This document shows, piece by piece, positions 1-64,000 of a stretch of DNA of 64,000 nt. Within the stretch, counting starts at the first letter, position 1. Every line of letters starts with the position of its first letter. The notes beneath the pieces were generated by a model. It did not search any database. It was not told the DNA's origin and saw nothing but the letters and a program-made list of their open reading frames with translations. This stretch comes from Oceanospirillaceae bacterium (lineage in GTDB: Bacteria; Pseudomonadota; Gammaproteobacteria; Pseudomonadales; Balneatricaceae). The DNA lies in the NCBI GenBank assembly GCA_013215505.1, contig JABSQZ010000010.1, positions 62,001 to 126,000 of the forward strand, written 5' to 3'. The translations under genes were made by a program, and so were the position numbers.

Positions 1-9
1 GGACAGCAC

Positions 10-1422
10 ATGAAGCAAATCCCGGTTAGCGATATCACTCCCAAGCCCAGCAGAGAAGTTGAAACTTACGACTTATACGCGAAACGCGAACATATCTACG
101 TAAAATTTTATAAAGGCATTTATAAGAACCTGCGGATCATATCCGGAGCCATAATGCTGGCTATGTTTTACGGCTTCCCCTGGATCCAGTGGGGTGATCG
201 ACAGGCTATTTTGTTCGATTTACCCAATCGCCAATTCCATGTCTTTAGTGCCACTTTTTGGCCTCAAGATTTTATTTTGTTATCCGTACTGCTAATTATT
301 CTGGCATTTGTGCTCTTTGTTGTCACTGTATTCGCCGGGCGCCTCTGGTGTGGTTATGCCTGCCCGCAATTTGTCTGGACCTGGTTGTTTATCTGGGCGG
401 AAAGGATCACTGAAGGCGATCGCAACCAGCGCATGCGCCAAGACAAAAAACCTATGACCGCTGTACTCTTTAGCCGTAAGATTGCCAAACACAGCATATG
501 GTTTGTACTCTCTATCAGCACCGCTATAGCTTTTGTCGGCTACTTCACTCCAATACGCGAGCTCGCCCCCAGCTTTATCGCTTTGGGACTAGGTCCCTGG
601 GAGCTGTGGTGGATTGGCTTTATTGGTGTTGCCACTTATGGCAATGCGGGCTGGCTGCGGGAGCAAGTGTGTATTTATATGTGCCCGTACGCACGCTTTC
701 AAAGCGTTATGTTTGACCGTGACACCTTGGTTATTTCCTATGACGAAATACGTGGCGAGAGCCGTGGCAAGCGCAGTCGCAAAACTGATTATGTCGCCGA
801 GGGCCTGGGTGACTGTATCGACTGTCACCACTGTGTGAACGTCTGCCCCACCGGCATAGATATACGTGATGGCCTGCAAATTGAATGTGTCGCCTGCGGG
901 GCCTGCGTCGATGCCTGCGATGACATTATGAGTCGTATTGGCTACAAAAAAGGACTGATAAAGTACACCACAGAGACTAATTTAGAGGGCGGTGATACAC
1001 GCATTTTACGGCCCAAACTACTCTCTTACCTGGTGATTGTGATAGCCATGATGATCTATTTCGGCTATGTAATTTTTGACCGTAAACCCATTGAAGTCGA
1101 CGTACACAGAGACCGAAGCCAGATGTTTATTGAAGTTTCTGATGAGCTTATAGAAAACGCCTATACTCTGAAAATTGCCAACAAAGGCCATACCGAGGAG
1201 CGGTTTTTGATCACAGTAACAGGCATACCCGGCATACAATTGATGAGCATTGATACAGTCTTGGTCAAAGCGGGAGAACTGATCGACTACCCCATCAGAA
1301 TACGTGCCAGCATCTATAAAATAAGTCAGCGCAATACTCCAATCGACATTAGAGTAGTGGCAAAGTCTAATGCCGATACCTATTCGGTTAACGAAAGTAG
1401 ATTCATGGCACCTATTAATTAA
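10..1422 (+). CDS. ccoG: Cytochrome c oxidase accessory protein CcoG (FixG/RdxA family)
   Basis: This is a membrane-bound polyferredoxin needed for assembly of the cbb3-type (high oxygen affinity) cytochrome oxidase; in the family it acts in copper reduction for the CuB site. The 470-residue length is normal. Visible features are an N-terminal hydrophobic segment, the family signature CGYACPQ near residue 115, a second cysteine motif MCPYARFQ, and two 4Fe-4S motifs (CIDCHHCVNVCP near residue 269, then CVACGACVDAC). A further transmembrane helix near residue 340 is followed by an Ig-like periplasmic tail. A GGA ribosome binding site sits 6 nt before the ATG. It is the first gene of the ccoG-fixH-ccoI-ccoS order; the structural ccoNOQP genes are not in the window and may lie just upstream. 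Confidence 0.96.
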   Translation: MKQIPVSDITPKPSREVETYDLYAKREHIYVKFYKGIYKNLRIISGAIMLAMFYGFPWIQWGDRQAILFDLPNRQFHVFSATFWPQDFILLSVLLIILAFVLFVVTVFAGRLWCGYACPQFVWTWLFIWAERITEGDRNQRMRQDKKPMTAVLFSRKIAKHSIWFVLSISTAIAFVGYFTPIRELAPSFIALGLGPWELWWIGFIGVATYGNAGWLREQVCIYMCPYARFQSVMFDRDTLVISYDEIRGESRGKRSRKTDYVAEGLGDCIDCHHCVNVCPTGIDIRDGLQIECVACGACVDACDDIMSRIGYKKGLIKYTTETNLEGGDTRILRPKLLSYLVIVIAMMIYFGYVIFDRKPIEVDVHRDRSQMFIEVSDELIENAYTLKIANKGHTEERFLITVTGIPGIQLMSIDTVLVKAGELIDYPIRIRASIYKISQRNTPIDIRVVAKSNADTYSVNESRFMAPIN

Positions 1423-1597
1423 ATTAGTGCGCCAATATTTAATCTTCAGCCGGCGCTGCACAGTCTGTGCTGGCTATGCAGCGAAACAGACATTAATCAA
1501 TATATCGGTACTGCAGAGTCGATCAATGATCGCAGAATCGACTCAGTTGAGTTAATATACGCGCATATTTTTTAATACGAGTCAGCCCAATTTAACT

Positions 1598-2119
1598 ATG
1601 AAAACTGAACAAGAATACGCCCTAGACCCTTGGTATAAACAACCTTGGCTACTGCTCGCCATGATCCCGCTGGTGGCCACCGTCATCGCCGGTACGACTT
1701 TCCTGGTAGTATCCATCATCAGCTCCGATGGGATAGTCAAAGATGACTACTATCGTGAGGCCCGAGGCTATATCAGCGATCCGACTAAAATACAGGCTGC
1801 CTACGACAAGAATATCGCCGCCAATCTGGCCATTGATAACCTCACCGGGGACCTATCGCTGCGCCTAAGCGGCGACTTTTCCAGCTACCCGGATAGACTG
1901 TATCTGGACTTTGTCTCCCCAACCCACCAAAAGTACGATTTGAGCATTGTCTTAAAACAAGTCGCCGGACAACCTTTTTATCTGGGCTCGTTAAGTGCAC
2001 CTATCGAAGGCAAACGCTATATCATGATTAACGCTGCTGATGCCAGCTGGCGTCTGCGCGCAGAGATAAATCCCCCCTATGAACAGCGAAATTTTTCCAT
2101 AAGGGCTGAGAAACCATAA
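1598..2119 (+). CDS. FixH/CcoH-family cbb3 oxidase assembly protein
   Basis: A 173-residue membrane-anchored periplasmic protein of the FixH family. It has a short cytoplasmic N-terminus with the PWYKQPWLL pattern, one transmembrane helix at about residues 17-42, and a periplasmic domain beginning with the family-typical VKDDYYREAR segment. FixH/CcoH proteins stabilise cbb3 oxidase subunits during assembly, possibly together with the copper pump encoded next door. It lies 175 bp after ccoG and 4 bp before ccoI, so it is almost certainly cotranscribed with ccoI. The 175-bp gap is long for this operon and could hold a secondary promoter, but no convincing site was seen. Confidence 0.92.
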   Translation: MKTEQEYALDPWYKQPWLLLAMIPLVATVIAGTTFLVVSIISSDGIVKDDYYREARGYISDPTKIQAAYDKNIAANLAIDNLTGDLSLRLSGDFSSYPDRLYLDFVSPTHQKYDLSIVLKQVAGQPFYLGSLSAPIEGKRYIMINAADASWRLRAEINPPYEQRNFSIRAEKP

Positions 2120-2123
2120 ACAG

Positions 2124-4577
2124 ATGGATAGCCTTGAAGTACCAGATGATGCCTGTTACCACTGCCTGTTAGACATTCCCAAGCACAGTGATTTCAGTGT
2201 GCTGATCGACGGTAGCAGCAGGTCTATGTGCTGCCCCGGTTGTTCGGCAGTTGCCCAGACCATCATAGATAGCGGCCTGCATAACTACTACCGGCATCGC
2301 AGCGAGAACCCCAGCGGTAAAAATCTAGAGTTACAGTCGCTAGTTCCCGAGGAGCTGGCGCTGTACAACAGCGACGCTGTACAAATCGAATTTGTCAGTC
2401 GCTGTGAGGACGGCCTTAAAGAAGCGACCTTAGTCATTGAAGGCATCACTTGTGCCGCTTGCATCTGGCTGTTGGAACACCATTTAGAGAAACAGCCGGG
2501 AGTGCACAATTTCTCTGTCAATATGAGCAACCACCGGGCACAGATTAGCTGGCAAAGTGAAGATATCCAGCTCAGCGAAATACTGTCTAAAATATATCAA
2601 ATTGGTTACCGCGCTCACCCCTATCGGGCCGACACCGAAGAGAGACTACTGGCTCGTGAGAAAAAACGTGCCATGTTGCGACTGGGTGTCGCCGGCGTCG
2701 GCATGATGCAAGTGCTGGCTCTGGCGATCGCACTCTACGCCGGCGGATTTCAGGGAATAGAAACCGACACAGAGCAATGGCTGCGCTGGAGCAGTCTTGT
2801 AATTTGCACACCGATTATTTTTTATGCCGCCCTGCCCTTTTTTACAGCCGCTTACCGCGATCTTAAAACCCGTCATTTAAGCATGGATGTGCCTGTCTCT
2901 ATCGCCATAGGCGGTGCCTTTGTCGCCAGCGCCTGGGCCACTATCAGTCACAGTGGTGAGATTTATTTCGACTCAGTAGCGATGTTTACTTTCTTTTTGC
3001 TGTTTGGCCGCTATCTGGAGATGCAGGCCAGACATCGCACCGGACGCGCCGGTAACGCGCTGCAAAATCTACTGCCGCAAGCTGCTATTAAACTAGTCAG
3101 CGATGATCAGGGCAACCCTAAAGAGCTGTTAATATCCGCGGCAGAGCTAGTGGTCGGAGATCGTATATTAGTCAAACCCGGGCAGATAATTCCCGCCGAT
3201 GCACTGATCAGCAGCGGATTTTCCAGCATAGACGAGTCAGCGCTCACCGGCGAATATCTGCCACAGCGTCGCTCGGAGGGAGAAGCGGTTGTTGGCGGCA
3301 CTTTAAACGTCGAGAACCCTATCCAATTGACTGTCACTCACGTTGGCAGCCAGACCCAATTATCGGCGATCGTGCGCCTATTAGAGCGTGCTGCCAGTGA
3401 AAAACCGAAAATGGCCAAACTGGCCGACAGAGTTGCCAACTACTTTGTCGCCTGCGTCTTACTGGCCGCCGTTGTAGTCAGCATCAGTTGGTATTTTATT
3501 GATCCAGACAAAGCTTTCTGGATCACTTTATCAGTATTAGTTGTCACTTGCCCCTGCGCTCTGTCACTCGCCACACCCACTGCCTTAACCACAGCTACCG
3601 GCAACTTGCGACAGCTGGGGCTACTGATAACCCGTGGGCACGTACTGGAGAACCTGGCGGTTTGCTCAGACATTGTATTCGACAAGACCGGTACTTTAAC
3701 CCAGGGTAATCTGTGTATCGAAAGAACCATCGCTGCGAACCCAGATCTGGCACTGCAGATAGCCGCTGCCTTAGAAGCCCATTCAGAGCACCCGATTTCC
3801 CAGGCCTTCAAATTCTATCGACAGCAAACTGCCGAAAACATCAACGTGACCTTAGGCCAAGGTATCGAAGGTTGCTTTCAGGGTAAGTTGTACCGTATAG
3901 GCAAGCCCGAATTTTCTGCGCAGCTGCTAAGCTGCGATACCGACAGCTGTGTACCCGCCGAGGATGGCCACTGGCTACTGCTGTGTGATGAAAAACAAAT
4001 TATCGGTTGGTTCCTGATTGCCGACAGTTTGCGCCCGGACAGTAAAGACTGCGTTAATACTTTGCAGCAGTTAGGTATCACTGTCCATATGCTCACCGGA
4101 GACAGCTCTTCCAGTGCCCCGAAAACCGCTGCTGAGCTTGGCATAGAAAAAATTTGCGCTAGCGCCAGCCCCGAACAAAAAAATCAATACATACAGGCAC
4201 TGCAGCAACAGGGAGCGAAAGTGCTAATGGTGGGTGATGGCATCAACGACTTGCCGGTACTGGCGGGAGCCCAGACCTCTATCGCCATGGGTAGCGCTTC
4301 AGACTTAGCCAAAACCCATGCCGATGCCGTATTAACTAACGGCGAATTGGCGGTGATCGGCCAGGCAGTGTTACTGGCGAAAAAAACCAACAAGGTCATA
4401 AAACAAAATATTTGCTGGGCTTTTGCTTATAACATGACCGCCCTGCCGCTGGCTGCCTTTGGTTTAATACCCCCTTATGCCGCCGCCATCGGCATGTCGC
4501 TGAGCTCATTATTTGTAGTCTCTAACGCATTGCGTCTAGGTAAAAAAGTGATTCATAAACAAAGGCGGAGCCTCTAA
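2124..4577 (+). CDS. ccoI: Cu-translocating P1B-type ATPase CcoI/FixI
   Basis: An 817-residue copper-exporting P-type ATPase that supplies copper for cbb3 oxidase assembly. The order is: N-terminal metal-binding region with CYHC and CCPGC pairs (about residues 12-40), HMA domain with GITCAACIW (about 108-116), eight predicted membrane helices, the actuator TGE motif (LTGEYLP), the membrane CPC motif near residue 476, the phosphorylation site DKTGTLTQG at D520, the HP motif EHPIS, and GDGINDLPVL near residue 704. All catalytic motifs are intact. The CcoI subtype is assigned from the extended N-terminal cysteine domain and from position between fixH and ccoS. Its stop overlaps the ccoS start (TAATG). 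Confidence 0.96.
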   Translation: MDSLEVPDDACYHCLLDIPKHSDFSVLIDGSSRSMCCPGCSAVAQTIIDSGLHNYYRHRSENPSGKNLELQSLVPEELALYNSDAVQIEFVSRCEDGLKEATLVIEGITCAACIWLLEHHLEKQPGVHNFSVNMSNHRAQISWQSEDIQLSEILSKIYQIGYRAHPYRADTEERLLAREKKRAMLRLGVAGVGMMQVLALAIALYAGGFQGIETDTEQWLRWSSLVICTPIIFYAALPFFTAAYRDLKTRHLSMDVPVSIAIGGAFVASAWATISHSGEIYFDSVAMFTFFLLFGRYLEMQARHRTGRAGNALQNLLPQAAIKLVSDDQGNPKELLISAAELVVGDRILVKPGQIIPADALISSGFSSIDESALTGEYLPQRRSEGEAVVGGTLNVENPIQLTVTHVGSQTQLSAIVRLLERAASEKPKMAKLADRVANYFVACVLLAAVVVSISWYFIDPDKAFWITLSVLVVTCPCALSLATPTALTTATGNLRQLGLLITRGHVLENLAVCSDIVFDKTGTLTQGNLCIERTIAANPDLALQIAAALEAHSEHPISQAFKFYRQQTAENINVTLGQGIEGCFQGKLYRIGKPEFSAQLLSCDTDSCVPAEDGHWLLLCDEKQIIGWFLIADSLRPDSKDCVNTLQQLGITVHMLTGDSSSSAPKTAAELGIEKICASASPEQKNQYIQALQQQGAKVLMVGDGINDLPVLAGAQTSIAMGSASDLAKTHADAVLTNGELAVIGQAVLLAKKTNKVIKQNICWAFAYNMTALPLAAFGLIPPYAAAIGMSLSSLFVVSNALRLGKKVIHKQRRSL

Positions 4578-4825
4578 TGGAAATACTCCCTTTTCTACTC
4601 GGCATCTCAATTTTTTTCTTCTTTGGGGCGATATTATTTTTCTTCTGGAGCGTTAACAATGGTCAGTATGATGATCTTGAATCGCCGGCGCATAAAATAC
4701 TCTTTGATGACGACGACGACTTGATTCCCGACGATATCAAGCAAAAAACCCGTGCTAGCCTTGCCGCTAATGCCGCCAAAAGCGCCGCTAAAACCCGCTC
4801 AGGCAACCCGCCTGAGAACAGCTAA
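4577..4825 (+). CDS. ccoS: cbb3-type oxidase assembly protein CcoS
   Basis: An 82-residue protein with a single N-terminal membrane helix (about residues 5-27), followed by the CcoS-typical WSVNNGQYDDLESPA segment and an acidic stretch. CcoS is required for cofactor insertion (heme and CuB) into cbb3 oxidase. The Lys/Ala-rich tail after residue 55 is longer than in minimal CcoS proteins. Start and stop codons overlap those of both neighbours (TAATG at each junction), which indicates translational coupling with ccoI and the next gene. Confidence 0.95.
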   Translation: MEILPFLLGISIFFFFGAILFFFWSVNNGQYDDLESPAHKILFDDDDDLIPDDIKQKTRASLAANAAKSAAKTRSGNPPENS

Positions 4826-5502
4826 TGTTTGACACACTGTCGCTGGCAAGTGCCTTCTTTCTTGGGATATTGGGCAGCGCTCACTGCATTGGGATGTGTG
4901 GCGGCATAGCCTCCAGTATCGCCCTGACCAGCAGTGCCAATAAAACCCGCAGCCTGCTCTTTTATAATCTAGGCCGCATCAGCAGTTATGCTACCGCCGG
5001 TGCCATCCTCGGCTCTGTGGATTATTTGATCCGCTATGGAGCCCTGGAAAGCTATCTGCGACTATTCGCCGCATTGATGTTAATCACCATGGGTCTGTAT
5101 GTCGCACAATGGTGGCGCGGACTGAGCAAAATTGAAACACTAGGTCACAAACTTTGGCGTTTTATCAGCCCCGCCGCCAGCAAGCTGTTACCGGTTAGCA
5201 ATTTAAGGCAGGCTTTCAGCTTAGGTGTTTTTTGGGGCTGGCTGCCCTGCGGCCTAGTCTACAGCACTCTTATTTGGAGCAGCGCCGCCAATAGCAGTGG
5301 CCAGAGCGCACTGCTGATGTTATTTTTTGGTCTTGGCACTATGCCGGCAATGATGACCACTAGTCTGTTGGCGAAACAGCTTAAAAGTTTGTTCAGCAAA
5401 CGCATCAGTCAGCAAATCAGCGGTGCCACCATCGTCGCCTTCGGTCTCTACAGCATTCCCTGGCGCGGTTTAATTGACATTTTAAATGGTCCCCTGACAT
5501 GA
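4825..5502 (+). CDS. TauE/SafE-type (COG2836-like) integral membrane protein
   Basis: A 225-residue polytopic membrane protein with about six hydrophobic segments. It opens with the characteristic FLGILGSAHCIGMCGGI motif and later carries GVFWGWLPCGLVYST. This pair of motifs, HCIGMCGG and PCGL, defines the sulfite-exporter/heavy-metal-transport-like family that commonly follows ccoS in proteobacteria. The conserved cysteines fit a role in copper or thiol handling during oxidase assembly, but the substrate is unproven. The start overlaps the ccoS stop (TAATG) and the stop overlaps the next start (ATGA). Confidence 0.88.
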   Translation: MFDTLSLASAFFLGILGSAHCIGMCGGIASSIALTSSANKTRSLLFYNLGRISSYATAGAILGSVDYLIRYGALESYLRLFAALMLITMGLYVAQWWRGLSKIETLGHKLWRFISPAASKLLPVSNLRQAFSLGVFWGWLPCGLVYSTLIWSSAANSSGQSALLMLFFGLGTMPAMMTTSLLAKQLKSLFSKRISQQISGATIVAFGLYSIPWRGLIDILNGPLT

Positions 5503-6251
5503 ACAACATACTCTTCATCTGCGCCTTGGCCGAAGAAAAAGCAGCCCTGACAGAAACCTTATCCAGCATGCTCAAACAGCATATAATCAGCGCGCCTCTG
5601 CAGTTGCATCTCGAGCAATATCAACAGCAGCATCTGAATATCTATGTCTGCGAGTCGGGAATGGGCAACGTCAATGCCGGCGTTAAACTGGCACTCATAT
5701 TAGCCAGCGTCGAGATTCAACAAATAGTACTGATTGGCGTTGGCGGCGCGCTGACATCTACTCTAGAGATTGGTGAAATGGTCATCAGTGATGGCGTCAT
5801 CCAACACGATTATTACTCTTCACTGACACAAGGTGACTATTTAATGCGCCCGGGTGAGCTGATATTAGAACCTGATCAGGCGCAGCAGTACGACCCTATT
5901 ATGCGCTCCCAAGTCTCAGAGCTAGACCTTTCACAACTGCAGCACCCTCAAGTCAAAGTCCGTTATGGACTGATCGCCTCAGGTTGTGAGTTTGTCGGTA
6001 CCGCTGCACGCAAACAACATATCCACCGTCAGTGTCAAAATGCGTTATTGGTCGATATGGAAGCCTGCGCTATCGCCCAAGTGGCCAATCAGCACACTGT
6101 GCCTTTTGTTATCGCCAAAACCGTTTCCGATAAATTGCACAGCGACGGCTCGATTGGCAGTGACTTCAGTAGTTTTCTCAGTAACGCCAGTCGCAACGCC
6201 GCTATTATCGCCGGACTGATTATCGATAAAGCCAGTACCCAGCACAAATAA
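5499..6251 (+). CDS. 5'-methylthioadenosine/S-adenosylhomocysteine nucleosidase-like protein
   Basis: A 250-residue PNP/UDP-phosphorylase-fold nucleosidase. Evidence is the N-terminal ICALAEEKAAL segment, the GVGGALTSTLEIGEMVIS loop, and the C-terminal VDMEACAIAQVA and AKTVSDKLHSDGS motifs that hold the purine-site acid and catalytic Asp in MTA/SAH nucleosidases. The predicted reaction is cleavage of methylthioadenosine or S-adenosylhomocysteine to adenine plus the thio-sugar. The subfamily is somewhat divergent, so a related nucleoside substrate is possible. It overlaps the preceding membrane gene by ATGA and so belongs to the cco operon transcript, an uncommon partner for oxidase-assembly genes. 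Confidence 0.85.
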   Translation: MNNILFICALAEEKAALTETLSSMLKQHIISAPLQLHLEQYQQQHLNIYVCESGMGNVNAGVKLALILASVEIQQIVLIGVGGALTSTLEIGEMVISDGVIQHDYYSSLTQGDYLMRPGELILEPDQAQQYDPIMRSQVSELDLSQLQHPQVKVRYGLIASGCEFVGTAARKQHIHRQCQNALLVDMEACAIAQVANQHTVPFVIAKTVSDKLHSDGSIGSDFSSFLSNASRNAAIIAGLIIDKASTQHK

Positions 6252-6476
6252 AATAATCTAATTAACACTCGTTAGCGACACAAAAAATCAATACAATAGT
6301 CGACCTTTAATCATTCACTGCGTTCTGTTTGTCGTATTTAATATGTCGTGATAATAACGAGACTCAGCTGATCGGCTGGCGATGGCAGTAGCCACTCGCT
6401 AACATCAGTACTGTAGAGTCAGAGCTATTACCGACAAAACATGCAAACAGGCGTTACTTCTGAGGATATGCTGCCC

Positions 6477-7385
6477 ATGTGGTTTAAAAATATTATTTTC
6501 TATCGCTTCACCGAAACCCTTAGTTACAGCAGCGAACAACTGGAAGAGGCATTCGCTGAACACTCTTTCACGCCCTGCAAAAGCCAGGAATTATCTCGCT
6601 ACGGCTGGGTGGCACCGCACCCTAAAATGCAGGACAGCCAAGTATTTTCCAGTACTGGCGCCTTTTTAATCACGGCCCAGAAAGAAGATAAACTGGTCCC
6701 CAGCTCAGTGGTTAACAAACAGCTGAAAGACAAAATGGCCATTATCGAGCACCAGGAAGGGCGTAAAGTATATCGCAAAGAGCAGCTGACGCTTAAAGAT
6801 GAAATAGTCTTAGATCTGCTGCCGCGCGCTTTCAGTAAATACAGCCAAACCAGTGCCTTAATCGTGCCACAACACGGATTTATCGCCGTTGACAGCTCCA
6901 GCTATTCCAAAGCTGAAGAGTTGTTAAACTTGTTGCGAAACAGCTTAGACACTTTACCTATTAAACTGCCGGATGTTAATCACTCACCTGGAGTGATGAT
7001 GTCGCAGTGGCTGAGCCAGGAAAACTTAATACCCGCCTTTAAATGTCTTGAAGAGTGCGAGTTGAAAGATCAAAGTGGCGAGGGTGCAGTGATCAAGGTC
7101 AAAGGCCAGGACTTGCAGTGTGACGAAATCACTATGCATTTAGATGCCGGTAAGCAAGTCAGTAAGCTGGCGTTGGAGTGGGATGAAAGTTTGAGTTTTA
7201 TCTTGCATGAAGACTTATCCATCAAGCGACTTAAGCCAACTGACCAGCTGGCAACCGAGCTCAACGAAGAGAATTCGGAAGACCCACTGGCGCGATTAGA
7301 TGCCGATACCTCGCGCTTAACCTTAGAGCTACAAAAACTGCTGCCACAACTGTTGGAAGCATTTGGCGGCGAAGTCAAACGCTAA
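6477..7385 (+). CDS. rdgC: Recombination-associated protein RdgC
   Basis: A 302-residue RdgC, close to the usual length of about 300. RdgC is a ring-shaped DNA-binding protein that modulates RecA filament activity. The sequence begins MWFKNIIFYRFTE, matching the family start, and contains SFTPCKSQELSRYGWV and a C-terminal Asp/Glu-rich region. An in-frame ATG at 6441 would add 12 residues not typical of the family; GAGG at 6462-6465 lies 11 nt before the chosen ATG. It stands alone, followed by a strong hairpin. Confidence 0.94.
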   Translation: MWFKNIIFYRFTETLSYSSEQLEEAFAEHSFTPCKSQELSRYGWVAPHPKMQDSQVFSSTGAFLITAQKEDKLVPSSVVNKQLKDKMAIIEHQEGRKVYRKEQLTLKDEIVLDLLPRAFSKYSQTSALIVPQHGFIAVDSSSYSKAEELLNLLRNSLDTLPIKLPDVNHSPGVMMSQWLSQENLIPAFKCLEECELKDQSGEGAVIKVKGQDLQCDEITMHLDAGKQVSKLALEWDESLSFILHEDLSIKRLKPTDQLATELNEENSEDPLARLDADTSRLTLELQKLLPQLLEAFGGEVKR

Positions 7386-7405
7386 TCCCTGACCAGCTTA
7401 ACCGA

Positions 7406-7432
7406 TTAGCTAAAGCTTGGCGCTTTAGCTAA
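7406..7432 (+). terminator. Hairpin downstream of rdgC
   Basis: Perfect 11-bp inverted repeat TTAGCTAAAGC / GCTTTAGCTAA with a 5-nt loop, starting 20 nt after the rdgC stop. It is followed by AATTGTAT rather than a clean T-run, so it is a probable but not classic intrinsic terminator separating rdgC from queE. Confidence 0.6.
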
Positions 7433-7469
7433 AATTGTATCACCCGTCAATAAGTGCAAAGAAATCCCC

Positions 7470-8114
7470 ATGTATAAAGTTAAAGAAATGTTCTACACCC
7501 TCCAAGGTGAAGGCGCCCAAGCCGGACGCCCCGCTGTTTTTTGCCGTTTTACCGGCTGTAACTTGTGGAGTGGCAGAGAGCGCGATCGAGCGAAATCTGT
7601 GTGTAATTTCTGTGATACTGACTTCATCGGCACCGACGGGCAAAATGGTGGCAAGTTTTCCAGCGCGACAGAGCTGGCCGATAAAATCGCCAGCTTCTGG
7701 CCCCCCGCTAAGCCAGGACAGAACGTTGAGGGAATTCCCTATGTGGTGTTTACCGGTGGTGAACCTGCACTGCAGTTAGATGAAGCACTGATCATCGCCC
7801 TGAAGCAGCATAATTTTGAAATCGCTATTGAGACCAATGGCACTAAAGTTCTGCCAGCGGGTATCGACTGGATTTGTGTCAGCCCTAAAGCCGACGCCAA
7901 GGTAATCATCGAACAGGGCCAGGAGTTAAAATTGGTCTATCCTCAGCCGCTGGCGATGCCACAGCGTTTTACAACGTTTAACTTCGAGCACTTTTACCTG
8001 CAGCCAATGGCCGAGTCCAATGCTAATCACACGAAAGCAACCATCGACTACTGCATGGCGCACCCGCGCTGGAAGCTGAGTTTGCAGACCCATAAGATAA
8101 CCGGCATAGATTAA
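7470..8114 (+). CDS. queE: 7-carboxy-7-deazaguanine synthase QueE
   Basis: A 214-residue radical-SAM enzyme that converts 6-carboxy-tetrahydropterin to 7-carboxy-7-deazaguanine in queuosine biosynthesis. It starts MYKVKEMFYTLQGEG and shows the atypical cluster motif CX14CX2C (CNLW, then VCNFCDTDF) rather than the standard CX3CX2C. The SAM-binding VFTGGEPALQ and the PKAD segment also fit QueE. No other queuosine genes are in the window. It ends 28 bp before the convergent LysR gene. Confidence 0.95.
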   Translation: MYKVKEMFYTLQGEGAQAGRPAVFCRFTGCNLWSGRERDRAKSVCNFCDTDFIGTDGQNGGKFSSATELADKIASFWPPAKPGQNVEGIPYVVFTGGEPALQLDEALIIALKQHNFEIAIETNGTKVLPAGIDWICVSPKADAKVIIEQGQELKLVYPQPLAMPQRFTTFNFEHFYLQPMAESNANHTKATIDYCMAHPRWKLSLQTHKITGID

Positions 8115-8142
8115 GCGACTCAACAGATTTTCGCCGTCAACA

Positions 8143-9030
8143 CTAGCGGGCAAATTCAGCCAGTGCAAAATCAATAAAACATCTGACTTTTTTTGCCACA
8201 TATTTTCTATGTGGGTAAATGGCAAACAGGCCAAATTCTAAAGTCGAATATTGCGCTAAGATGGGTATTAGCTGGCCGCTTTCGATGGCATCTTCGACAA
8301 TAAAATCAGGAGTCATGGCGATACCACCACCGGCGATGGCGATTTCACGTACCGCTTGTGGGCTGTTGACGGCAATAGATGAACTGACGTTGATAGTATG
8401 TGCATCTCCTGTCGGTGAAATAAATGGCCACTGCTTAGCTACTCTGAAATTACTGTCAATAATACAGCGATGCTCAGCCACTTGTTGCGGGGTCTTGGCT
8501 AAACCATATTCTTTTACATAGGCAGGTGATGCCGTTAATACCAGCCCAAAAGTGTCTAGATGTCTGGCTATCATATTAGAATCATCGACCCCGCCAATGC
8601 GCAGCCGCAGGTCAATGCCCTCTTCGAGCATATCTATGGCGGCATTCGTGAGAATCAACTCGACTTGCAACTCTGGGTAAAGGCGCAAAAATTTTGGCAG
8701 TAAAGGGGCAAGTTTCATCTCGCCAAAAGTGACTGGCGCACTTATTCGCAGCAGACCACGCACCTTTGTACGCTCACCCGTGACATTATCAAGCATCGCG
8801 GTAAATTGCTCCAGTAGGACAACGGACTGCTGATAGTAGCGACGTCCAGCCTCTGTCAGGGAAAGTGCTCTGGTGGTGCGATTAAATAATCTGACCCCTA
8901 ACTGACTTTCTACCTCACCGACATATTTACTCACTAGTGCCTTTGAAATACCCAATCTCTCGCTGGCAGCTGTGAAAGAGTTGGTCTCCACTACCGCCAC
9001 CACTGTTTTTAAACCATCTAAACTATCCAT
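8143..9030 (-). CDS. LysR-family transcriptional regulator
   Basis: A 295-residue LysR regulator with an N-terminal winged helix (MDSLDGLKTVVAVVETNSFT, then the recognition region GISKALVSKYVGEVE) and a substrate-binding effector domain. The ATG at 9030 is chosen over an upstream start at 9087 because it has a strong GAGGAGGG ribosome site and matches the family start. It is divergent from the glutaredoxin/hydrolase pair. The perfect palindrome TTGTCAA-N7-TTGACAA lies in the divergent interval and overlaps the predicted promoter of grx, so this regulator very likely controls that pair. The effector is unknown. Confidence 0.92.
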   Translation of the reverse strand: MDSLDGLKTVVAVVETNSFTAASERLGISKALVSKYVGEVESQLGVRLFNRTTRALSLTEAGRRYYQQSVVLLEQFTAMLDNVTGERTKVRGLLRISAPVTFGEMKLAPLLPKFLRLYPELQVELILTNAAIDMLEEGIDLRLRIGGVDDSNMIARHLDTFGLVLTASPAYVKEYGLAKTPQQVAEHRCIIDSNFRVAKQWPFISPTGDAHTINVSSSIAVNSPQAVREIAIAGGGIAMTPDFIVEDAIESGQLIPILAQYSTLEFGLFAIYPHRKYVAKKVRCFIDFALAEFAR

Positions 9031-9052
9031 AAACTGCCCTCCTCGCCATAGT

Positions 9053-9073
9053 TTGTCAATGCTACGTTGACAA
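9053..9073. promoter_or_regulatory. Candidate LysR operator (perfect palindrome)
   Basis: TTGTCAA-N7-TTGACAA, a perfect 7-bp inverted repeat between the divergent LysR and glutaredoxin genes. Its right arm contains the -35 box of the predicted forward promoter. LysR-type boxes are typically interrupted dyads of this form. Confidence 0.6.
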
Positions 9074-9096
9074 TCATTCAACATCAACCCTATTTA
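9067..9096 (+). promoter_or_regulatory. Predicted sigma-70 promoter for grx-hydrolase
   Basis: Consensus -35 TTGACA at 9067-9072, 18-nt spacer, and -10-like TATTTA at 9091-9096, giving a predicted 5' leader of about 70 nt before the glutaredoxin ATG. The -35 lies inside the palindrome, so binding there would directly affect initiation. Confidence 0.45.
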
Positions 9097-9174
9097 TCAA
9101 CATAGTTTTAATATGGATAATCATTGCATTGAGTCACTAAGCACCTTCTAACCAGGGGCCAATGAGGGAATTAA

Positions 9175-9441
9175 ATGCAAAAAATTGAAATATATACCCG
9201 ACCCGGTTGCGGCTATTGCACCCATGCAAAACGCCTTTTGTTAAATCGAGGGCTTACTTTTGTTGAATACGATGTCTACCTGCAACCTGAAAAAATTAAC
9301 CAACTGCACGCCAGAACCAGCGCTAGAGCTTATCCGCAAATTTTTATTGGCAATATCTCCATCGGCGGTTTTAGCGAATTATTAACCCATGCACAACACG
9401 GCTTGCTGACAAAAAAGTCAGTAAATTATTCAAGGAAATGA
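9175..9441 (+). CDS. Glutaredoxin (GrxC-like, CGYC active site)
   Basis: An 88-residue thioredoxin-fold protein beginning [21 protein letters not shown]. The active site is CGYC rather than the classic CPYC. The cis-proline AYPQIFIG and the glutathione-binding GGFSEL segment are present. It would reduce disulfides or glutathionylated proteins with glutathione. Its stop nearly abuts the hydrolase start (two nucleotides between them), so the two are cotranscribed under the divergent LysR regulator. Confidence 0.9.
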
Positions 9442-9443
9442 TT

Positions 9444-10415
9444 ATGAAAACACTTTTTAACAACCGCACCAATCGCAGCCCGGCAAGCAGCTATCTAGTA
9501 GCCGCCGCCAGTGTCTTAATGCTTGGCTTAACCAGCATCAGTCCAGCCAGCGCAGCGCAAACACTGCATAAAACCATTACCGTACAAGATCAGCAGATCT
9601 TTTATCGGGAGGCGGGGGTTGAACATGAAAAGACTATTGTGTTATTGCACGGGTTTCCTACCTCTTCACATATGTATCGTGATTTAATTCCTAAACTCTC
9701 AGAAAAATATCATGTAATAGCGCCGGACTATCCGGGCTTTGGCAACAGCTCCATGCCATCAGTGCATGAATTTGAGTACAGCTTTGACAATCTGGCGGAG
9801 ATTACCGAAGCCTTCTTAGCTAAAGTAGGGGCCGAGCAATACACTATGTATCTGATGGATTACGGTGCCCCGGTTGGCTTTAGAATCGCTGCAGCCCACC
9901 CTGAGAGAGTCCAGGGACTGATTATCCAAAATGGCAACGCCTACGATGAAGGGCTTGGAGATTTTTGGCAGCCGATTAAGGCTTACTGGCAAGATAAATC
10001 AGCCGAAAATGCTGCAGTTTTGCAGGATTCATTATTACATATAGGCGCAACTCAGTGGCAATACACCAATGGTACTCGCAATCCAGAGACTATCAGCCCG
10101 GATAACTGGATAATTGATCAAGCTAAACTAGATCGGCCCGGCAATAAAGAGATTCAACTAGAGTTATTTTATTCCTACGGCACTAATCCAGCACTTTATC
10201 CGCAGTGGCAAGCATATTTCAGAGAGCATCAACCCGCTACATTGTTAGTCTGGGGTAAAGGTGACTATATATTTCCTGAAGCGGGCGCACATCCCTATAA
10301 ACGTGATTTGAAAAACCTAGAGTTTCATATCTTGGACACAGGTCATTTCGCGCTGGAGGAGGAGGGAGATCTGATTGCTGAGCATATTCTAAACTTTATG
10401 CAGTCGATTGATTAA
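9444..10415 (+). CDS. Secreted alpha/beta hydrolase (Asp-nucleophile, epoxide hydrolase/dehalogenase-like)
   Basis: A 323-residue alpha/beta hydrolase with an apparent signal peptide (hydrophobic core around residues 16-32, cleavage after ASA). Visible motifs are the oxyanion loop [10 protein letters not shown], a nucleophile elbow with aspartate ([12 protein letters not shown]), and a C-terminal histidine in [10 protein letters not shown]. An Asp nucleophile points to the epoxide hydrolase/haloalkane dehalogenase type rather than an esterase; the residue after Asp is Tyr, not the Trp typical of dehalogenases. The ATG at 9444 has AAGGA 7 nt upstream and is preferred to the ATG at 9438. Substrate unknown. 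Confidence 0.85.
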
Positions 10416-10429
10416 TAGAATATTCTACT

Positions 10430-10464
10430 AGGCGTTGCAGCTAGCTCACTAAGCTGCGACGCCT
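10430..10464 (+). terminator. Hairpin after the hydrolase gene
   Basis: Inverted repeat AGGCGTTGCAGCT / AGCTGCGACGCCT (12 of 13 pairs, single T/G mismatch) with a 9-nt loop, 15 nt past the stop. No uridine tract follows, so termination is plausible but not certain. Confidence 0.45.
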
Positions 10465-10580
10465 GGTTGTCAAACACGCCTTCGACTCAGCGTTTTAAAA
10501 CAATAGCAGTAATTCAAGGCAGCACTGGACAGCTACACCGACCAGAAATAAACACTCGTATTAACCTTTACAACCTATTA

Positions 10581-10603
10581 GCTTAGCTATTTTCTAGCTA
10601 AGC
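10581..10603 (-). terminator. Hairpin overlapping the stop of the GGDEF-EAL gene
   Basis: Perfect 9-bp arms GCTTAGCTA / TAGCTAAGC around a 5-nt loop. The arms include the stop codon of the minus-strand gene. There is no T-run on the minus strand, so it may act as an RNA 3'-end stabiliser or weak terminator. Confidence 0.4.
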
Positions 10604-12889
10604 GTCAGCTGACTTTTTCTGCGCATTATTGGCCAGTGTATACTGCTCGAATTCAGCGACCGGGAACGGCTTGCCAAACAGATAACCTTGAAAACGCATA
10701 CAGCCATTGAGTAATAAAAAATCTCTCTGCTGGGTGGTCTCGACCCCTTCCGCGATTACTTGCATACGCAAATTGCTGGCCATGCCAATAATGGTCTTTA
10801 CGATAATATCACTACTGACATCTTTGCCTATGTCCTCAACAAAGGACTGATCTATTTTCAGTTCGTCCAGAGGCAGTTTTCGCAGACAGTTTAAAGATGA
10901 AAAACCGGTGCCAAAATCATCCATCGATATGGAAATACCACAGGCAATTAACTGGTTCATTTTTATAATATTGCCTTCAATATCCTTCTGGTCAAGTGAC
11001 TCTGTCAGCTCTATTTTTAATTTGTGCACCGGTGCTTGAGTTAGCTGCACTATTTTCAGTACGTTTTCTACAAAATCATCCTGGTGAAACTGTTTTGCGC
11101 TGACATTAACAGACAGTGATAACTCACACAATTCAGGTTGCTGCTGCCACAATACCAATTGTTTGCAGCCTTGTAACATCACCCAGTTTCCCAGGGCGAT
11201 GATACTGTTGTTCTCTTCTGCCAGGGGAATAAAGTCACCGGGAGAGATCATGCCCTGCTCCGCATGATTCCAGCGAATTAACGCCTCGGCACCTATAACT
11301 TTGCCAACGTAATCGACTTGCGCCTGGTAAAAGATCTCAAAATCATCTTCTTCTATAGCACCAATAATCTGCGAAGAAATTCTGGCTCGATATTCAAGTT
11401 GTTGTTGCAGTGATGGATCAAAAAATTGAATATTATTACGTCCGGCATTTTTCGCCATATACATAGCCGCATCCACTCTTTTTAACAGTTCTTCAGCTGG
11501 CTGCTGCTGACCATTAAACAAAGTGATACCTAAGCTGGCGGTGACATGGTGCTGAAAGTCATCGCCGACAAATACCGTTTGTAGTGATGAGAGCACCCTA
11601 TTGGCAATGGCATTAACTTTCTCAAGCGCCGCTTGCTCATCCAGATCAAGTTGATGCAAAATGATTAAGAACTCATCTCCGCCAAAGCGCGCCACCAGAT
11701 CTTGACCACAGATACAGCTTTTAATAATTCTCGCAGTCTCTTTGAGCAGCATATCCCCGTAACTGTGGCCTTTAGTGTCATTCAAGGTTTTAAAGTTATC
11801 TAAATCAACAAAAATTAAAGCGCCATATTTTTCACTGCGGGCACTTTGATGCAAAGCAAAATTTAGCTCTTTTTTACTTTTTATGCGATTTGGCAGCTGG
11901 GTGAGATCATCGTAATATGCCAGACGATGAATTTCCTCTTCGGCTTCTAACCTGGCGGTGATATCTGTTGCAATAGTACAGACAGCATAAATCTGGTTGT
12001 CGTTGTCAAACAGTGGAGAAGTGCTACTGAGGAAAGTTTTAATGCCGTTAACGGTGGGTAGGCGCTCTTCAAATTCCATGCTGCGTTGTTGTTGTACAAC
12101 TTGAGCATTGTTTTGATCCATTATTTGGCTGTCAGCTGCAGAGAAAATACTGTGACCGTCATTGCCTATCAAGAGGTCATCGATATTGCCAAATACATCA
12201 TTAAATTTATTATTGGTCAGCAGATATTTTCCCGCTAAATCTCTGATTGAAATTGGCGAGTTAGTATTGTTTAACAGCGCTCGCTGCAGCGCTTCACTCT
12301 GTTGGGTAATCTGCTCTGAGAGCATGCTGGATAACCCATCTGCTAACCGACCGCCGAGAGCGTTAAATAATTCAATGTCGTTATCTGTGTAAATATGTTC
12401 CTGGCCACAGTGATGAATCCCCAGTAACCAGGGCTTACCGACTTTAGGGTAAATAGCCATCAAGAGCTGTGACGCCACACCAAATAACTCAGTTCGGGAG
12501 GGGTGAATCTGGCGCTTTTGAGAATCGAAGGCAACCGGACCTTTATTGGCTAAAGCTGCTGAAATGACACTTCTGGAGAAATCATCCATTGGCAATTTAA
12601 GATTATCAATGCCTGCTCCCGGCCACTGCGGAACCGTTTTCTCCTTGGGAACTAAAAAAAATTCAGCTTCGATATCACAGGGAAAAGTTAACCAGGCACG
12701 TTGGCAGTCAAATAGCCGCAAGAACTCAGCCAGTATTTGGTCCAACATCTCATTAATAGAGGTGGAATTAATCACTATATTATTGACACAGTTAATCCCT
12801 TGCAAAATTCGCTTCTGTTCAGCGTGTTCAAGCAGAATTTGCTGGTGACTGGCTTGCATCTCTATCGTTATTTTTTTATTGGCATTCAT
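10598..12889 (-). CDS. GAF-PAS-GGDEF-EAL cyclic-di-GMP signalling protein
   Basis: A 763-residue soluble protein. The order is GAF-like domain (about residues 25-195), PAS domain (about 200-315), GGDEF domain with intact ARFGGDEFLIIL near residue 402, and EAL domain with GAEALIRW near residue 535 plus DDFGTGFSSL. The GGDEF inhibitory-site position reads CGQD, so the RxxD product-inhibition site is absent. Both the cyclase and phosphodiesterase signatures look active; which one dominates cannot be told from sequence. No membrane helices are seen, so the signal is cytoplasmic. An upstream GTG (12892) is possible; no strong ribosome site precedes either. Confidence 0.93.
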   Translation of the reverse strand: MNANKKITIEMQASHQQILLEHAEQKRILQGINCVNNIVINSTSINEMLDQILAEFLRLFDCQRAWLTFPCDIEAEFFLVPKEKTVPQWPGAGIDNLKLPMDDFSRSVISAALANKGPVAFDSQKRQIHPSRTELFGVASQLLMAIYPKVGKPWLLGIHHCGQEHIYTDNDIELFNALGGRLADGLSSMLSEQITQQSEALQRALLNNTNSPISIRDLAGKYLLTNNKFNDVFGNIDDLLIGNDGHSIFSAADSQIMDQNNAQVVQQQRSMEFEERLPTVNGIKTFLSSTSPLFDNDNQIYAVCTIATDITARLEAEEEIHRLAYYDDLTQLPNRIKSKKELNFALHQSARSEKYGALIFVDLDNFKTLNDTKGHSYGDMLLKETARIIKSCICGQDLVARFGGDEFLIILHQLDLDEQAALEKVNAIANRVLSSLQTVFVGDDFQHHVTASLGITLFNGQQQPAEELLKRVDAAMYMAKNAGRNNIQFFDPSLQQQLEYRARISSQIIGAIEEDDFEIFYQAQVDYVGKVIGAEALIRWNHAEQGMISPGDFIPLAEENNSIIALGNWVMLQGCKQLVLWQQQPELCELSLSVNVSAKQFHQDDFVENVLKIVQLTQAPVHKLKIELTESLDQKDIEGNIIKMNQLIACGISISMDDFGTGFSSLNCLRKLPLDELKIDQSFVEDIGKDVSSDIIVKTIIGMASNLRMQVIAEGVETTQQRDFLLLNGCMRFQGYLFGKPFPVAEFEQYTLANNAQKKSADA

Positions 12890-13646
12890 CACAAATTAGC
12901 AACTACTACAGTGTTTCAGTTAACAGTAACTTAAGCTAGCTACAAACTAATATCAAGATTATGCATAAGATTGATAAGCTTCATTTAACTAACGCCTTGA
13001 TCCAATCAGCCACTATATGAGCATAATCCAGAGAATATTTCTAGCAAAACAGCGTGATAACAGCAGTATAGTTGGGGTAATCATTCATAAATGCACCCCA
13101 GCCACTGCCGATAAATTTATCGAATACATTAACACAGGCTTAAATAAAATTATTTATCAGTAATTAATTTGACAGCTTATGAATAATTTTATTTTAAATA
13201 CGTAAAAATTGAATATCAATAGCGGCTAGTTCTGCACTGAGTCAGCTGCATATAAGCCCCGAAGCTTACTGCTTTCTATTGAATCTAAGGGCATAAACAC
13301 AAGTTAACACCGTAACTGATCTTTAATGGCCTGTAAGCCATTTAAAGAGCGTCTAAATTACTTAAGCTTAGAAAACTGCAGGGTAATAGATTATTACAGG
13401 TGAATTAGACAGTGAACTAACCCTATAGGTTGCACTCAGGTAGTGCACAATAGCTGCAACAAATACGGCCAGGGGAGATATAGAAAAATATCATTGGTAA
13501 AATAAAGCCAATTCAGTAGTGAAATTGACCGCTGCATCAATCCTCTTAAAAACCCACAGGGCTACCATGCTACTCCGGGGTTGCTGTATAGCTTAGGTAG
13601 GGTAACGCATTGCTACGCAACCTGGATCCTATGATTGCCTAAGTGC
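12890..13646. other. 757-bp intergenic region without a recognisable gene
   Basis: No convincing ORF. It contains an AT-rich stretch and a hairpin at 13321-13347 (CTTTAATGGC / GCCATTTAAAG with one bulge). A GC-richer segment at about 13550-13640, just past the end of the chemoreceptor gene, includes short complementary stretches. No function is assigned. Confidence 0.5.
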
Positions 13647-15335
13647 CTATATCTTAAATTTAGCCAATGAGTGTTTCATCTGTTCAGCTTGTGACTCCAG
13701 CTCGCTACACTGCACCATATTGTCACTGGCGAAACTGTCCGCAAATTTCGCCGCCTCCGCGATGCTCTGAGAACTTTGCTGAATCTCATGAATCACTGTT
13801 GTTTGCTGCTCAGTAGCTGCGGCAATCAGCTCAGCATTAGAGCTTACCACATCGATAGCCTTGGCGATCACAGCCAATGATTCAGTGCTCAGCTGCGTCT
13901 GCTTGACGCAAGTATCTGCTACTTTTAAACCATTGCCCATAGCAGTCACTGCCTCGGCCACCCCTTGTTGGATTTCATCAATGATACATTGTATTTCTTT
14001 AGTGGAATCTTGGGTACGCCCTGCCAGGGTGCGTACTTCGTCAGCGACTACGGCAAATCCACGCCCCTGTTCCCCAGCGCGGGCCGCCTCGATCGCCGCA
14101 TTCAAAGCCAGTAAGTTAGTCTGTTCCGAGATACTCTGAATGACGTTGATGACACTGCCAATAGTGGCACTGTTGTCCTGTAATTTGGTGATAATGCGAT
14201 TGGCCCGCTGGATCTCTTGGGCTAAATCATTGATATAATCACTAGTGACACAGAATTGTTTATTGGCATTATTAACTTCCAAATAAGCAGATTCCGCTTT
14301 ATTTTTAGTCTCCAATATGTCCATGCCCACTTCGGTGATGGATGCCAGCGCCTGATCAATTGCCACCGCCATCATTTCAGTATCTCCCGCTTGTTGTTTC
14401 GCTCCTCTACCTGCAAGCATAACTGATTCGCTGAGTAGTTCTGTAGAATGCACTACACCGTCTGAGGCCGATTGTACATTTTTCAGAGTATCGTTTAAGG
14501 CGCTGGTTAAAGTATTTACGCTGCGTGATATGTCCGCCCCCTCATGGCGGCCACTGACCTTCATTCGATGGGTTAAATCACCAGCGGCCAAAGTCGCAGT
14601 AGAATTGAGAATTTCCTGCAAATGGTTTTGAATGCGGTGTCGATAGATCAGAGCTAAAAACATCACTAGCAATACCAGTGCGGCACCGATAATCCCCACT
14701 ACCTGCCAGCCTAAACTATTACTTGCCATATACTGTCTATCGAGGTTGACACTAATCTCCAGCACTCCACGCACATCGCCTAATTTCCAGTCATTTTTTG
14801 GCGTATCAGGGCGAGAGTTGTGACAGTTAACACAAGATTCAGCCACCAGTTTATCCGCCACAGCCACTCTGGCAAAAGTGCCTTCACTGGTGGTTTCGAC
14901 TTTGCTAAAGGTCTGCTCGGGATTGGTCACTAAAGACTCCCAGGCCTGCTGTTGAAATTCGTCTAACTGGCGATCTTTGCGCCCCGGAAAAGGAAAACCA
15001 CTGTACAAGTTCATCGACATTTCCGAACTCGCCATCAAGGCACTCAAATCGTGGATCATAGTGGCCGGCAGAGGTATGCTATTGTCGCTTTGCTGGTGAT
15101 TTATACTGGGCACTAAACCATTAGCCAGTGCTTTTTTAATGACATGTTTATTGTAATAGCCTCTGAGTATTTTAAATTGATTGGCAATGCTTTCGCCGGT
15201 TTTGACTGCCTCCACCTGACCATTACTATTGATCAGTGCCGGAATCAAAAAAAGCAAAGCTATGCCTAACACAATTAAAAAAGTGATCAAAGGTATAGTC
15301 AAACGCCAAAAAAAACTCGAGAAAACCTTGCTCAT
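13647..15335 (-). CDS. Methyl-accepting chemotaxis protein with DUF3365/Tll0287-like heme sensor domain
   Basis: A 562-residue chemoreceptor. It has an N-terminal membrane helix (about residues 10-33), a periplasmic DUF3365/Tll0287-like domain with a c-type heme motif CVNCH near residues 167-171, a second helix (about 208-232), a HAMP linker, and a methyl-accepting signalling domain. The signalling hairpin tip reads [20 protein letters not shown]. The heme ligand motif suggests redox, oxygen or NO sensing. There is no C-terminal NWETF-type CheR tether. A GAGG site lies 8 nt before the ATG. It stands alone, with no che genes nearby. Confidence 0.92.
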
Positions 15336-15621
15336 TTTAAGTCCTCTATCTCATTCATGAAATCAGTGTAGTACAAATAATATGAGATACAGTAAATACC
15401 AATATTGGTAGTGTTATTAGCCTCTGTATGGGTACAGCCGACTCAGTTTAACAACTAGCGCTATTGCACTCACAACAGCATAAACACAACTCCAAATGCA
15501 GTTAAATACTCTGTAGTCCCCCTTGAGCTAAGTGACAACACAGTGTTCAATTCTCTAGGTAAAACTCCCATATCAGCATATTCAGTGCCCTTTTAAGAGT
15601 CAGCGACTAAACTGCACAGTT

Positions 15622-15911
15622 AAGGAACATGTATTTAAGTTCGGTGTACCTCTGACTTACATTACATTTCAAGATCCAGGCATCACTTACGGGCAGGTTG
15701 CCGGTACCAAAGTGCATAACAACGAGATTGGAGTGCTCTTTAAGGTCTTAAAGCAGAGCTATAAAGCGATCATCTATTTTGCCTATAAGGATGTAGGCAT
15801 GGGGGCGCTAACTTTACCAGGTCACTTGCAAATGACTCGCTTTTGCGCTGCATTGTCAGTCCCGTCTTTTATCGCTTTAGAATCCGCAGATAAGATATCG
15901 GACTTAGGCGC
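15622..15911. repeat. Interspersed repeat relic, copy A
   Basis: This intergenic segment is clearly related to 49289-49608. Shared blocks in the same order are AAGGAACATG, AGATCYAGGCATC, ATAACAACGAGAT, AAAGCGATCATCT, TTTGCCTAY, GCGCTGCRTTG and GATATCGGACTTA. One frame is open from about 15559 to 15963 but has no start codon until 15712, no homologue I recognise, and copy B is broken by stops, so I do not call it a gene. Confidence 0.7.
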
Positions 15912-16006
15912 GTGTTTCGAAATAACAGTTTTAATATTCCAGCCACAATTGGGCCCAGGTTGATTCGAACTGCTAAACAACTCTCTGCATTTTTTTGGAA
16001 ATTACA

Positions 16007-17422
16007 GTGATTGCAAAACGACCCTTAAAATCCAAATTTATTTTTTCACTCTGTTGCTGTGCCCTGTTGATGGGATCTATTGCAGCCCTCGACACTTATC
16101 GCGTTGCGGCCAATGAAATAAAATTACAGATGATTCTAAGGGCAAATATTATCGCCAGTGCTATTCACCACGGGGCCATGATAGCCACTGATCAAGCGGA
16201 ATTAGCGCATGTCGTTGACCAGTTATTAGCCAACAACCCGGAAATAAACACCCTCATTCTATTGTCCATGGATGGCAGCAAGATCCTCTACGAAATCCAT
16301 ACCGATAGTTATTCTCAAGAACTCAGCAGTTTGTTAAAGCAAAAGGGACTAGAGGTTGTTAAATCCGGTCCTGTTAAGCCAAGTTTTATCGATAGAGAAC
16401 ATATGTTCATCTTAGTACCACTAGACAGTGTAGAAAATCCCCTGCAGTCCAAAGCTTCAGTGCAGTATTCAATAACTGATTCATCCGATCATACTGGGCA
16501 CGAGCATGCCGGTGCTACCTTGGACACTGAGCGCCCTGCAACAATTGCTGTACAGCATGCAGCGCCAGCGGCTAATACTCCAGCCAAGTTAGAACACATA
16601 GGTGCGCTGCTGATTGCCTACGACGAGAACACAGTGCAAAAAGGCACCAATGCCATTCTCTGGCGAATATTGCCGACGACAATGTTCGGCGTTTTTATCA
16701 TGTTGGTCATGTGCAATTTATTGCTACACATTCAAGTATTGAAGCCTATAGAAAAAATACGCCAGGCAATGCTCAGACAGCAATCGGGGGATGATAACGC
16801 CAGGGCCGAATCCCAGAGTAGCTGCGAGATTGATGAAATGGCTGACACCTTGAATCATATGCTGGATGCCTTAAAAGAGCGGGAAAATACCATCAAAAAA
16901 ATGGCCATGACCGACCCTCTTACCGGTTTGGCCAATAGAGTCATGTTCCACAGTAAATTAGAGCAGGCGATAAAAAGTTGTTTTGAAAGTAAAGAAAGGT
17001 TTGCCGTGTTTTTTATTGATTTGGACAGATTTAAACTAGTCAACGATCAGTTTGGCCATTCAGCTGGCGATCTAATGCTCCAGGAAGTTTCTAAAGTACT
17101 CTGTGAGCAGACCCGCTCATACGATACTGTGGCTCGGCTCGGCGGTGACGAGTTCGCCATTATTGCCATTGATGTATTAGATATTGAGACCATCCGGCTG
17201 CGGCTTTCAACTATCATCAGCAATATTGCCGGTACTAACTTAACCAATGACTTAGACACCAATATTGGCGCCAGTATCGGCGTGGCCTTTTACCCTAACG
17301 ATGCCCTGGAACCGGATGAATTGGTAGCCAGAGCTGACAAGGCACTGTATCGGGCAAAAAATGATGGCCGCGGTGTGTATAGGATCTACGACGAGCAGAA
17401 ATTATTTTTGGTCGAAGACTAA
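16007..17422 (+). CDS. Membrane-bound diguanylate cyclase (HAMP-GGDEF)
   Basis: A 471-residue protein with an N-terminal membrane helix (about residues 9-28), a long periplasmic region, a second helix (about 222-243), a HAMP segment, and a GGDEF domain with ARLGGDEFAII near residue 379. The inhibitory site RSYD sits five residues before GGDEF, so product inhibition is expected. The periplasmic part contains a His/Ala-rich linker (DHTGHEHAGA). The GTG at 16007 is chosen because GGAA lies 6 nt upstream; a TTG at 15995 is in frame but has no ribosome site. It is monocistronic. Confidence 0.9.
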   Translation: MIAKRPLKSKFIFSLCCCALLMGSIAALDTYRVAANEIKLQMILRANIIASAIHHGAMIATDQAELAHVVDQLLANNPEINTLILLSMDGSKILYEIHTDSYSQELSSLLKQKGLEVVKSGPVKPSFIDREHMFILVPLDSVENPLQSKASVQYSITDSSDHTGHEHAGATLDTERPATIAVQHAAPAANTPAKLEHIGALLIAYDENTVQKGTNAILWRILPTTMFGVFIMLVMCNLLLHIQVLKPIEKIRQAMLRQQSGDDNARAESQSSCEIDEMADTLNHMLDALKERENTIKKMAMTDPLTGLANRVMFHSKLEQAIKSCFESKERFAVFFIDLDRFKLVNDQFGHSAGDLMLQEVSKVLCEQTRSYDTVARLGGDEFAIIAIDVLDIETIRLRLSTIISNIAGTNLTNDLDTNIGASIGVAFYPNDALEPDELVARADKALYRAKNDGRGVYRIYDEQKLFLVED

Positions 17423-17425
17423 GAT

Positions 17426-17474
17426 GTCAGTCGTCAGTCGTCAGTCGTCAGTCGTCAGTCGTCAGTCGTCAGTC
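17426..17474 (-). repeat. Heptamer tandem array: GTCAGTC x7
   Basis: Seven perfect tandem copies of GTCAGTC, beginning 4 nt after the cyclase stop. Read on the minus strand the unit is ACTGACG, which fits the ACTNNCN family seen at seven other places in the window. Confidence 0.97.
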
Positions 17475-17630
17475 CAATGATGACTGATAATAAGAGGTTT
17501 TTAACGCTTTTTCTTTTTAAGGAGATATGCTCTCACTGTAATATTTGCGTCTTTAAATATATATTTCCCGGTTTAACAAAACAGCCGGAAATCAATTTTC
17601 CAGCCAGTTACTAGTGCCGGTTTTTTGCCG

Positions 17631-18293
17631 TTATCCGGCACTGGCTAATGCTAACTTAATTGCAAACAAGACAAAGCCCGCCCCGACCCCACCACCGGAA
17701 ATGGCGCTGATTTTCTTACGCTTAGCAAAGGCTGTGGCTAACACTGAACCGGCGTAAATCAGTAGCGCCAGATACAACAAGCTAAATAGCTGAAGGGTAA
17801 CAGCTAAGATGAAAAAAGGCAGCGCTGGATCCGGGTAGCCCGGATCGACAAACTGGACAAAGAAAGACAGTAAAAACAGTATCGCTTTAGGGTTGAGTAA
17901 ACTAACCAACAGCGCCTTTTGGAAAGCTTTTGATCCCGAGGTTTTTTTAATCCGCGGCGCTGTTTCAAGACTGTCCGTATCCACCTTCTTCCAAGTGCGG
18001 ATAGCCCCTCCAATCAAGTTATAACCGATATAAATCAGATAAGCGGCACCGGCGTATTTAATGATCATAAATATCGCCGGGTAAGTTGTCAAAATAGTAA
18101 TAGCACCCAGAGCGGTAGCGACTATTAACAAAGTGTCGCCAATAAACACCCCCATTACCGCCGCCCAGCCACTGCGCTTGCCCTGCTGAGCTGCCAGAGA
18201 TAACACGTACAGCGAATTAGGGCCAGGTAACAGAATAATCAACACTGCGCCCAACACATAAGTCAGGTAATTTACTACACCAAAACTTTCCAT
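17631..18293 (-). CDS. leuE: LysE/RhtB-family amino-acid exporter, LeuE-like
   Basis: A 220-residue membrane protein with about six helices. It carries the family signature LLPGPNSLYVL near residue 22, VFIGDTLLI, and NPKAILFLLSFFVQFVDP. The opening FGVVNYLTYVLGA and the spacing throughout closely resemble E. coli LeuE, the leucine/methionine/histidine efflux protein. The substrate is inferred from that similarity. It is convergent with the cyclase and lies next to a LysR gene on the same strand (86 bp away). Confidence 0.87.
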   Translation of the reverse strand: MESFGVVNYLTYVLGAVLIILLPGPNSLYVLSLAAQQGKRSGWAAVMGVFIGDTLLIVATALGAITILTTYPAIFMIIKYAGAAYLIYIGYNLIGGAIRTWKKVDTDSLETAPRIKKTSGSKAFQKALLVSLLNPKAILFLLSFFVQFVDPGYPDPALPFFILAVTLQLFSLLYLALLIYAGSVLATAFAKRKKISAISGGGVGAGFVLFAIKLALASAG

Positions 18294-18378
18294 TACTCGA
18301 TCCCGCCAGATAAAAAATTAAGAGAGCGGATTTAAGCATAGATTGTGCTTTAGGACGAGCACAATAACGCCCGCTTAT

Positions 18379-19290
18379 TCAGCATTTTTGATCCAGACGT
18401 TTTGCAAACACTTCAATCATGTAGTCCAGGAAAGCGCCAACTTTAGGTATGTTAACCCGATGTTTAGGGTATAGGGCATAGATATCGACATCGCTCATCC
18501 CCCACTGAGGTAAGATATTGACTAGCTGTGCAGAGTTAACTTCCTGCTGGCACATGTATTCAGGCAGTATCGTCACGCCAACACCATCTACAACAGCTTG
18601 TCGCAAAATGGCATAATCATCCACCACTAATCGCGGCGTCAAACTCAGCTGCTGAGTTTGTGCCGCAGTTTCAAGTAGCAATTTTCCATCACTGTGAACG
18701 CTGCTCATCAATAAAAAATCGCAGCGCTGTAAATCATCTGGCGACTCAATTTTAGCGCAGCGCTTCAGGTAGTCGGGGCTGGCGTAAAGTCTTCGCCGGG
18801 CTCTGCCCAATCTTCGGCCAATTAACCGCGAGTCGGCTAATTGACCGACGCGGATCAACATATCAAAGCCCTCTTCAATCAAATCGATACGCCGATTCAC
18901 TAAATTCAACTGCATATTGATATCGGGATACTTGAGCATAAACCGTCCCAGCGCCGGTTGGATAATTTGCTGGCCTATGGTCACAGAAGCCCCTATGCGC
19001 AATTGCCCTCTCAGGGAATGCAAGACCTCAGAGATGCCAGCAGTGGCCAAATCTAACTCTTCATGGATGCGTCGACAGTGATTTAAATAGCGCTTTCCCG
19101 CTTCAGTCAGATGCTGAGCGCGGGTCGTGCGCTCTAATAAGATAATCCCTAATTGCTGCTCCAGTCGAGACACCTTGCGACTGACATTTGCCTTGGGAAT
19201 ATGCAAACGTTCTGCTGCACTGGTAAAGCCACCACTTTCGACTACAGCCAAAAATACCATCATATCGTTCAAATCGACTTTTTCAGTCAT
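18379..19290 (-). CDS. LysR-family transcriptional regulator
   Basis: A 303-residue LysR regulator: winged helix (VDLNDMMVFLAVVESGGFT, recognition segment IPKANVSRKVSRLEQQLG) and an effector-binding domain. The start is uncertain; ATG at 19290 is used because GGA lies upstream, while 19308 would add six residues. It is divergent from the pirin and isochorismatase-family genes, with a dyad in the interval, so it probably controls them. Effector unknown. Confidence 0.9.
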   Translation of the reverse strand: MTEKVDLNDMMVFLAVVESGGFTSAAERLHIPKANVSRKVSRLEQQLGIILLERTTRAQHLTEAGKRYLNHCRRIHEELDLATAGISEVLHSLRGQLRIGASVTIGQQIIQPALGRFMLKYPDINMQLNLVNRRIDLIEEGFDMLIRVGQLADSRLIGRRLGRARRRLYASPDYLKRCAKIESPDDLQRCDFLLMSSVHSDGKLLLETAAQTQQLSLTPRLVVDDYAILRQAVVDGVGVTILPEYMCQQEVNSAQLVNILPQWGMSDVDIYALYPKHRVNIPKVGAFLDYMIEVFAKRLDQKC

Positions 19291-19312
19291 TATTACAGCA
19301 TCCAACATTGTT

Positions 19313-19338
19313 GTTGATTATGGAATTATATTATCAAC
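19313..19338. promoter_or_regulatory. Candidate LysR operator
   Basis: Imperfect dyad GTTGATTAT-N8-ATTATCAAC (8 of 9 pairs) in the 118-bp divergent interval between the LysR gene and the pirin gene. It has the long interrupted-palindrome form typical of LysR recognition sites. Confidence 0.5.
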
Positions 19339-19408
19339 TTAATGGTATATATCAAACAATAATTAGCATTTATCATAGCGACATCACTCACAACTAGCGG
19401 GGCAAGCA

Positions 19409-20089
19409 ATGCAACTATTATCAAAAAATTCAATACAACAAGGCGGATTCGCCGGTTTACTTGAGCATCGACTAGTCACTGATAGCCGAATTTTTGGCAG
19501 CAACAAAAAGCCCGATACTTTTGAGGGGCTTGGAAATTTTGTTTACCTGGCCGATGCGCAATTTAATCCTCGGGGCGAAACCGGTATGCACCCTCACAAA
19601 GAGATAGATGTCATCTCGGTAATGATTGAGGGACGGGTCAACCACCAGGGCTCTCTTGAGCACGGCAAGGGGTTATCGGCAGGTGATGTGCAAGTACAAC
19701 GCGCCGGTGCAGAAGGTTTTAGCCACAATGAAATCAACCCTGATCAACACAAAAACCGCATGATACAGCTGTGGGTTTTACCCCAGAAGTCTGGTGAGAG
19801 TGCTGGATACAAACACTACAGTCCAAAAGCTCAAGGGATAACACGAATTTATGGGGGAGATAACAATCAATCAGACACTTTCGACAGCCCGACCCGCATA
19901 CACATAGTGAACTTAGCGCCCGGTGAGAGCATCCGTTTTCCCACCGAGCAACTCAGTTATATCACCAGAGGCGAGGCGCAGTTCAATGAACAACAGCAGA
20001 GCTTACGCGCCAGTGATGGCGATCTGATTCGCTCGCAACAGCTGAGCGTTACCGCGCACACTTTTACCAGCATGATTGTCATCAGTTAA
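19409..20089 (+). CDS. Pirin family protein
   Basis: A 226-residue bicupin of the pirin family. The N-terminal cupin has the metal-site pattern MHPHKEIDVIS with the second motif GAEGFSHNE. Bacterial pirins (YhhW/YhaK type) include quercetinases and redox-regulated proteins of unknown substrate. The LysR-pirin-YcaC arrangement recurs in proteobacteria and points to a stress- or electrophile-inducible unit. It is followed 51 bp later by the YcaC-like gene, likely the same transcript. Confidence 0.92.
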   Translation: MQLLSKNSIQQGGFAGLLEHRLVTDSRIFGSNKKPDTFEGLGNFVYLADAQFNPRGETGMHPHKEIDVISVMIEGRVNHQGSLEHGKGLSAGDVQVQRAGAEGFSHNEINPDQHKNRMIQLWVLPQKSGESAGYKHYSPKAQGITRIYGGDNNQSDTFDSPTRIHIVNLAPGESIRFPTEQLSYITRGEAQFNEQQQSLRASDGDLIRSQQLSVTAHTFTSMIVIS

Positions 20090-20140
20090 GTCCCTTGGCC
20101 AGTTCAATTTAGCCATTACTTTTATACATACGAGAAGCCA

Positions 20141-20764
20141 ATGAATAAATACAGCGAAACTTTAACCTTGGATAACGCCGTTCTGGCTATGATAGATCAT
20201 CAAACCGGCCTGTTAGTTAATTGCCGCGATCAAGACCTGCATTTAATGACCGCCAACATAAAAGGCCTCTGTCATTTAGCCAAAGTGGTTGATATGCCCA
20301 CCGTCATTACCGCCAGCATGCAAGAGGGCCCCAATGGGCCGGTCATGCCAGAAATCACAGATATTTTAGGCACTGATATAATTAACCGCCCTGGAGAAAT
20401 TAACGCCTGGAAAAACCCTGCATTTAAGCAGGCAATTGAAGCGACAGGTCGCAAAAAGATTATCATGGCCGGCATTGTCACTGATGTCTGCCTGATGTTT
20501 CCCGCTATCTCGGCGGTGGCTGAAGGCTATGATGTGTATGCGGTAGTCGACGCTTCGGGAACCTGGAACAGTGCGGTCGCAAATGCCTCGATCCATCGCA
20601 TGACTCAGGCGGGCGTTAAAGTAGCCACCTGGGCCTCGGTACTGGCTGAGGTCATGGATGATTGGCGCAGCGAAAAAGGCATGCAGCTTGGTGGAGTGCT
20701 GGCAGAACACACTGGCTACCGCTGGGTCTACAATAGCTTTTTACAAGCCAGCGAGCAAAACTGA
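20141..20764 (+). CDS. ycaC: Isochorismatase-family hydrolase, YcaC-like
   Basis: A 207-residue cysteine hydrolase of the isochorismatase superfamily. Residues match E. coli YcaC closely in order and length: AMIDHQTGLL with catalytic D19, GPNGPVMPE, RPGEINAWKNPAF, and the nucleophile region GIVTDVCLMFPA with C117. YcaC forms octamer rings and its substrate is unknown. It is downstream of pirin and divergent from LysR. The last base of its TGA stop is also the first base of a heptamer repeat array. Confidence 0.92.
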   Translation: MNKYSETLTLDNAVLAMIDHQTGLLVNCRDQDLHLMTANIKGLCHLAKVVDMPTVITASMQEGPNGPVMPEITDILGTDIINRPGEINAWKNPAFKQAIEATGRKKIIMAGIVTDVCLMFPAISAVAEGYDVYAVVDASGTWNSAVANASIHRMTQAGVKVATWASVLAEVMDDWRSEKGMQLGGVLAEHTGYRWVYNSFLQASEQN

Positions 20765-20784
20765 CGACTTACGACTTACGACTA
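20764..20784 (+). repeat. Heptamer tandem array (ACGACTT x3)
   Basis: Three units ACGACTT, ACGACTT, ACGACTA. The first unit begins on the final A of the preceding gene's stop codon. The array lies between convergent genes, five bp from the selO stop. Confidence 0.85.
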
Positions 20785-20788
20785 TTAT

Positions 20789-22276
20789 TTAAGTCCCACA
20801 GTAAGTCGTATAGCAACCAAATTCATCCGGTGCCGGGGTTGAAAACTCATCGAAGTCTTGACCTTGCTCGAAAGGGTTAGTCAGTGCCGCCAGCAGTTTT
20901 TCAAAGGGGGCAAAATCGGCGTTTTCCTCGGCCGCTTTTATCACTTGCTCCACTTGGTGGTTGCGTGGGATATAGATAGGATTGACCTTGTTCATGGCTG
21001 CTGCCCGTACTTCGCTACTCTGCGGGTCACGGCTTAAGCGTGCATCCCAGCGCTGCTGCCATTGCTGAAAAACTTCTGTATCGGTAAAGAGTATTTTCGT
21101 CGCCTCGCTGTCACCTTGGACTAGATTAGCCAGTGCCCGGAACAACTGGGTAAAATCGACCTTTTGTGCGGCTAATATTTGCAGCAGCTCGTTGGCCAGT
21201 GCTAAATCTTCTGGTTCTTGATTGTCTATACCCAACTTACTGCGCATCCCCGCTAGCCAATATTGCTGGTAACTCTGCTCGAAGCTGTTAATCACATCGG
21301 TGGCCTGTGGAATCGCCTGTTCAGCATCGCTGCTGATCAAGGGTAATAAGGTTTCAGCGAAACGTGATAAGTTCCAAATGGCCGCGGCCGGTTGGTTCGA
21401 GTAGGCATAGCGACTCTGACTATCAATTGAACTGAAAACAGCCGCCGGGTCAAAGCTGTCGATAAAGGCGCAGGGGCCATAATCGATAGTTTCACCCGAT
21501 ATGGTCATGTTATCGGTATTCATTACCCCGTGCACAAAACCTAAGTTCATCCACTTAGCGATTAAGCTCGCCTGTTTATTGCACACTTCTTTTAGCAAAC
21601 CTAGATAGCAATCCGGGCTATCTTTGAGATGCCTAAAGTGACGTTCAATACTGTAGTCGGCCAGCAGCTTTACTTTATCGCTCTGGCCACGGGCGGCGAA
21701 GAACTGGAAACTACCCACTCTGATATGGCTGCTGGCAACACGTGCCAATACCGCACCTGGCACCAAGTGCTGGCGCATCACTCGCTCACCGGTGGTGACC
21801 ACCGCCAGTGCCCGGGTCGTTGGCACATTTAAACTGTGCATCGCCTCCCCTAACAAATATTCACGCAACACTGGCCCCAACACGGCTTTGCCATCTCCAC
21901 CGCGGGAAAACACCGTGCGCCCTGAACCTTTTAAGTGTATGTCGCGGCGCTGCTGGTTGCTGTCCAACACTTCGGCCAATAGCAGTGCCCTGCCATCACC
22001 CAATTGCGCACTAAAACCGCCGAACTGGTGTCCTGCATAAGCTTGCGCCAGTGGCGTTGTCCCCTTGACACTCGCACCACCGGAGAGCATCTCGGCCAAT
22101 TTTGCATCTGACAAATTTGCTAAATCCAGACCTAGAGTCTGCGCCAGCGGCCGGTTCAGTTTGACCAGCTCGGGAGAGGGAGCTTTATCGCCGGCAAACA
22201 AGGCATAGAAATCGGGGAGCTCGCGGGCGAAGCTGTTATCGATGTTCAGGCCTGAATCTATTTCTATATCACTCAT
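20789..22276 (-). CDS. selO: Protein adenylyltransferase SelO, paralogue 1
   Basis: A 495-residue SelO (YdiU/UPF0061) pseudokinase-fold enzyme that transfers AMP from ATP to Ser/Thr/Tyr of target proteins, with a redox role in the family. Visible signatures are the phosphate-binding HLKGSGRTVFSRGGDGKA, FVHGVMNTDNMTISGETIDYGPCAFID (catalytic Asn/Asp and metal Asp) and the C-terminal YCGT with the conserved redox cysteine. Length is normal. ATG at 22276 (MSDIEIDSG) is chosen; a GTG at 22288 is in frame. A second SelO lies 638 bp upstream in the same orientation. Confidence 0.95.
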   Translation of the reverse strand: MSDIEIDSGLNIDNSFARELPDFYALFAGDKAPSPELVKLNRPLAQTLGLDLANLSDAKLAEMLSGGASVKGTTPLAQAYAGHQFGGFSAQLGDGRALLLAEVLDSNQQRRDIHLKGSGRTVFSRGGDGKAVLGPVLREYLLGEAMHSLNVPTTRALAVVTTGERVMRQHLVPGAVLARVASSHIRVGSFQFFAARGQSDKVKLLADYSIERHFRHLKDSPDCYLGLLKEVCNKQASLIAKWMNLGFVHGVMNTDNMTISGETIDYGPCAFIDSFDPAAVFSSIDSQSRYAYSNQPAAAIWNLSRFAETLLPLISSDAEQAIPQATDVINSFEQSYQQYWLAGMRSKLGIDNQEPEDLALANELLQILAAQKVDFTQLFRALANLVQGDSEATKILFTDTEVFQQWQQRWDARLSRDPQSSEVRAAAMNKVNPIYIPRNHQVEQVIKAAEENADFAPFEKLLAALTNPFEQGQDFDEFSTPAPDEFGCYTTYCGT

Positions 22277-22568
22277 TGCGGGTTCCACTGGTTCAGAGTT
22301 GTATGGCTAAATAATGGGTTTAATCCGTTGCCCTTGCACTTTTGCAAGCTCTTCGATCGGGATATAAAGTCACATATCAGCGAAGAGATTTATTGGCAGG
22401 TTTCTTAGTTTGTTAATTAATCAATAGGGGCGCAGCACTCATTTACAAGCTAAAATAGTTTATCAAATTGTTGAAAGCGACTCTTTATTAAGTTCTTAAA
22501 CAAAAATCAAAAGAATTGAACTAACTTCCCTTTTAATTTTTTAAAATAATTTCGCCTTTGGCGAGTTA
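22277..22568. other. Intergenic region upstream of selO1
   Basis: AT-rich, no ORF; it presumably holds the selO1 promoter on the minus strand. No box was scored with confidence. Confidence 0.5.
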
Positions 22569-22598
22569 CTTTCTCTTTGCTTGCTCCAAAGAGAAAAG
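22569..22598. repeat. Short inverted repeat
   Basis: CTTTCTCTTTG / CAAAGAGAAAAG with a 7-nt spacer (one bulged A). The wider context (GGCGAGTTACTTTCTC...AAAGAGAAAAGGCACCC) resembles dispersed intergenic repeats seen in many proteobacterial genomes. It directly precedes the larger foldback element. Confidence 0.6.
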
Positions 22599-22625
22599 GC
22601 ACCCACGATTACCGAAAACTCCTCC

Positions 22626-22723
22626 GCTATTTAGCAAATGACTGGCCGCTCATCAGCGGCATCCATGCCGCATTCGCTCTGCGAAACATCCTGTTTCTCC
22701 GCTTCAGTCATTTGCTAAATAGC
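22626..22723. repeat. 98-bp foldback element with 19-bp perfect inverted ends
   Basis: Terminal arms at 22626-22644 and 22705-22723 are perfect 19-bp complements (GCTATTTAGCAAATGACTG and its reverse complement). Inside are two smaller hairpins, GCCGCT/AGCGGC and CGGCAT/ATGCCG. There is no ORF of note. It could be a miniature inverted-repeat element or a structured RNA. Confidence 0.75.
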
Positions 22724-22870
22724 TCCAGCGGTAATCTCATGGGGGCTAGAACTTTGTAGTTCAATCCAGCTGTTGGGATAATATATGTGCGACTTGCGAC
22801 TGCCTTACACTGGCTAATATTTCCACTAACATTTTGGTTTGACCTTCCTCACGCCTCACACCTGTTTTTT

Positions 22871-22912
22871 ACTTACAACTTACAACTTACGACTCACTAC
22901 TTCGTACTTATC
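22871..22912 (+). repeat. Heptamer tandem array (6 units)
   Basis: Six units in one 7-bp register: ACTTACA, ACTTACA, ACTTACG, ACTCACT, ACTTCGT, ACTTATC. A two-unit stub (ACTTGCG, ACTGCCT) sits at 22792-22805. The array ends 1 nt before the stop codon of selO2. Confidence 0.88.
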
Positions 22913-22913
22913 C

Positions 22914-24518
22914 CTAAGTCCCACAATAAGTCGTGTAGCGAGTCGAAGTATCTGCAGCCGCACTGGCGTACTGCTCAAGCCCTTCTCGCTCGATAAAGGG
23001 CTGGCTCAGTACCCGCTGTAGTTTTTCGAAAGGACCGTAGTCCGCGTGATCTTCTGCAGCTTTGATCGCCTGCTCAACTAAATGATTGCGGGGGATGTAG
23101 ATGGGGTTTACCGCATTCATCGCAGCTGCACGAGTGGCGGGCGTTTGTGGATCGCGCTCTAACCGGTCAGCCCAGCGCGCTAGCCATTGCTCGAAGGCGT
23201 TGGGATGGGTAAATAAGTCAACTGCGGGGCCAGGGATCCCTGCTACGACTTTAGCCAGGGCACGAAACAGCCCAGTGTAGTCGACTTTCTGTGCGGCCAT
23301 GAGCTCTAATAGATCATCGGCTAATTTTTTGTCTTCTGCCTCTGCATTACTTAAACCTAATTTGCCGCGCATACCGTCCAACCAAAATTTTTGATAATTT
23401 AGCTGAAAACTATTCATTAAGGTTAGCGCCAGTGTCAGATCTTCTGGCTCTTCATTGTATATGGCCAGTTTGCGGCGCATTCTATCAAGCCACTGTTGAC
23501 GGTACTTGCCATCAAAGCTGTTGCTAACACTAAAAGCTTGCTCTACAGCTTGTGCGGCTCCTGTGCCTATCAGTGGTAACAAAGTTTCACCCAGGCGCGC
23601 TAAGTTCCACAGTGCCGCGGGGGGCTGATTGTTGAAGCGGTAGCGACCCTGGCTGTCGATCGAACTAAATAGCGCTGTGGGATTGTAGCTGTCAATGAAA
23701 GCGCAGGGGCCATAATCGATGGTTTCCCCACAGATAGTCATGTTGTCGGTGTTCATAACCCCGTGTACAAAACCTAGATTCATCCATTTGCTGACCAGCG
23801 CAGCCTGGCTTTTACAGACCTCACTAAGCAGTCGCAAATAACAGTGATGTTCTGCTTCTGACCCGCAGATTAACTGTGGAAAATGGCGTTTGATGGCGTA
23901 GTCAGCCAACAGTTTTACCTTATCGGTTTGACCACGATCAGCGAAGTATTCAAAGGTACCCACCCTGATGTGGCTGCTGGCGACCCTGGCCAGTACTGCA
24001 CCGGCTAGGGGCTTATGGCGTTTAATTTTCTCACCGGTAGAGACAACCGACAGCGCCCGGGTAGTAGGCACATTCAGCTGCTGCATCGCCTCACACAGTA
24101 TGTATTCGCGCAGGATCGGACCGATACTCGCCTTGCCGTCACCCGCGCGTGAATACGCGGTGCGGCCGCTGCCTTTAAGATGAATATCACGGCGCTGACC
24201 GCCGTTGTCTAGCACTTCGGCTAATAAGATTGAGCGGCCATCACCCAATTGTGGGCTGAATATGCCAAATTGATGCCCGGCATAAACTTGTGCCAGAGGC
24301 GCAGCCCCTTTGATGTCTGTGCCACCGGAAAGCATTGCGGCTAATTGCGGCTCTGACAAATTATCTGTGTCTAGACCCAGACTATTCGCCAACGGCTGAT
24401 TGAACGCAATCAAAGTAGCTGCCGGGGCTCTGTCCCCCTGACTAGGGGTATAAAAGCCAGTCAGTTGCTCGGCGTAGCTATTGTCAACATTTAGCCCAGA
24501 ATCTATCTCATCACTCAT
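22914..24518 (-). CDS. Protein adenylyltransferase SelO, paralogue 2, with internal duplication
   Basis: A 534-residue SelO paralogue with the same catalytic signatures as paralogue 1 (HLKGSGRTAYSRAGDGKA; FVHGVMNTDNMTICGETIDY; C-terminal YTTYCGT). It is about 39 residues longer than its neighbour, and the excess is explained by a tandem duplication of a 36-residue segment that occurs once in paralogue 1. ATG at 24518 (MSDEIDSG) is chosen over 24527. It follows msrB-msrA on the same strand with only 44 bp between, so it is probably cotranscribed with these oxidised-methionine repair genes. This fits a redox-stress role for SelO. Confidence 0.94.
   Translation of the reverse strand: MSDEIDSGLNVDNSYAEQLTGFYTPSQGDRAPAATLIAFNQPLANSLGLDTDNLSEPQLAAMLSGGTDIKGAAPLAQVYAGHQFGIFSPQLGDGRSILLAEVLDNGGQRRDIHLKGSGRTAYSRAGDGKASIGPILREYILCEAMQQLNVPTTRALSVVSTGEKIKRHKPLAGAVLARVASSHIRVGTFEYFADRGQTDKVKLLADYAIKRHFPQLICGSEAEHHCYLRLLSEVCKSQAALVSKWMNLGFVHGVMNTDNMTICGETIDYGPCAFIDSYNPTALFSSIDSQGRYRFNNQPPAALWNLARLGETLLPLIGTGAAQAVEQAFSVSNSFDGKYRQQWLDRMRRKLAIYNEEPEDLTLALTLMNSFQLNYQKFWLDGMRGKLGLSNAEAEDKKLADDLLELMAAQKVDYTGLFRALAKVVAGIPGPAVDLFTHPNAFEQWLARWADRLERDPQTPATRAAAMNAVNPIYIPRNHLVEQAIKAAEDHADYGPFEKLQRVLSQPFIEREGLEQYASAAADTSTRYTTYCGT
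23307..23522 (-). repeat. Intragenic 108-bp tandem duplication in selO2
   Basis: Two adjacent 36-codon segments, 23415-23522 and 23307-23414. Each begins with Asn-Ser-Phe and preserves Tyr at +4, WLD at +8, MR at +12, KL at +15 and an EDxxxA segment. Paralogue 1 has one copy (NSFEQSYQQYWLAGMRSKLG). The two copies have diverged, so the event is not recent. Confidence 0.85.
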
Positions 24519-24562
24519 TAAGCACACTCTGTTTCAACCTTGACTCAAGCCTTATACTTTCG

Positions 24563-25060
24563 CTATTTAGCGGGCAATATCCAATCAGCTCTGGGAAAGT
24601 GACAAGTGTAACCTTCGGGAAAATTTTGTAAGTAATCCTGATGTTCCACTTCCGCCTGCCAAAAATCACTGACCGGCTCCAGTTCGGTAACGACTTTTCC
24701 CGGCCACAACTCCGAGGCATCGACGTCTTCGATGGTGCGTTGCGCCTCTAACAGTTGCGCTTCACTGTGATAGTAAATAGCCGATCTATAAGCGCTGCCC
24801 AAGTCATTGCCCTGGCGCATTTGGGTGCTCGGATCGTGAATCTGGAAGAAGTATTCTAATATTTTACGATAACTGAGGATGCTGTCGTCAAAACTGATTT
24901 CTATCGCCTCAGCGTGAGTACCGTGATTGCGATAAGTAGCGTTGGGCACATCGCCACCGCTGTAGCCGACTCGGGTATCAGTAACACCGGGCATTTTGCG
25001 GATCAGGTCCTGCATACCCCAAAAACAGCCACCCGCCAGCGTTGCTATTTGTATTGCCAT
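24563..25060 (-). CDS. msrA: Peptide methionine-S-sulfoxide reductase MsrA
   Basis: A 165-residue MsrA that reduces the S-epimer of methionine sulfoxide. The catalytic [10 protein letters not shown] motif is at residues 10-19. [39 protein letters not shown] and the EVEHQDYL segment are all present. One C-terminal cysteine (GYTCHF) could act in recycling. It is closest in form to the compact MsrA domains of MsrA/MsrB fusions. Its start overlaps the msrB stop (TAATG), so translation is coupled. Confidence 0.95.
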
Positions 25061-25509
25061 TATGTTACATCCTCTACTTGATCTATAAAGTCGCCGTATC
25101 CCAGGCGTTGCATCTGCTCGCGGTGGACAAATTTTAAAGAGGCGGAATTAATACAGTAGCGCAGTCCACCAGCCTCGCTTGGTCCATCGGTAAATACATG
25201 CCCTAAGTGGCTGTCACCGTGATTGGAGCGCACTTCGGTGCGGATCATTCCATGAGTGCTGTCTTTAATTTCATTGACATTAGTTTGCACTATTGGCTTA
25301 GTAAAACTCGGCCAGCCACAGCCAGACTCGAACTTGTCACTGGAGGCAAATAATGGCTCGCCGGAGACAATATCGACGTAGATACCCGGCTCGTTATTGT
25401 TCAGTAATGCACCAGTACCGGCGCGTTCAGTGCCACTTTGCTGAGTGACCCGATACTCTTCCTCAGTTAGGGCTGCAATAGCGTCTGCAGATTTTTCATA
25501 TTTGTTCAT
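25060..25509 (-). CDS. msrB: Peptide methionine-R-sulfoxide reductase MsrB
   Basis: A 149-residue MsrB reducing the R-epimer of methionine sulfoxide. Motifs are [32 protein letters not shown] and the catalytic [11 protein letters not shown]. The two CXXC pairs of zinc-binding MsrB are missing, so this is the zinc-free form. It is the first gene of msrB-msrA-(selO2). Upstream is a heptamer array and the divergent racemase-like gene. Confidence 0.95.
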
Positions 25510-25715
25510 GCTACACCTCAGTGTGAAGAGTGACTTGCCTGACAGGAAAATAGCTGTATTTTAAACTCAAATTCCGGATCTATTTTAGGACCGAGTTAAG
25601 TATAATTTGTTCAGATATTTCCTGCATTTATATAAGATAATTTATGGGGTTTGGGCCACCGTTTTGCAAGGCAAAACATCACACTATTTCCCCCACTATC
25701 TTGATCTTCTTCACA

Positions 25716-25806
25716 ACTTACGACTCACTACTGCCGTCTCACTACTGCCGTCTGCCGTCTTACGTCTTACGACTTACGACTTACGACTTACGACTTACGA
25801 CTTTTT
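25716..25806 (+). repeat. Heptamer tandem array (13 units, seven sequence variants)
   Basis: Unbroken 7-bp register: ACTTACG, ACTCACT, ACTGCCG, TCTCACT, ACTGCCG, TCTGCCG, TCTTACG x2, ACTTACG x4, then a degenerate ACTTTTT. This is the longest array in the window and the only one lying upstream of a gene (142 bp before the racemase-like start) rather than at a stop codon. Confidence 0.95.
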
Positions 25807-25947
25807 ACAATATTGCGGTTTAGCATCACCAAAGCGCTGTTATTAGATGAAACTCCGCACTTTAACCCCTTATTATCAACGCATAACTTATTGCGCCTGC
25901 AGATAACACAATTGCTTGATGCTGAGCCCGCAGCCCGGAACTTGATA

Positions 25948-26709
25948 ATGAAACTGACCACAATTGAACCCCAGCAGCCACTTGATCAATTGGCATCTGG
26001 GGGCCGTATTGGCCTTATATCACTCGCCACTGACTTCAATATCGAAGCAGACTTACAGCGGATTTATCCCGCTGGGGTAGAGTTTTTTACTTCCAGAGTA
26101 AAAAATATCAATCCGCTGACCATCGACAACTTGCGCAGCATGGCCCCCGCTATCAGTGCCGTCGCCGACAGTATATTACCGGGCACTAAGCTGGACGCAA
26201 TAATTTATGGCTGCACTTCCGGCACTATTGCCATCGGGGTAGAACGCATCAGTGAACTCATCCATAAAAATCGCCCCGGTGTCGCTGTCACTAATCCGGT
26301 CACGGCAGCAATGGCGGCTTTTCAACGTTTTAATGCGCGGCGAATCTCGATTCTCACCCCTTACACTGAGGCGGTTAACCTTGAAGTCGCTGATTTTTTC
26401 AACACTCAGGGCTACCAAGTGCTGAACATCGCCGGCTTCGGTTTCGAAGACGATACCGCTATGAGCTACATCAGCCCACAGGACATCGCCGATGCCGCAG
26501 TCGCTAGCTGCGATGTTAATGCCGAGCTAATGTTTATCTCATGCACCGCGTTACGGGCTTGCCAGGTGATAGATGAGATAGAGAAAAGGTTGAATATTCC
26601 AGTCGTCAGCAGTAACCAGGCTCTGGCCTGGCACAGCTTACAGTTGCTAAATTATCCACATAATGTGTCTGGCTTTGGTAGATTATTGGACAGTCATTTA
26701 ACTGATTAA
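25948..26709 (+). CDS. Asp/Glu racemase-superfamily protein (maleate isomerase/EutA-like)
   Basis: A 253-residue protein of the Asp/Glu/hydantoin racemase superfamily. Two paired cysteine motifs are visible, IIYGCTSGTIAIG and FISCTALRACQ, as in maleate cis-trans isomerase, arylmalonate decarboxylase and the ectoine-utilisation protein EutA. The actual substrate is unknown. The ATG at 25948 matches the family start; the longer reading frame from 25813 runs through non-conserved sequence. The M24 peptidase gene follows 52 bp later on the same strand. Together they resemble the eutA/eutD neighbours of ectoine degradation, without the other eut genes. Confidence 0.8.
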   Translation: MKLTTIEPQQPLDQLASGGRIGLISLATDFNIEADLQRIYPAGVEFFTSRVKNINPLTIDNLRSMAPAISAVADSILPGTKLDAIIYGCTSGTIAIGVERISELIHKNRPGVAVTNPVTAAMAAFQRFNARRISILTPYTEAVNLEVADFFNTQGYQVLNIAGFGFEDDTAMSYISPQDIADAAVASCDVNAELMFISCTALRACQVIDEIEKRLNIPVVSSNQALAWHSLQLLNYPHNVSGFGRLLDSHLTD

Positions 26710-26761
26710 TAACCGCGAAGACTGAAACTTATTAATCAAATAATAAAAAGTGGACACCCCT

Positions 26762-27943
26762 ATGACAGAACTATTAACACCACCAAGCCGCGGTTTTGCA
26801 GCCAGTGAATTTGCACAGCGCACCGAAAAACTGCAACAGCAGATGTCGCTGCAGCAGATAGACGTGGTCTTTTTCACCACTGAACCGGAGTTTCGATATT
26901 TCAGCGGCTTTAAATCACAGTTTTGGCAGAGCCCTACCCGACCCTGGTTTCTGGTAATACCCGCACAGGGGAAACCTATCGCTGTGGTGCCACAGATAGG
27001 CGTCTGCGGTTTTGCGCAAACCTGGATCGAAGACGTTCGCAGCTGGCCCTCACCGCGCCCGGAAGATGATGGAATTTCACTACTGACAATGACACTTGCG
27101 CAGCTGAGCAAAACGTCCCGGCGCATCGGCGCCATGTTAGGTCCTGAAACCTATTTGCGCATGCCAGCTGCCAATTATAAGACCTTGCAGGACAACTTAG
27201 CCGGGCATCAGATGCTGGATATCAGCAACATTGTTCGCAACTTGCGCAGTGTCAAATCCGCGGCCGAAGTGGAAAAAATTCGCTTTGCCTGTGAAGTCAC
27301 CGCCGCTGGCTTCGACTATCTGCGCGCCAATCTTAAAGCGGGTATCACCGAGCGCGAGGCCTGCAAGGCGATGCAGCTGGAAATGCTGCGCCTTGGCGCC
27401 GACTCTTGTCCCTATTTGATCTCGGCATCCGGGCGTGGGGGTTACGATGATATTATTATGGGCCCCAGCGACAGGCGGCTAACTGAAGGGGATGTATTGA
27501 TCATAGACACTGGCGCTAATTTTGATGGTTACTTCAGCGACTTTGACCGCAACTTTGCCTTTGGCGAGGTCGATAGTGCCACTCATGCAGCCTATCAGGC
27601 AGTTTACGCATCCACCGAGGCGGGCTTGCAGGTTGCTGCTCCCGGGCGTAGCACTGGGGAAGTCTGGCAGGCAATGTGGTCGGTACTTGAAGGTGCAGGT
27701 GCGCTGGGCAACGATGTTGGTCGTATGGGCCATGGACTGGGGATGCAGTTAACGGAATGGCCCTCCAATATAGAGGGGGGGGATGTTATTTTACAGCCCG
27801 GGATGATTTTAACCCTTGAGCCGGGAATGACTTTCTCACCAGGCAAGATGATGGTGCATGAAGAAAACATCCTGATTACCAGTAATGGCTGCGAAATGTT
27901 ACATAAGCGGGCCATGCCATCAATGCCGGTGATTACACAATAG
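26762..27943 (+). CDS. M24 family metallopeptidase (Xaa-Pro dipeptidase/ectoine hydrolase-like)
   Basis: A 393-residue creatinase/aminopeptidase-P-fold enzyme: N-terminal creatinase-type domain (to about residue 160) and a C-terminal pita-bread metalloenzyme domain. All five metal ligands are present, in IDTGANFDG, FSDFDR, GHGLGMQ, LEPGM and HEENI. This family includes Xaa-Pro dipeptidases and the ectoine hydrolase DoeA/EutD. ATG at 26762 is used, with AGTGGA upstream; a GTG at 26750 is in frame. It probably hydrolyses a peptide or amide imported by the adjacent ABC system. It converges on the transporter operon across a strong hairpin. Confidence 0.85.
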   Translation: MTELLTPPSRGFAASEFAQRTEKLQQQMSLQQIDVVFFTTEPEFRYFSGFKSQFWQSPTRPWFLVIPAQGKPIAVVPQIGVCGFAQTWIEDVRSWPSPRPEDDGISLLTMTLAQLSKTSRRIGAMLGPETYLRMPAANYKTLQDNLAGHQMLDISNIVRNLRSVKSAAEVEKIRFACEVTAAGFDYLRANLKAGITEREACKAMQLEMLRLGADSCPYLISASGRGGYDDIIMGPSDRRLTEGDVLIIDTGANFDGYFSDFDRNFAFGEVDSATHAAYQAVYASTEAGLQVAAPGRSTGEVWQAMWSVLEGAGALGNDVGRMGHGLGMQLTEWPSNIEGGDVILQPGMILTLEPGMTFSPGKMMVHEENILITSNGCEMLHKRAMPSMPVITQ

Positions 27944-27968
27944 CAATGAATGGGGATTAATTCAGTGC

Positions 27969-28010
27969 ATGGGCTTTCTAAGAAACATCTCTGTTTCTTA
28001 GAAAGCCCAT
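27969..28010. terminator. Bidirectional terminator-like hairpin (18-bp stem)
   Basis: Perfect 18-bp arms (27969-27986 and 27993-28010) with a 6-nt loop, in the 77-bp gap between the convergent M24 and ABC ATPase genes. The symmetry and position fit a bidirectional terminator, though there is no long T-run. Confidence 0.75.
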
Positions 28011-28020
28011 CCGACAACGT

Positions 28021-29709
28021 TTATCTGTGCATGTCGGGCATTAATTTCAGCAAACTTTGCGAGTAGCTGTGCTGGGCAGCAGTGAATAGCGTTTCGCTCT
28101 CTGTAAGCTCTACTATTTTCCCCGCTTTCATCACCGCGACTTTATCGCACATTTGCCGAATAACCGGTAAATCATGGCTGATAAAAATCATTGTTAACCC
28201 CAGTTCACTTTGCAGATCTTTGAGTATATTCAAAATTTGCGCTTGAATAGACACATCTAATGCAGACGTTGGCTCGTCACATATTAGTAAGCTAGGCTCT
28301 GTTGCCAGCGCTCGGGCAATGGAAATTCGCTGACGCTGCCCGCCGGAAAACTCATGCGGGTATTTAACTGCTGCCGCCTGCTCAAGCCCCAAATAATCCA
28401 GCAGTTTCGCCACCCGTTGATAAGCGCCGTTGCGATCATTTAGCCCATACAGCAGAATCGGCTCGGCGATTATATCGCGGACCCGCATTCTCGGGTTAAT
28501 CGAAGAATAGGGATCTTGAAAAATCATTTGGCAGCGACGTCGAAAGTTCTGCAAGTGCTGCTTTTGCAACTTGCCAACCACTGATTCTCCGCGGTAGTGA
28601 ATACTGCCGCTGTCCGGGTTATAGAGGCGGGTGATCAATCGGGCAATGGTCGATTTACCTGACCCGCTCTCGCCGACAATGCCAAAAACCTCACCGTAAT
28701 TCACCGTAAAACTGACATCATCTACCGCTTTAGTCGGCGCCGCTGTTTTGCTAAAAATGCTGGATTTTGCCTTGAATGATAGTGATATATTTTTCACTTC
28801 AAGCATGGGTACAGCGTTACTCTGATGTAAGTTATTTTCCCCTTGCCAGTCCCTGGCAAAATCTGTTTTGTCTAAAGGCTTAGCCCCATCCAGCCAAGAC
28901 ACTTGAGTAAAGCGCGGCATTTTTTTATCAGAGCGCGGCACCGCGCTGAGCAAACTTTGGGTATAGCGATGTTCTGGTGCCGCCAACAACTGTTGGGTCG
29001 GCCCAGATTCAACCACTTTACCGCGAAACAGTACTGTTACTTTATCGGTCGTTTGCGCAATGACTCCCATATCGTGAGTCACTAATATCACCCCGAGTTG
29101 GTGTTTTTTTACTAAACGTTTAATCAGCTCCAATATCTGTGCCTGCACTGATACATCCAGTGCTGTGGTTGGCTCATCTGCAATCAACAATTTAGGTTCA
29201 CTGCAAAGCGCCAGGGCAATCACTACCCGCTGGCGCATTCCGCCGGAGAACTGGTGCGGATATTGATTGATACGCACTTCTGGCTGTGGGATATCCACTT
29301 CTTTGAGCAGTGCTAAGGCACGCTCTTTAGCGGCACTTTTACTCAACTTAAGGTGATAACAGATAGTTTCAATTAATTGCTGACCGACACTCATCAATGG
29401 ATTGAGTGACGTTAGCGGGTCTTGAAAAATCATGCCGATGGCGCTGCCGCGCAGTTGCTGTAGAGCGCTATCAGATAACTCTCCAATACTTTCACCACAA
29501 AAGTGTATTTCTCCACCACTGATTTCGCCCGGGTGTTCAAGCAACCCCATAATAGCGGAGCCTATGGTTGATTTTCCCGCGCCAGACTCCCCAACTAAAC
29601 CGTGAATCTCTCCGGCTTGTAGCGTTAAAGATACTTGCTGTAATGCCTTAAATACGCCGCGCCGGGATGGATAGGAAACGCTTAAATTTTTTATTTCTAT
29701 CAATGACAT
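28021..29709 (-). CDS. Fused DppD-DppF-type ABC transporter ATPase
   Basis: A 562-residue protein made of two complete peptide-transporter ATPase halves. The first half has Walker [10 protein letters not shown], signature FSGGMRQR and Walker [15 protein letters not shown]; the second has [17 protein letters not shown] and [14 protein letters not shown]. Each half carries the oligopeptide-transporter C-terminal extension region. The fusion supplies both nucleotide-binding subunits in one chain. ATG at 29709 ([11 protein letters not shown]) with AGGA upstream is chosen. It is the last gene of the transporter operon, 8 bp after the DppC-like permease. Confidence 0.93.
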
Positions 29710-29717
29710 ATTCAGTC

Positions 29718-30686
29718 CTATTTCAATCTTGGGTTCAAGGCATCGCGCAGCCAATCACCGAGCAAATTAAATGACAGCACTAACAGCACTAAGGTAAAAC
29801 CTGGAAACAGAGTGATCCACCACTCCCCGGACATTAAGTAATTACCGCCAACGCGAATCAAAGTCCCCAGTGAAGGTTCTGTCTGCGGTATTCCTACACC
29901 TAAAAATGACAAAGTCGCCTCGGTTATTATGGCAACGGCAATACTAATAGTAGCGATCACTAATATTGGACTAACCACATTGGGCAATATATGACGCAGC
30001 ATAATGTAAGGCACAGGTACACCCATGATACGAGCCGCCTGTACATATTCTTTACGTTGTTCTACTAATGCTGCAGCACGTACTGCGCGGGCAAATTGCA
30101 CCCATTCAGATAAACCTATGGCGAGAATTAGCACATAAATTGCCAGCGACTCCATTTGCGAAGTACCTAACACTGCCTTAGCCACACCGTCAATTAACAG
30201 CGCCACTAAAATAGCCGGAAAACTCAGCTGGATATCGGCAATGCGCATCAGCAAGCTATCTATCCAACCACCGAAAAACGCGGCGACCAATCCCAGTGAA
30301 GTACCCAACACAAGGGCAAAGGCAACGGCTGCTAACCCTACGATCAGAGAAGTACGCATGCCGTACATAATCGCAGAGAGAATATCTCGCCCCTGGTTAT
30401 CGGTCCCTAATAGGTAAAACAAGCCATCTTCATCGGTGCTTAATGGCGGTAAGTTTGCCGCCCACAAGCTCAGAGTCGTTTGATCAAAAGGATCGTAGGG
30501 CGCCAGCCAAGGTGCAAAAAATGCACTAAAGATAAGCGTCAGGCAGAGCATTGCGGCAATGACAATCAGTGGCGAGCGAATAAACGAATAGAAAATATCA
30601 CTATCCATTATTCTTTTAATCAAGGTTGTATTATCTGCAGCAATCATTTGCTCAGCTGTTGGCGTATGAGAGTTTGTCTGCTCCAT
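29718..30686 (-). CDS. Peptide ABC transporter permease, DppC-like
   Basis: A 322-residue inner-membrane permease with an N-terminal helix and five core helices. The C-type OppC/DppC features are the LGTDNQGRDILSAIMYGMR segment and the EAA-type loop EYVQAARIMGVP. It pairs with the DppB-like subunit, whose stop overlaps its start (TAATG). Substrate class (di/oligopeptides or related compounds) is inferred from family. Confidence 0.93.
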   Translation of the reverse strand: MEQTNSHTPTAEQMIAADNTTLIKRIMDSDIFYSFIRSPLIVIAAMLCLTLIFSAFFAPWLAPYDPFDQTTLSLWAANLPPLSTDEDGLFYLLGTDNQGRDILSAIMYGMRTSLIVGLAAVAFALVLGTSLGLVAAFFGGWIDSLLMRIADIQLSFPAILVALLIDGVAKAVLGTSQMESLAIYVLILAIGLSEWVQFARAVRAAALVEQRKEYVQAARIMGVPVPYIMLRHILPNVVSPILVIATISIAVAIITEATLSFLGVGIPQTEPSLGTLIRVGGNYLMSGEWWITLFPGFTLVLLVLSFNLLGDWLRDALNPRLK

Positions 30687-31651
30687 TATGCTGCCCTCAA
30701 TCTTGGATCAACTAAAGCGTATACAAGATCGACGATCAGGTTCAGTATCACAAAGAAAGCACCAACAAAAATCAAATACGCCGACATGACCGGAATATCG
30801 ACAAACTCAATCGATTGAATAAACATTTGCCCCAACCCCGGCCAGTTAAAGACAGTCTCGGTGATAATTGAAAAAGCCACCACAGTCCCCAACTGCAAAC
30901 CTATGATAGTCACTACAGGTACCAACGAGTTTTGCAGAGCATGCCGATACTGCACTATGTAATTTGAAAGTCCTCTGGCGCGGGCAAATTTAATATAGTC
31001 AGTGCGAATAACCTCCTGCATTTCAGCACGCACCATCCGGGTAATCAGGGTTAACTGATAAATACACAGTGTCAACGCGGGCATGATGATATAGCTCCAG
31101 CCTTTCAAAGTGACCAGGCTTGTATCCCACCAACCCAGACTGACTAACCCCCCTCGTCCCTGAGAGGGTAACCAACCTAAAGTGACTGAAAAAAGGTAGA
31201 TAAGCAGCAATCCACTGAGAAAGGTCGGAATAGAGATACCCACCAGTGAGCCGACTAAAAAATTACGCGACAACCAACTTTTGGGCTGCAGTGCACAGTA
31301 AATTCCCATCGGGATACCAAACAGAATTGAGAAAAATCCAGAGACTAAACTCAGCTCTAACGTGGCCGGCAAACGCACTGCCATCTGCTCAATCACCGAA
31401 GTGCGAGTACGGTAGGAGATACCAAAGTCGCCCTGCAAAATATTGCCGACAAACTTGAAGTATTGCACGATAACCGGCTCATCCAAGCCCAGTTGTAAAC
31501 GAACCATCTGCCGATCTGCATCCGTGGCGCTCTCACCCACCATGTTGTTAACCGGATCACCGAGGAAGTGGAATATAGCAAAGGCAACAAAAGTGACCAC
31601 CAACATCACTAATATCCCTTGCACTAACCGCTGTAATAAATATTTATACAT
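30686..31651 (-). CDS. Peptide ABC transporter permease, DppB-like
   Basis: A 321-residue permease with six predicted helices. It shows DppB hallmarks: the MYKYLLQRLVQG start, GDFGISYRTRTSV, and the EAA loop YIKFARARGLS near residue 210. ATG at 31651 is chosen (AGG 7 nt upstream); a GTG-type extension to 31672 adds seven unlikely residues. It lies 86 bp downstream of the substrate-binding protein gene, separated by a hairpin. Confidence 0.93.
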   Translation of the reverse strand: MYKYLLQRLVQGILVMLVVTFVAFAIFHFLGDPVNNMVGESATDADRQMVRLQLGLDEPVIVQYFKFVGNILQGDFGISYRTRTSVIEQMAVRLPATLELSLVSGFFSILFGIPMGIYCALQPKSWLSRNFLVGSLVGISIPTFLSGLLLIYLFSVTLGWLPSQGRGGLVSLGWWDTSLVTLKGWSYIIMPALTLCIYQLTLITRMVRAEMQEVIRTDYIKFARARGLSNYIVQYRHALQNSLVPVVTIIGLQLGTVVAFSIITETVFNWPGLGQMFIQSIEFVDIPVMSAYLIFVGAFFVILNLIVDLVYALVDPRLRAA

Positions 31652-31702
31652 AGCTAAACCTATAGCCCCCACAGTTATTAGCCTGGGCCTTAAAACTCAA
31701 AA

Positions 31703-31729
31703 ACACCGTGCTCTATGCGAGCACGGTGT
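31703..31729 (-). terminator. Attenuator-like hairpin between binding protein and permease genes
   Basis: Perfect 11-bp stem ACACCGTGCTC / GAGCACGGTGT with a 5-nt loop, 8 nt after the binding-protein stop. On the minus strand it is followed by a broken T-rich stretch (TTTGAGTTTTA). It probably lets through only part of the transcripts, giving more binding protein than permease. Confidence 0.7.
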
Positions 31730-31737
31730 AACACTTA

Positions 31738-33330
31738 CTATTTTTTATAAGTGGCCAACCTAAACAGTGGCTCGTTAGAGGCAACTATTGGCAGTGATAG
31801 TTTTGATGACATCGCCCAGCTGATAACTTGATGATGTAATGGCAAATAAGTGATGTCTTCTTTAGTGATTTTCCACACTTGCTCAATCATCTGGTCACGC
31901 TTAGCCAAATCAACTTCCTGCTGAATTTTTGCAATCAGCTGATCAACTTCTGCATTTGAGAAATTGGCACGATTCCAAGTACCGATTTTGTCACTGCGAG
32001 TATTCAGCAAGTAGCGGAATACATACTCAGAATCTAAGGTGGCGACACCCCATCCCAGTAAGTAGAAATCGGAGTCGTTATTACCGACAGTTTTAAAGAA
32101 GATAGATTTTGGCTGTGCATTCAAGGAGACCTTAATGTCTATTTTCGACAGCATAGAGACCACGGCCTGGCATATAGCTTCATCATTAATGTATCTATTA
32201 TTCGGGCAATCCAGGCGTATCTTAAAACCTTCAGGGTATCCCGCTTGTGTTAATAACGCTTTAGCTTGCTTGCGATCGTAAGGTAGTCGACTGTCCAATG
32301 CCTTGTTGTAACCGTTTACCCCCGGGGCGGTAATGATGCCTGCAGGCTCTGCTAAACCTCGCATGATTTTTTGCTTAATCGCCCGGATATCTATCGCCAT
32401 GTACATGGCTTTGCGCACCCGCTTATCAGCCAGAGGGTTCTTACCCAGCTCTGGATTTGAGCGCAGTCTTTTCGCCCCTTGGTCCAACCCTAAAAAGATG
32501 GTGCGGATTTGTGGCACAGACGTTACATCTATGCTCTCTTCACCATCGAGGCGCTTTAGATCTTGGATCGGCGGATCCAACACAAAATCTAGCTCATTGG
32601 ATAATAGCGCCGCTATTCTGGTAGGAGCCGATGCGATAGGTGTGTGTATGATGGTCTCGATCTGCGCTGCAGGTCCCCAGTAGTTGGGGTTTTTCTGTAA
32701 CACTGTTTTCAGATCAGGTTCGCGTTCTAAAAGTGAATACGCGCCAGTGCCATTGGCATGTCGCACCGCATAGGTCTCTTCACTGGAGTTATAATCTTGT
32801 GGGCTGCTGACCTTATGAGTAAGGGACCAGGTTTGATCCATCATAAATACAAAGGTTAAATAGCTAGGTAGGATCGGGTCTGGTGTTATGGTATTAATCA
32901 AGACGGTGTAGTCATCGATAATTTCAACACTCTCAATAGTATTTACATAAGCTTTGAAATCAGAGGTATTTGCCTGGGCTCTCTCGATAGAGAACTTCAC
33001 ATCTTCTGCACTAAAAGCAGAACCATCGTGAAAAGTTACTCCGCGGCGCAAATTAAACTGCCACTGTGTTGCGCTTAACGGCTCCCAACTAAGGGCTAAA
33101 CCCGGCTCCATCTTGAGATTCTGATCGCGTTGAATTAACGTATCGTATACTTGTCGATTCATGTTGATAGTCGGAGTTTCATTCTGCGCATGGGGGTCCA
33201 TGGTCAGTGCATCACCTGCCGATGACCAACGCAAAGTATTTGCCGCCTGGATTTGAGTTGCCAGCAATAGCGCTGCGCCTATGGCCGCACTTTTTAGGGT
33301 TAAATTACCAATGGATTTCAGGTTCATCAT
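31738..33330 (-). CDS. Peptide ABC transporter substrate-binding protein (SBP family 5)
   Basis: A 530-residue periplasmic binding protein with a signal peptide of about 29 residues (cleavage IQA|A). Family-5 features are LRWSSAGDALTMDPHAQNE at the mature N-terminus, LRRGVTFHDGSAFSAEDVKFS and the DKRVRKAMYMAID segment. These proteins bind di- or oligopeptides, opines or glutathione-like ligands; the ligand here is unknown. Two ATGs (33330 and 33327) follow GAGGA. It is encoded first among the transporter genes, after the DUF2817 gene. Confidence 0.92.
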   Translation of the reverse strand: MMNLKSIGNLTLKSAAIGAALLLATQIQAANTLRWSSAGDALTMDPHAQNETPTINMNRQVYDTLIQRDQNLKMEPGLALSWEPLSATQWQFNLRRGVTFHDGSAFSAEDVKFSIERAQANTSDFKAYVNTIESVEIIDDYTVLINTITPDPILPSYLTFVFMMDQTWSLTHKVSSPQDYNSSEETYAVRHANGTGAYSLLEREPDLKTVLQKNPNYWGPAAQIETIIHTPIASAPTRIAALLSNELDFVLDPPIQDLKRLDGEESIDVTSVPQIRTIFLGLDQGAKRLRSNPELGKNPLADKRVRKAMYMAIDIRAIKQKIMRGLAEPAGIITAPGVNGYNKALDSRLPYDRKQAKALLTQAGYPEGFKIRLDCPNNRYINDEAICQAVVSMLSKIDIKVSLNAQPKSIFFKTVGNNDSDFYLLGWGVATLDSEYVFRYLLNTRSDKIGTWNRANFSNAEVDQLIAKIQQEVDLAKRDQMIEQVWKITKEDITYLPLHHQVISWAMSSKLSLPIVASNEPLFRLATYKK

Positions 33331-33422
33331 AGATTCCTCTATTTTTATTGTAAGTAGATTGCCAGTCTGTCGATCTAAACTGAGTTTTTTCTGAGTAGCA
33401 TTTTCATAGCCTGCCAGGCTGT

Positions 33423-34442
33423 TTAGGTTGTCATTTCAGCTTCAACGTCGAGCAGTAATTGCCAGCTCTGTTGCCAAATTGCGCTATACCAGTCGTCTTC
33501 ATCAACTCTTAGCGCGTGTTTTAAGCGGTGTTTAATAGTATTTCGTTGCGCCAGAGAGGCATTGGGATTGCGACTGAGCCAATTGTCATCTCGCAATGAG
33601 CGCAGCACTTGATCAAAGGTCAAAGTACCAAACTCTAAAATGATTTTGATTTTAGTTTTATGCTCAGTTAACTGATCTAAAACGGTACACAGAACACCGG
33701 CGAGAGGTTCCATATCACCCTGCTGCGCATCGCGCACTTTATCGCGTAGAATAAGACCCACACCGCGCGGCCCTATACCTGTATGCACATCGATAATGGC
33801 GACATGCTGTGCAAGTTCAGCGTGCTGATGCACTATCTGCTCAATCATCAAACGACTCCAGCTGGGACTTGTACCGCCATAAAAGATCCCCTGCGGATCG
33901 TTGTGCTGCCCTTTAAGCACTTTTTCGGTCAGTGCAGACATGCCGTGATCATCAATATATTGCTGTATTTGTCGATCGTCAGCGGCACGTTTATCGCAGT
34001 CTAAATAGTTGCTGCACAGGGCATTGCGCAGGGCATCGTAGTCGGGGTTAGCCATTAATGGCTGGGAGAAATCTTTGAAGTTTCGGTTCAGATCAATATT
34101 GTCTTCATTGCAGCGGGTTAAGTTGATAAAACCTACCGGGTTGACCGCGTGAATAATCACGTAGGCGACGTCTTGCTCAACTCTTAATTGCGCTTTCTGT
34201 TCGATTAATCCCAGTTGTACCCCCGAGCCCACTGTTCCCTCAGTACCGTGTACCCCCGAGGAGATGAAAATAACTTTTTTGGCACTGTCGCTACCTATTC
34301 TGACGACATCGATGGCCACTTCGCCGCGCTGATCAACCACACTTGGGTGCAACAGAGTTTGCACCGTTAATTCAGCTTTGTTGCAGGCGTCCAGCAGGCG
34401 AGTACGGGCGCTAAAATAATCGTCGGAAAATAACTGTCTCAC
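33423..34442 (-). CDS. DUF2817/M14-like zinc carboxypeptidase or amidohydrolase
   Basis: A 339-residue protein related to M14 carboxypeptidases and succinylglutamate desuccinylases. It has the zinc motif SSGVHGTEG (HxxE), followed by AVNPVGFINLTRCNEDNIDLNRNF and, at about residue 220, IDVHTGIGPRG with the third ligand His. GTG start with GGAG 7 nt upstream. It lies 92 bp upstream of the peptide-binding protein gene on the same strand and is divergent from a LysR gene. Probable role is cytoplasmic hydrolysis of an N-acylated amino acid or peptide brought in by the transporter. Confidence 0.82.
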   Translation of the reverse strand: MRQLFSDDYFSARTRLLDACNKAELTVQTLLHPSVVDQRGEVAIDVVRIGSDSAKKVIFISSGVHGTEGTVGSGVQLGLIEQKAQLRVEQDVAYVIIHAVNPVGFINLTRCNEDNIDLNRNFKDFSQPLMANPDYDALRNALCSNYLDCDKRAADDRQIQQYIDDHGMSALTEKVLKGQHNDPQGIFYGGTSPSWSRLMIEQIVHQHAELAQHVAIIDVHTGIGPRGVGLILRDKVRDAQQGDMEPLAGVLCTVLDQLTEHKTKIKIILEFGTLTFDQVLRSLRDDNWLSRNPNASLAQRNTIKHRLKHALRVDEDDWYSAIWQQSWQLLLDVEAEMTT

Positions 34443-34456
34443 TCTGTCGCTCCATA

Positions 34457-34479
34457 GAATTTATATTTAATTTAAATTC
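34457..34479. promoter_or_regulatory. Candidate LysR operator (perfect palindrome)
   Basis: GAATTTA-N9-TAAATTC, perfect 7-bp arms, in the 124-bp interval between the divergent DUF2817/ABC operon and its LysR gene. High local AT content makes chance dyads more likely, so confidence is moderate. Confidence 0.45.
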
Positions 34480-34566
34480 ATAATGCAGCAATAAAATGAT
34501 AGCATCCAATCATATTAGCTTAGCTTCTATGCATAAATGTTATTAAGTTTTAAACGGGTATCAGCG

Positions 34567-35466
34567 ATGAAATTTCGACAAATTGAAGCTTTTAGAGCGG
34601 TAATGTTATTGGGTACAACATCTGCTGCAGCCACCGAGTTGCATATTTCGCAACCGGCGATTAGCCGCCTGATTAACGATTTAGAAGGGTCTCTGAATTT
34701 TAGATTATTTCAGCGACGCAAGGGAAGATTGCAACCTACCGCAGATGCCGCTGATTTTTTTGCCGCGGTAGAAGAGAGCTTTCTCGGCTTTGAAAAACTG
34801 CAATCAGTGGCAGAGCAAATCCGCCAAAAGGTCCCCAATCAACTGCGGATTTCTTGTACTTCTTCCATAGGTTCAAGCTTGCTGCCGATGGCAATTAAAG
34901 AGCATAAAAAGTACTACCCCAATGAGCGCTTTACCTTGTTTACCGATAACGTCCCCCAATCTATAACCAAATTGCAATGTGGCTCAGTCGATCTGGCACT
35001 GGGCCTGGAGTTACCACAACTGATTGGCATTAAAACTGAGAGTATTGGCCTGGCGCGCTATGTATTTGTCGCCCGTAAAGACCATCCGCTCGCCGCTAAA
35101 CAGAGTATTCGAGCAGAAGATTTAATTGGTGAGTCAGTACTGACCGTCGTCGACGAAAAGTCTAGCTACTGGGAAAAAATCAGTGATAGTTTAGCCAGTG
35201 TAAAACAGCAAATTAACCAAGATATTATGATAGATACCTCGCACACAGGTTATGCAATGATCGCATCGGGAATAGCAGTGGGCGTTATTGAACCTTTCGC
35301 CGCCAGATTGTGGAGTAACAATGACATTATCACCCGTGAATTTTTGCCCTCGATAAAATATAGCTACGGACTGGCTTTCCCGATTGGCAGTAGAGAGCAC
35401 CCCTCCCTGCAAGCGTTCTGCGAGAGTGTCAGACAAGTCGCATCAACCATGCACGAATTTAAATAG
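34567..35466 (+). CDS. LysR-family transcriptional regulator (OccR/LysR-like N-terminus)
   Basis: A 299-residue LysR protein. The N-terminus MKFRQIEAFRAVMLLGTTSA followed by ISQPAISRLINDLE is of the LysR/OccR/NocR type, whose members respond to amino acids or opines. ATG at 34567 matches the family start; an upstream ATG at 34537 adds ten residues. It is divergent from the DUF2817-SBP-permease-ATPase operon and is its likely regulator. Confidence 0.88.
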   Translation: MKFRQIEAFRAVMLLGTTSAAATELHISQPAISRLINDLEGSLNFRLFQRRKGRLQPTADAADFFAAVEESFLGFEKLQSVAEQIRQKVPNQLRISCTSSIGSSLLPMAIKEHKKYYPNERFTLFTDNVPQSITKLQCGSVDLALGLELPQLIGIKTESIGLARYVFVARKDHPLAAKQSIRAEDLIGESVLTVVDEKSSYWEKISDSLASVKQQINQDIMIDTSHTGYAMIASGIAVGVIEPFAARLWSNNDIITREFLPSIKYSYGLAFPIGSREHPSLQAFCESVRQVASTMHEFK

Positions 35467-35489
35467 GAATTCGGCAGTTGATGCCTTAA

Positions 35490-35559
35490 TCTGTCAACTG
35501 CCGACTCAATACTTCCTACTTCCTACTTCCTACTTCCTACTCATTAGTTATTACTTATT
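35490..35559 (+). repeat. Heptamer tandem array (10 units) running into a stop codon
   Basis: One 7-bp register: TCTGTCA, ACTGCCG, ACTCAAT, ACTTCCT x4, ACTCATT, AGTTATT, ACTTATT. The last unit contains the complement of the stop codon of the convergent PLP-enzyme gene, and the array starts 24 nt after the LysR stop. Confidence 0.9.
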
Positions 35560-36745
35560 CGATATACGCCAGTGCCTGTTCTAAATCAGCCAACAGATCG
35601 TCAACGTCTTCTATTCCGGTCGAGTAGCGTACCAACCCCTCCGGAATTCCCGCTGCAGCGCGTTCAGCTGCTGTGCACTCCACATGGCTAGTGACCACTG
35701 GAGGGCCTACCACAGTTTCAACACAGCCTAAGTTGGCCGCCATATGTGCGTATTGTAACTTTGGCAGAAAGACTTTAATTGCCTCCAGACCGCCCTTTAC
35801 GCTGAAACTCAACATGCCGCCAAAGCCATGCATCTGTCGCTTGGCGATATCGTGGTGTAAGTGGCTCTCTAAGCCCGGGTAGTTAACTTGCTCAACGGCT
35901 GGGTGTTGGGTCAGCCAGTTGGCAATCGTCATTGCACTCTGGTTTTGTCGCTCCACTCTTAAACTCAAGGTTTTCATTCCACGCAGCAAAGAGTAGGCAT
36001 CCATAGGTGCCAGCGCTGCACCGTTGATCTCACGATAGTGATAGAGCTTTTTGATCAGTGCAGCACTACCACATGCGATTCCACCTAAGGCATCTGCATG
36101 ACCGCCAAGGTATTTAGAGGCGCTGTGAATCACTATATCAGCACCTAATGCCAGCGGATTACAGTTGATCGGAGAGGCAAAAGTATTATCAACTACCACT
36201 AACGCACCCACCGCTTTAGCAGCCTTAGCCAGACGTTGAATATCAACTATTTTCACCGTCGGGTTAGTCGGGGTTTCCAAGTACAACATCTTGCAGCCAC
36301 CGGCTATTTCAGCTTCAAGCTCACTGTGGTCAGTGGTATCACATAGAGACACTTCTATCCCCAGTGGTGGCAAAAACTCAGTAAACAACTTATTGGTGCC
36401 ACCGTAGCTATCCTTGATTGAGATAATCCGATCACCCGGACTAAGCAGTGCCCCGAAGGTGTTGCTGATGGCTGCCATGCCTGAGGAAAAACTGGTCGCC
36501 GCCTCGGCTCCCTCTAACACTTTTAGCTTGTCTTCAAAGGTGCGCACGGTCGGATTGGTATTACGTGAATAGATATGCCCAGGCTCATTCCCCAGGGCTA
36601 CATTCTGCCAGGTATCGATATCTTTATAGGCAAAAGAGACACTGTGTACCACCGGTACCTGGGTCGAGCGCTCGTATAATTCATGTTCCGTCTCGCCACC
36701 CCAGATGCTCAGTGTCGCCGCCGCTGGCTGTTTGCTATTATTCAT
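35555..36745 (-). CDS. Cys/Met metabolism PLP enzyme (cystathionine gamma-synthase/lyase family)
   Basis: A 396-residue fold-type-I PLP enzyme. It has the SRNTNPTVRTFEDKLKVLEG substrate/PLP region, SSGMAAISN, and the Schiff-base lysine in HSASKYLGGHAD. The family includes cystathionine gamma-synthase, beta/gamma-lyases and methionine gamma-lyase, and sequence alone does not settle which. The divergent Lrp/AsnC regulator and the nearby amino-acid genes favour a catabolic lyase. ATG at 36745 has GGAG 8 nt upstream; a TTG at 36757 is in frame. Confidence 0.88.
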   Translation of the reverse strand: MNNSKQPAAATLSIWGGETEHELYERSTQVPVVHSVSFAYKDIDTWQNVALGNEPGHIYSRNTNPTVRTFEDKLKVLEGAEAATSFSSGMAAISNTFGALLSPGDRIISIKDSYGGTNKLFTEFLPPLGIEVSLCDTTDHSELEAEIAGGCKMLYLETPTNPTVKIVDIQRLAKAAKAVGALVVVDNTFASPINCNPLALGADIVIHSASKYLGGHADALGGIACGSAALIKKLYHYREINGAALAPMDAYSLLRGMKTLSLRVERQNQSAMTIANWLTQHPAVEQVNYPGLESHLHHDIAKRQMHGFGGMLSFSVKGGLEAIKVFLPKLQYAHMAANLGCVETVVGPPVVTSHVECTAAERAAAGIPEGLVRYSTGIEDVDDLLADLEQALAYIE

Positions 36746-36910
36746 ATGTTGCTCCAATCCTTTTTATAATCGTGGGCAGACTATAGCAAAAGCATATAAG
36801 CTATTTTGATCAGACATCTTTCCTTTAGGATATTTTCAGATCACGTTTTCTGATAGTATGATCGATAACAAGCATTTAGATTAATTCTGGCTTTATTGGA
36901 GAGATAAGCT

Positions 36911-37381
36911 GTGCAATTAGACAACCAGGATTTACAAATCCTCAAAATATTGCAGCATGACTTACGCAAATCCATAGAATATATTGGTCAGGAGGTTGGC
37001 TTATCGACTGCCAGTGTGCAGCGACGTTTAAAAAGACTTCGCGATAATCAGGTTATTAGCGCCGAGGTGGCGGTGGTATCACCTAAAGCGGTAGGACAAC
37101 TGATGAGTTTTATTATTTCAGTAGAGCTAGAGCGCGATCATCTGAATCACTTAGCCCAGTTCAAAAACAGGATAAAAAATGAGCCGCAGGTGCAACAGTG
37201 CTACTACGTCACGGGGGACACCGACTTTGTATTAATCGTCACTGCGACTGACATGGAAGATTTTGAGCGTTTTGTGCAAAGCTTTTTTTACCACGACAGC
37301 AACGTGCGCCACTACAAAACCTCGGTAGTGATGGAGCGCACTAAAGTGGGATTGACCTTACCCATGCAGTTACCACTTTAG
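36911..37381 (+). CDS. Lrp/AsnC-family transcriptional regulator
   Basis: A 156-residue feast/famine regulator: N-terminal HTH (LDNQDLQILKILQHDLRKS, then VGLSTASVQRRLKRL) and C-terminal RAM ligand-binding domain (VQQCYYVTGDTDFVLIV). GTG start with GGAGAG upstream. It is divergent from the PLP enzyme gene (165-bp interval), so it most likely controls that gene in response to an amino acid. Confidence 0.93.
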   Translation: MQLDNQDLQILKILQHDLRKSIEYIGQEVGLSTASVQRRLKRLRDNQVISAEVAVVSPKAVGQLMSFIISVELERDHLNHLAQFKNRIKNEPQVQQCYYVTGDTDFVLIVTATDMEDFERFVQSFFYHDSNVRHYKTSVVMERTKVGLTLPMQLPL

Positions 37382-37428
37382 CTTAGACTCACTACTGAGC
37401 TATTCATTCGTTCAAAGCTGTCTACTCG

Positions 37429-37477
37429 ACTTACAACTCACAACTCACTACTCACTACTCACTACTCACTACTATAT
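37429..37477 (+). repeat. Heptamer tandem array (7 units)
   Basis: ACTTACA, ACTCACA, ACTCACT x4, ACTATAT in one register, 48 nt after the Lrp stop, in the 230-bp gap before the CHASE4 cyclase gene. Confidence 0.9.
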
Positions 37478-37611
37478 ACGTCCCCTGCCAGTGAAAAATA
37501 TCTAGTCTATACTGCTATGCATAAATAGTATTAAGTGGACCTGTCTGCGAGCGACAGGACAACTTAATAGCCTAGTATATTTTTGTACGATAACTCTGGC
37601 GATTAACATTT

Positions 37612-39270
37612 ATGAAATTAGCTACCAAGTTAATATCTGTACAATTTATTTTTGTCTTTGTATTAATTTTGGGCGCTTTCCTTGCCACTTATTTTTATGC
37701 GATTCCACATCTAAATAAACTTGAAACTCAACAGGGGATAAAAAATCTGTCCCGGGTCGAGAATCGTATAAATCAAGAGCTGGAACTAATGTCCATTCTG
37801 GCCTCAGATTGGGCCGAGTGGGATGATACATACAACTATGTAGTTGATTTAAACAAAGCCTATGAAACATCTAACTTAGTCGACAACTCACTCTTCGAGC
37901 TGAAAATTGATTTTATATTTATTGTACAAGTCAACGGCACAGTCATCTGGAAGCAATTTTCAGACAGAGTTGACAGCCTTGCCAGCGACCCGCTTTGGCA
38001 TGACACTCATTGGAATATTAAACATCCCATCATCGCTTTAATGCAGCAAAAACAGCAGGGAATTTTGTATAGCCCATTAGGTCCATTACTGGTAGCAGGG
38101 TCGCCAGTGCTTAACAGCCAGGGAGAGGGAAAAAGCCGCGGATATTTGTTTTTTGGCAAACTGCTTACTGCGGAGATTGTTGATAAATTTTCCACCAACC
38201 TGGAGTTTCCCATCCAGCTAATAGTTAACGATTCTGGTCATAAAGAAGAGGTCCACTTAATCACTCATCATAAGAAGATCATTCACGGTCAAATAGGGCT
38301 GAATGATGACAGCGGGAAATTCATTTCAGTTAGTATTGAGCAACAGCGACCGTTCTATCAGCAGGCGATAAGCACCATAAAATATGCCCTGTATATTGTC
38401 TTAGCCATTGGTTTTGTTTGCTCATTGCTATTTTTTTATATACTTAAACGTTTACTAATCAGTCCCATTTTGGAGCTACAACACCAGGCTGATCAATTTG
38501 GCAAAGATCAGAATGCTATTCCCAGTAAGCTATTACATAGAGACGATGAATTGGGCCAATTATCTATATCCCTGGTAAATATGGCCCGCGAGCTTAATAG
38601 AAGTTGGGGGCTGCTGGAGAAAGAAAAGAATGAATATATGGATGCCAGTTATACTGACCCACTGACTCAGCTAAAAAACCGCCGTTATTTGGAATCTTTA
38701 CTTTCAAAAGAACAAACCTGGCGCACTCCTAAGCACTGGTCATTCTTGACCTTAGATATCGATCATTTTAAGAAAATTAATGACAGCAGAGGCCATCACG
38801 TAGGCGACGTAGTATTACAGCAATTATCTGCACTACTGTCGGATGTCTGTCGCTCTGCAGATATCGTATTTCGCACCGGAGGCGAAGAATTTGTGGTGGT
38901 CTGTGAAGGTACTAACCAATCGCAAAGTTGTATTGTTGCCGAGAGGATAAGAATAGCCGTAGAGAGTTTTAATTTTGGCCCGGCAGATAACAGTTTTAAA
39001 ATCACTTGCTCAATAGGTTTTTATTCGACCTATAACAATAAAACCAAAGTAGATTGGCAGGCCAAATTACAACTGGCGGATTATGCGATGTATGCCGCTA
39101 AGAAAAGCGGCAGAAACACATGGGTTGGCCTGGCTAAGAACGAGCATTATGATTTCCTCCCCGATTTCACACTACCCAATGAAATCAGTCCATTAGAGTA
39201 TGATATTGAAGATCAGAAATTTGTAGTATTTTCCTCTGTTGAAGATTTCACAAACATCCGCTGGCAGTAA
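37612..39270 (+). CDS. CHASE4-HAMP-GGDEF diguanylate cyclase
   Basis: A 552-residue inner-membrane sensor cyclase. It has a helix at about residues 8-31, a periplasmic CHASE4-like domain (marker DWAEWDDTYNYV), a second helix (about 256-281), a HAMP segment, and a GGDEF domain whose active site reads GGEEF near residue 423, a functional variant. The inhibitory site RSAD lies five residues before it. A roughly 45-residue tail follows the domain. It is monocistronic. Confidence 0.93.
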   Translation: MKLATKLISVQFIFVFVLILGAFLATYFYAIPHLNKLETQQGIKNLSRVENRINQELELMSILASDWAEWDDTYNYVVDLNKAYETSNLVDNSLFELKIDFIFIVQVNGTVIWKQFSDRVDSLASDPLWHDTHWNIKHPIIALMQQKQQGILYSPLGPLLVAGSPVLNSQGEGKSRGYLFFGKLLTAEIVDKFSTNLEFPIQLIVNDSGHKEEVHLITHHKKIIHGQIGLNDDSGKFISVSIEQQRPFYQQAISTIKYALYIVLAIGFVCSLLFFYILKRLLISPILELQHQADQFGKDQNAIPSKLLHRDDELGQLSISLVNMARELNRSWGLLEKEKNEYMDASYTDPLTQLKNRRYLESLLSKEQTWRTPKHWSFLTLDIDHFKKINDSRGHHVGDVVLQQLSALLSDVCRSADIVFRTGGEEFVVVCEGTNQSQSCIVAERIRIAVESFNFGPADNSFKITCSIGFYSTYNNKTKVDWQAKLQLADYAMYAAKKSGRNTWVGLAKNEHYDFLPDFTLPNEISPLEYDIEDQKFVVFSSVEDFTNIRWQ

Positions 39271-39525
39271 TAAGCACAGACTAAAGCTGTTTATCTGCCG
39301 CTGCAGCGATAATTTTCATCTCTTAAAGCTACCACTTAGCGCTACACTCAAGGTGCTATTAATATTATCTGGTAAACTGCTATTAGACTGACTAATCTTT
39401 TGATTTATGTCATAAAACTGTCTTTATATCCGCTGTAAAATAAAGTCGTAACTGCTGGATAAGCCGTTTTAAAATTGCTAATTACGTTTTAATAGCCACC
39501 CTTATTTTTTGAGATTGATATCACT

Positions 39526-41097
39526 ATGCTGGAAATACTGTATTTTTGTAGCGCATTTATCTGCGGTTTTATCGTTTTTCAGTGTCGCCTGCCGCCGTTA
39601 ATTGGCTTTTTAGCAGCGGGCTTTATACTGCACAGTTTAGGCTACCGCGCTACCGAACTTCTGCATAACAGCGCCTCGCTCGGGGTAACTTTACTGCTGT
39701 TTTCCATAGGACTTAAGCTACAAGTTAAAACATTAACTAAATTTTATGTCTGGGCACCCTCATCGCTACACTTAGTGCTGTCGAGCTGTATATTCAGCGC
39801 GCTAGTGATGTTATTAGCGCGCTTCTCACTGCCTTTGTTTGTGGACCTGAACTTAGAAACCGCATTACTGATAGGTTTTGCTTTTAGTTTCTCAAGCACA
39901 GTGTTTGCCGTAAAAGTGCTTGAACAGCGCGGAGAAATGGCCAGTTTTCACGGCAAGTTATCCATTGGCATACTAGTGATGCAAGACTTGTTTGCGGTAG
40001 TCTTTTTAGCGATCAGCACTGGACAAATACCGAATTTTTGGTCACTGGGGATATTAATACTGCTACCAGTATTACGACCGATTATGTACCTGATCCTCGA
40101 CAGATCAAAACACGGTGAATTATTACCACTGTTTGGGTTTTTCTTCTCGTTGTTAATAGGTTATCAGCTGTTTGAGTTCGCAGGATTAAAAGGCGACTTA
40201 GGCGTTCTGATTGTCGGTATGTTATTTGCCCCGCATAAAAAATCTGCTGAGCTGGCAAAGTCGTTGCTGAGCTTTAAAGACCTGATGCTAGTAGGTTTCT
40301 TCTTGAGCATTGGTTTAAATGCGACACTCTCGATTGAAGTATTGTCAGCCGCAGTTATCTTAGTGATGATATTGCCGATTAAAGTACTGCTCTATTACCT
40401 GCTGACTAATCTGTTCAAGTTACGCGCTCGAACTTCTCTGCTAAATGCGTTTACTTTATCTAACTACAGTGAGTTCGGCTTGATAGTTTGCGCTTTAGCA
40501 GCCAGTAATGATTGGGTTTCCAACCAGTGGTTAGCCGTCGTCGGTATTGCGTTATCTCTGAGTTTCATTATTGCCACACCACTGAATACTAATGCCAATT
40601 TCATCTACGCCAGATATGAAAACTGGCTGTGTAAATTCGAATCTAAACAGCGTTTGTCTATAGAGCGCCCCGTGGAGCTCGGCAATGCGCAAGTCTTAAT
40701 CTTTGGCATGGGCCGCATAGGTACAGGTGCCTACGAAACTCTCAGCCAGCACTACCCCAATGCAGTCACTGGCGTTGATATCAATCAACAGAGTATTGAC
40801 CAACACCTTCAGCAACATCGCACTGTGATATTAGCCGATGCCACAGACCCGGATTTCTGGCAGAGTATTAATCATTCCAAAGTACAAGTGGTGCTGTTGG
40901 CGATGTCTAAACATGTACAAAACTTACTGGCCCTGGAGCAGTTACAAGCTTCAGGCTTTCAGGGCAAGGTATCGGCGATTGCCTTTTACCCGGATCAGCA
41001 GAAAGAGTTAGAAGAATTAGGGGTCGATAGCACCTACAATTTTTATCGCGCTGCAGGCAGCGGCTTTGCCGAACATGTTACTGAGACTTTATCTTAG
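39526..41097 (+). CDS. CPA2-family cation:proton antiporter with TrkA-N domain (Kef/YbaL-like)
   Basis: A 523-residue membrane protein with about 12-13 helices to residue 365, then a Rossmann-type RCK/TrkA-N domain (VLIFGMGRIGTGAYETLSQ with the GxGxxG nucleotide motif). This is the layout of glutathione-gated K+ efflux systems and YbaL. The C-terminus stops after the RCK-N part, so there is no RCK-C domain. No KefF/KefG-type ancillary gene is adjacent. Probable function is K+ or Na+/H+ exchange under stress. Confidence 0.9.
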   Translation: MLEILYFCSAFICGFIVFQCRLPPLIGFLAAGFILHSLGYRATELLHNSASLGVTLLLFSIGLKLQVKTLTKFYVWAPSSLHLVLSSCIFSALVMLLARFSLPLFVDLNLETALLIGFAFSFSSTVFAVKVLEQRGEMASFHGKLSIGILVMQDLFAVVFLAISTGQIPNFWSLGILILLPVLRPIMYLILDRSKHGELLPLFGFFFSLLIGYQLFEFAGLKGDLGVLIVGMLFAPHKKSAELAKSLLSFKDLMLVGFFLSIGLNATLSIEVLSAAVILVMILPIKVLLYYLLTNLFKLRARTSLLNAFTLSNYSEFGLIVCALAASNDWVSNQWLAVVGIALSLSFIIATPLNTNANFIYARYENWLCKFESKQRLSIERPVELGNAQVLIFGMGRIGTGAYETLSQHYPNAVTGVDINQQSIDQHLQQHRTVILADATDPDFWQSINHSKVQVVLLAMSKHVQNLLALEQLQASGFQGKVSAIAFYPDQQKELEELGVDSTYNFYRAAGSGFAEHVTETLS

Positions 41098-41138
41098 CCG
41101 AGTGAGTTACTTGCGATAGCGCTGTGTCAGATGGCATT

Positions 41139-41882
41139 TTAATGCTTATTTTTTAGCGCCGCACCGAGTAAAGAAAAATAATCACCAAAGGTCTGACAGA
41201 TTAACTGCCTCTGCTTGCCTTGAGGATACAGACCAAGTTTTGCCTCTTCATTGTTGAGAGTATCACCGACTAAAAATCTATTGTTAACTTGGCTATCAAA
41301 GACAAAGGCCTCAAAAGCCCTGGCACAGAGTTCCTCAGGTTTGCTGTAATAATTAGTCCCTAACTTGCGATCAACCTCAGCACTGGCTTTAAACAACGCG
41401 CTGGGCTGTTGTTCATTTTCGGCTAACATGATGGCATTTAAGCAGCGGTAGAATTTGTCGTTTAACGAGTGTGCTATCGGCGTTGCATCGCTCAGCCAGG
41501 CCTTTGAGGCAAACATTCCCGGGGGACAATCGCTGTAGACTTTGTCGGCTAAATAGTGATCAAAGGCGTGAAACCACTCGTGAGCAATGCTACCCGGACC
41601 GGCATTTTTCGCCAGTGAAAAGCAGCGACGCCCCGGATCGTAGTGCGCCGCCACACCCGGTCTGCCACCTATGCCATACTGAAATGACAAACTGCCTCGC
41701 AGGGAAATAACCAGCTCAGGGCATTGTAATGCACTCATTAAGTCCACCAACGCTGAATAGAACTTAGCCGCCGATCTGTCCCGTTCAGCCGCAGTCACCC
41801 AGCGACCGATAGAGATACTGCGAAAATCAAAGCGTCTGCGCACTTCGACAAAGCTGAGGGGGCTGGAAGTTGTTGCTAACAT
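41139..41882 (-). CDS. Zincin-like protein (CLCA_X/LPD1-type), probable metallopeptidase
   Basis: A 247-residue protein with a zincin motif HEWFHAFDHY (HExxH form) near residue 117, followed by a downstream acidic helix ELCARAFEAFV that would supply the third zinc ligand. This layout matches the CLCA_X/LPD1 group of uncharacterised metallopeptidase-like proteins, some of which are phage- or plasmid-associated. No signal peptide is visible. ATG at 41882; a TTG extension to 41897 is possible. Convergent with the antiporter gene; biological role unknown. Confidence 0.65.
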   Translation of the reverse strand: MLATTSSPLSFVEVRRRFDFRSISIGRWVTAAERDRSAAKFYSALVDLMSALQCPELVISLRGSLSFQYGIGGRPGVAAHYDPGRRCFSLAKNAGPGSIAHEWFHAFDHYLADKVYSDCPPGMFASKAWLSDATPIAHSLNDKFYRCLNAIMLAENEQQPSALFKASAEVDRKLGTNYYSKPEELCARAFEAFVFDSQVNNRFLVGDTLNNEEAKLGLYPQGKQRQLICQTFGDYFSLLGAALKNKH

Positions 41883-42075
41883 CGGGGGTACCGACAATAT
41901 AAAAAGAACTTCATTGGCTCTATCAACTTACTATTTTAGCCATGCAAAAACATGCATGCATTTAATTTAATGGGCTAACTGGAGGTCTAAATTCAGCTGT
42001 TGCAAACAAATCTGCCCAAAAACACCCAGTACGCCCCCGCTAATTGCTGCATTATACAAGTGGCTATCGGATGCA

Positions 42076-42315
42076 TCAGTGAGTTGTCAAAAGGCCATCG
42101 CTGCGGATTTGCTCCATTAATTGTTCACGGATTTCTGGGTCCAGGTTAAGATGATCGATGCCCCCGTTGGCACGAATCTCTTCAAGAGTGGTTTTAACAA
42201 TGGTTATATTTTCGTCATTCAGTGCATTAGCTATCATTAATTCCTCGACATCACTGACGGATGAGGAAACAGCTTCTAACAGTTTAGTATTCAGATCACT
42301 GTCCTTTTTTGACAT
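42076..42315 (-). CDS. Small hypothetical protein (79 aa)
   Basis: Not recognised. A 79-residue acidic, helix-rich protein starting MSKKDSDLNTKLLEAVSSS, with AGGATGG upstream of the ATG at 42315. The frame extends to 42393 without a good start. No membrane segment or metal motif. It stands alone. Confidence 0.6.
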   Translation of the reverse strand: MSKKDSDLNTKLLEAVSSSVSDVEELMIANALNDENITIVKTTLEEIRANGGIDHLNLDPEIREQLMEQIRSDGLLTTH

Positions 42316-42673
42316 ATTGAAAATCCATCCTCTATAAAAACAAATTGCTAATCGACAAGCTCTAATATGGCCACAGATATTAATTGGAAACAATCATATT
42401 TTGTGTTTTCTGTATTTCCCGGTCAGACAGAGCATCCTGTTTCTAAGCTGCACAGCAGAATGATTATAGTAACAGGCCTAGACTAAGGAAATACTTGATT
42501 AGATGCTGCATCGCTAAGAAGGGGTTTATTCCTCTATATTCACAGTATTGGAATATTTCCAAAAACCGAATCGAATAAGTCACTAAAAGTCCTACATATA
42601 TCCCAAAAAACATAACCTTCTGCTTGGTAATGCTATACAATCTCGCCGCTTCTAGATCCAGCAAAGAGGCACT
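42316..42673. other. 358-bp intergenic region
   Basis: AT-rich, no supported gene. It must hold the promoters of the divergent small hypothetical gene and the DUF952-cupin gene. Confidence 0.5.
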
Positions 42674-43564
42674 ATGTCTAATCCATCCGAACCTTGTATT
42701 TTCCACATTGCCACCCGCGATCAGGTCGCTGCTGTACTCTCGGACACTTCCTACACTTCTCCCAGTTTGACCAGTGAAGGCTTTATGCATTTTTGCCACG
42801 CCCACCAAGTTAAGAATGTTGTGGCTACTTTTTACCCTTTAGAACAGGATTTGAAGCTATTGGTGGTTGATGTAGACTCGCTGCAGTCAGAGTTACGCTA
42901 TGAAGCCCCGGCCACAGCTCTGCCAGAGGGCATTTTCACTGAGTTTTTTGCTACACAGCTGTTCCCGCATTTATATGGCCCCTTAGATGTCGATGCTATT
43001 ATCGATGTGATTGACTTTGAGCACTTTGACGGCCAGAGCGTGCATGCTGATACAGCGGCGATGTTGCGACATTACCGTTTTGACCGGCTGCCGGTTGAAG
43101 GCACATTGTTCAAAAGTACCTGGCGGGCTGAGCAAGCTTCTATCCATGATGGCCCGGCGGGTACCGCAATGATTGGCCTGTATGCAAACCAGCCGCAGAG
43201 TTTGTCTTGTTTTCACAAACTCGATTATGACGAAGTTTGGCATGTATACGGTGGCGATGCTTTTACCCTTTTTCTATTATTCCCCGACGGGCGCAGCACT
43301 GAGATCACAATGGGACCGAATCTCTTAGCAGGAGATAAAGTACAGTTTGTGGTGCCTGCCGGAGTATGGCAGGCTGGCTGCCTCAATGAGGGCGGACGCT
43401 TCGCCCTGTTTGGCTGCACTATGGCACCCGGGTTTATCGGCACTTGTTTTGAGGCGGGCACCGCTGCAGAGCTCACTGCACTGTATCCGAGTAAAGCTGA
43501 GATAATTAACAAGTTATCAGTCAATGGTCATGAAAAGGTGATGCCGGAAGGGTTTGCGCAATAA
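42674..43564 (+). CDS. DUF952-cupin (DUF985) fusion protein
   Basis: A 296-residue two-domain protein. Residues 1-110 match DUF952 (IFHIATRDQ, then SEGFMHFCHAHQV), a small domain often seen in glutathione-S-transferase-like or enzyme-fusion settings. Residues 125-290 are a DUF985-type cupin (LYANQPQSLSCFHKLDYDEVWHVYGGDAFTL, PAGVWQAGC, FALFGCTMAPGF). Both domains are uncharacterised biochemically. GAGG 5 nt before the ATG. Monocistronic, with a hairpin 140 bp downstream. Confidence 0.82.
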   Translation: MSNPSEPCIFHIATRDQVAAVLSDTSYTSPSLTSEGFMHFCHAHQVKNVVATFYPLEQDLKLLVVDVDSLQSELRYEAPATALPEGIFTEFFATQLFPHLYGPLDVDAIIDVIDFEHFDGQSVHADTAAMLRHYRFDRLPVEGTLFKSTWRAEQASIHDGPAGTAMIGLYANQPQSLSCFHKLDYDEVWHVYGGDAFTLFLLFPDGRSTEITMGPNLLAGDKVQFVVPAGVWQAGCLNEGGRFALFGCTMAPGFIGTCFEAGTAAELTALYPSKAEIINKLSVNGHEKVMPEGFAQ

Positions 43565-44154
43565 TAGCGAGTAGACAGCCTTGAGCGGATAAATGGTCGA
43601 TGCAGTACAGCCCTGAGCGCATAAAAGCCGAGTAGCGAGACTATCCTACTACGCATGCAGGAAAGCGAATTAATTGGTACTTTAGACAGTAACAATCAAA
43701 ACCTCTGTTGCAAGATTAAAAATTTGCAACAGATGCTTAGATAAGTGCCCGGCTTTAGCGCACCACTTATCTCTTTTAACCCGTTAACCCTTCATTTATT
43801 GATCTCGATGACACTTGTTAATCTAGTCAATAATAGATAACGGTATAAGTCGTGTGGGAGTGTCGGCAAATATCATCTTTGCAAGTGCAGACATTATTCA
43901 GCGTACAACGGTAATCCTTTAAGAGTGATTTTCTCCAGGACAAATAAATCCTGCTCAGAACCTTCCCCTTACATACAATGTATTCAGGTTGTATTGCGTT
44001 TTTCCGGACTATGTCAGTTACTCACTTGCAATGAGCAATCTGGCTTAACCGATGGCGGCTCTTAACCTACAGCGGACACTCAAGAAGGCTATCCAGAGGC
44101 CGGTTCAACCGGCATTTGAGGAGCACAGCTTTATCAATTCTAGAACAATTATGT
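43565..44154. other. 590-bp intergenic region with a perfect hairpin
   Basis: No supported gene. It holds a perfect 10-bp inverted repeat TCTGTTGCAA-N10-TTGCAACAGA at 43704-43733, and a second dyad AGATAAGTG/CACTTATCT close by at about 43740-43773. There is no T-run after either. They may mark the end of the cupin transcript or a structured RNA. Confidence 0.5.
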
Positions 44155-44889
44155 CTAAATAGTTTGATAAAACGGTGTGTAAATATCAGTGAACATATGT
44201 TTCTGACGAAGTTGGAAGCTGCCATCAACAATGCGAGCTTTCTTAATTCGATCTATTCGGAACACTCGGGATGACAACCGAAGGTGATCCCAAGCTATGA
44301 TATACCATATAGGCCAATTCAAGAGTATATACTGCGCTTCAATCACTCGAAGGGTTCGTCCCCCTGCCTCGGATTGGTATTCGATCTCCAGGCAATTCTG
44401 TCGTAAAAATGATTCCGCTATGCTCTCGGAAATTTGTTGTGCCGGGGTAGTGTAATTAGATATTACATTTGCTTTCGCATTGTCGCCAATCATTATACGT
44501 TTACGAAGATTGCTGACTGCGTTGCGCTGCTTTTCAGGGAAGGCTTGGAAAAGTTTCTGCCTGATACCTTTCAGATTGCTAGTGAGTAGTGGTGATTGCA
44601 GGGACTCCATAATCGCTAACGAGAGTATCAATTCAACGACCTCCTGATGGTTTAAATTCAGGCGCGAAATTCCCCACCTGCCATTCAATCGAATCCCTCC
44701 CCCACGCCCCCTGTCCGACTCAATTGGATAACCGGCATGCCTTAGCTCTGCCAACTCACGCATCAAAGTACGCTGGCTAATACCCAGGTGCTCGCGTAAG
44801 TCTGAGGTCTTCCAGTGCTCCTCAGATTGAAGCAGGCCGATGAGACGGTTACGCCGCTCAGCGCGTCGATCAAAGCTGGAATTTATCAT
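44155..44889 (-). CDS. WYL-domain (YafY/DeoR-type) transcriptional regulator
   Basis: A 244-residue regulator with an N-terminal HTH (RRNRLIGLLQSEEHWKTSDL, then GISQRTLMRELAELRHAGYPI) and a C-terminal WYL-like effector domain (segment LLNWPIWYIIAWDHLRLSSRVFRIDRI). ATG at 44889 is chosen because it places the HTH at the N-terminus; the frame is open to 45027. It is divergent from the GST gene, with a palindrome directly upstream of its start, indicating control of that gene and of itself. Confidence 0.85.
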   Translation of the reverse strand: MINSSFDRRAERRNRLIGLLQSEEHWKTSDLREHLGISQRTLMRELAELRHAGYPIESDRGRGGGIRLNGRWGISRLNLNHQEVVELILSLAIMESLQSPLLTSNLKGIRQKLFQAFPEKQRNAVSNLRKRIMIGDNAKANVISNYTTPAQQISESIAESFLRQNCLEIEYQSEAGGRTLRVIEAQYILLNWPIWYIIAWDHLRLSSRVFRIDRIKKARIVDGSFQLRQKHMFTDIYTPFYQTI

Positions 44890-44897
44890 TAATCTAA

Positions 44898-44916
44898 TAT
44901 GCCATATAACGGCATA
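44898..44916. promoter_or_regulatory. Candidate WYL-regulator operator
   Basis: Perfect dyad TATGCC-N7-GGCATA, 8 bp upstream of the regulator's start codon in the divergent interval with the GST gene. Confidence 0.5.
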
Positions 44917-45025
44917 ATTTACCATATACTTGAAACCAGTGGGAATATTCCACTTTAAATGGAAATAGTCCATAGTAATCAATGCATCTTTCAACTTCGC
45001 CATATCGCTACCAGGAACTCTACAC

Positions 45026-45631
45026 ATGAAGCACTACTACAATCCAATGAGCAGGGCGGTCACCACTGACTGGATGCTCAAAGAGCTCGATGCTCAGCAC
45101 CAACAAATCCTCATCGACTTTACTACTGGCGAGAATAATTCGTCGGACTTTCGGAAAATCAATCCGATGGGCAAGCTACCCGTACTTGTGGATGATGGAA
45201 TAGTGGTTACGGAAGTAGCTGCCATCTGTGCATACCTCGCTGACAAGTTTCCACAAAAGAGGCTAGCACCTGAAATAGGCTCCGTTGACCGTGCGACTTA
45301 TTATCGCTATTTGTTTGTCACAAGTAACACAATTGAGCCAGCATTTTCACTCACAGCTTCTGGATTAGAGCACCCCGAGCCCGCGTCGGCTGGATGGGGG
45401 GATATGCCACGTGTATTGGCAACTATAGAGGCGATGACTCCCGAAACTGGTTGGGCGCTTGGCGAGCAATTCACCGCTGCCGACGTAGTTTTTGGCGGTC
45501 TGCTGGACTTCTCAATGGTCTTTAAGTTGGTCGATGCATCGCCTAAGGTTGCTGCCTATGTATCGCGTATCCGACAACGACCGTCATATCGAGAGACCCA
45601 TGGAGCATTCATCGAAATGGCTGATAAGTAA
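45026..45631 (+). CDS. Glutathione S-transferase family protein
   Basis: A 201-residue cytosolic GST: N-terminal thioredoxin-like domain with MKHYYNPMSRAVTTDWMLKEL and the cis-proline region NPMGKLPVL, then the glutathione-gamma-Glu site VTEVAAICAYLADKFP, and a helical C-terminal domain with FTAADVVFGGLLDF. AGGA 9 nt upstream. Divergent from a WYL regulator, so expression is probably ligand-inducible (xenobiotic or electrophile). Confidence 0.92.
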   Translation: MKHYYNPMSRAVTTDWMLKELDAQHQQILIDFTTGENNSSDFRKINPMGKLPVLVDDGIVVTEVAAICAYLADKFPQKRLAPEIGSVDRATYYRYLFVTSNTIEPAFSLTASGLEHPEPASAGWGDMPRVLATIEAMTPETGWALGEQFTAADVVFGGLLDFSMVFKLVDASPKVAAYVSRIRQRPSYRETHGAFIEMADK

Positions 45632-45662
45632 AAAGAACGCCTTACAAGGACGTTAGACAACA

Positions 45663-46225
45663 ATGGCTATCATTGAAATCAAACGTCCGCAAGATCTCGC
45701 GGGTTTGCGCCGACTTGCCCTCTGTGCACAAGGTTTACTTCAAGCGTAACTCTATGGGACGGGTTTGCCAGGGGCAGGTAAAGAGATTAACCCTATAGGG
45801 TATGTACAGATCGATACCCTATAGGTGGTGGAACGAGCACAGCATCATGTTTTTCACTCTAGAGTGCGCAAATTCAAGCCAGCTATGACAAATACAAATT
45901 AGCAGTGGTCGTTATTTACAATCGAAACTGCTGAACTCGAACGATCCCCTCCGCAGTTGAGTAATCGCATGTCAATTCTTTCACCGCTCGACAACAGTGT
46001 CATCCAGCGTCAACAGCTCAAAGCCCTGTTCAATTTGACTATCAAATAGAATGCTAAGTGCCCGCAGTCAAGCGTCACTATGGTTACTTTAGCCTACCTC
46101 TACTGTATCGAGGTGAATTTATTGGACCTATGGATTGTAAAACTCATCGAAAAACCAGTCATTTAGAGATCAAATTACTGCATTTTGAACAACATAAATT
46201 TGCTGAAGAGTTAATCCTTGCCTAA
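45663..46225 (+). pseudogene. Decayed YcaQ/AlkZ-family (winged-helix DNA glycosylase) pseudogene
   Basis: The remnant begins in one frame at 45663 with IKRPQDLAGLRRLALCAQG, then after an in-frame TAA continues through NPIGYVQIDTL, TAG, VVERAQHHVFHSRVRKFKP, TAG. This is the N-terminal pattern of YcaQ-type crosslink-repair glycosylases (ARRLAL-AQG, GYVQIDT, VVERAHHH). After a gap, the C-terminal pattern appears: LSPLDNSVIQRQ, KALFN, then after frame changes VPAVKRHYGYF, LPLLYRGEFIGPMDCKTHRK and a terminal TAA at 46223. The family is about 390 residues, so a large middle part is deleted. At least three stops and one frameshift show it is dead. Confidence 0.85.
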
Positions 46226-46450
46226 AATCAACAATGACCACTTTTGGCCGTGAATAGCCCCCGTCAATCCTTATAGTCTGATAACGTTGCAGAATTTAAG
46301 CAGTCTCGTATGCAACTTTATTTTTCTGTTCAGGGTTTTGAATGTCTCAAATTAGCACTTGTAGAGTTGTTTAATATGAATTTCTATTCCTCGACCACAC
46401 TCACTCGCCACTGATTGCCTGCACAAAGATTGGCGAGTAGCTAGTTTTTA

Positions 46451-46783
46451 TTATGACAACCCTCCTTTGGATAACATCTTCTCTATATCAGCAACGATAT
46501 TTTCTACACTGTTGATGCCATCCGTATCTAGACCAGCCTCTTTAGCTATGTCGTATACCATATCTAGCTGCTCTGACAGTATCTGGGGTGAGAATCCATC
46601 GACTACTTTTATACCAAATTGTTGAGCTAACATGATTACATCTGCTCTGTTCAGTATCGTTGATCCTTGATCACCCATATCTATGTATACGGTTTCATGA
46701 GTAGGGTCATCTGCATTCTCATGGGCTACATCAATTATGTCTTCGTCATGCCAGGCATGACCCTTAATCTTGTTCGTCATCAT
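46451..46783 (-). CDS. Hypothetical protein (110 aa)
   Basis: Not recognised. A 110-residue acidic soluble protein with a conserved-looking core, HETVYIDMGDQGSTILNRADVIMLAQQFGI, and a helical C-terminus. AGGATAAA precedes two possible ATGs (46783, 46780). It lies alone next to the glycosylase pseudogene, in a region whose neighbours look like accessory DNA. Confidence 0.6.
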   Translation of the reverse strand: MMTNKIKGHAWHDEDIIDVAHENADDPTHETVYIDMGDQGSTILNRADVIMLAQQFGIKVVDGFSPQILSEQLDMVYDIAKEAGLDTDGINSVENIVADIEKMLSKGGLS

Positions 46784-47147
46784 TTTATCCTAAATTATCC
46801 ATCACACGCTTTCAGTCATATTCCTATGAAAACGTTCTATTGTTAGCCCGACACTTCAAGATACTATCAAACGTTCAATACTATCGTGCGCCATAATAAC
46901 ATTATCTCGAATAATGCTAGGTTGAGACACTATAAAATTTCCGCTGTTGCTGCACTGTCCATTACCAGTCACATTCTTACGCTAGTTAAGCTGGCTTGGA
47001 AGCTGCGGGGCCTGACACCTAGCAGCCTTTCAAAGAACCTGACTAAATGGGTTTTGAGAACAAAATAGCTGTCTAGAAAACTAGGGCCTCACGACTTTGC
47101 AGCAGAGGAATTGTGCGATTGAAGTTAAAGATATTACAATCGCATCG
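46784..47147. other. 364-bp intergenic region
   Basis: No supported gene. A 60-codon frame at 46886-47068 lacks a ribosome site and shows no recognisable family; it is treated as chance. Confidence 0.5.
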
Positions 47148-48038
47148 TTAACCATCAATGTGCTTTTTTAAAAAGTCTAAAAAAACGCGAATTTTTGGTG
47201 AGATAAGGTCTCGTTTTAAATGGATGGCGTAGGTTGAACTCATGCTTTCGTACGGGCTGAAGGTATGCTCATCGAGTACCTGTATTAATGTGCCGTTATT
47301 AAGTTCGCGCTCTACTGCCCATCGAGGTATTAAAGCTAAGCCGGCATGGTTCAATAGCAATTGCTTTTGACCATTGACCGAGTTAACTGTTAGGCCGCTT
47401 TTAATCGGCAGTTTTGTTGGTTTATTGCCCAGCAAATACCACTCTCGCCATCCGCTGTAGCCATAGCGAATACAATCGAAATCAGCCAAGGTATGAGGAG
47501 TATCTGGTGAGCCGTGTTCTGCCAAGTATTGCGGGCTTGCACAAAGTAAAAAGTTATTGCTAGCAAGCTTACGTGCAATCAAATTCGAGTCGGTTAGGCG
47601 GCCACTTCGTATAGCAATATCGACGTTATCTTCCACTAAATCGATAACACGCTCGCTGAGCTCTAATTCCACGTCTACCTCAGGGTACTGTTTAATAAAT
47701 GAGGGAATAAGGGGTAATACGCAGCTCTCTCCAAATCCGACGGTCATGCTGACTTTGAGTCTACCTTTCGGATTCTGCTGTAAGTCGTTCACAGCCCTGT
47801 GGGCTTCATCAAGCTCAGTGACGATGCGTTGGGAATATTGGTAATAGGTTATACCTGCTTCGGTTAAACCTATATTCCTCGTCGTACGGCTGAGTAGTCG
47901 GATCCCCAGCTCTTTTTCTAATGTCGCTAATTGGCGCGAGATGGAAGAAGGCTGAACATCAAACACGCGACTTGCTTGTGAAATACTGCCGGTCTCTACC
48001 ACACAATTAAAATAGTGTAGCCGGGTGATCATGCTCAT
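47148..48038 (-). CDS. LysR-family transcriptional regulator
   Basis: A 296-residue LysR regulator (MSMITRLHYFNCVVETGSIS, then VQPSSISRQLATLEKELGIR; effector domain to the end). AAGGA precedes the ATG at 48038. It is divergent from a quinone-oxidoreductase-like gene. A weak dyad TTGCT-N9-AGCAA at 48122-48140 lies in the 141-bp interval and could be its site. This LysR/reductase arrangement is typical of electrophile-responsive units. Confidence 0.92.
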   Translation of the reverse strand: MSMITRLHYFNCVVETGSISQASRVFDVQPSSISRQLATLEKELGIRLLSRTTRNIGLTEAGITYYQYSQRIVTELDEAHRAVNDLQQNPKGRLKVSMTVGFGESCVLPLIPSFIKQYPEVDVELELSERVIDLVEDNVDIAIRSGRLTDSNLIARKLASNNFLLCASPQYLAEHGSPDTPHTLADFDCIRYGYSGWREWYLLGNKPTKLPIKSGLTVNSVNGQKQLLLNHAGLALIPRWAVERELNNGTLIQVLDEHTFSPYESMSSTYAIHLKRDLISPKIRVFLDFLKKHIDG

Positions 48039-48179
48039 TCAGGTTTTCCTTGGGTCTACATATCCACAAAACAGTCGCTTATTATTGCACAAAAGACAAA
48101 AGTAGTTTGCTTTTTTGGTTGTTGCTGGTCAATTAAGCAATGATTAGAATAGCCACACTAACAATTTGAGGATATAAAC

Positions 48180-49157
48180 ATGCAAGCAATGGTTATTAAA
48201 ACACTAGGTACAAGTGACGTTTTTCAACTAGAAAAAAAAGCGAAACCCACACTCAAGGCGGGACATATGGTGGTGGAGGTAAAAGCGACCAGTGTAAACC
48301 CGTTGGATACGATGCTTCGTTCAAGTGAAACACCTTGGTCGGCGAATCTACCAAAAATATTGCACGGTGATGTTGCGGGCATAGTAATTGAGGCTGCCGA
48401 CGATGTTAGTCGGTTTTCAGTTGGAGATGAAGTATATGGCTGTGCCGGAGGAATCGCAGGTATCGACGGTGCGTTAGCCGAGTTTATGTTGGTGGATGCA
48501 GACTTGATGGCGCTAAAACCAACAAGTTTAACGATGAAGGAAGCGGCCGCTTTACCTCTGGTTTCTATCACTGCTTGGGAAGCGTTACACGATAAGTTAG
48601 CGGTTAAAAGCGGTGATAACGTACTCATCCATGGCGCAACCGGTGGTGTTGGTCATATAGCAATTCAACTCGCGAAATATTTTGGTGCAAATGTCACTGC
48701 CACTTCGACGCCGAGAAATATGCAGCAAGCCGGGACATTAGGAGCCGATAATTTGGTGAATGTGGCAGAGCAGTCTGTAGAGAAGTACGTCAAGCAATAT
48801 ACCGATGGCATAGGCTTTGATGCAATTTTTGATACCGTCGCCGGGGAAAATATCCAACGAAGTTTCGAAGCGGCTCGGTTCAACGGCGCTGTTGCTACGA
48901 CGTTACCTATCGAAAATGTGTTACCGGTAGCGTTAAAGAGCCTGAGTTTTCACAGTGTCTTAATGCTTATTCCTATGGTCGAGGGTATTAATCGTGCTTC
49001 CCATGGCGAAATTCTAACGAAAGTGGCTACCCTGGTTGATCAAGGTCTGATCAAGCCGCTGATTGACGAATCAGATTTTACGATTTGGCAGGTCGCTGAT
49101 GCTCATGCGCGCTTAGAATCGGGAAAGGCGGTGGGTAAAATTACCTTAACTGTCTAG
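48180..49157 (+). CDS. NADPH:quinone oxidoreductase-like MDR protein
   Basis: A 325-residue medium-chain dehydrogenase/reductase of the quinone oxidoreductase subgroup. It has the GroES-like N-terminal domain (HGDVAGIVIEAADDVSRFSVGDEVYG), and the Rossmann domain with VLIHGATGGVGHIAIQLAK near residue 148. Zinc-binding cysteines of classic alcohol dehydrogenases are absent. Likely NADPH-dependent reduction of quinones or enones. GAGGA 7 nt upstream. It is regulated by the divergent LysR gene by inference. Confidence 0.92.
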   Translation: MQAMVIKTLGTSDVFQLEKKAKPTLKAGHMVVEVKATSVNPLDTMLRSSETPWSANLPKILHGDVAGIVIEAADDVSRFSVGDEVYGCAGGIAGIDGALAEFMLVDADLMALKPTSLTMKEAAALPLVSITAWEALHDKLAVKSGDNVLIHGATGGVGHIAIQLAKYFGANVTATSTPRNMQQAGTLGADNLVNVAEQSVEKYVKQYTDGIGFDAIFDTVAGENIQRSFEAARFNGAVATTLPIENVLPVALKSLSFHSVLMLIPMVEGINRASHGEILTKVATLVDQGLIKPLIDESDFTIWQVADAHARLESGKAVGKITLTV

Positions 49158-49288
49158 TCACGAAGTTCACTATCGTTTTTAGAATTAAAGATGCAATCTA
49201 AACAAACTGATTGTGCATTATTTTAAACAACCAGGGACGCGAAACCTTACCCCTAGTGAAAAACGACCATTTATTGGCCGCCTTGACT

Positions 49289-49608
49289 AAGGAACATGCG
49301 ATCAAGTCCGGTGCGCCTTTGGCATTCAGAGCATTCTGAGATCTAGGCATCGCACCCAAAGGGTATGATAACTACAGGCATGCTGGGTGCCTGTCGAGAG
49401 TTGATAACAACGAGATCGGGATGCTCTGCCCCTACGGGCGGGATCTAAAGCGATCATCTGCTTTGCCTACATGGACGTAGGTAAAGGACGATAGCAGGAC
49501 GCGGAAGCCTTGTTAGTCAACTTGGAAAGGGCGACTCCATTGCGCTGCGTTGACTGCCGCATATCTGATCACTTTAGAGCCCGCAGAGACGATATCGGAC
49601 TTAATCGC
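49289..49608. repeat. Interspersed repeat relic, copy B
   Basis: Related to 15622-15911 over most of its length, with the shared blocks in the same order and a few indels. It contains an additional GC-rich stretch (CCCCTACGGGCGGGATC). All frames are broken by stops. It sits in the 567-bp gap between the MDR gene and the EF-hand gene. Confidence 0.7.
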
Positions 49609-49724
49609 ATTTTCCCTAAGCTAGCCTGCACTCGATCGTTTGCCAGATCGCTGTCTTGCAACAGTGATCTGACATAGCGACGCAGAGCCGGACTCTCTGC
49701 GCTGATGGCTTGCCAATTCGCCAT

Positions 49725-50357
49725 TTAGATATTTTCGCCTTTACGTAAAAAAGTTAAGTGCTTGTTGGAATGGCTAAGTCCACCCTCCCCTTTAATCCAA
49801 GTGATAGATCCGTCTTTATTTGCATCTAGCCCCTGGGATAATAGCTTGGCCAATCGGTTTAATTCAACCAGCATCTCAGCCGCTTTTTTTGCAGAATTTG
49901 CCGCTGCTATTTTAACCGTTAACGCCAGCATCTGCTGCGCCACTGCTTCAGTGTTATTGGCACTAGTGGCTATATGGACACTGTGCAGTTTCACATTTTC
50001 ACTGGCACCCTTGGATGCTGCTGCAAGAGAGATATGCATAGCCACTCCAGCGCTGGCTTTAACCACCCCATAACCTAACCCTGGTCCTTTCCCCTGTCCA
50101 TCTAAAGCATGTTTGACATGGGTGGTGTGAGTTTTCATCCACTTTAAATTATCTTGCTGTTTTAAAGCCAGTGAGGCATGCAGCACAGCGATTTCCGCTT
50201 CTTTGTTAGCCGTTGCTAACAGGCCTATTTTGTTTGGCGTATCGCCCCAGCTGCTACTGACGTGACCCACGTGCATATGAGCGGCAGATGTAGCGGCAAC
50301 TGCGGCTGTTGAGCTAGTCAGCATGACGCTGAGTATAAGTGCTGTGGTGTAGTTCAT
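49725..50357 (-). CDS. Secreted hypothetical protein with a C-terminal EF-hand-like loop
   Basis: A 210-residue protein with a signal peptide (cleavage near AVAATSAA) and an Ala/His-rich, mostly helical body. Near the C-terminus is DANKDGSITWIKGEGG, a calcium-binding EF-hand loop pattern (D-x-N-x-D-G-x-I). AAGGATATAAAT precedes the ATG. Family otherwise not recognised; probably periplasmic. Confidence 0.7.
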   Translation of the reverse strand: MNYTTALILSVMLTSSTAAVAATSAAHMHVGHVSSSWGDTPNKIGLLATANKEAEIAVLHASLALKQQDNLKWMKTHTTHVKHALDGQGKGPGLGYGVVKASAGVAMHISLAAASKGASENVKLHSVHIATSANNTEAVAQQMLALTVKIAAANSAKKAAEMLVELNRLAKLLSQGLDANKDGSITWIKGEGGLSHSNKHLTFLRKGENI

Positions 50358-50480
50358 ATTTATATCCTTTCAATAAGTTCAGTTTGTAATATAGACTACG
50401 CAGCAAGGGGTCGTTATATTCCAATTAATTTAAAGAATTTTCAAATCCAACAACAGCTACCAGACTTAAAAGGATTTAAC

Positions 50481-50957
50481 ATGAAAAAGTCATTAATTTC
50501 TGTTTCGGCGCTCATCATTCTAATATCCAGTACGTTTTTATCCCTTGGATGCAGCTCTCAAACTCGAGTAGCTTTAGGCATGGCTGAGGGCAAGTTACAG
50601 CCCTGCCCGAACAAACCAAACTGTGTTTACTCTGAAAGCGAGAGTGAAACCGATGCCGAGAATTTTATCGCTGCCCTTAATATATCCAACCACCCAAGTC
50701 GCGATGCCATGTCTACGGTAGCGGAGATAATTTCCGAGCTTGGTGGCGAAGTCACAACGCAAAAAGATCATTACATCGCCGCCACTTTTACCTCGTTGAT
50801 ATTCCGCTTTGTCGATGACTTTGAAGTCAGGCTTGATACTGAGCAACGGTTGATACATTTTCGCTCGGCATCAAGAGTAGGCACCAGTGATTTTGGGGTT
50901 AACCGCAAACGCGTCAATGCAGTCAAACAATCTTTTTTGCAAAGGCTGCCCCAATAA
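50481..50957 (+). CDS. DUF1499 lipoprotein
   Basis: A 158-residue DUF1499 family protein with a lipoprotein signal (lipobox SLGC near residue 24). Family motifs are LQPCPNKPNCVYSES, HYIAATFTSLIFRFVDDFEV and IHFRSASRVGTSDFGVNRKRV. Function of the family is unknown. AAAGGA 7 nt before the ATG. Confidence 0.88.
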   Translation: MKKSLISVSALIILISSTFLSLGCSSQTRVALGMAEGKLQPCPNKPNCVYSESESETDAENFIAALNISNHPSRDAMSTVAEIISELGGEVTTQKDHYIAATFTSLIFRFVDDFEVRLDTEQRLIHFRSASRVGTSDFGVNRKRVNAVKQSFLQRLPQ

Positions 50958-51118
50958 AACGGTGGTTTACCTAGATGTGTCACTAAGGGCTGTGCCTATG
51001 AAAATGTTTAAAACTGTATATTAATGGTATTTTTCCAGTGGCTATACTGCTACTTTCTACTCCTTAATACCCCTTTAAAAGAACTGGTTAGTCTATTGCC
51101 AGGCATCTGGAACGCATT

Positions 51119-51967
51119 TTGAAAATCATCCATTTAGATCGCGCTATAGATGATCGACAACGGGCAAAATTGTTGTTTTCCGGGCATTTACTGGTCTATC
51201 GGCAGCGCAGTTCAATGCTGGAATTGATCGACTACACAAGATCAATACTGCGGGCCGAACTCGCTGATCTGGAACCTACTATAGCCCAGCAACATTTAAC
51301 CGCGGAGCAATTTTTACAAGCGAGCGGTGCGGCGCAAACCCGTTTTAGAACAGATGTAAAAGCCCGTCAGCTATTCTTTCAAGTATTACGCCAGTGCGGT
51401 GTAAAAACCCATAATTGTTACTATGATCACTTTCCGCTGCGAGTGGTGCCATTTTCCAACAGTCACACTGGGGCCCATCGGGCGGCCATTGGCCACCACC
51501 GAGACACTTGGGGCAGCAACATCCATTGCCAGCAAAACTGGTGGGCACCTATATATCCTTTAACCAGCGATCGCACAATTGCCATCTATCCCACTTACTG
51601 GCAACAAGCCATCGCCAACAATACCCATAGCTGGAGCTTTAGAGACTTTTTAGCCAGCCGTGCACAAACTAAAACTGAACGCGCAGTAGCCTACCCCAGC
51701 GCCCCAAGTCCAACGGCAAAGGTGGATGAAAGCGCTGTCATCAAGCTGCTGATTGAGCCCGGTGATGTACTGAATTTTGCCAGCGCCCAATTGCACGCCA
51801 GCGTACCCAATAGCAGTGACGCCACCCGCTATAGCGTAGAGATGCGCACTGTACATTTAGCCGACTTAAGGGCAAATCGTCAGGCACCTAACCTGGATAA
51901 CGCCGCTACTGAGCCTATGTATGCATGGTTCAAAAATATTGAGACTAAGATGAAGTTGAACCCATAA
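51119..51967 (+). CDS. Probable 2-oxoglutarate/Fe(II)-dependent oxygenase
   Basis: A 282-residue protein with a facial-triad pattern: HRDTWG (HxD) near residue 126 and QLHASVPNSSDATRYSVEMR near residue 226, giving the distal His and the 2-oxoglutarate-binding Arg. This is the phytanoyl-CoA-dioxygenase-like layout. Substrate unknown. The start is TTG with GGA 9 nt upstream; no ATG fits better. It is monocistronic. Confidence 0.72.
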   Translation: MKIIHLDRAIDDRQRAKLLFSGHLLVYRQRSSMLELIDYTRSILRAELADLEPTIAQQHLTAEQFLQASGAAQTRFRTDVKARQLFFQVLRQCGVKTHNCYYDHFPLRVVPFSNSHTGAHRAAIGHHRDTWGSNIHCQQNWWAPIYPLTSDRTIAIYPTYWQQAIANNTHSWSFRDFLASRAQTKTERAVAYPSAPSPTAKVDESAVIKLLIEPGDVLNFASAQLHASVPNSSDATRYSVEMRTVHLADLRANRQAPNLDNAATEPMYAWFKNIETKMKLNP

Positions 51968-52303
51968 TTAAAGGAAAAAACACATAAACCCGCTACCTTC
52001 TCTGCGAGCTCCAATACTTGTTTAGCAAAGAGCTAAGTCATATAACTTTCACTGATATTAGTCATTGCTTTTGTGCTGTTGTAGTAATTACAGGCTCTAA
52101 GCATTTTTAATGACTGATATTCCTTAGCATATCTGCTCTTTTGCAGCCTGTTTACTGAAAAACAGACTAGAATTTAATTATGGGTTTTGGAAGTACCCAG
52201 TCACTATCAGGTAACTCGAAACACATTTTTTACAGAATAAAACCCGCTCCAATGTGAATATTTTGCAGATGAATATTTACCCCGAAAAACCGGAGATAGC
52301 GCT
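51968..52303. other. 336-bp intergenic region
   Basis: AT-rich; nothing recognisable apart from the promoter expected for the following gene. Confidence 0.5.
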
Positions 52304-52726
52304 ATGCCTGAAAAACTCAAAGATAAAGATATCCAGGATGCGCTGCATATGTGCTTCGACTTTTTAAAAATTTGCAACGGTTTTTTACCTCAGGACTTTG
52401 CTGAAAACATGTCTCTGGATAAATTCTTTCTGTTAGTGGGGTTTCAGTTCGGTGCATTCAGTCAGGCCGCGCAGCAATTCGATATCAGTATCGAAGATGC
52501 CACTGAATTATTTCCAGTGATATTAGAAACGATCAATGGATTATCAGAAAATGAAGCCAGTCAGACTGCAGAGAAAATAGCTAATTTGATCAGCTCCGGT
52601 TATCCGCCAATTGAAATTGGCAGAGATGCCATGGCAGCATTTAACGGTGCTGAGGATGATTCTATTCGCGCTAAAGCAGCACAAAAAATACAATTATTGA
52701 TAGACAATTATAGTCAGTCATCCTAA
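52304..52726 (+). CDS. Hypothetical helical protein (140 aa)
   Basis: Not recognised. A 140-residue, acidic, helix-rich soluble protein (segments KFFLLVGFQFGAFSQAAQQF, DATELFPVILETINGL). GGAG 8 nt before the ATG. No signal peptide. The strong ribosome site and codon pattern make it a likely real gene. Confidence 0.7.
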   Translation: MPEKLKDKDIQDALHMCFDFLKICNGFLPQDFAENMSLDKFFLLVGFQFGAFSQAAQQFDISIEDATELFPVILETINGLSENEASQTAEKIANLISSGYPPIEIGRDAMAAFNGAEDDSIRAKAAQKIQLLIDNYSQSS

Positions 52727-52831
52727 TAAATTGGCACTTGATAGTAATTCAGCTGAAAAAGCTTTCAGTCAACACTGATGTATTGCCGATAAATTAGATC
52801 CCCCTATGAATAACATGGCCAACTTGATCGT

Positions 52832-53242
52832 CTATTGGTCAGTTAATAGTTCAAGTAACTGATTAGATTCTCTGTCTATTTTTAATTTTATCCCCTGAAT
52901 ATCCACCAGCACTGATCCATCTTCCGCGACTGGACTTATTGAGTCAGCATTAGACAGTATTGCAGTACCTATAACCTGACCTGCAGCCAATTTTGTCTGC
53001 CATCCGGGTGGCAAAGTTTCGCCGCGCTCTAACTTCTTCTTTAACCCAGCAGGTAATGCTTTGGGCTTAGTACTGCCATAATTTTTCCTGGCCTTAGCTG
53101 ATTTGTTTGGCTTATTGGACTTATCTGATTTTTCTGCACGCTCAGATTTATCTGCTTTATCCGATTGGCCTTTTTTTGCTTCAGCGGGTACGACCAGCAG
53201 TGTCGATAATACTAAACAGATAGCAGTATTGGATAATGTCAT
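52832..53242 (-). CDS. Secreted Lys/Asp/Ser-rich protein with RcnB/CigR-like LPPG motif
   Basis: A 136-residue exported protein (signal peptide cleaved near AEA). A low-complexity charged segment built on an imperfect K-S-D/E-K repeat covers residues 22-55. Then comes LPAGLKKKLERGETLPPGWQ, the duplicated LPPG motif found in RcnB/CigR-type periplasmic proteins, and a C-terminal beta-rich domain ending in IKLKIDRESNQLLELL. Periplasmic role, perhaps metal or envelope homeostasis, is inferred only. Confidence 0.7.
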   Translation of the reverse strand: MTLSNTAICLVLSTLLVVPAEAKKGQSDKADKSERAEKSDKSNKPNKSAKARKNYGSTKPKALPAGLKKKLERGETLPPGWQTKLAAGQVIGTAILSNADSISPVAEDGSVLVDIQGIKLKIDRESNQLLELLTDQ

Positions 53243-53537
53243 AAAACATCTCTTATAACCGTTAACATTTAGGTAAGTTTAGCAGCTGCAGGCCAATGTA
53301 TGCTCTGATCTAGAATTAGCAACCTTGCAGAAGTTCAAACTACTCAAAAGTCCTTTCCCTTGGCATAGATCTACAGAAGGTGTAAGTTAAATGCGATGAA
53401 TTGCAAAGTATTTACTACTAATTTTCAGATAGTTACAAAGTTTCTACACCCTTAAAAACACAAAATAACTTTTCTAGTAAATTTACAGGCAATGATCCAA
53501 TGGCACATTTAAACAATCCCGCTCAAACAAAACATCA

Positions 53538-53801
53538 ATGGCTATTGGTATTGGTATTGGTATTGGTATTGGTATTGTGGTTTCATTAGGCATTACCATT
53601 TTTGACTTTCGCATTAAGCTAAGAAGAGGCGGCGAAAAAGCTGATATTTATGCCGGAAACACCCAGAGTCTTACCAAATTGACATTTATTATTTCCCTGA
53701 TCGCAAAAAAAATCGCCTTTGCTTTGTCTGACTATTTTAATCAACTAGGTTATCGGGTGAATACCCTAACCGTTGCAGTATTAGAGAACCCAAAAGCGTA
53801 G
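53538..53801 (+). CDS. Doubtful ORF (87 aa) built on a hexamer repeat
   Basis: An 87-codon frame beginning with a Gly-Ile repeat encoded by tandem GGTATT. There is no ribosome binding site and no recognised family. The remainder could be a remnant of a membrane protein. I list it only because the repeat keeps the frame; it may well be non-coding. Confidence 0.2.
   Translation: MAIGIGIGIGIGIVVSLGITIFDFRIKLRRGGEKADIYAGNTQSLTKLTFIISLIAKKIAFALSDYFNQLGYRVNTLTVAVLENPKA
53547..53576. repeat. Hexanucleotide microsatellite GGTATT x5
   Basis: Five perfect copies of GGTATT, preceded by one imperfect GCTATT. Copy-number change would not shift the reading frame. Confidence 0.95.
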
Positions 53802-54308
53802 TATTTAACACACAGCCATTTTTCTTCAACAGGAAAAACTTTTCCCAGGCCATCGGCCTTAGCACTAAAATGCAGCAAGTACTTGGCTATCCCATCAACG
53901 GCTACAAATTTCAAGGGTCTCAATAAGTCCCCTCTATGATGATTGTTTTCACCTACGCTGAAACTGAAGACACACACAACTCACAAACATGGTTCACATA
54001 AACAAATAACTAATTACAACAACAATCAATCTAACCCGACATATTCCTGCACTGCAAAAACACCATTCAGGGCTTTTCCGCTCTCCCTTAATCAACCGCT
54101 CAGTTGGCAGGGGTTACAATCAATCAACAACTTAACAAAGCCAAGCGACTATCAAGTACACTGTGCACCTGATTATTTCGCAACCCACAGAGAAAGCTCA
54201 GGGGTTATTGGCAGACCTTCTAATGGCTTGATAGTTAACAACAGTTGCACAAAACTTGATATGAACTAGATTTAGTATATTTATCGGCATTATTTTATGG
54301 AGAATATA
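53802..54308. other. 507-bp intergenic region
   Basis: No supported gene. A 108-codon frame at 53943-54269 has atypical composition for this window and no ribosome site. The 3' end holds the ribosome site GGAG of the following gene. Confidence 0.5.
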
Positions 54309-55211
54309 ATGGTCAATAAGGTCGAATTAGTAGCAAATGGCATTAAAGTTTCTGAATTAGTTCAGGGCTATTACCGGATGACCGACTGGGAAGTCGATCG
54401 CCAATCGCTACTCAGTTTTATCAAAGCGCACATGGACCTGGGAATAACTAGCATAGATCATGCCCATGTTTACGGTGACCCCGCCTGTGAAGAAGTATTT
54501 GGTAACGCGCTTAAACTGCAACCTAGCTTGCGCCAGGATATGCAGCTGATCACAAAATTTGGCATTATCCAGGCCCAGCATACCCAGTCAGTGACTGCAC
54601 ATTATAACAGTGACAATGCCAGTATTATGGCATCTGTGGATAGCTCCCTAAAAAGACTGCAAACAGATTATATCGATATTTTATTAATGCATCGCCCCGA
54701 TCTGCTGATGGATGCCGATGAAGTCGCGGATACTTTCAAAACGTTGCAAAAACAGGGCAAAGTTCGGCACTTTGGCGTTTCTAATTTTACCGTTGCACAG
54801 TTCGAACTACTTCAGTCCAGACTGGAGCAACCGCTGGTCACCAACCAAATCGAAATCAATCCGGTCAATTTAGAGTCTTTAGAAGATGGCACACTAGAGC
54901 AGGCACAGCGCTTAAGAGCACGCCCTATGGCCTGGTCACTGATGGCCGGTGGACGCATGTTCAAAGAAAATACCGATAAGAATTTTCGCTTAAGAACAGT
55001 ATTAACCGAAGTGATGGATGAGATTAACGCTCAGTCAATGGACCAGGTTGTGTATGCATGGGTTAGAAAACTACCTGCCAAACCTGTGGCTATAATCGGC
55101 AGTGGCAAGATAGATCGCGTTCAATCAGCAGTTGATTCACTGGCTTTTAACATGACTCACGAACAGTGGTACAGGATTTGGGTCGCATCGAAAGGTCATG
55201 GTGTGGCCTAG
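54309..55211 (+). CDS. ydhF: Aldo/keto reductase, YdhF-like oxidoreductase
   Basis: A 300-residue TIM-barrel NADPH-dependent oxidoreductase. Segments match E. coli YdhF closely: GYYRMTDW, DLGITSIDHAHVYG (catalytic Asp/Tyr region), LLMHRPDLLMDADEVADTF, GKVRHFGVSNFT and IIGSGKIDRVQSAV. ATG at 54309 has GGAG 6 nt upstream, better than the ATG at 54297. Physiological substrate unknown. The GNAT gene follows on the same strand. Confidence 0.92.
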   Translation: MVNKVELVANGIKVSELVQGYYRMTDWEVDRQSLLSFIKAHMDLGITSIDHAHVYGDPACEEVFGNALKLQPSLRQDMQLITKFGIIQAQHTQSVTAHYNSDNASIMASVDSSLKRLQTDYIDILLMHRPDLLMDADEVADTFKTLQKQGKVRHFGVSNFTVAQFELLQSRLEQPLVTNQIEINPVNLESLEDGTLEQAQRLRARPMAWSLMAGGRMFKENTDKNFRLRTVLTEVMDEINAQSMDQVVYAWVRKLPAKPVAIIGSGKIDRVQSAVDSLAFNMTHEQWYRIWVASKGHGVA

Positions 55212-55289
55212 CAATGACTGTTTGCAGTGAAGATGGCCTATAACATAGAGAGTACAAATCTGTATTGCCAAAAAACTGCCGGAAAAGTG

Positions 55290-55739
55290 ATGCACATAAT
55301 ACGAATAGACAATCCAAACTCTGCAGAACTGCCACTGCTAATCAATTTAATGCAACAGCAAATGCGCGATATTGGTTCACAAAAAAGCCCTCGCGCCATT
55401 CAATCCGCTATCGTTAATGCCCTGAAAGCAGAGTCGCGCGCTTGTTTCTTCCTGGCTAAAGAGCATGATATTGCAGTAGCGACTATATTTCTCAATCTCT
55501 GCAGCGGTATTGAAAGTGTTGGAGACTATATCTGGATCAATGAAATTCAGGTAGCACCTGCTTACCGGGGAAAAGGCGTAGCGACTCTAATGCTCAATCA
55601 TCTAACAAGCTGGGCTGAGGAAAATGACATCACTGCCATTTATGGAATGACAGATATAGATAACCAGGCCTCTCAAGCACTCTTTAAAGCCAAACAATTC
55701 AACGTAACTAACAGCAAATGGCTCAGCCGAGAAGTATAA
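55290..55739 (+). CDS. GNAT-family N-acetyltransferase
   Basis: A 149-residue GNAT. The acetyl-CoA-binding motif A is VAPAYRGKGVATLMLNHL (Q/RxxGxG/A form) near residue 90, followed by YGMTDIDNQASQALFKAKQF, the motif-B/C region. Acceptor unknown. ATG at 55290 with GGAAAAG upstream matches the fold start; the frame is open from 55227. A heptamer array begins 15 nt after its stop. Confidence 0.88.
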   Translation: MHIIRIDNPNSAELPLLINLMQQQMRDIGSQKSPRAIQSAIVNALKAESRACFFLAKEHDIAVATIFLNLCSGIESVGDYIWINEIQVAPAYRGKGVATLMLNHLTSWAEENDITAIYGMTDIDNQASQALFKAKQFNVTNSKWLSREV

Positions 55740-55753
55740 TTTTAATAACAGCA

Positions 55754-55816
55754 ACTCACTACTTCCAACTTCCAACTTGCGACTTCCAACTTGCGACTTG
55801 CTACTCGCTACTCGCT
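55754..55816 (+). repeat. Heptamer tandem array (9 units, five variants)
   Basis: One register: ACTCACT, ACTTCCA x2, ACTTGCG, ACTTCCA, ACTTGCG, ACTTGCT, ACTCGCT x2. It starts 15 nt after the GNAT stop and ends 11 nt before the next candidate start codon. Confidence 0.95.
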
Positions 55817-55827
55817 ACACCTTAAAT

Positions 55828-56112
55828 ATGGAGCATGCAGTAAAGGAAATGCAGGCCCCCTGGGCGCAAATAATTATCATGCACCAAGACCGTTCATTTA
55901 CCCCTGATGCTGAAAAATTGATGTTCAAATCAGTCCGCTGCAGAAAGATGTCCGGCCTTTATACCTCTGCCATAGTGTTGATAGAAAATACCGCACGCTT
56001 CGCCATTGAATATCAAGTATCAGAAATTTACCGCAGTTCTGACATAGCCCACAGTTATTTCGACACTGAACAACAAGCCAGAGTGTGGCTAGATAAAGTG
56101 ATGCCAGTTTAA
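55828..56112 (+). CDS. Hypothetical protein, possibly N-truncated STAS-like
   Basis: A 94-codon frame from ATG 55828 (MEHAVKEMQAPWAQIII). Its pattern of DAEKLMFKSVRC, an Ala/Val strand, then SYFDTEQQARVWLDKV resembles the C-terminal two-thirds of SpoIIAA/STAS-like regulators of about 120-130 residues, which end in a DxxxARxWL helix. The expected N-terminal strand would lie where the heptamer array now is. No ribosome site precedes the ATG, so this may be a fragment truncated by the array. The family call is tentative. Confidence 0.45.
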   Translation: MEHAVKEMQAPWAQIIIMHQDRSFTPDAEKLMFKSVRCRKMSGLYTSAIVLIENTARFAIEYQVSEIYRSSDIAHSYFDTEQQARVWLDKVMPV

Positions 56113-56212
56113 TAGATGACCCTGATACCCTAAATACCCAGCATCAATGCAGAGTGTTTATCTTTAGCCTCTTTATCATCGCAAAAGGCAACTACACAGC
56201 TGCCTTCTTTAT

Positions 56213-56247
56213 ACTTACGACTGACGACTGACGACTGACGACTGATC
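56213..56247 (+). repeat. Heptamer tandem array (5 units) abutting the ridA stop
   Basis: ACTTACG, ACTGACG x3, ACTGATC in one register. Its last base is immediately adjacent to the stop codon of the minus-strand ridA-like gene. Confidence 0.92.
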
Positions 56248-56634
56248 CTATATAACCGCCGTAGCTTCAATCTCAACCTTAGCTCGATCTTCAATCAGGT
56301 CGGCTACTTGCACCATAGTCATGGCTGGGAAGTGCTTGCCAAAAACTGAGCGGTAGGCAGCACCTAACTCTTTTTGGCTATTTATATACTCTTGCTTGTC
56401 GGTCACGTACCACGTTAAGCGCACCACATTTTGTGGTGTGGCTCCGGCTTCTTTGAGTACCGCTTCAATATTTTGCATCGCCTGCAGGCACTGCCCTACA
56501 AAATCGTCAGTGACAAATTCTTGATCGGCGGTCCAACCTATCTGACCACCAACATATACAGTCTGGCCACTGGCAAGTATTCCATTGGCGTAACCTAAAG
56601 CCGGCTTCCAGCCCTGAGGATGTAATAATTTCAT
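56248..56634 (-). CDS. RidA-family enamine/imine deaminase
   Basis: A 128-residue RidA/YjgF protein. Motifs are GILASGQTVYVGGQIG, DFVGQCLQAMQNIEAVL, VVRLTWYVTD and the C-terminal KVEIEATAVI. The catalytic Arg position of canonical RidA (conserved R near residue 105) aligns with the VADLIEDRAKVEIE region. As last gene of the aminobenzoate operon it may hydrolyse an imine or enamine intermediate released during 2-aminobenzoyl-CoA breakdown. ATG at 56634 is chosen because the family begins there; the frame is open to 56673. Confidence 0.88.
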   Translation of the reverse strand: MKLLHPQGWKPALGYANGILASGQTVYVGGQIGWTADQEFVTDDFVGQCLQAMQNIEAVLKEAGATPQNVVRLTWYVTDKQEYINSQKELGAAYRSVFGKHFPAMTMVQVADLIEDRAKVEIEATAVI

Positions 56635-56771
56635 TGTTTGTATCCGTAGTAATTTTCGTTTTAAAAGCTTCACTGAGAAGCAACCTGCAAAGCTTATAAT
56701 TTGTTATACACACTAAAACTCTCTAACTATCATAAGCGCTAAGAGAGCTGCTTCGATATTCTCTGTGTGTC

Positions 56772-57977
56772 CTAGGTCACTGCCTGCACGGCTTTAAATT
56801 TATCGCAATCCCAGCGTTTGTTGGTCATCACATCGCCAATAATTTCTGCCGCTTTAATGATGTCTGCTTCATCTAAGTACAGTGGGGTTATACCAAAGCG
56901 CACTATATTAGGCATCCTGAAATCTCCTACCACTCCCTGATCAATCAGCGCTTGCACTACCGCGTATCCCTCATGGAACCGATAGGACACTTGCGAGCCA
57001 CGCTGGGATGCATCAGTGGGCGATGCCAACTCTAACTCTGGGCAGCGCTTGGCGACTTCATCCATGAACAACTCAGACAACTCGATGCTACGTGCACGCA
57101 CTTGTTGCATAGTGACACCCTGCCAAACATCCAGCGCCGCATCCAAGCTGGCTAATCCCAATACTGAAGGGGTGCCGACCCGCATCCGTCCAATTCCCTG
57201 CATAGGGGTGTATTGTCGATCAAAAGAAAATGGACTCTCATGCCCCATCCAGCCGGTCAGCACCGGTTGAATATTGTTGATATGCTGTTCACGTACGTAT
57301 AAAAACGCCGGAGCTCCCGGGCCACCGTTGAAATATTTGTAACCGCAACCCACCGCAAAATCGACCTTTAAGTCATCCAATTGAATCGCCATGGCGCCGG
57401 CACTGTGACATAGATCCCAGATAGTTTTAACGCCTTTTACCCGGGCGCGTTCCGTGATTGATGCCATGTCATGCAGTCGGCCGGTGCAGTAATCAACCTG
57501 AGTGATCATCACAACTGCAACGCTCTCATCAATAGCGTCAAATACTTGCTCAGGTGTTACAACTTTAAGCTCGTAACCGTCGTCTAGTCCTGCAATAACT
57601 CCCTGGGCGACATACAAGTCGGTAGGGAAGTTTCCGCTGTCGGAAAGTATCACTTTACGCCCTGGATTCATCGCTAGGGCGGCTGACAATACTTTGTGCA
57701 CATTGATGCTGGTATTGTCAGCAGTTGTCACTGTGCCTTTAGGTGCTCCTATTAAAGCGGCAATTTTATCACCTACGGTCTGTGACAAATGGTACCAGCC
57801 AGATTCGTTCCAGCCGCGGATCAGTTTCTGAGACCACTGATTATCCATTTCATCAACGAGCCGGGCCCGCGATGCATGGGTCATTGGCCCCAATGAGTTG
57901 CCGTCTAAGTAAATAACGCCCTTTGGTAAGTCAAAGGCCTGTTTGGTTGCTGCAAATAATCTGTTTAAATCGGTCAC
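56772..57977 (-). CDS. kynU: Kynureninase KynU
   Basis: A 401-residue PLP enzyme that cleaves L-kynurenine to anthranilate and alanine. Signatures are the N-terminal YLDGNSLGPM, the PLP-phosphate region TTADNTSINVHKVL, WDLCHSAGAM, and the Schiff-base lysine in CGYKYFNGGPGAPAFLYV. Length is normal for bacterial kynureninase. GTG start. It lies 20 bp after the aminobenzoate-CoA ligase gene, so its product anthranilate would be channelled straight into CoA activation. Tryptophan dioxygenase and kynurenine formamidase are not in the window. Confidence 0.95.
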   Translation of the reverse strand: MTDLNRLFAATKQAFDLPKGVIYLDGNSLGPMTHASRARLVDEMDNQWSQKLIRGWNESGWYHLSQTVGDKIAALIGAPKGTVTTADNTSINVHKVLSAALAMNPGRKVILSDSGNFPTDLYVAQGVIAGLDDGYELKVVTPEQVFDAIDESVAVVMITQVDYCTGRLHDMASITERARVKGVKTIWDLCHSAGAMAIQLDDLKVDFAVGCGYKYFNGGPGAPAFLYVREQHINNIQPVLTGWMGHESPFSFDRQYTPMQGIGRMRVGTPSVLGLASLDAALDVWQGVTMQQVRARSIELSELFMDEVAKRCPELELASPTDASQRGSQVSYRFHEGYAVVQALIDQGVVGDFRMPNIVRFGITPLYLDEADIIKAAEIIGDVMTNKRWDCDKFKAVQAVT

Positions 57978-57997
57978 TGGAAATCTCTCTACTTCTA

Positions 57998-59620
57998 TTA
58001 TTTTTTTAACTGGAAACGCTGAATTTTACCTGTGGCTGTCTTTGGCAGCTCGGCGATAAATCGCACTTCCCTTGGGTATTTGTAAGGGGCGATGGTCGCC
58101 TTGACGTGGTCTTTAAGCAGTTTCACGGTCTCATCGCTGCACTCTACGCCCTCTTTAACCACTACATAGGCACAGACTATTTGCCCGCGCGCTTCATCCG
58201 CGATACCTATCACTGCACACTCGGACACATCCGCGTGCAATAGCAAGCTGGCTTCGACTTCCGGCCCGGCAATGTTGTAGCCCGAGGAAATAATCATATC
58301 GTCGGCTCTGGCGGCAAAGTGGAAAAAATCGTCTTCATCCTGATAAAAAGCATCGCCGGTGACATTCCAACCGTCTCGTACATAGATACTCTGGCGATCA
58401 TCTGCCAGATAGCGGCAACCGGTAGGCCCTTTTACTATCAAGTTACCCACTTCACCCCTGGGTAGTTCACGCATTTGTCCATCAACCACTTTGGCCTGAT
58501 AGCCTGCGACTACTTTACCCGTACAATGTGCCTTGCGATCGTCAAGGTGGTTAGTGATAAAGATATGTAACATCTCCGTGGCACCTATACCATCTAAAAT
58601 AGGCTTTCCGGTCTTCTCATTCCACTCATCATAAATAGCTTGAGGCAGTGTCTCACCAGCGGAAATTGCCACCCGCAGTGAAGACAAATCAGCCCCCTGA
58701 TCCATCGCCGCCAGCATTGCCCGATAAGCGGTGGGGGCGGTAAAGCTAACAGTGGCTTTATAAGTTTCGATTATTTCTATCATGTCCGCAGGAGTGGCTT
58801 TTTCCAGCAGTGTCGCCGCTGCCCCAAAGCGCAGTGGGAAAATCGCCAGACCACCCAAACCGAAAGTAAAGGCAATCGGCGGTGAGCCGACAAATACATC
58901 ATCGCTGGTTACATTTAACACTTCTTTAGCGTAGCCATCGGCAATGTATAAAAGGTCACGATGAAAATGCATAGTCGCCTTGGGCTCACCGGTAGTACCG
59001 GAGGTAAAGCCCAGCAGGGCGACATCGTCACTGCTGGTCGCTACTGTCTCGAATATCACGGACTTGTTCAGGGCGATGCGGTCCAGCTCGGCATCAAAGT
59101 TAGCCGTACCATCAAAACCTATGACGTTTTTCAGGAACTTACTGTCTTTAGCACACTGTACTAATTCATCCATCAAGCGGGTGTCACACAAGGCAATACT
59201 GACTTCTGCTTTATCGACAATCTTGCTGATTTCACCCGCGCGAATCATCGGCATAGTGTTGACCACCACCGCCCCGGCTTTAGTCGCTGCCAACCAGCAG
59301 GCGACCATCGCCGGATTGTTGGCTGAGCGAATCAGTACTCTGTTACCAGGTTTAACGCCGTACTCTTCAACCAGTGCGTGTGCCAGTTTATTTGACCAGT
59401 CAGTCAGCTCTTTGTAGGTACGGCGCCGACCATTGCCGATCAGTGCAGTATGATCCCCGAAGCCCTGCTGTACCATCTTATCGGTTAGCTCCCAGGCGAC
59501 ATTCAACTGATCCGGGTAGCTGAACTTATCGGTATTCAATTCCGGCCACAGCTCTGCTGCCGGCAAGTTATCCCGGCTAAAAGTGTCTATATGCGCACTA
59601 GGTTTTAAGGTTGTTTGCAT
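57998..59620 (-). CDS. 2-aminobenzoate (benzoate-type) CoA ligase
   Basis: A 540-residue AMP-forming acyl-CoA synthetase of the benzoate-CoA ligase family. It has the adenylate motif LLGFTSGTTGEPKATMHFHRD, the core YNIAGPEVEASLL, and the catalytic lysine in PKTATGKIQRFQLKK near the C-terminus. Specificity for 2-aminobenzoate rather than benzoate is inferred from the neighbours kynureninase and the monooxygenase/reductase. ATG at 59620 with AGGGA 8 nt upstream is chosen over a start at 59689. Confidence 0.92.
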   Translation of the reverse strand: MQTTLKPSAHIDTFSRDNLPAAELWPELNTDKFSYPDQLNVAWELTDKMVQQGFGDHTALIGNGRRRTYKELTDWSNKLAHALVEEYGVKPGNRVLIRSANNPAMVACWLAATKAGAVVVNTMPMIRAGEISKIVDKAEVSIALCDTRLMDELVQCAKDSKFLKNVIGFDGTANFDAELDRIALNKSVIFETVATSSDDVALLGFTSGTTGEPKATMHFHRDLLYIADGYAKEVLNVTSDDVFVGSPPIAFTFGLGGLAIFPLRFGAAATLLEKATPADMIEIIETYKATVSFTAPTAYRAMLAAMDQGADLSSLRVAISAGETLPQAIYDEWNEKTGKPILDGIGATEMLHIFITNHLDDRKAHCTGKVVAGYQAKVVDGQMRELPRGEVGNLIVKGPTGCRYLADDRQSIYVRDGWNVTGDAFYQDEDDFFHFAARADDMIISSGYNIAGPEVEASLLLHADVSECAVIGIADEARGQIVCAYVVVKEGVECSDETVKLLKDHVKATIAPYKYPREVRFIAELPKTATGKIQRFQLKK

Positions 59621-59708
59621 GGCTATTTCCCTGTTTTTAGATTTATCGAGGGTTTTAATTGTCAGCCCGATTGCCGCCGCGAGTTGCAACAGCTGTGGAC
59701 AAAAATCT

Positions 59709-60857
59709 TTACTCGCTACTGATAATTACCTGGCGAGCAATAATAATTTTTTGTACGTCGGACGCCCCCTCATAAATGCGTAGTGCGCGAATATCCCGGT
59801 ACAGTGTTTCTACTACAGTCCCGCTGCGCACCCCGTCGCCACCGTGCAATTGCACTGCAGCGTCAATGACTTTCTGCGCGTTGTCAGTGGCGTACAATTT
59901 GGCCATCGCCGCCTCTCTGGTGACCCGGCTGGCGCCGCTGTCTTTAGTCCAGGCTGCGCGATATACCAACAGCGCCGCCGCGTCGACATCCAGGGCCATA
60001 TCGGCGATATGTCCCTGCACCATTTGCAGCTCGATCAGTGGATTGCCAAACAGTTCACGGGATTTAACCCGGGCGACGCTTTCCGCCAAGGCCCTTCTGG
60101 CAAAACCCAGAGCCGCCGCGCCGACGGTTGATCTGAATACATCCAGTACCGACATGGCAATTTTAAAGCCCTCGCCCTCAGCGCCAATTCTGTTACTGGC
60201 GCCAATGCGGACATTATCAAATTTTAGCCGCGCCAGTGGGTGCGGGGCTATCGTATGCAAACGCTCGGCAATACTGAAACCCTCAGTATCAGCGCTGACA
60301 ATAAAAGCCGATAGGCCCTTGGCGCCAGTATCAGCGGTACGGGCAAATACACAGTATAGTCCAGCGATGCCGCCGTTGGAGATCCAGGTTTTTTCACCAT
60401 TGAGTAAATAGTCATCACCATCTCTGATTGCGCTCAAAGTAATGTTGGCGACATCTGAACCCGACTGCGCTTCAGTCAAAGCAAAGGCCGACAGCGTCAT
60501 CCCGGCGCGGGTCTGTTGCAGCCACTGCTGCTGATCGACTGTACCGAACAAGCTGATTGCACCTGTACCCAATCCCTGCATGGCAAAGGCGAAGTCGGCC
60601 AGTGCATCGTAGCGCGCCAAGGTCTCACGAATCAGGCACAAGCTGCGCACATCTAGTGGCTGACCACTGCCATCAATAGCACTGTGTTGCAGCCAGCCAT
60701 CACTGCCCAGTTTGGCCACTAAGTCGATGCAAGCGGCATCCACATCACTGTGATCAACCGGCAAGTTTTGCTGGCACCAGCTCTCCAGCTCCGCTGCCAA
60801 TAAACGGTGCTTGTCCTCAAAAAAAGGCCAGTCCAAAAATGATTGATCTCTATACAT
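59709..60857 (-). CDS. Acyl-CoA dehydrogenase
   Basis: A 382-residue FAD-dependent acyl-CoA dehydrogenase: FALTEAQSGSDVANI, WISNGGIAGLYCVFA, ELQMVQGHIADMALDV, LHGGDGVRSG, and the catalytic glutamate in LRIYEGASDVQKIIIARQ. In the operon it would oxidise an alicyclic acyl-CoA formed from 2-aminobenzoyl-CoA during beta-oxidation-like ring processing. It sits between the ECH and ligase genes on the same strand; the gap to ECH is 129 bp, to the ligase 88 bp. Confidence 0.93.
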   Translation of the reverse strand: MYRDQSFLDWPFFEDKHRLLAAELESWCQQNLPVDHSDVDAACIDLVAKLGSDGWLQHSAIDGSGQPLDVRSLCLIRETLARYDALADFAFAMQGLGTGAISLFGTVDQQQWLQQTRAGMTLSAFALTEAQSGSDVANITLSAIRDGDDYLLNGEKTWISNGGIAGLYCVFARTADTGAKGLSAFIVSADTEGFSIAERLHTIAPHPLARLKFDNVRIGASNRIGAEGEGFKIAMSVLDVFRSTVGAAALGFARRALAESVARVKSRELFGNPLIELQMVQGHIADMALDVDAAALLVYRAAWTKDSGASRVTREAAMAKLYATDNAQKVIDAAVQLHGGDGVRSGTVVETLYRDIRALRIYEGASDVQKIIIARQVIISSE

Positions 60858-60986
60858 ACACCCTAGCCTCTGAATTTATTCGCCTTTATATAATGAGTGC
60901 GCGCTGGCGAGCAAAGCATGTTGTGGCCGCAGCATATGTTCAGCCACAACATGATCTTTCTCTCGACACGCAACCTGGGAATCTAT

Positions 60987-61799
60987 TTAATCGCCCTTAA
61001 ACTCAGGCCGCGTTTTAGCGACAAAAGCATGATAAGCACGTGCAAAATCTTCGCTTTGCATGCAAATAGCCTGAGCCTGAGCTTCTGCTTCGATGGCCTG
61101 ATCTATACTCATATTCCACTCGTGGTTGAGCTGAGTCTTGGTCATCATATGGGCGAAGTTGGGACCACTGGCAATCCGTTGCGCCATATCCTGAGCTGTG
61201 GCGGCAATCTCATCCCCGGCGACTATGCGGCTGTAAAAACCCCAGCGCTCGCCCTCTTCTGCGGACATACTGCGACCGGTGTAGAGTAAATCGGCGGCGC
61301 GACTCTGGCCGATAATTCGCGGCAACATGGCGCAAGCGCCCATATCACATCCGGCCAGCCCCACCCGGGTAAACAGAAACGCAGTTTTAGCATCACGGGT
61401 GGCGATGCGCATGTCACTGGCCATCGCCATAATGGCCCCGGCACCGACTGCCACCCCTTCAACTGCAGCGATAATAGGTTTACCACAAGCCAACATCGCC
61501 TTGACTAAATCACCGGTCATGCGGGTAAATTTCAGCAGTTGCTTCATATCCATAGCAACCAGGGGCCCGATGATCTCGTGCACATCACCGCCAGAGCAGA
61601 AGTTTCCGCCATTGGCACGTATCACTACTACATCTATTGTCTCGCTATAGGCCAATTCGCGAAACAAATCGCGTATTTCTGCATAGCTCTCAAAAGTCAG
61701 CGGATTCTTGCGCTCAGGACGACTCAGAGAAAGGGTCGCGATCTTATCGCTAACCTCCCAGTTGAAATGCTCTGGCTTAAATTGACTTAAATCTGTCAC
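60987..61799 (-). CDS. Enoyl-CoA hydratase/isomerase family protein
   Basis: A 270-residue crotonase-fold protein. It has the oxyanion-hole segments [16 protein letters not shown] and [21 protein letters not shown], and [19 protein letters not shown]. In place of the two catalytic glutamates of classic hydratases the second region reads GLAGCDMG with an Asp, so the reaction could be hydration, isomerisation or C-C hydrolysis of a ring-derived CoA ester. GTG start, only 3 nt after the MarR stop, with GGAG inside the MarR 3' end. Confidence 0.92.
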
Positions 61800-61802
61800 T
61801 GG

Positions 61803-62270
61803 CTATGCTCCGCTCTGGCTATCAATATTGCCTAATAATTGCAGCAGTACCGCGGCATCTTCTGCCCCGACATCTTGCATTAGCTCGTTCAACCACTGGC
61901 TGTGGGAGGTGGCCATCTCACTGAAGTGTCGCTCACCCTGCTCGGTCAACTTGACCATCATCGCCCGCTTGTCTCCCCCTACCGGCACTCGCACGACTAA
62001 GCTGTCTTTCACATGCCGATCAATAATACCGGTGACGTTGCCATTGGAGACCATCAACACCGATGAAAGCTGACTCATCTTTAAGCCTTGAGGTGCACGC
62101 TGCAGAGCAGAGAGCACGTCGAATCTAGGCAAGGTTGAGCTGTACTCGCGACGCAAGCGTTCGCGCAGTTCCGCCTCTATGGTGCGAGATACTTTAAGCA
62201 GCCGTAGCCACACCCGCAAACGCTGCTTTTCCAGCGCTGGCTGTCCATCGTTTTGAATAGGGGCACTCAT
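61803..62270 (-). CDS. MarR-family transcriptional regulator
   Basis: A 155-residue winged-helix regulator (LPRFDVLSALQRAPQGLKMS, VSNGNVTGIIDRHVKDSLVV, then GDKRAMMVKLTEQGERHF). Embedded in the aminobenzoate operon with a 4-bp ATGA overlap to the SDR gene upstream and 3 bp to the ECH gene downstream. MarR proteins in aromatic-CoA operons usually respond to the aryl-CoA thioester, so the probable ligand is 2-aminobenzoyl-CoA. Confidence 0.93.
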   Translation of the reverse strand: MSAPIQNDGQPALEKQRLRVWLRLLKVSRTIEAELRERLRREYSSTLPRFDVLSALQRAPQGLKMSQLSSVLMVSNGNVTGIIDRHVKDSLVVRVPVGGDKRAMMVKLTEQGERHFSEMATSHSQWLNELMQDVGAEDAAVLLQLLGNIDSQSGA

Positions 62271-63028
62271 GCCTCACCTCCGTTTATTGCAATCGACTGG
62301 CCGTTGATTGAAGCAGCGCCCGCTGTGCATAAAAACAGCGCAGTGTCCGCTACTTCATCTGGCTGAATAAAGCGCCCCATGGGGTTGTCTTTATTCAGTG
62401 CAGCTCTTGCCTGGCTGCGATCCATGGAAGTCATTTGCATAATATTTTCAATTGACCTATCTAACATAGGTGTCTCAATAAATCCCGGGCACAGCGCATT
62501 CGCTGTCAGCCCTTTGCTGGCACACTCTAGAGCCAGCGAGCGCACTAAGCCGACCACTGCGTGCTTAGCGGCACAGTAATGTGATACATAGCCATAACCT
62601 TTTAGGCCAGCGGTTGATGCAATGGCAATAAAGCGCCCCCAACCGGCGCTCTGCATCTCTGCCATAGTTGCCTGAAACAAGTTAAAAGTACCGGTTAAAT
62701 TGACATCCAGTGACTGCTGCCATTGATCGGTGCTGATTTTGCTAAAAGCTACACTGTCGACGGCGCCTGCATTGGCAATGGCGATAGCTATCGGGCCATG
62801 CTCAGCTCTGGCCTGTTCTAACATGCGCTCGACACTGGCTCTGTCGGTGACATCAGAGCAAATAGCGATAGTGTTGGGCAAACGCGCGGCCAATTGCTGC
62901 AGCGGCTGTTCAGTGCGACCGGTAATAGTCACCTTGGCCCCCGCCGCTGCGAAGACGCTGGCGATGGCACTGCCGACGCCTGTGCCTCCTCCGGTGATGA
63001 TTACATGCTTTGCTTGCAGTGAATTCAT
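62267..63028 (-). CDS. Short-chain dehydrogenase (3-hydroxyacyl-CoA dehydrogenase-like)
   Basis: A 253-residue classical SDR: cofactor motif TGGGTGVGSAIA, NAGAVDSVAFSK, catalytic Ser in IASTAGLKG and the YxxxK pair in YCAAKHAVVG. In the operon it likely oxidises the 3-hydroxyacyl-CoA produced by the crotonase. Its stop overlaps the MarR start (ATGA). Confidence 0.93.
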   Translation of the reverse strand: MNSLQAKHVIITGGGTGVGSAIASVFAAAGAKVTITGRTEQPLQQLAARLPNTIAICSDVTDRASVERMLEQARAEHGPIAIAIANAGAVDSVAFSKISTDQWQQSLDVNLTGTFNLFQATMAEMQSAGWGRFIAIASTAGLKGYGYVSHYCAAKHAVVGLVRSLALECASKGLTANALCPGFIETPMLDRSIENIMQMTSMDRSQARAALNKDNPMGRFIQPDEVADTALFLCTAGAASINGQSIAINGGEA

Positions 63029-63121
63029 CTTTAAGTTTAATCCTTCATTTTACAGTTAAGCTTAGGCATCTGTTGATGCTAAGGCTTACAAATTTATTTC
63101 GGCTCAGCGTCAAATCACAGT

Positions 63122-64000
<879 letters not shown>

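What the first reader, a model, noticed from the sequence alone, without database searches (positions are those of the whole stretch)
17426..56247. A family of heptanucleotide tandem arrays (ACTNNCN) with variable units in strict 7-bp register
Eight arrays occur at 17426-17474, 20764-20784, 22871-22912, 25716-25806, 35490-35559, 37429-37477, 55754-55816 and 56213-56247. Units differ (ACTTACG, ACTCACT, ACTTCCT, ACTTGCG, ACTGACG, ACTGCCG and others) but nearly all fit ACTNNCN and stay in phase within an array. Mixed units in one register are not explained by simple slippage of one motif. They recall the short tandemly repeated heptamers (STRR) known from cyanobacteria, but the phylum is different.
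Basis: partly seen in the sequence, partly recalled or inferred. Interest (0 to 1): 0.85.

Follow-up and report, generated by a model that had tools for sequence, protein, structure and literature searches.

The report
Seven-base repeats behind stop codons
This bacterium carries many short arrays of seven-base units that follow one partly fixed spelling and often start right behind a gene's stop codon, mostly read in the gene's own direction, which points to a shared but still unknown job, or a shared way of arising, at gene ends.

Summary
ACTNNCN arrays are a genome-wide family: 1,194 overlapping matches in 5.73 Mb against 7 for the reversed pattern, and 52 arrays in 864 kb against 0 in 2.4 Mb of Markov sequence.

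Their position is the new point. Read on the strand NGNNAGT, 29 of 52 arrays begin within 30 nt of the stop codon of a same-direction gene, against 4 of 52 for the opposite direction. Five of the eight window arrays do so. At 5 of 5 compared stop-side sites related species keep an array of other units under the same rule.

The same position and orientation are published for Xanthomonas GGGAATC repeats (PMC4692102), explained there by G-quadruplexes. 34 of 52 arrays here lack the GG runs for one and keep the position. In a distant relative with facing arrays, the arms do not match at free positions, which speaks against a selected hairpin.

My best reading: a slippage-grown array whose heptads are read singly by an unidentified nucleic-acid-binding factor at gene 3' ends. 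Transcription-coupled expansion without function is a close rival. New variant of a known kind.

The parts
17425..17473 (+). array, sense strand TGTCAGT(CGTCAGT)6; 2 nt behind the stop of the GGDEF gene 15995-17422 (+)
   Evidence: gene by Pfam
20760..20787 (-). array (3 exact units and one degenerate), exact core 8 nt behind the stop of SelO gene 20789-22288 (-); the first unit also holds the stop of the convergent gene 20141-20764 (+)
   Evidence: SelO and isochorismatase by Pfam; array with other units at the same place in G006
22871..22912 (-). array (4 exact of 6), behind the stop of the second SelO gene 22914-24527 (-); exact core 15 nt from it
   Evidence: shorter array at the same place in G006
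25716..25806 (-). array (8 exact of 13, mixed ACT/TCT units); no sense-direction stop adjacent (exception)
   Evidence: orthologous array cut by a contig end in G006
35490..35545 (-). array (5 exact of 8), exact core 16 nt behind the stop of the Cys/Met PLP-enzyme gene 35555-36757 (-); its far end also forms an inverted repeat CGGCAGTTGA...TCAACTGCCG
   Evidence: gene by Pfam
37429..37470 (-). array of 6 exact units between two plus-strand ORFs; not stop-anchored in sense (exception)
55754..55816 (-). array of 9 exact units of 5 kinds; lies 14 nt behind the stop of a plus-strand GNAT gene in the opposite orientation (counter-example)
   Evidence: gene by Pfam
56213..56247 (-). array (4 exact of 5), exact core 7 nt behind the stop of the RidA-like gene 56248-56673 (-)
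   Evidence: gene by Pfam (Ribonuc_L-PSP)

Best explanation
The arrays are gene-3'-end elements made of tandem heptads, NGNNAGT on the coding strand. Shown: they start just behind stop codons far more often than chance, mostly in the direction of the gene; at stop-side sites they are kept in related species while their units turn over; and they keep A, C, T (less strictly C6) of ACTNNCN. Inferred: units multiply and are lost by replication slippage, and selection keeps those units that a sequence-specific DNA- or RNA-binding factor can read, heptad by heptad, at or just behind the end of the coding region, for instance as a road-block, boundary or 3'-UTR mark. Three heptads make 21 bp, two turns of the helix, so a factor bound side by side is geometrically possible. 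The factor is not identified, and no effect on transcription was shown.
For: Position: 29 of 52 arrays within 30 nt of a sense stop, 4 of 52 of an antisense stop (p = 7e-8); 23 within 15 nt against a mean of 2.3 and a maximum of 8 in 200 random placements. Arrays without any stop codon in sense: 7 of 12 against 0 of 12, so in-array stops do not cause it. Unit rule: 98 against 44 changes. Other species: of 10 site-genome pairs 6 keep at least 3 exact units, 2 are cut by contig ends and 2 are degraded; the 5 pairs at stop-anchored arrays are all among the 6. G150: free positions of facing arms no more complementary than shuffled partners (86 of 300 shuffles as good or better), so single heptads and not a stem appear to be constrained. 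The same anatomy with other motifs in G286 (GNNGAAA, 11 of 18 tracts at stops against 15% by chance) and G023 (GGTGACG/GGTTACG, 12 of 19 against 28%).
Against: No factor known and no expression data. 23 of 52 arrays are not at a sense stop, three of eight in the window. In the motif-blind version 34 of 52 tracts lie at a stop against 20% by chance, but of the 27 that touch one stop only, 5 have an ACT-type unit in sense, i.e. the opposite orientation. A tie to ends of transcription units is not shown: arrays follow 16 of 227 genes before a convergent gene and 12 of 240 before a same-direction gene at 40 bp or more; the 0 of 129 with a shorter gap is partly trivial for lack of room. G080 (2 of 6 tracts) and G121 (5 of 15) show no clear stop excess over 23-24%. 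C6 is only weakly fixed. The G-over-C skew of the sense strand (0.57; G286 0.86; background 0.01) is predicted by the transcription-coupled rival, not by this one. No sign that arrays replace intrinsic terminators: 4 of 28 array genes have a terminator-like site, against 43 of 181 and 34 of 228 without arrays (crude scan). Genes were called by a longest-ORF rule and checked by Pfam only in the window.
Confidence: 0.38

Rival explanations
1. By-product of transcription: behind the stop codon the nascent RNA is no longer covered by ribosomes, pairs back with the template (R-loop) where the coding strand is rich in G and purines, and provokes slippage in 7-nt steps. Arrays then grow in one orientation just behind stop codons without any function.
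For: Explains place, preferred orientation and the common G-rich sense strand of several lineages with different motifs: sense GC skew 0.57 here and 0.86 in G286 against 0.01 behind other stops; units published for Xanthomonas and Nostoc are G-rich too (PMC4692102). Heptamers were reported as the commonest long repeat class in most genomes and linked to polymerase slippage (Mrazek 2007 as cited in PMC4679880, passage read).
Against: Does not predict fixed A and T: A1, C2, T3 change 12, 8 and 3 times against 22, 31 and 45 for the free positions. Does not predict that different units at one site follow one rule in three species.
Confidence: 0.33
2. Plain neutral slippage in intergenic DNA; arrays look stop-anchored because gene ends limit how far they can spread.
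For: Period 7 dominates; many arrays are runs of one unit; arrays sometimes run into the last codons.
Against: Orientation 29 against 4, kept by stop-free arrays; 42 of 54 motif-blind tracts share one rule; starts are not favoured (9 of 52 tracts against 23% by chance).
Confidence: 0.12
3. RNA or DNA hairpin (terminator, attenuator, mRNA stabiliser) formed by facing arrays.
For: 5 facing pairs in 864 kb here, 3 of 5 with a shared TTTTGAYTGTT linker; 21 facing pairs examined in G150, 17 next to a stop; 70 and 75 inverted pairs reported in two Xanthomonas genomes (PMC4692102).
Against: With 5 facing pairs for 52 arrays, most arrays here have no partner; 2 pairs are arranged the other way round. 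G150 arms do not match each other beyond chance at free positions and pair no better than shuffled partners (20 of 60 shuffles as stable).
Confidence: 0.07
4. G-quadruplex elements as proposed for Xanthomonas and Nostoc.
For: TGGAAGT/CGGAAGT runs could form two-layer quadruplexes (inference); same location as the published repeats (PMC4692102).
Against: 34 of 52 arrays lack four GG runs and are stop-anchored as often (19 of 34) as those that have them (10 of 18).
Confidence: 0.04
5. Mobile or templated element (transposase, reverse transcriptase, CRISPR-like) that writes heptads behind genes.
For: 13 of 21 G150 pairs have a gene end or start within 60 nt on both sides, as if inserted between genes; a few copies here share flanking sequence.
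Against: Sense-3' flanks are otherwise unrelated; no common centre among most G150 pairs (by eye); shared sites across species speak for old arrays. Target duplications were not tested.
Confidence: 0.06

Closest known systems
GGGAATC / GGGANTN heptamer repeats of Xanthomonas and GGGGA(C/T)T of Nostoc (Rehm 2015, PMC4692102; abstract, passages and sections 10, 15, 16 read)
   Same: Period 7, fixed and free positions in one register, intergenic, mostly within 50 bp of a stop on the coding strand, facing pairs, same gene neighbours in sister species with other lengths and sequences. Both fit GNNANTN on the coding strand (my comparison, made after the fact).
   Different: Unit is NGNNAGT, mostly without the GG runs for a quadruplex; few arrays before starts (2 of 52 in the published orientation).
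TAACTGA direct repeats of marine Beggiatoaceae (MacGregor 2015, PMC4679880; abstract and passages read)
   Same: Heptamer arrays, intergenic, gammaproteobacteria, gene-oriented.
   Different: One favoured unit, placed mostly just before start codons; related heptamers rarely or never repeat.
Cyanobacterial STRR heptamers (recalled; only search listings seen)
   Same: Tandem heptamers between genes.
   Different: Other phylum, other units; no rule about stop codons known to me.
Heptad arrays of plasmid pSM19035 parS bound by the ribbon-helix-helix protein omega (PMC9499535: listing and start of abstract seen; details recalled)
   Same: Unspaced 7-bp units with partly free positions, direct and inverted, read by a protein.
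   Different: A few plasmid sites for partition, not many gene ends.

Membership tests
Xanthomonas/Nostoc G-rich heptamer repeats (Rehm 2015) | tandem heptamers with fixed and free positions | tested here: met
[quoted passage not shown]
   29 of 52 sense, 4 of 52 antisense
Xanthomonas/Nostoc G-rich heptamer repeats (Rehm 2015) | facing inverted pairs | tested here: met
   5 facing pairs in 864 kb, fewer than published; 21 printed for G150
Xanthomonas/Nostoc G-rich heptamer repeats (Rehm 2015) | GGG tracts that form G-quadruplexes | tested here: not met
   34 of 52 arrays lack even four GG runs
Xanthomonas/Nostoc G-rich heptamer repeats (Rehm 2015) | preference for four units | not tested
   copy numbers are listed but no test was made
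TAACTGA repeats (MacGregor 2015) | unit TAACTGA next to start codons | tested here: not met
   units; sense starts within 30 nt for 4 of 52 arrays, antisense starts for 2 of 52
Cyanobacterial STRR | cyanobacterial host | tested here: not met
   indirect: by score the Mfd protein is nearest to two Shewanella and one unnamed gammaproteobacterium (56%) among 21 named genomes given of 80; Burkholderiales/Rhodocyclaceae 50-52% (one Roseateles in two pieces, 57 and 42%), alphaproteobacteria and other phyla 37-40%, two reduced SAR86 lower. No cyanobacterium was among the 21.
omega/parS-type heptad arrays | a heptad-binding ribbon-helix-helix protein | not tested
   no candidate gene was looked for
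REP/BIME elements | GTAG-type palindrome | tested here: inconclusive
   none noticed beside the 52 arrays by eye; in G023 9 of 19 tracts have GTAGG[AG] within 40 nt

The most novel reading that the evidence does not exclude
Many bacterial lineages carry a lineage-specific heptad code behind stop codons, read by a fast-evolving binding factor that marks gene ends; NGNNAGT here, GNNGAAA in G286, GGTNACG in G023 and GGGANTN in Xanthomonas would be dialects of one system.
Probability: 0.2. Interest if true: 0.85.

Novelty: new variant of a known kind. Interest (0 to 1): 0.55.

Why it matters
Heptamer repeats have long been known in bacteria without an established function. A genome rich in them, with a degenerate rule and a strong preference for one place and direction behind stop codons, separates the published quadruplex idea from the positional rule and gives a direct system to test either a heptad-reading factor at gene ends or transcription-coupled repeat growth.

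Tried and rejected
Hairpin selection: not supported in G150 by arm shuffling. G-quadruplex as general cause: contradicted. Artefact of stop codons inside units: contradicted by stop-free arrays. Single units as signals behind other stops: no excess of AGTNG in the 558 of 600 genes without arrays. Shared mobile flanks: only a small subset shares sequence. Replacement of intrinsic terminators: inconclusive. tRNA ends: one G150 array follows a tRNA-Gln by 12 nt, but the one array of this genome that I checked near tRNAs lies before a tRNA-Asp; dropped. The 21 G150 pairs were picked from listed hits that came in close pairs and are not an unbiased sample; G174 gave only 1,331 bases and was not analysed; G370 had no match. 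Random heptamers fit the loose 0.7 threshold often by chance (my estimate), so I rely on the exact-fit count, not on the 45 of 54. Because of them, and of the orientation exceptions, I lowered the best explanation from 0.40 to 0.38.
Full report
Observation. The pattern ACTNNCNACTNNCNACT occurs 32 times in the window and 0 times in 100 shuffles. In the whole genome (5,731,702 bases, 52 contigs) ACTNNCN x3 + ACT matches 691 + 503 times, the reversed pattern 2 + 5 times. I took 800 kb of contig C1 plus the window: 52 arrays with at least 3 exact units (44 and 8); 0 in three 800-kb first-order Markov sequences and 2 in the reversed 800 kb. By simple proportion this would be about 340 arrays in the genome (extrapolation). 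A motif-blind scan gave 54 period-7 tracts, of which 42 have a modal unit that fits ACTNNCN exactly (chance 5.5%).

Distribution. Of 38 genomes (own and 37 relatives) 16 have a match. Genus mates G001-G006 have 173, 73, 327, 11, 48 and 212, with controls of 18, 8, 0, 13, 8 and 9, so G004 is not above its control. In the class sample 37 of 369 genomes match, own included, the highest other being G045 with 115. In the phylum sample 38 of 398 match a four-unit sense pattern, with 1,059 overlapping matches here and at most 30 in any other genome of that sample.

Position. Read as NGNNAGT, 29 of 52 arrays start within 30 nt of a stop codon of a same-direction gene (-26 to +21 nt); for opposite-direction stops it is 4 of 52, for same-direction starts 4, for opposite-direction starts 2. 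In 200 random placements the mean within 15 nt was 2.3 and the maximum 8; observed 23. Stop-free arrays behave alike: 7 of 12 against 0 of 12. Motif-blind: 34 of 52 tracts lie at a stop against 20% by chance, 7 of them at two; of the 27 at one stop only, 5 carry the unit in the opposite orientation. By gene: 34 of 597 genes have AGTNGNNAGTNG between -30 and +120 of the stop, most often 0-9 nt behind it, and 19 have the opposite pattern, most often 40-50 nt away. Arrays follow 16 of 227 genes with a convergent neighbour, 12 of 240 with a same-direction neighbour at 40 bp or more and 0 of 129 at less, the last partly for lack of room. In the window 17425, 20760, 22871, 35490 and 56213 follow the rule; 25716, 37429 and 55754 do not.

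Rule and turnover. In 103 neighbouring pairs that differ at one or two positions, positions 1 to 7 differ in 12, 8, 3, 22, 31, 21 and 45 cases. Behind the gene that ends at C1:402281, three species have three different unit strings, with 5 of 6, 4 of 7 and 6 of 8 units exact. Of 10 site-genome pairs, 6 keep at least 3 exact units, 2 are cut by contig ends (2 and 1 exact) and 2 are degraded (2 and 1 exact); all 5 pairs at stop-anchored arrays are among the 6. These are few sites, and I did not test them against a neutral rate.

Other lineages. G023 (same family) has GGTGACG/GGTTACG arrays at stops; 12 of 19 tracts lie at stops against 28% by chance, and 9 of 19 have a REP-like GTAGG[AG] within 40 nt. 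G286 (other family) has GNNGAAA arrays, 11 of 18 against 15%; its unit changes also cluster, 25 of 43 on two positions. G080 (2 of 6 against 23%) and G121 (5 of 15 against 24%) show no clear excess. G150 has facing pairs; in 21 examined, which were picked as pairs, 17 lie within 60 nt of a stop and 13 have a gene end or start on both sides. Their arms are not matched to each other at free positions: 0.65 against 0.63 +/- 0.04 shuffled.

Mechanism. Slippage plausibly makes the arrays, since period 7 and runs of one unit dominate. Slippage alone explains neither the orientation nor the fixed positions. A heptad-reading factor explains the fixed positions and allows for the place, but is not identified. 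Transcription-coupled growth explains place, orientation and the G-rich sense strand (GC skew 0.57 against 0.01) but not the fixed A and T. I give the first 0.38 and the second 0.33.

Literature. Rehm 2015 (PMC4692102; abstract, passages, sections 10, 15 and 16 read) describes heptamers in Xanthomonas with fixed and free positions, mostly within 50 bp of stops on the coding strand when downstream of a gene, with facing pairs, and reports no role in gene regulation; it says such repeats were found in Xanthomonas but not in other gammaproteobacteria. MacGregor 2015 (PMC4679880; abstract and passages) describes TAACTGA repeats before starts. I found no description of NGNNAGT/ACTNNCN arrays or of a non-quadruplex stop-anchored family in searches; these cover only the open library, and I judged most hits by title and start of abstract.

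Verdict. Real, genome-wide, with a strong preference for one place and one strand; a new variant of a known kind whose function is open.

Noticed in passing
window 22500-22785: Dispersed repeat of about 240 bp with many partial copies in this genome and weaker matches in genus mates; it overlaps an Rfam TwoAYGGAY match (22619-22730, minus) and is missing at the orthologous place in G006.
   Followed up: partly
window 43575-43639: Two copies of a short element ACAGCCYTGAGCGSATAAA..., also found at C1:391562 and C1:273705, there next to heptamer arrays; a TTTTGATTGTTA motif lies nearby.
   Followed up: partly
C1:350587, 391599, 432441, 434399: Shared linker TTTTGAYTGTTA between or beside AGT and ACT arrays.
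   Followed up: partly
C1:169748-169802 (own genome); G003 C362 near 14.0 kb: A second heptamer family, GTGAGGT, close behind NGNNAGT arrays.
   Followed up: no
window 20789-22288 and 22914-24527: Two tandem SelO genes, both ending at a heptamer array.
   Followed up: no
window 63198-63473: Tandem repeat of a 99-bp unit, 2.8 copies, overlapping an ORF (63415-63963).
   Followed up: no
window 53543-53577: (TATTGG)5.8 hexamer repeat with no ORF of 100 aa or more listed over it.
   Followed up: no
G023 contig C2: Heptamer arrays often lie beside REP-like elements (GGAAAATTGTAGGAGCCCGG...; 9 of 19 tracts with GTAGG[AG] within 40 nt), a possible link between the two repeat kinds.
   Followed up: partly
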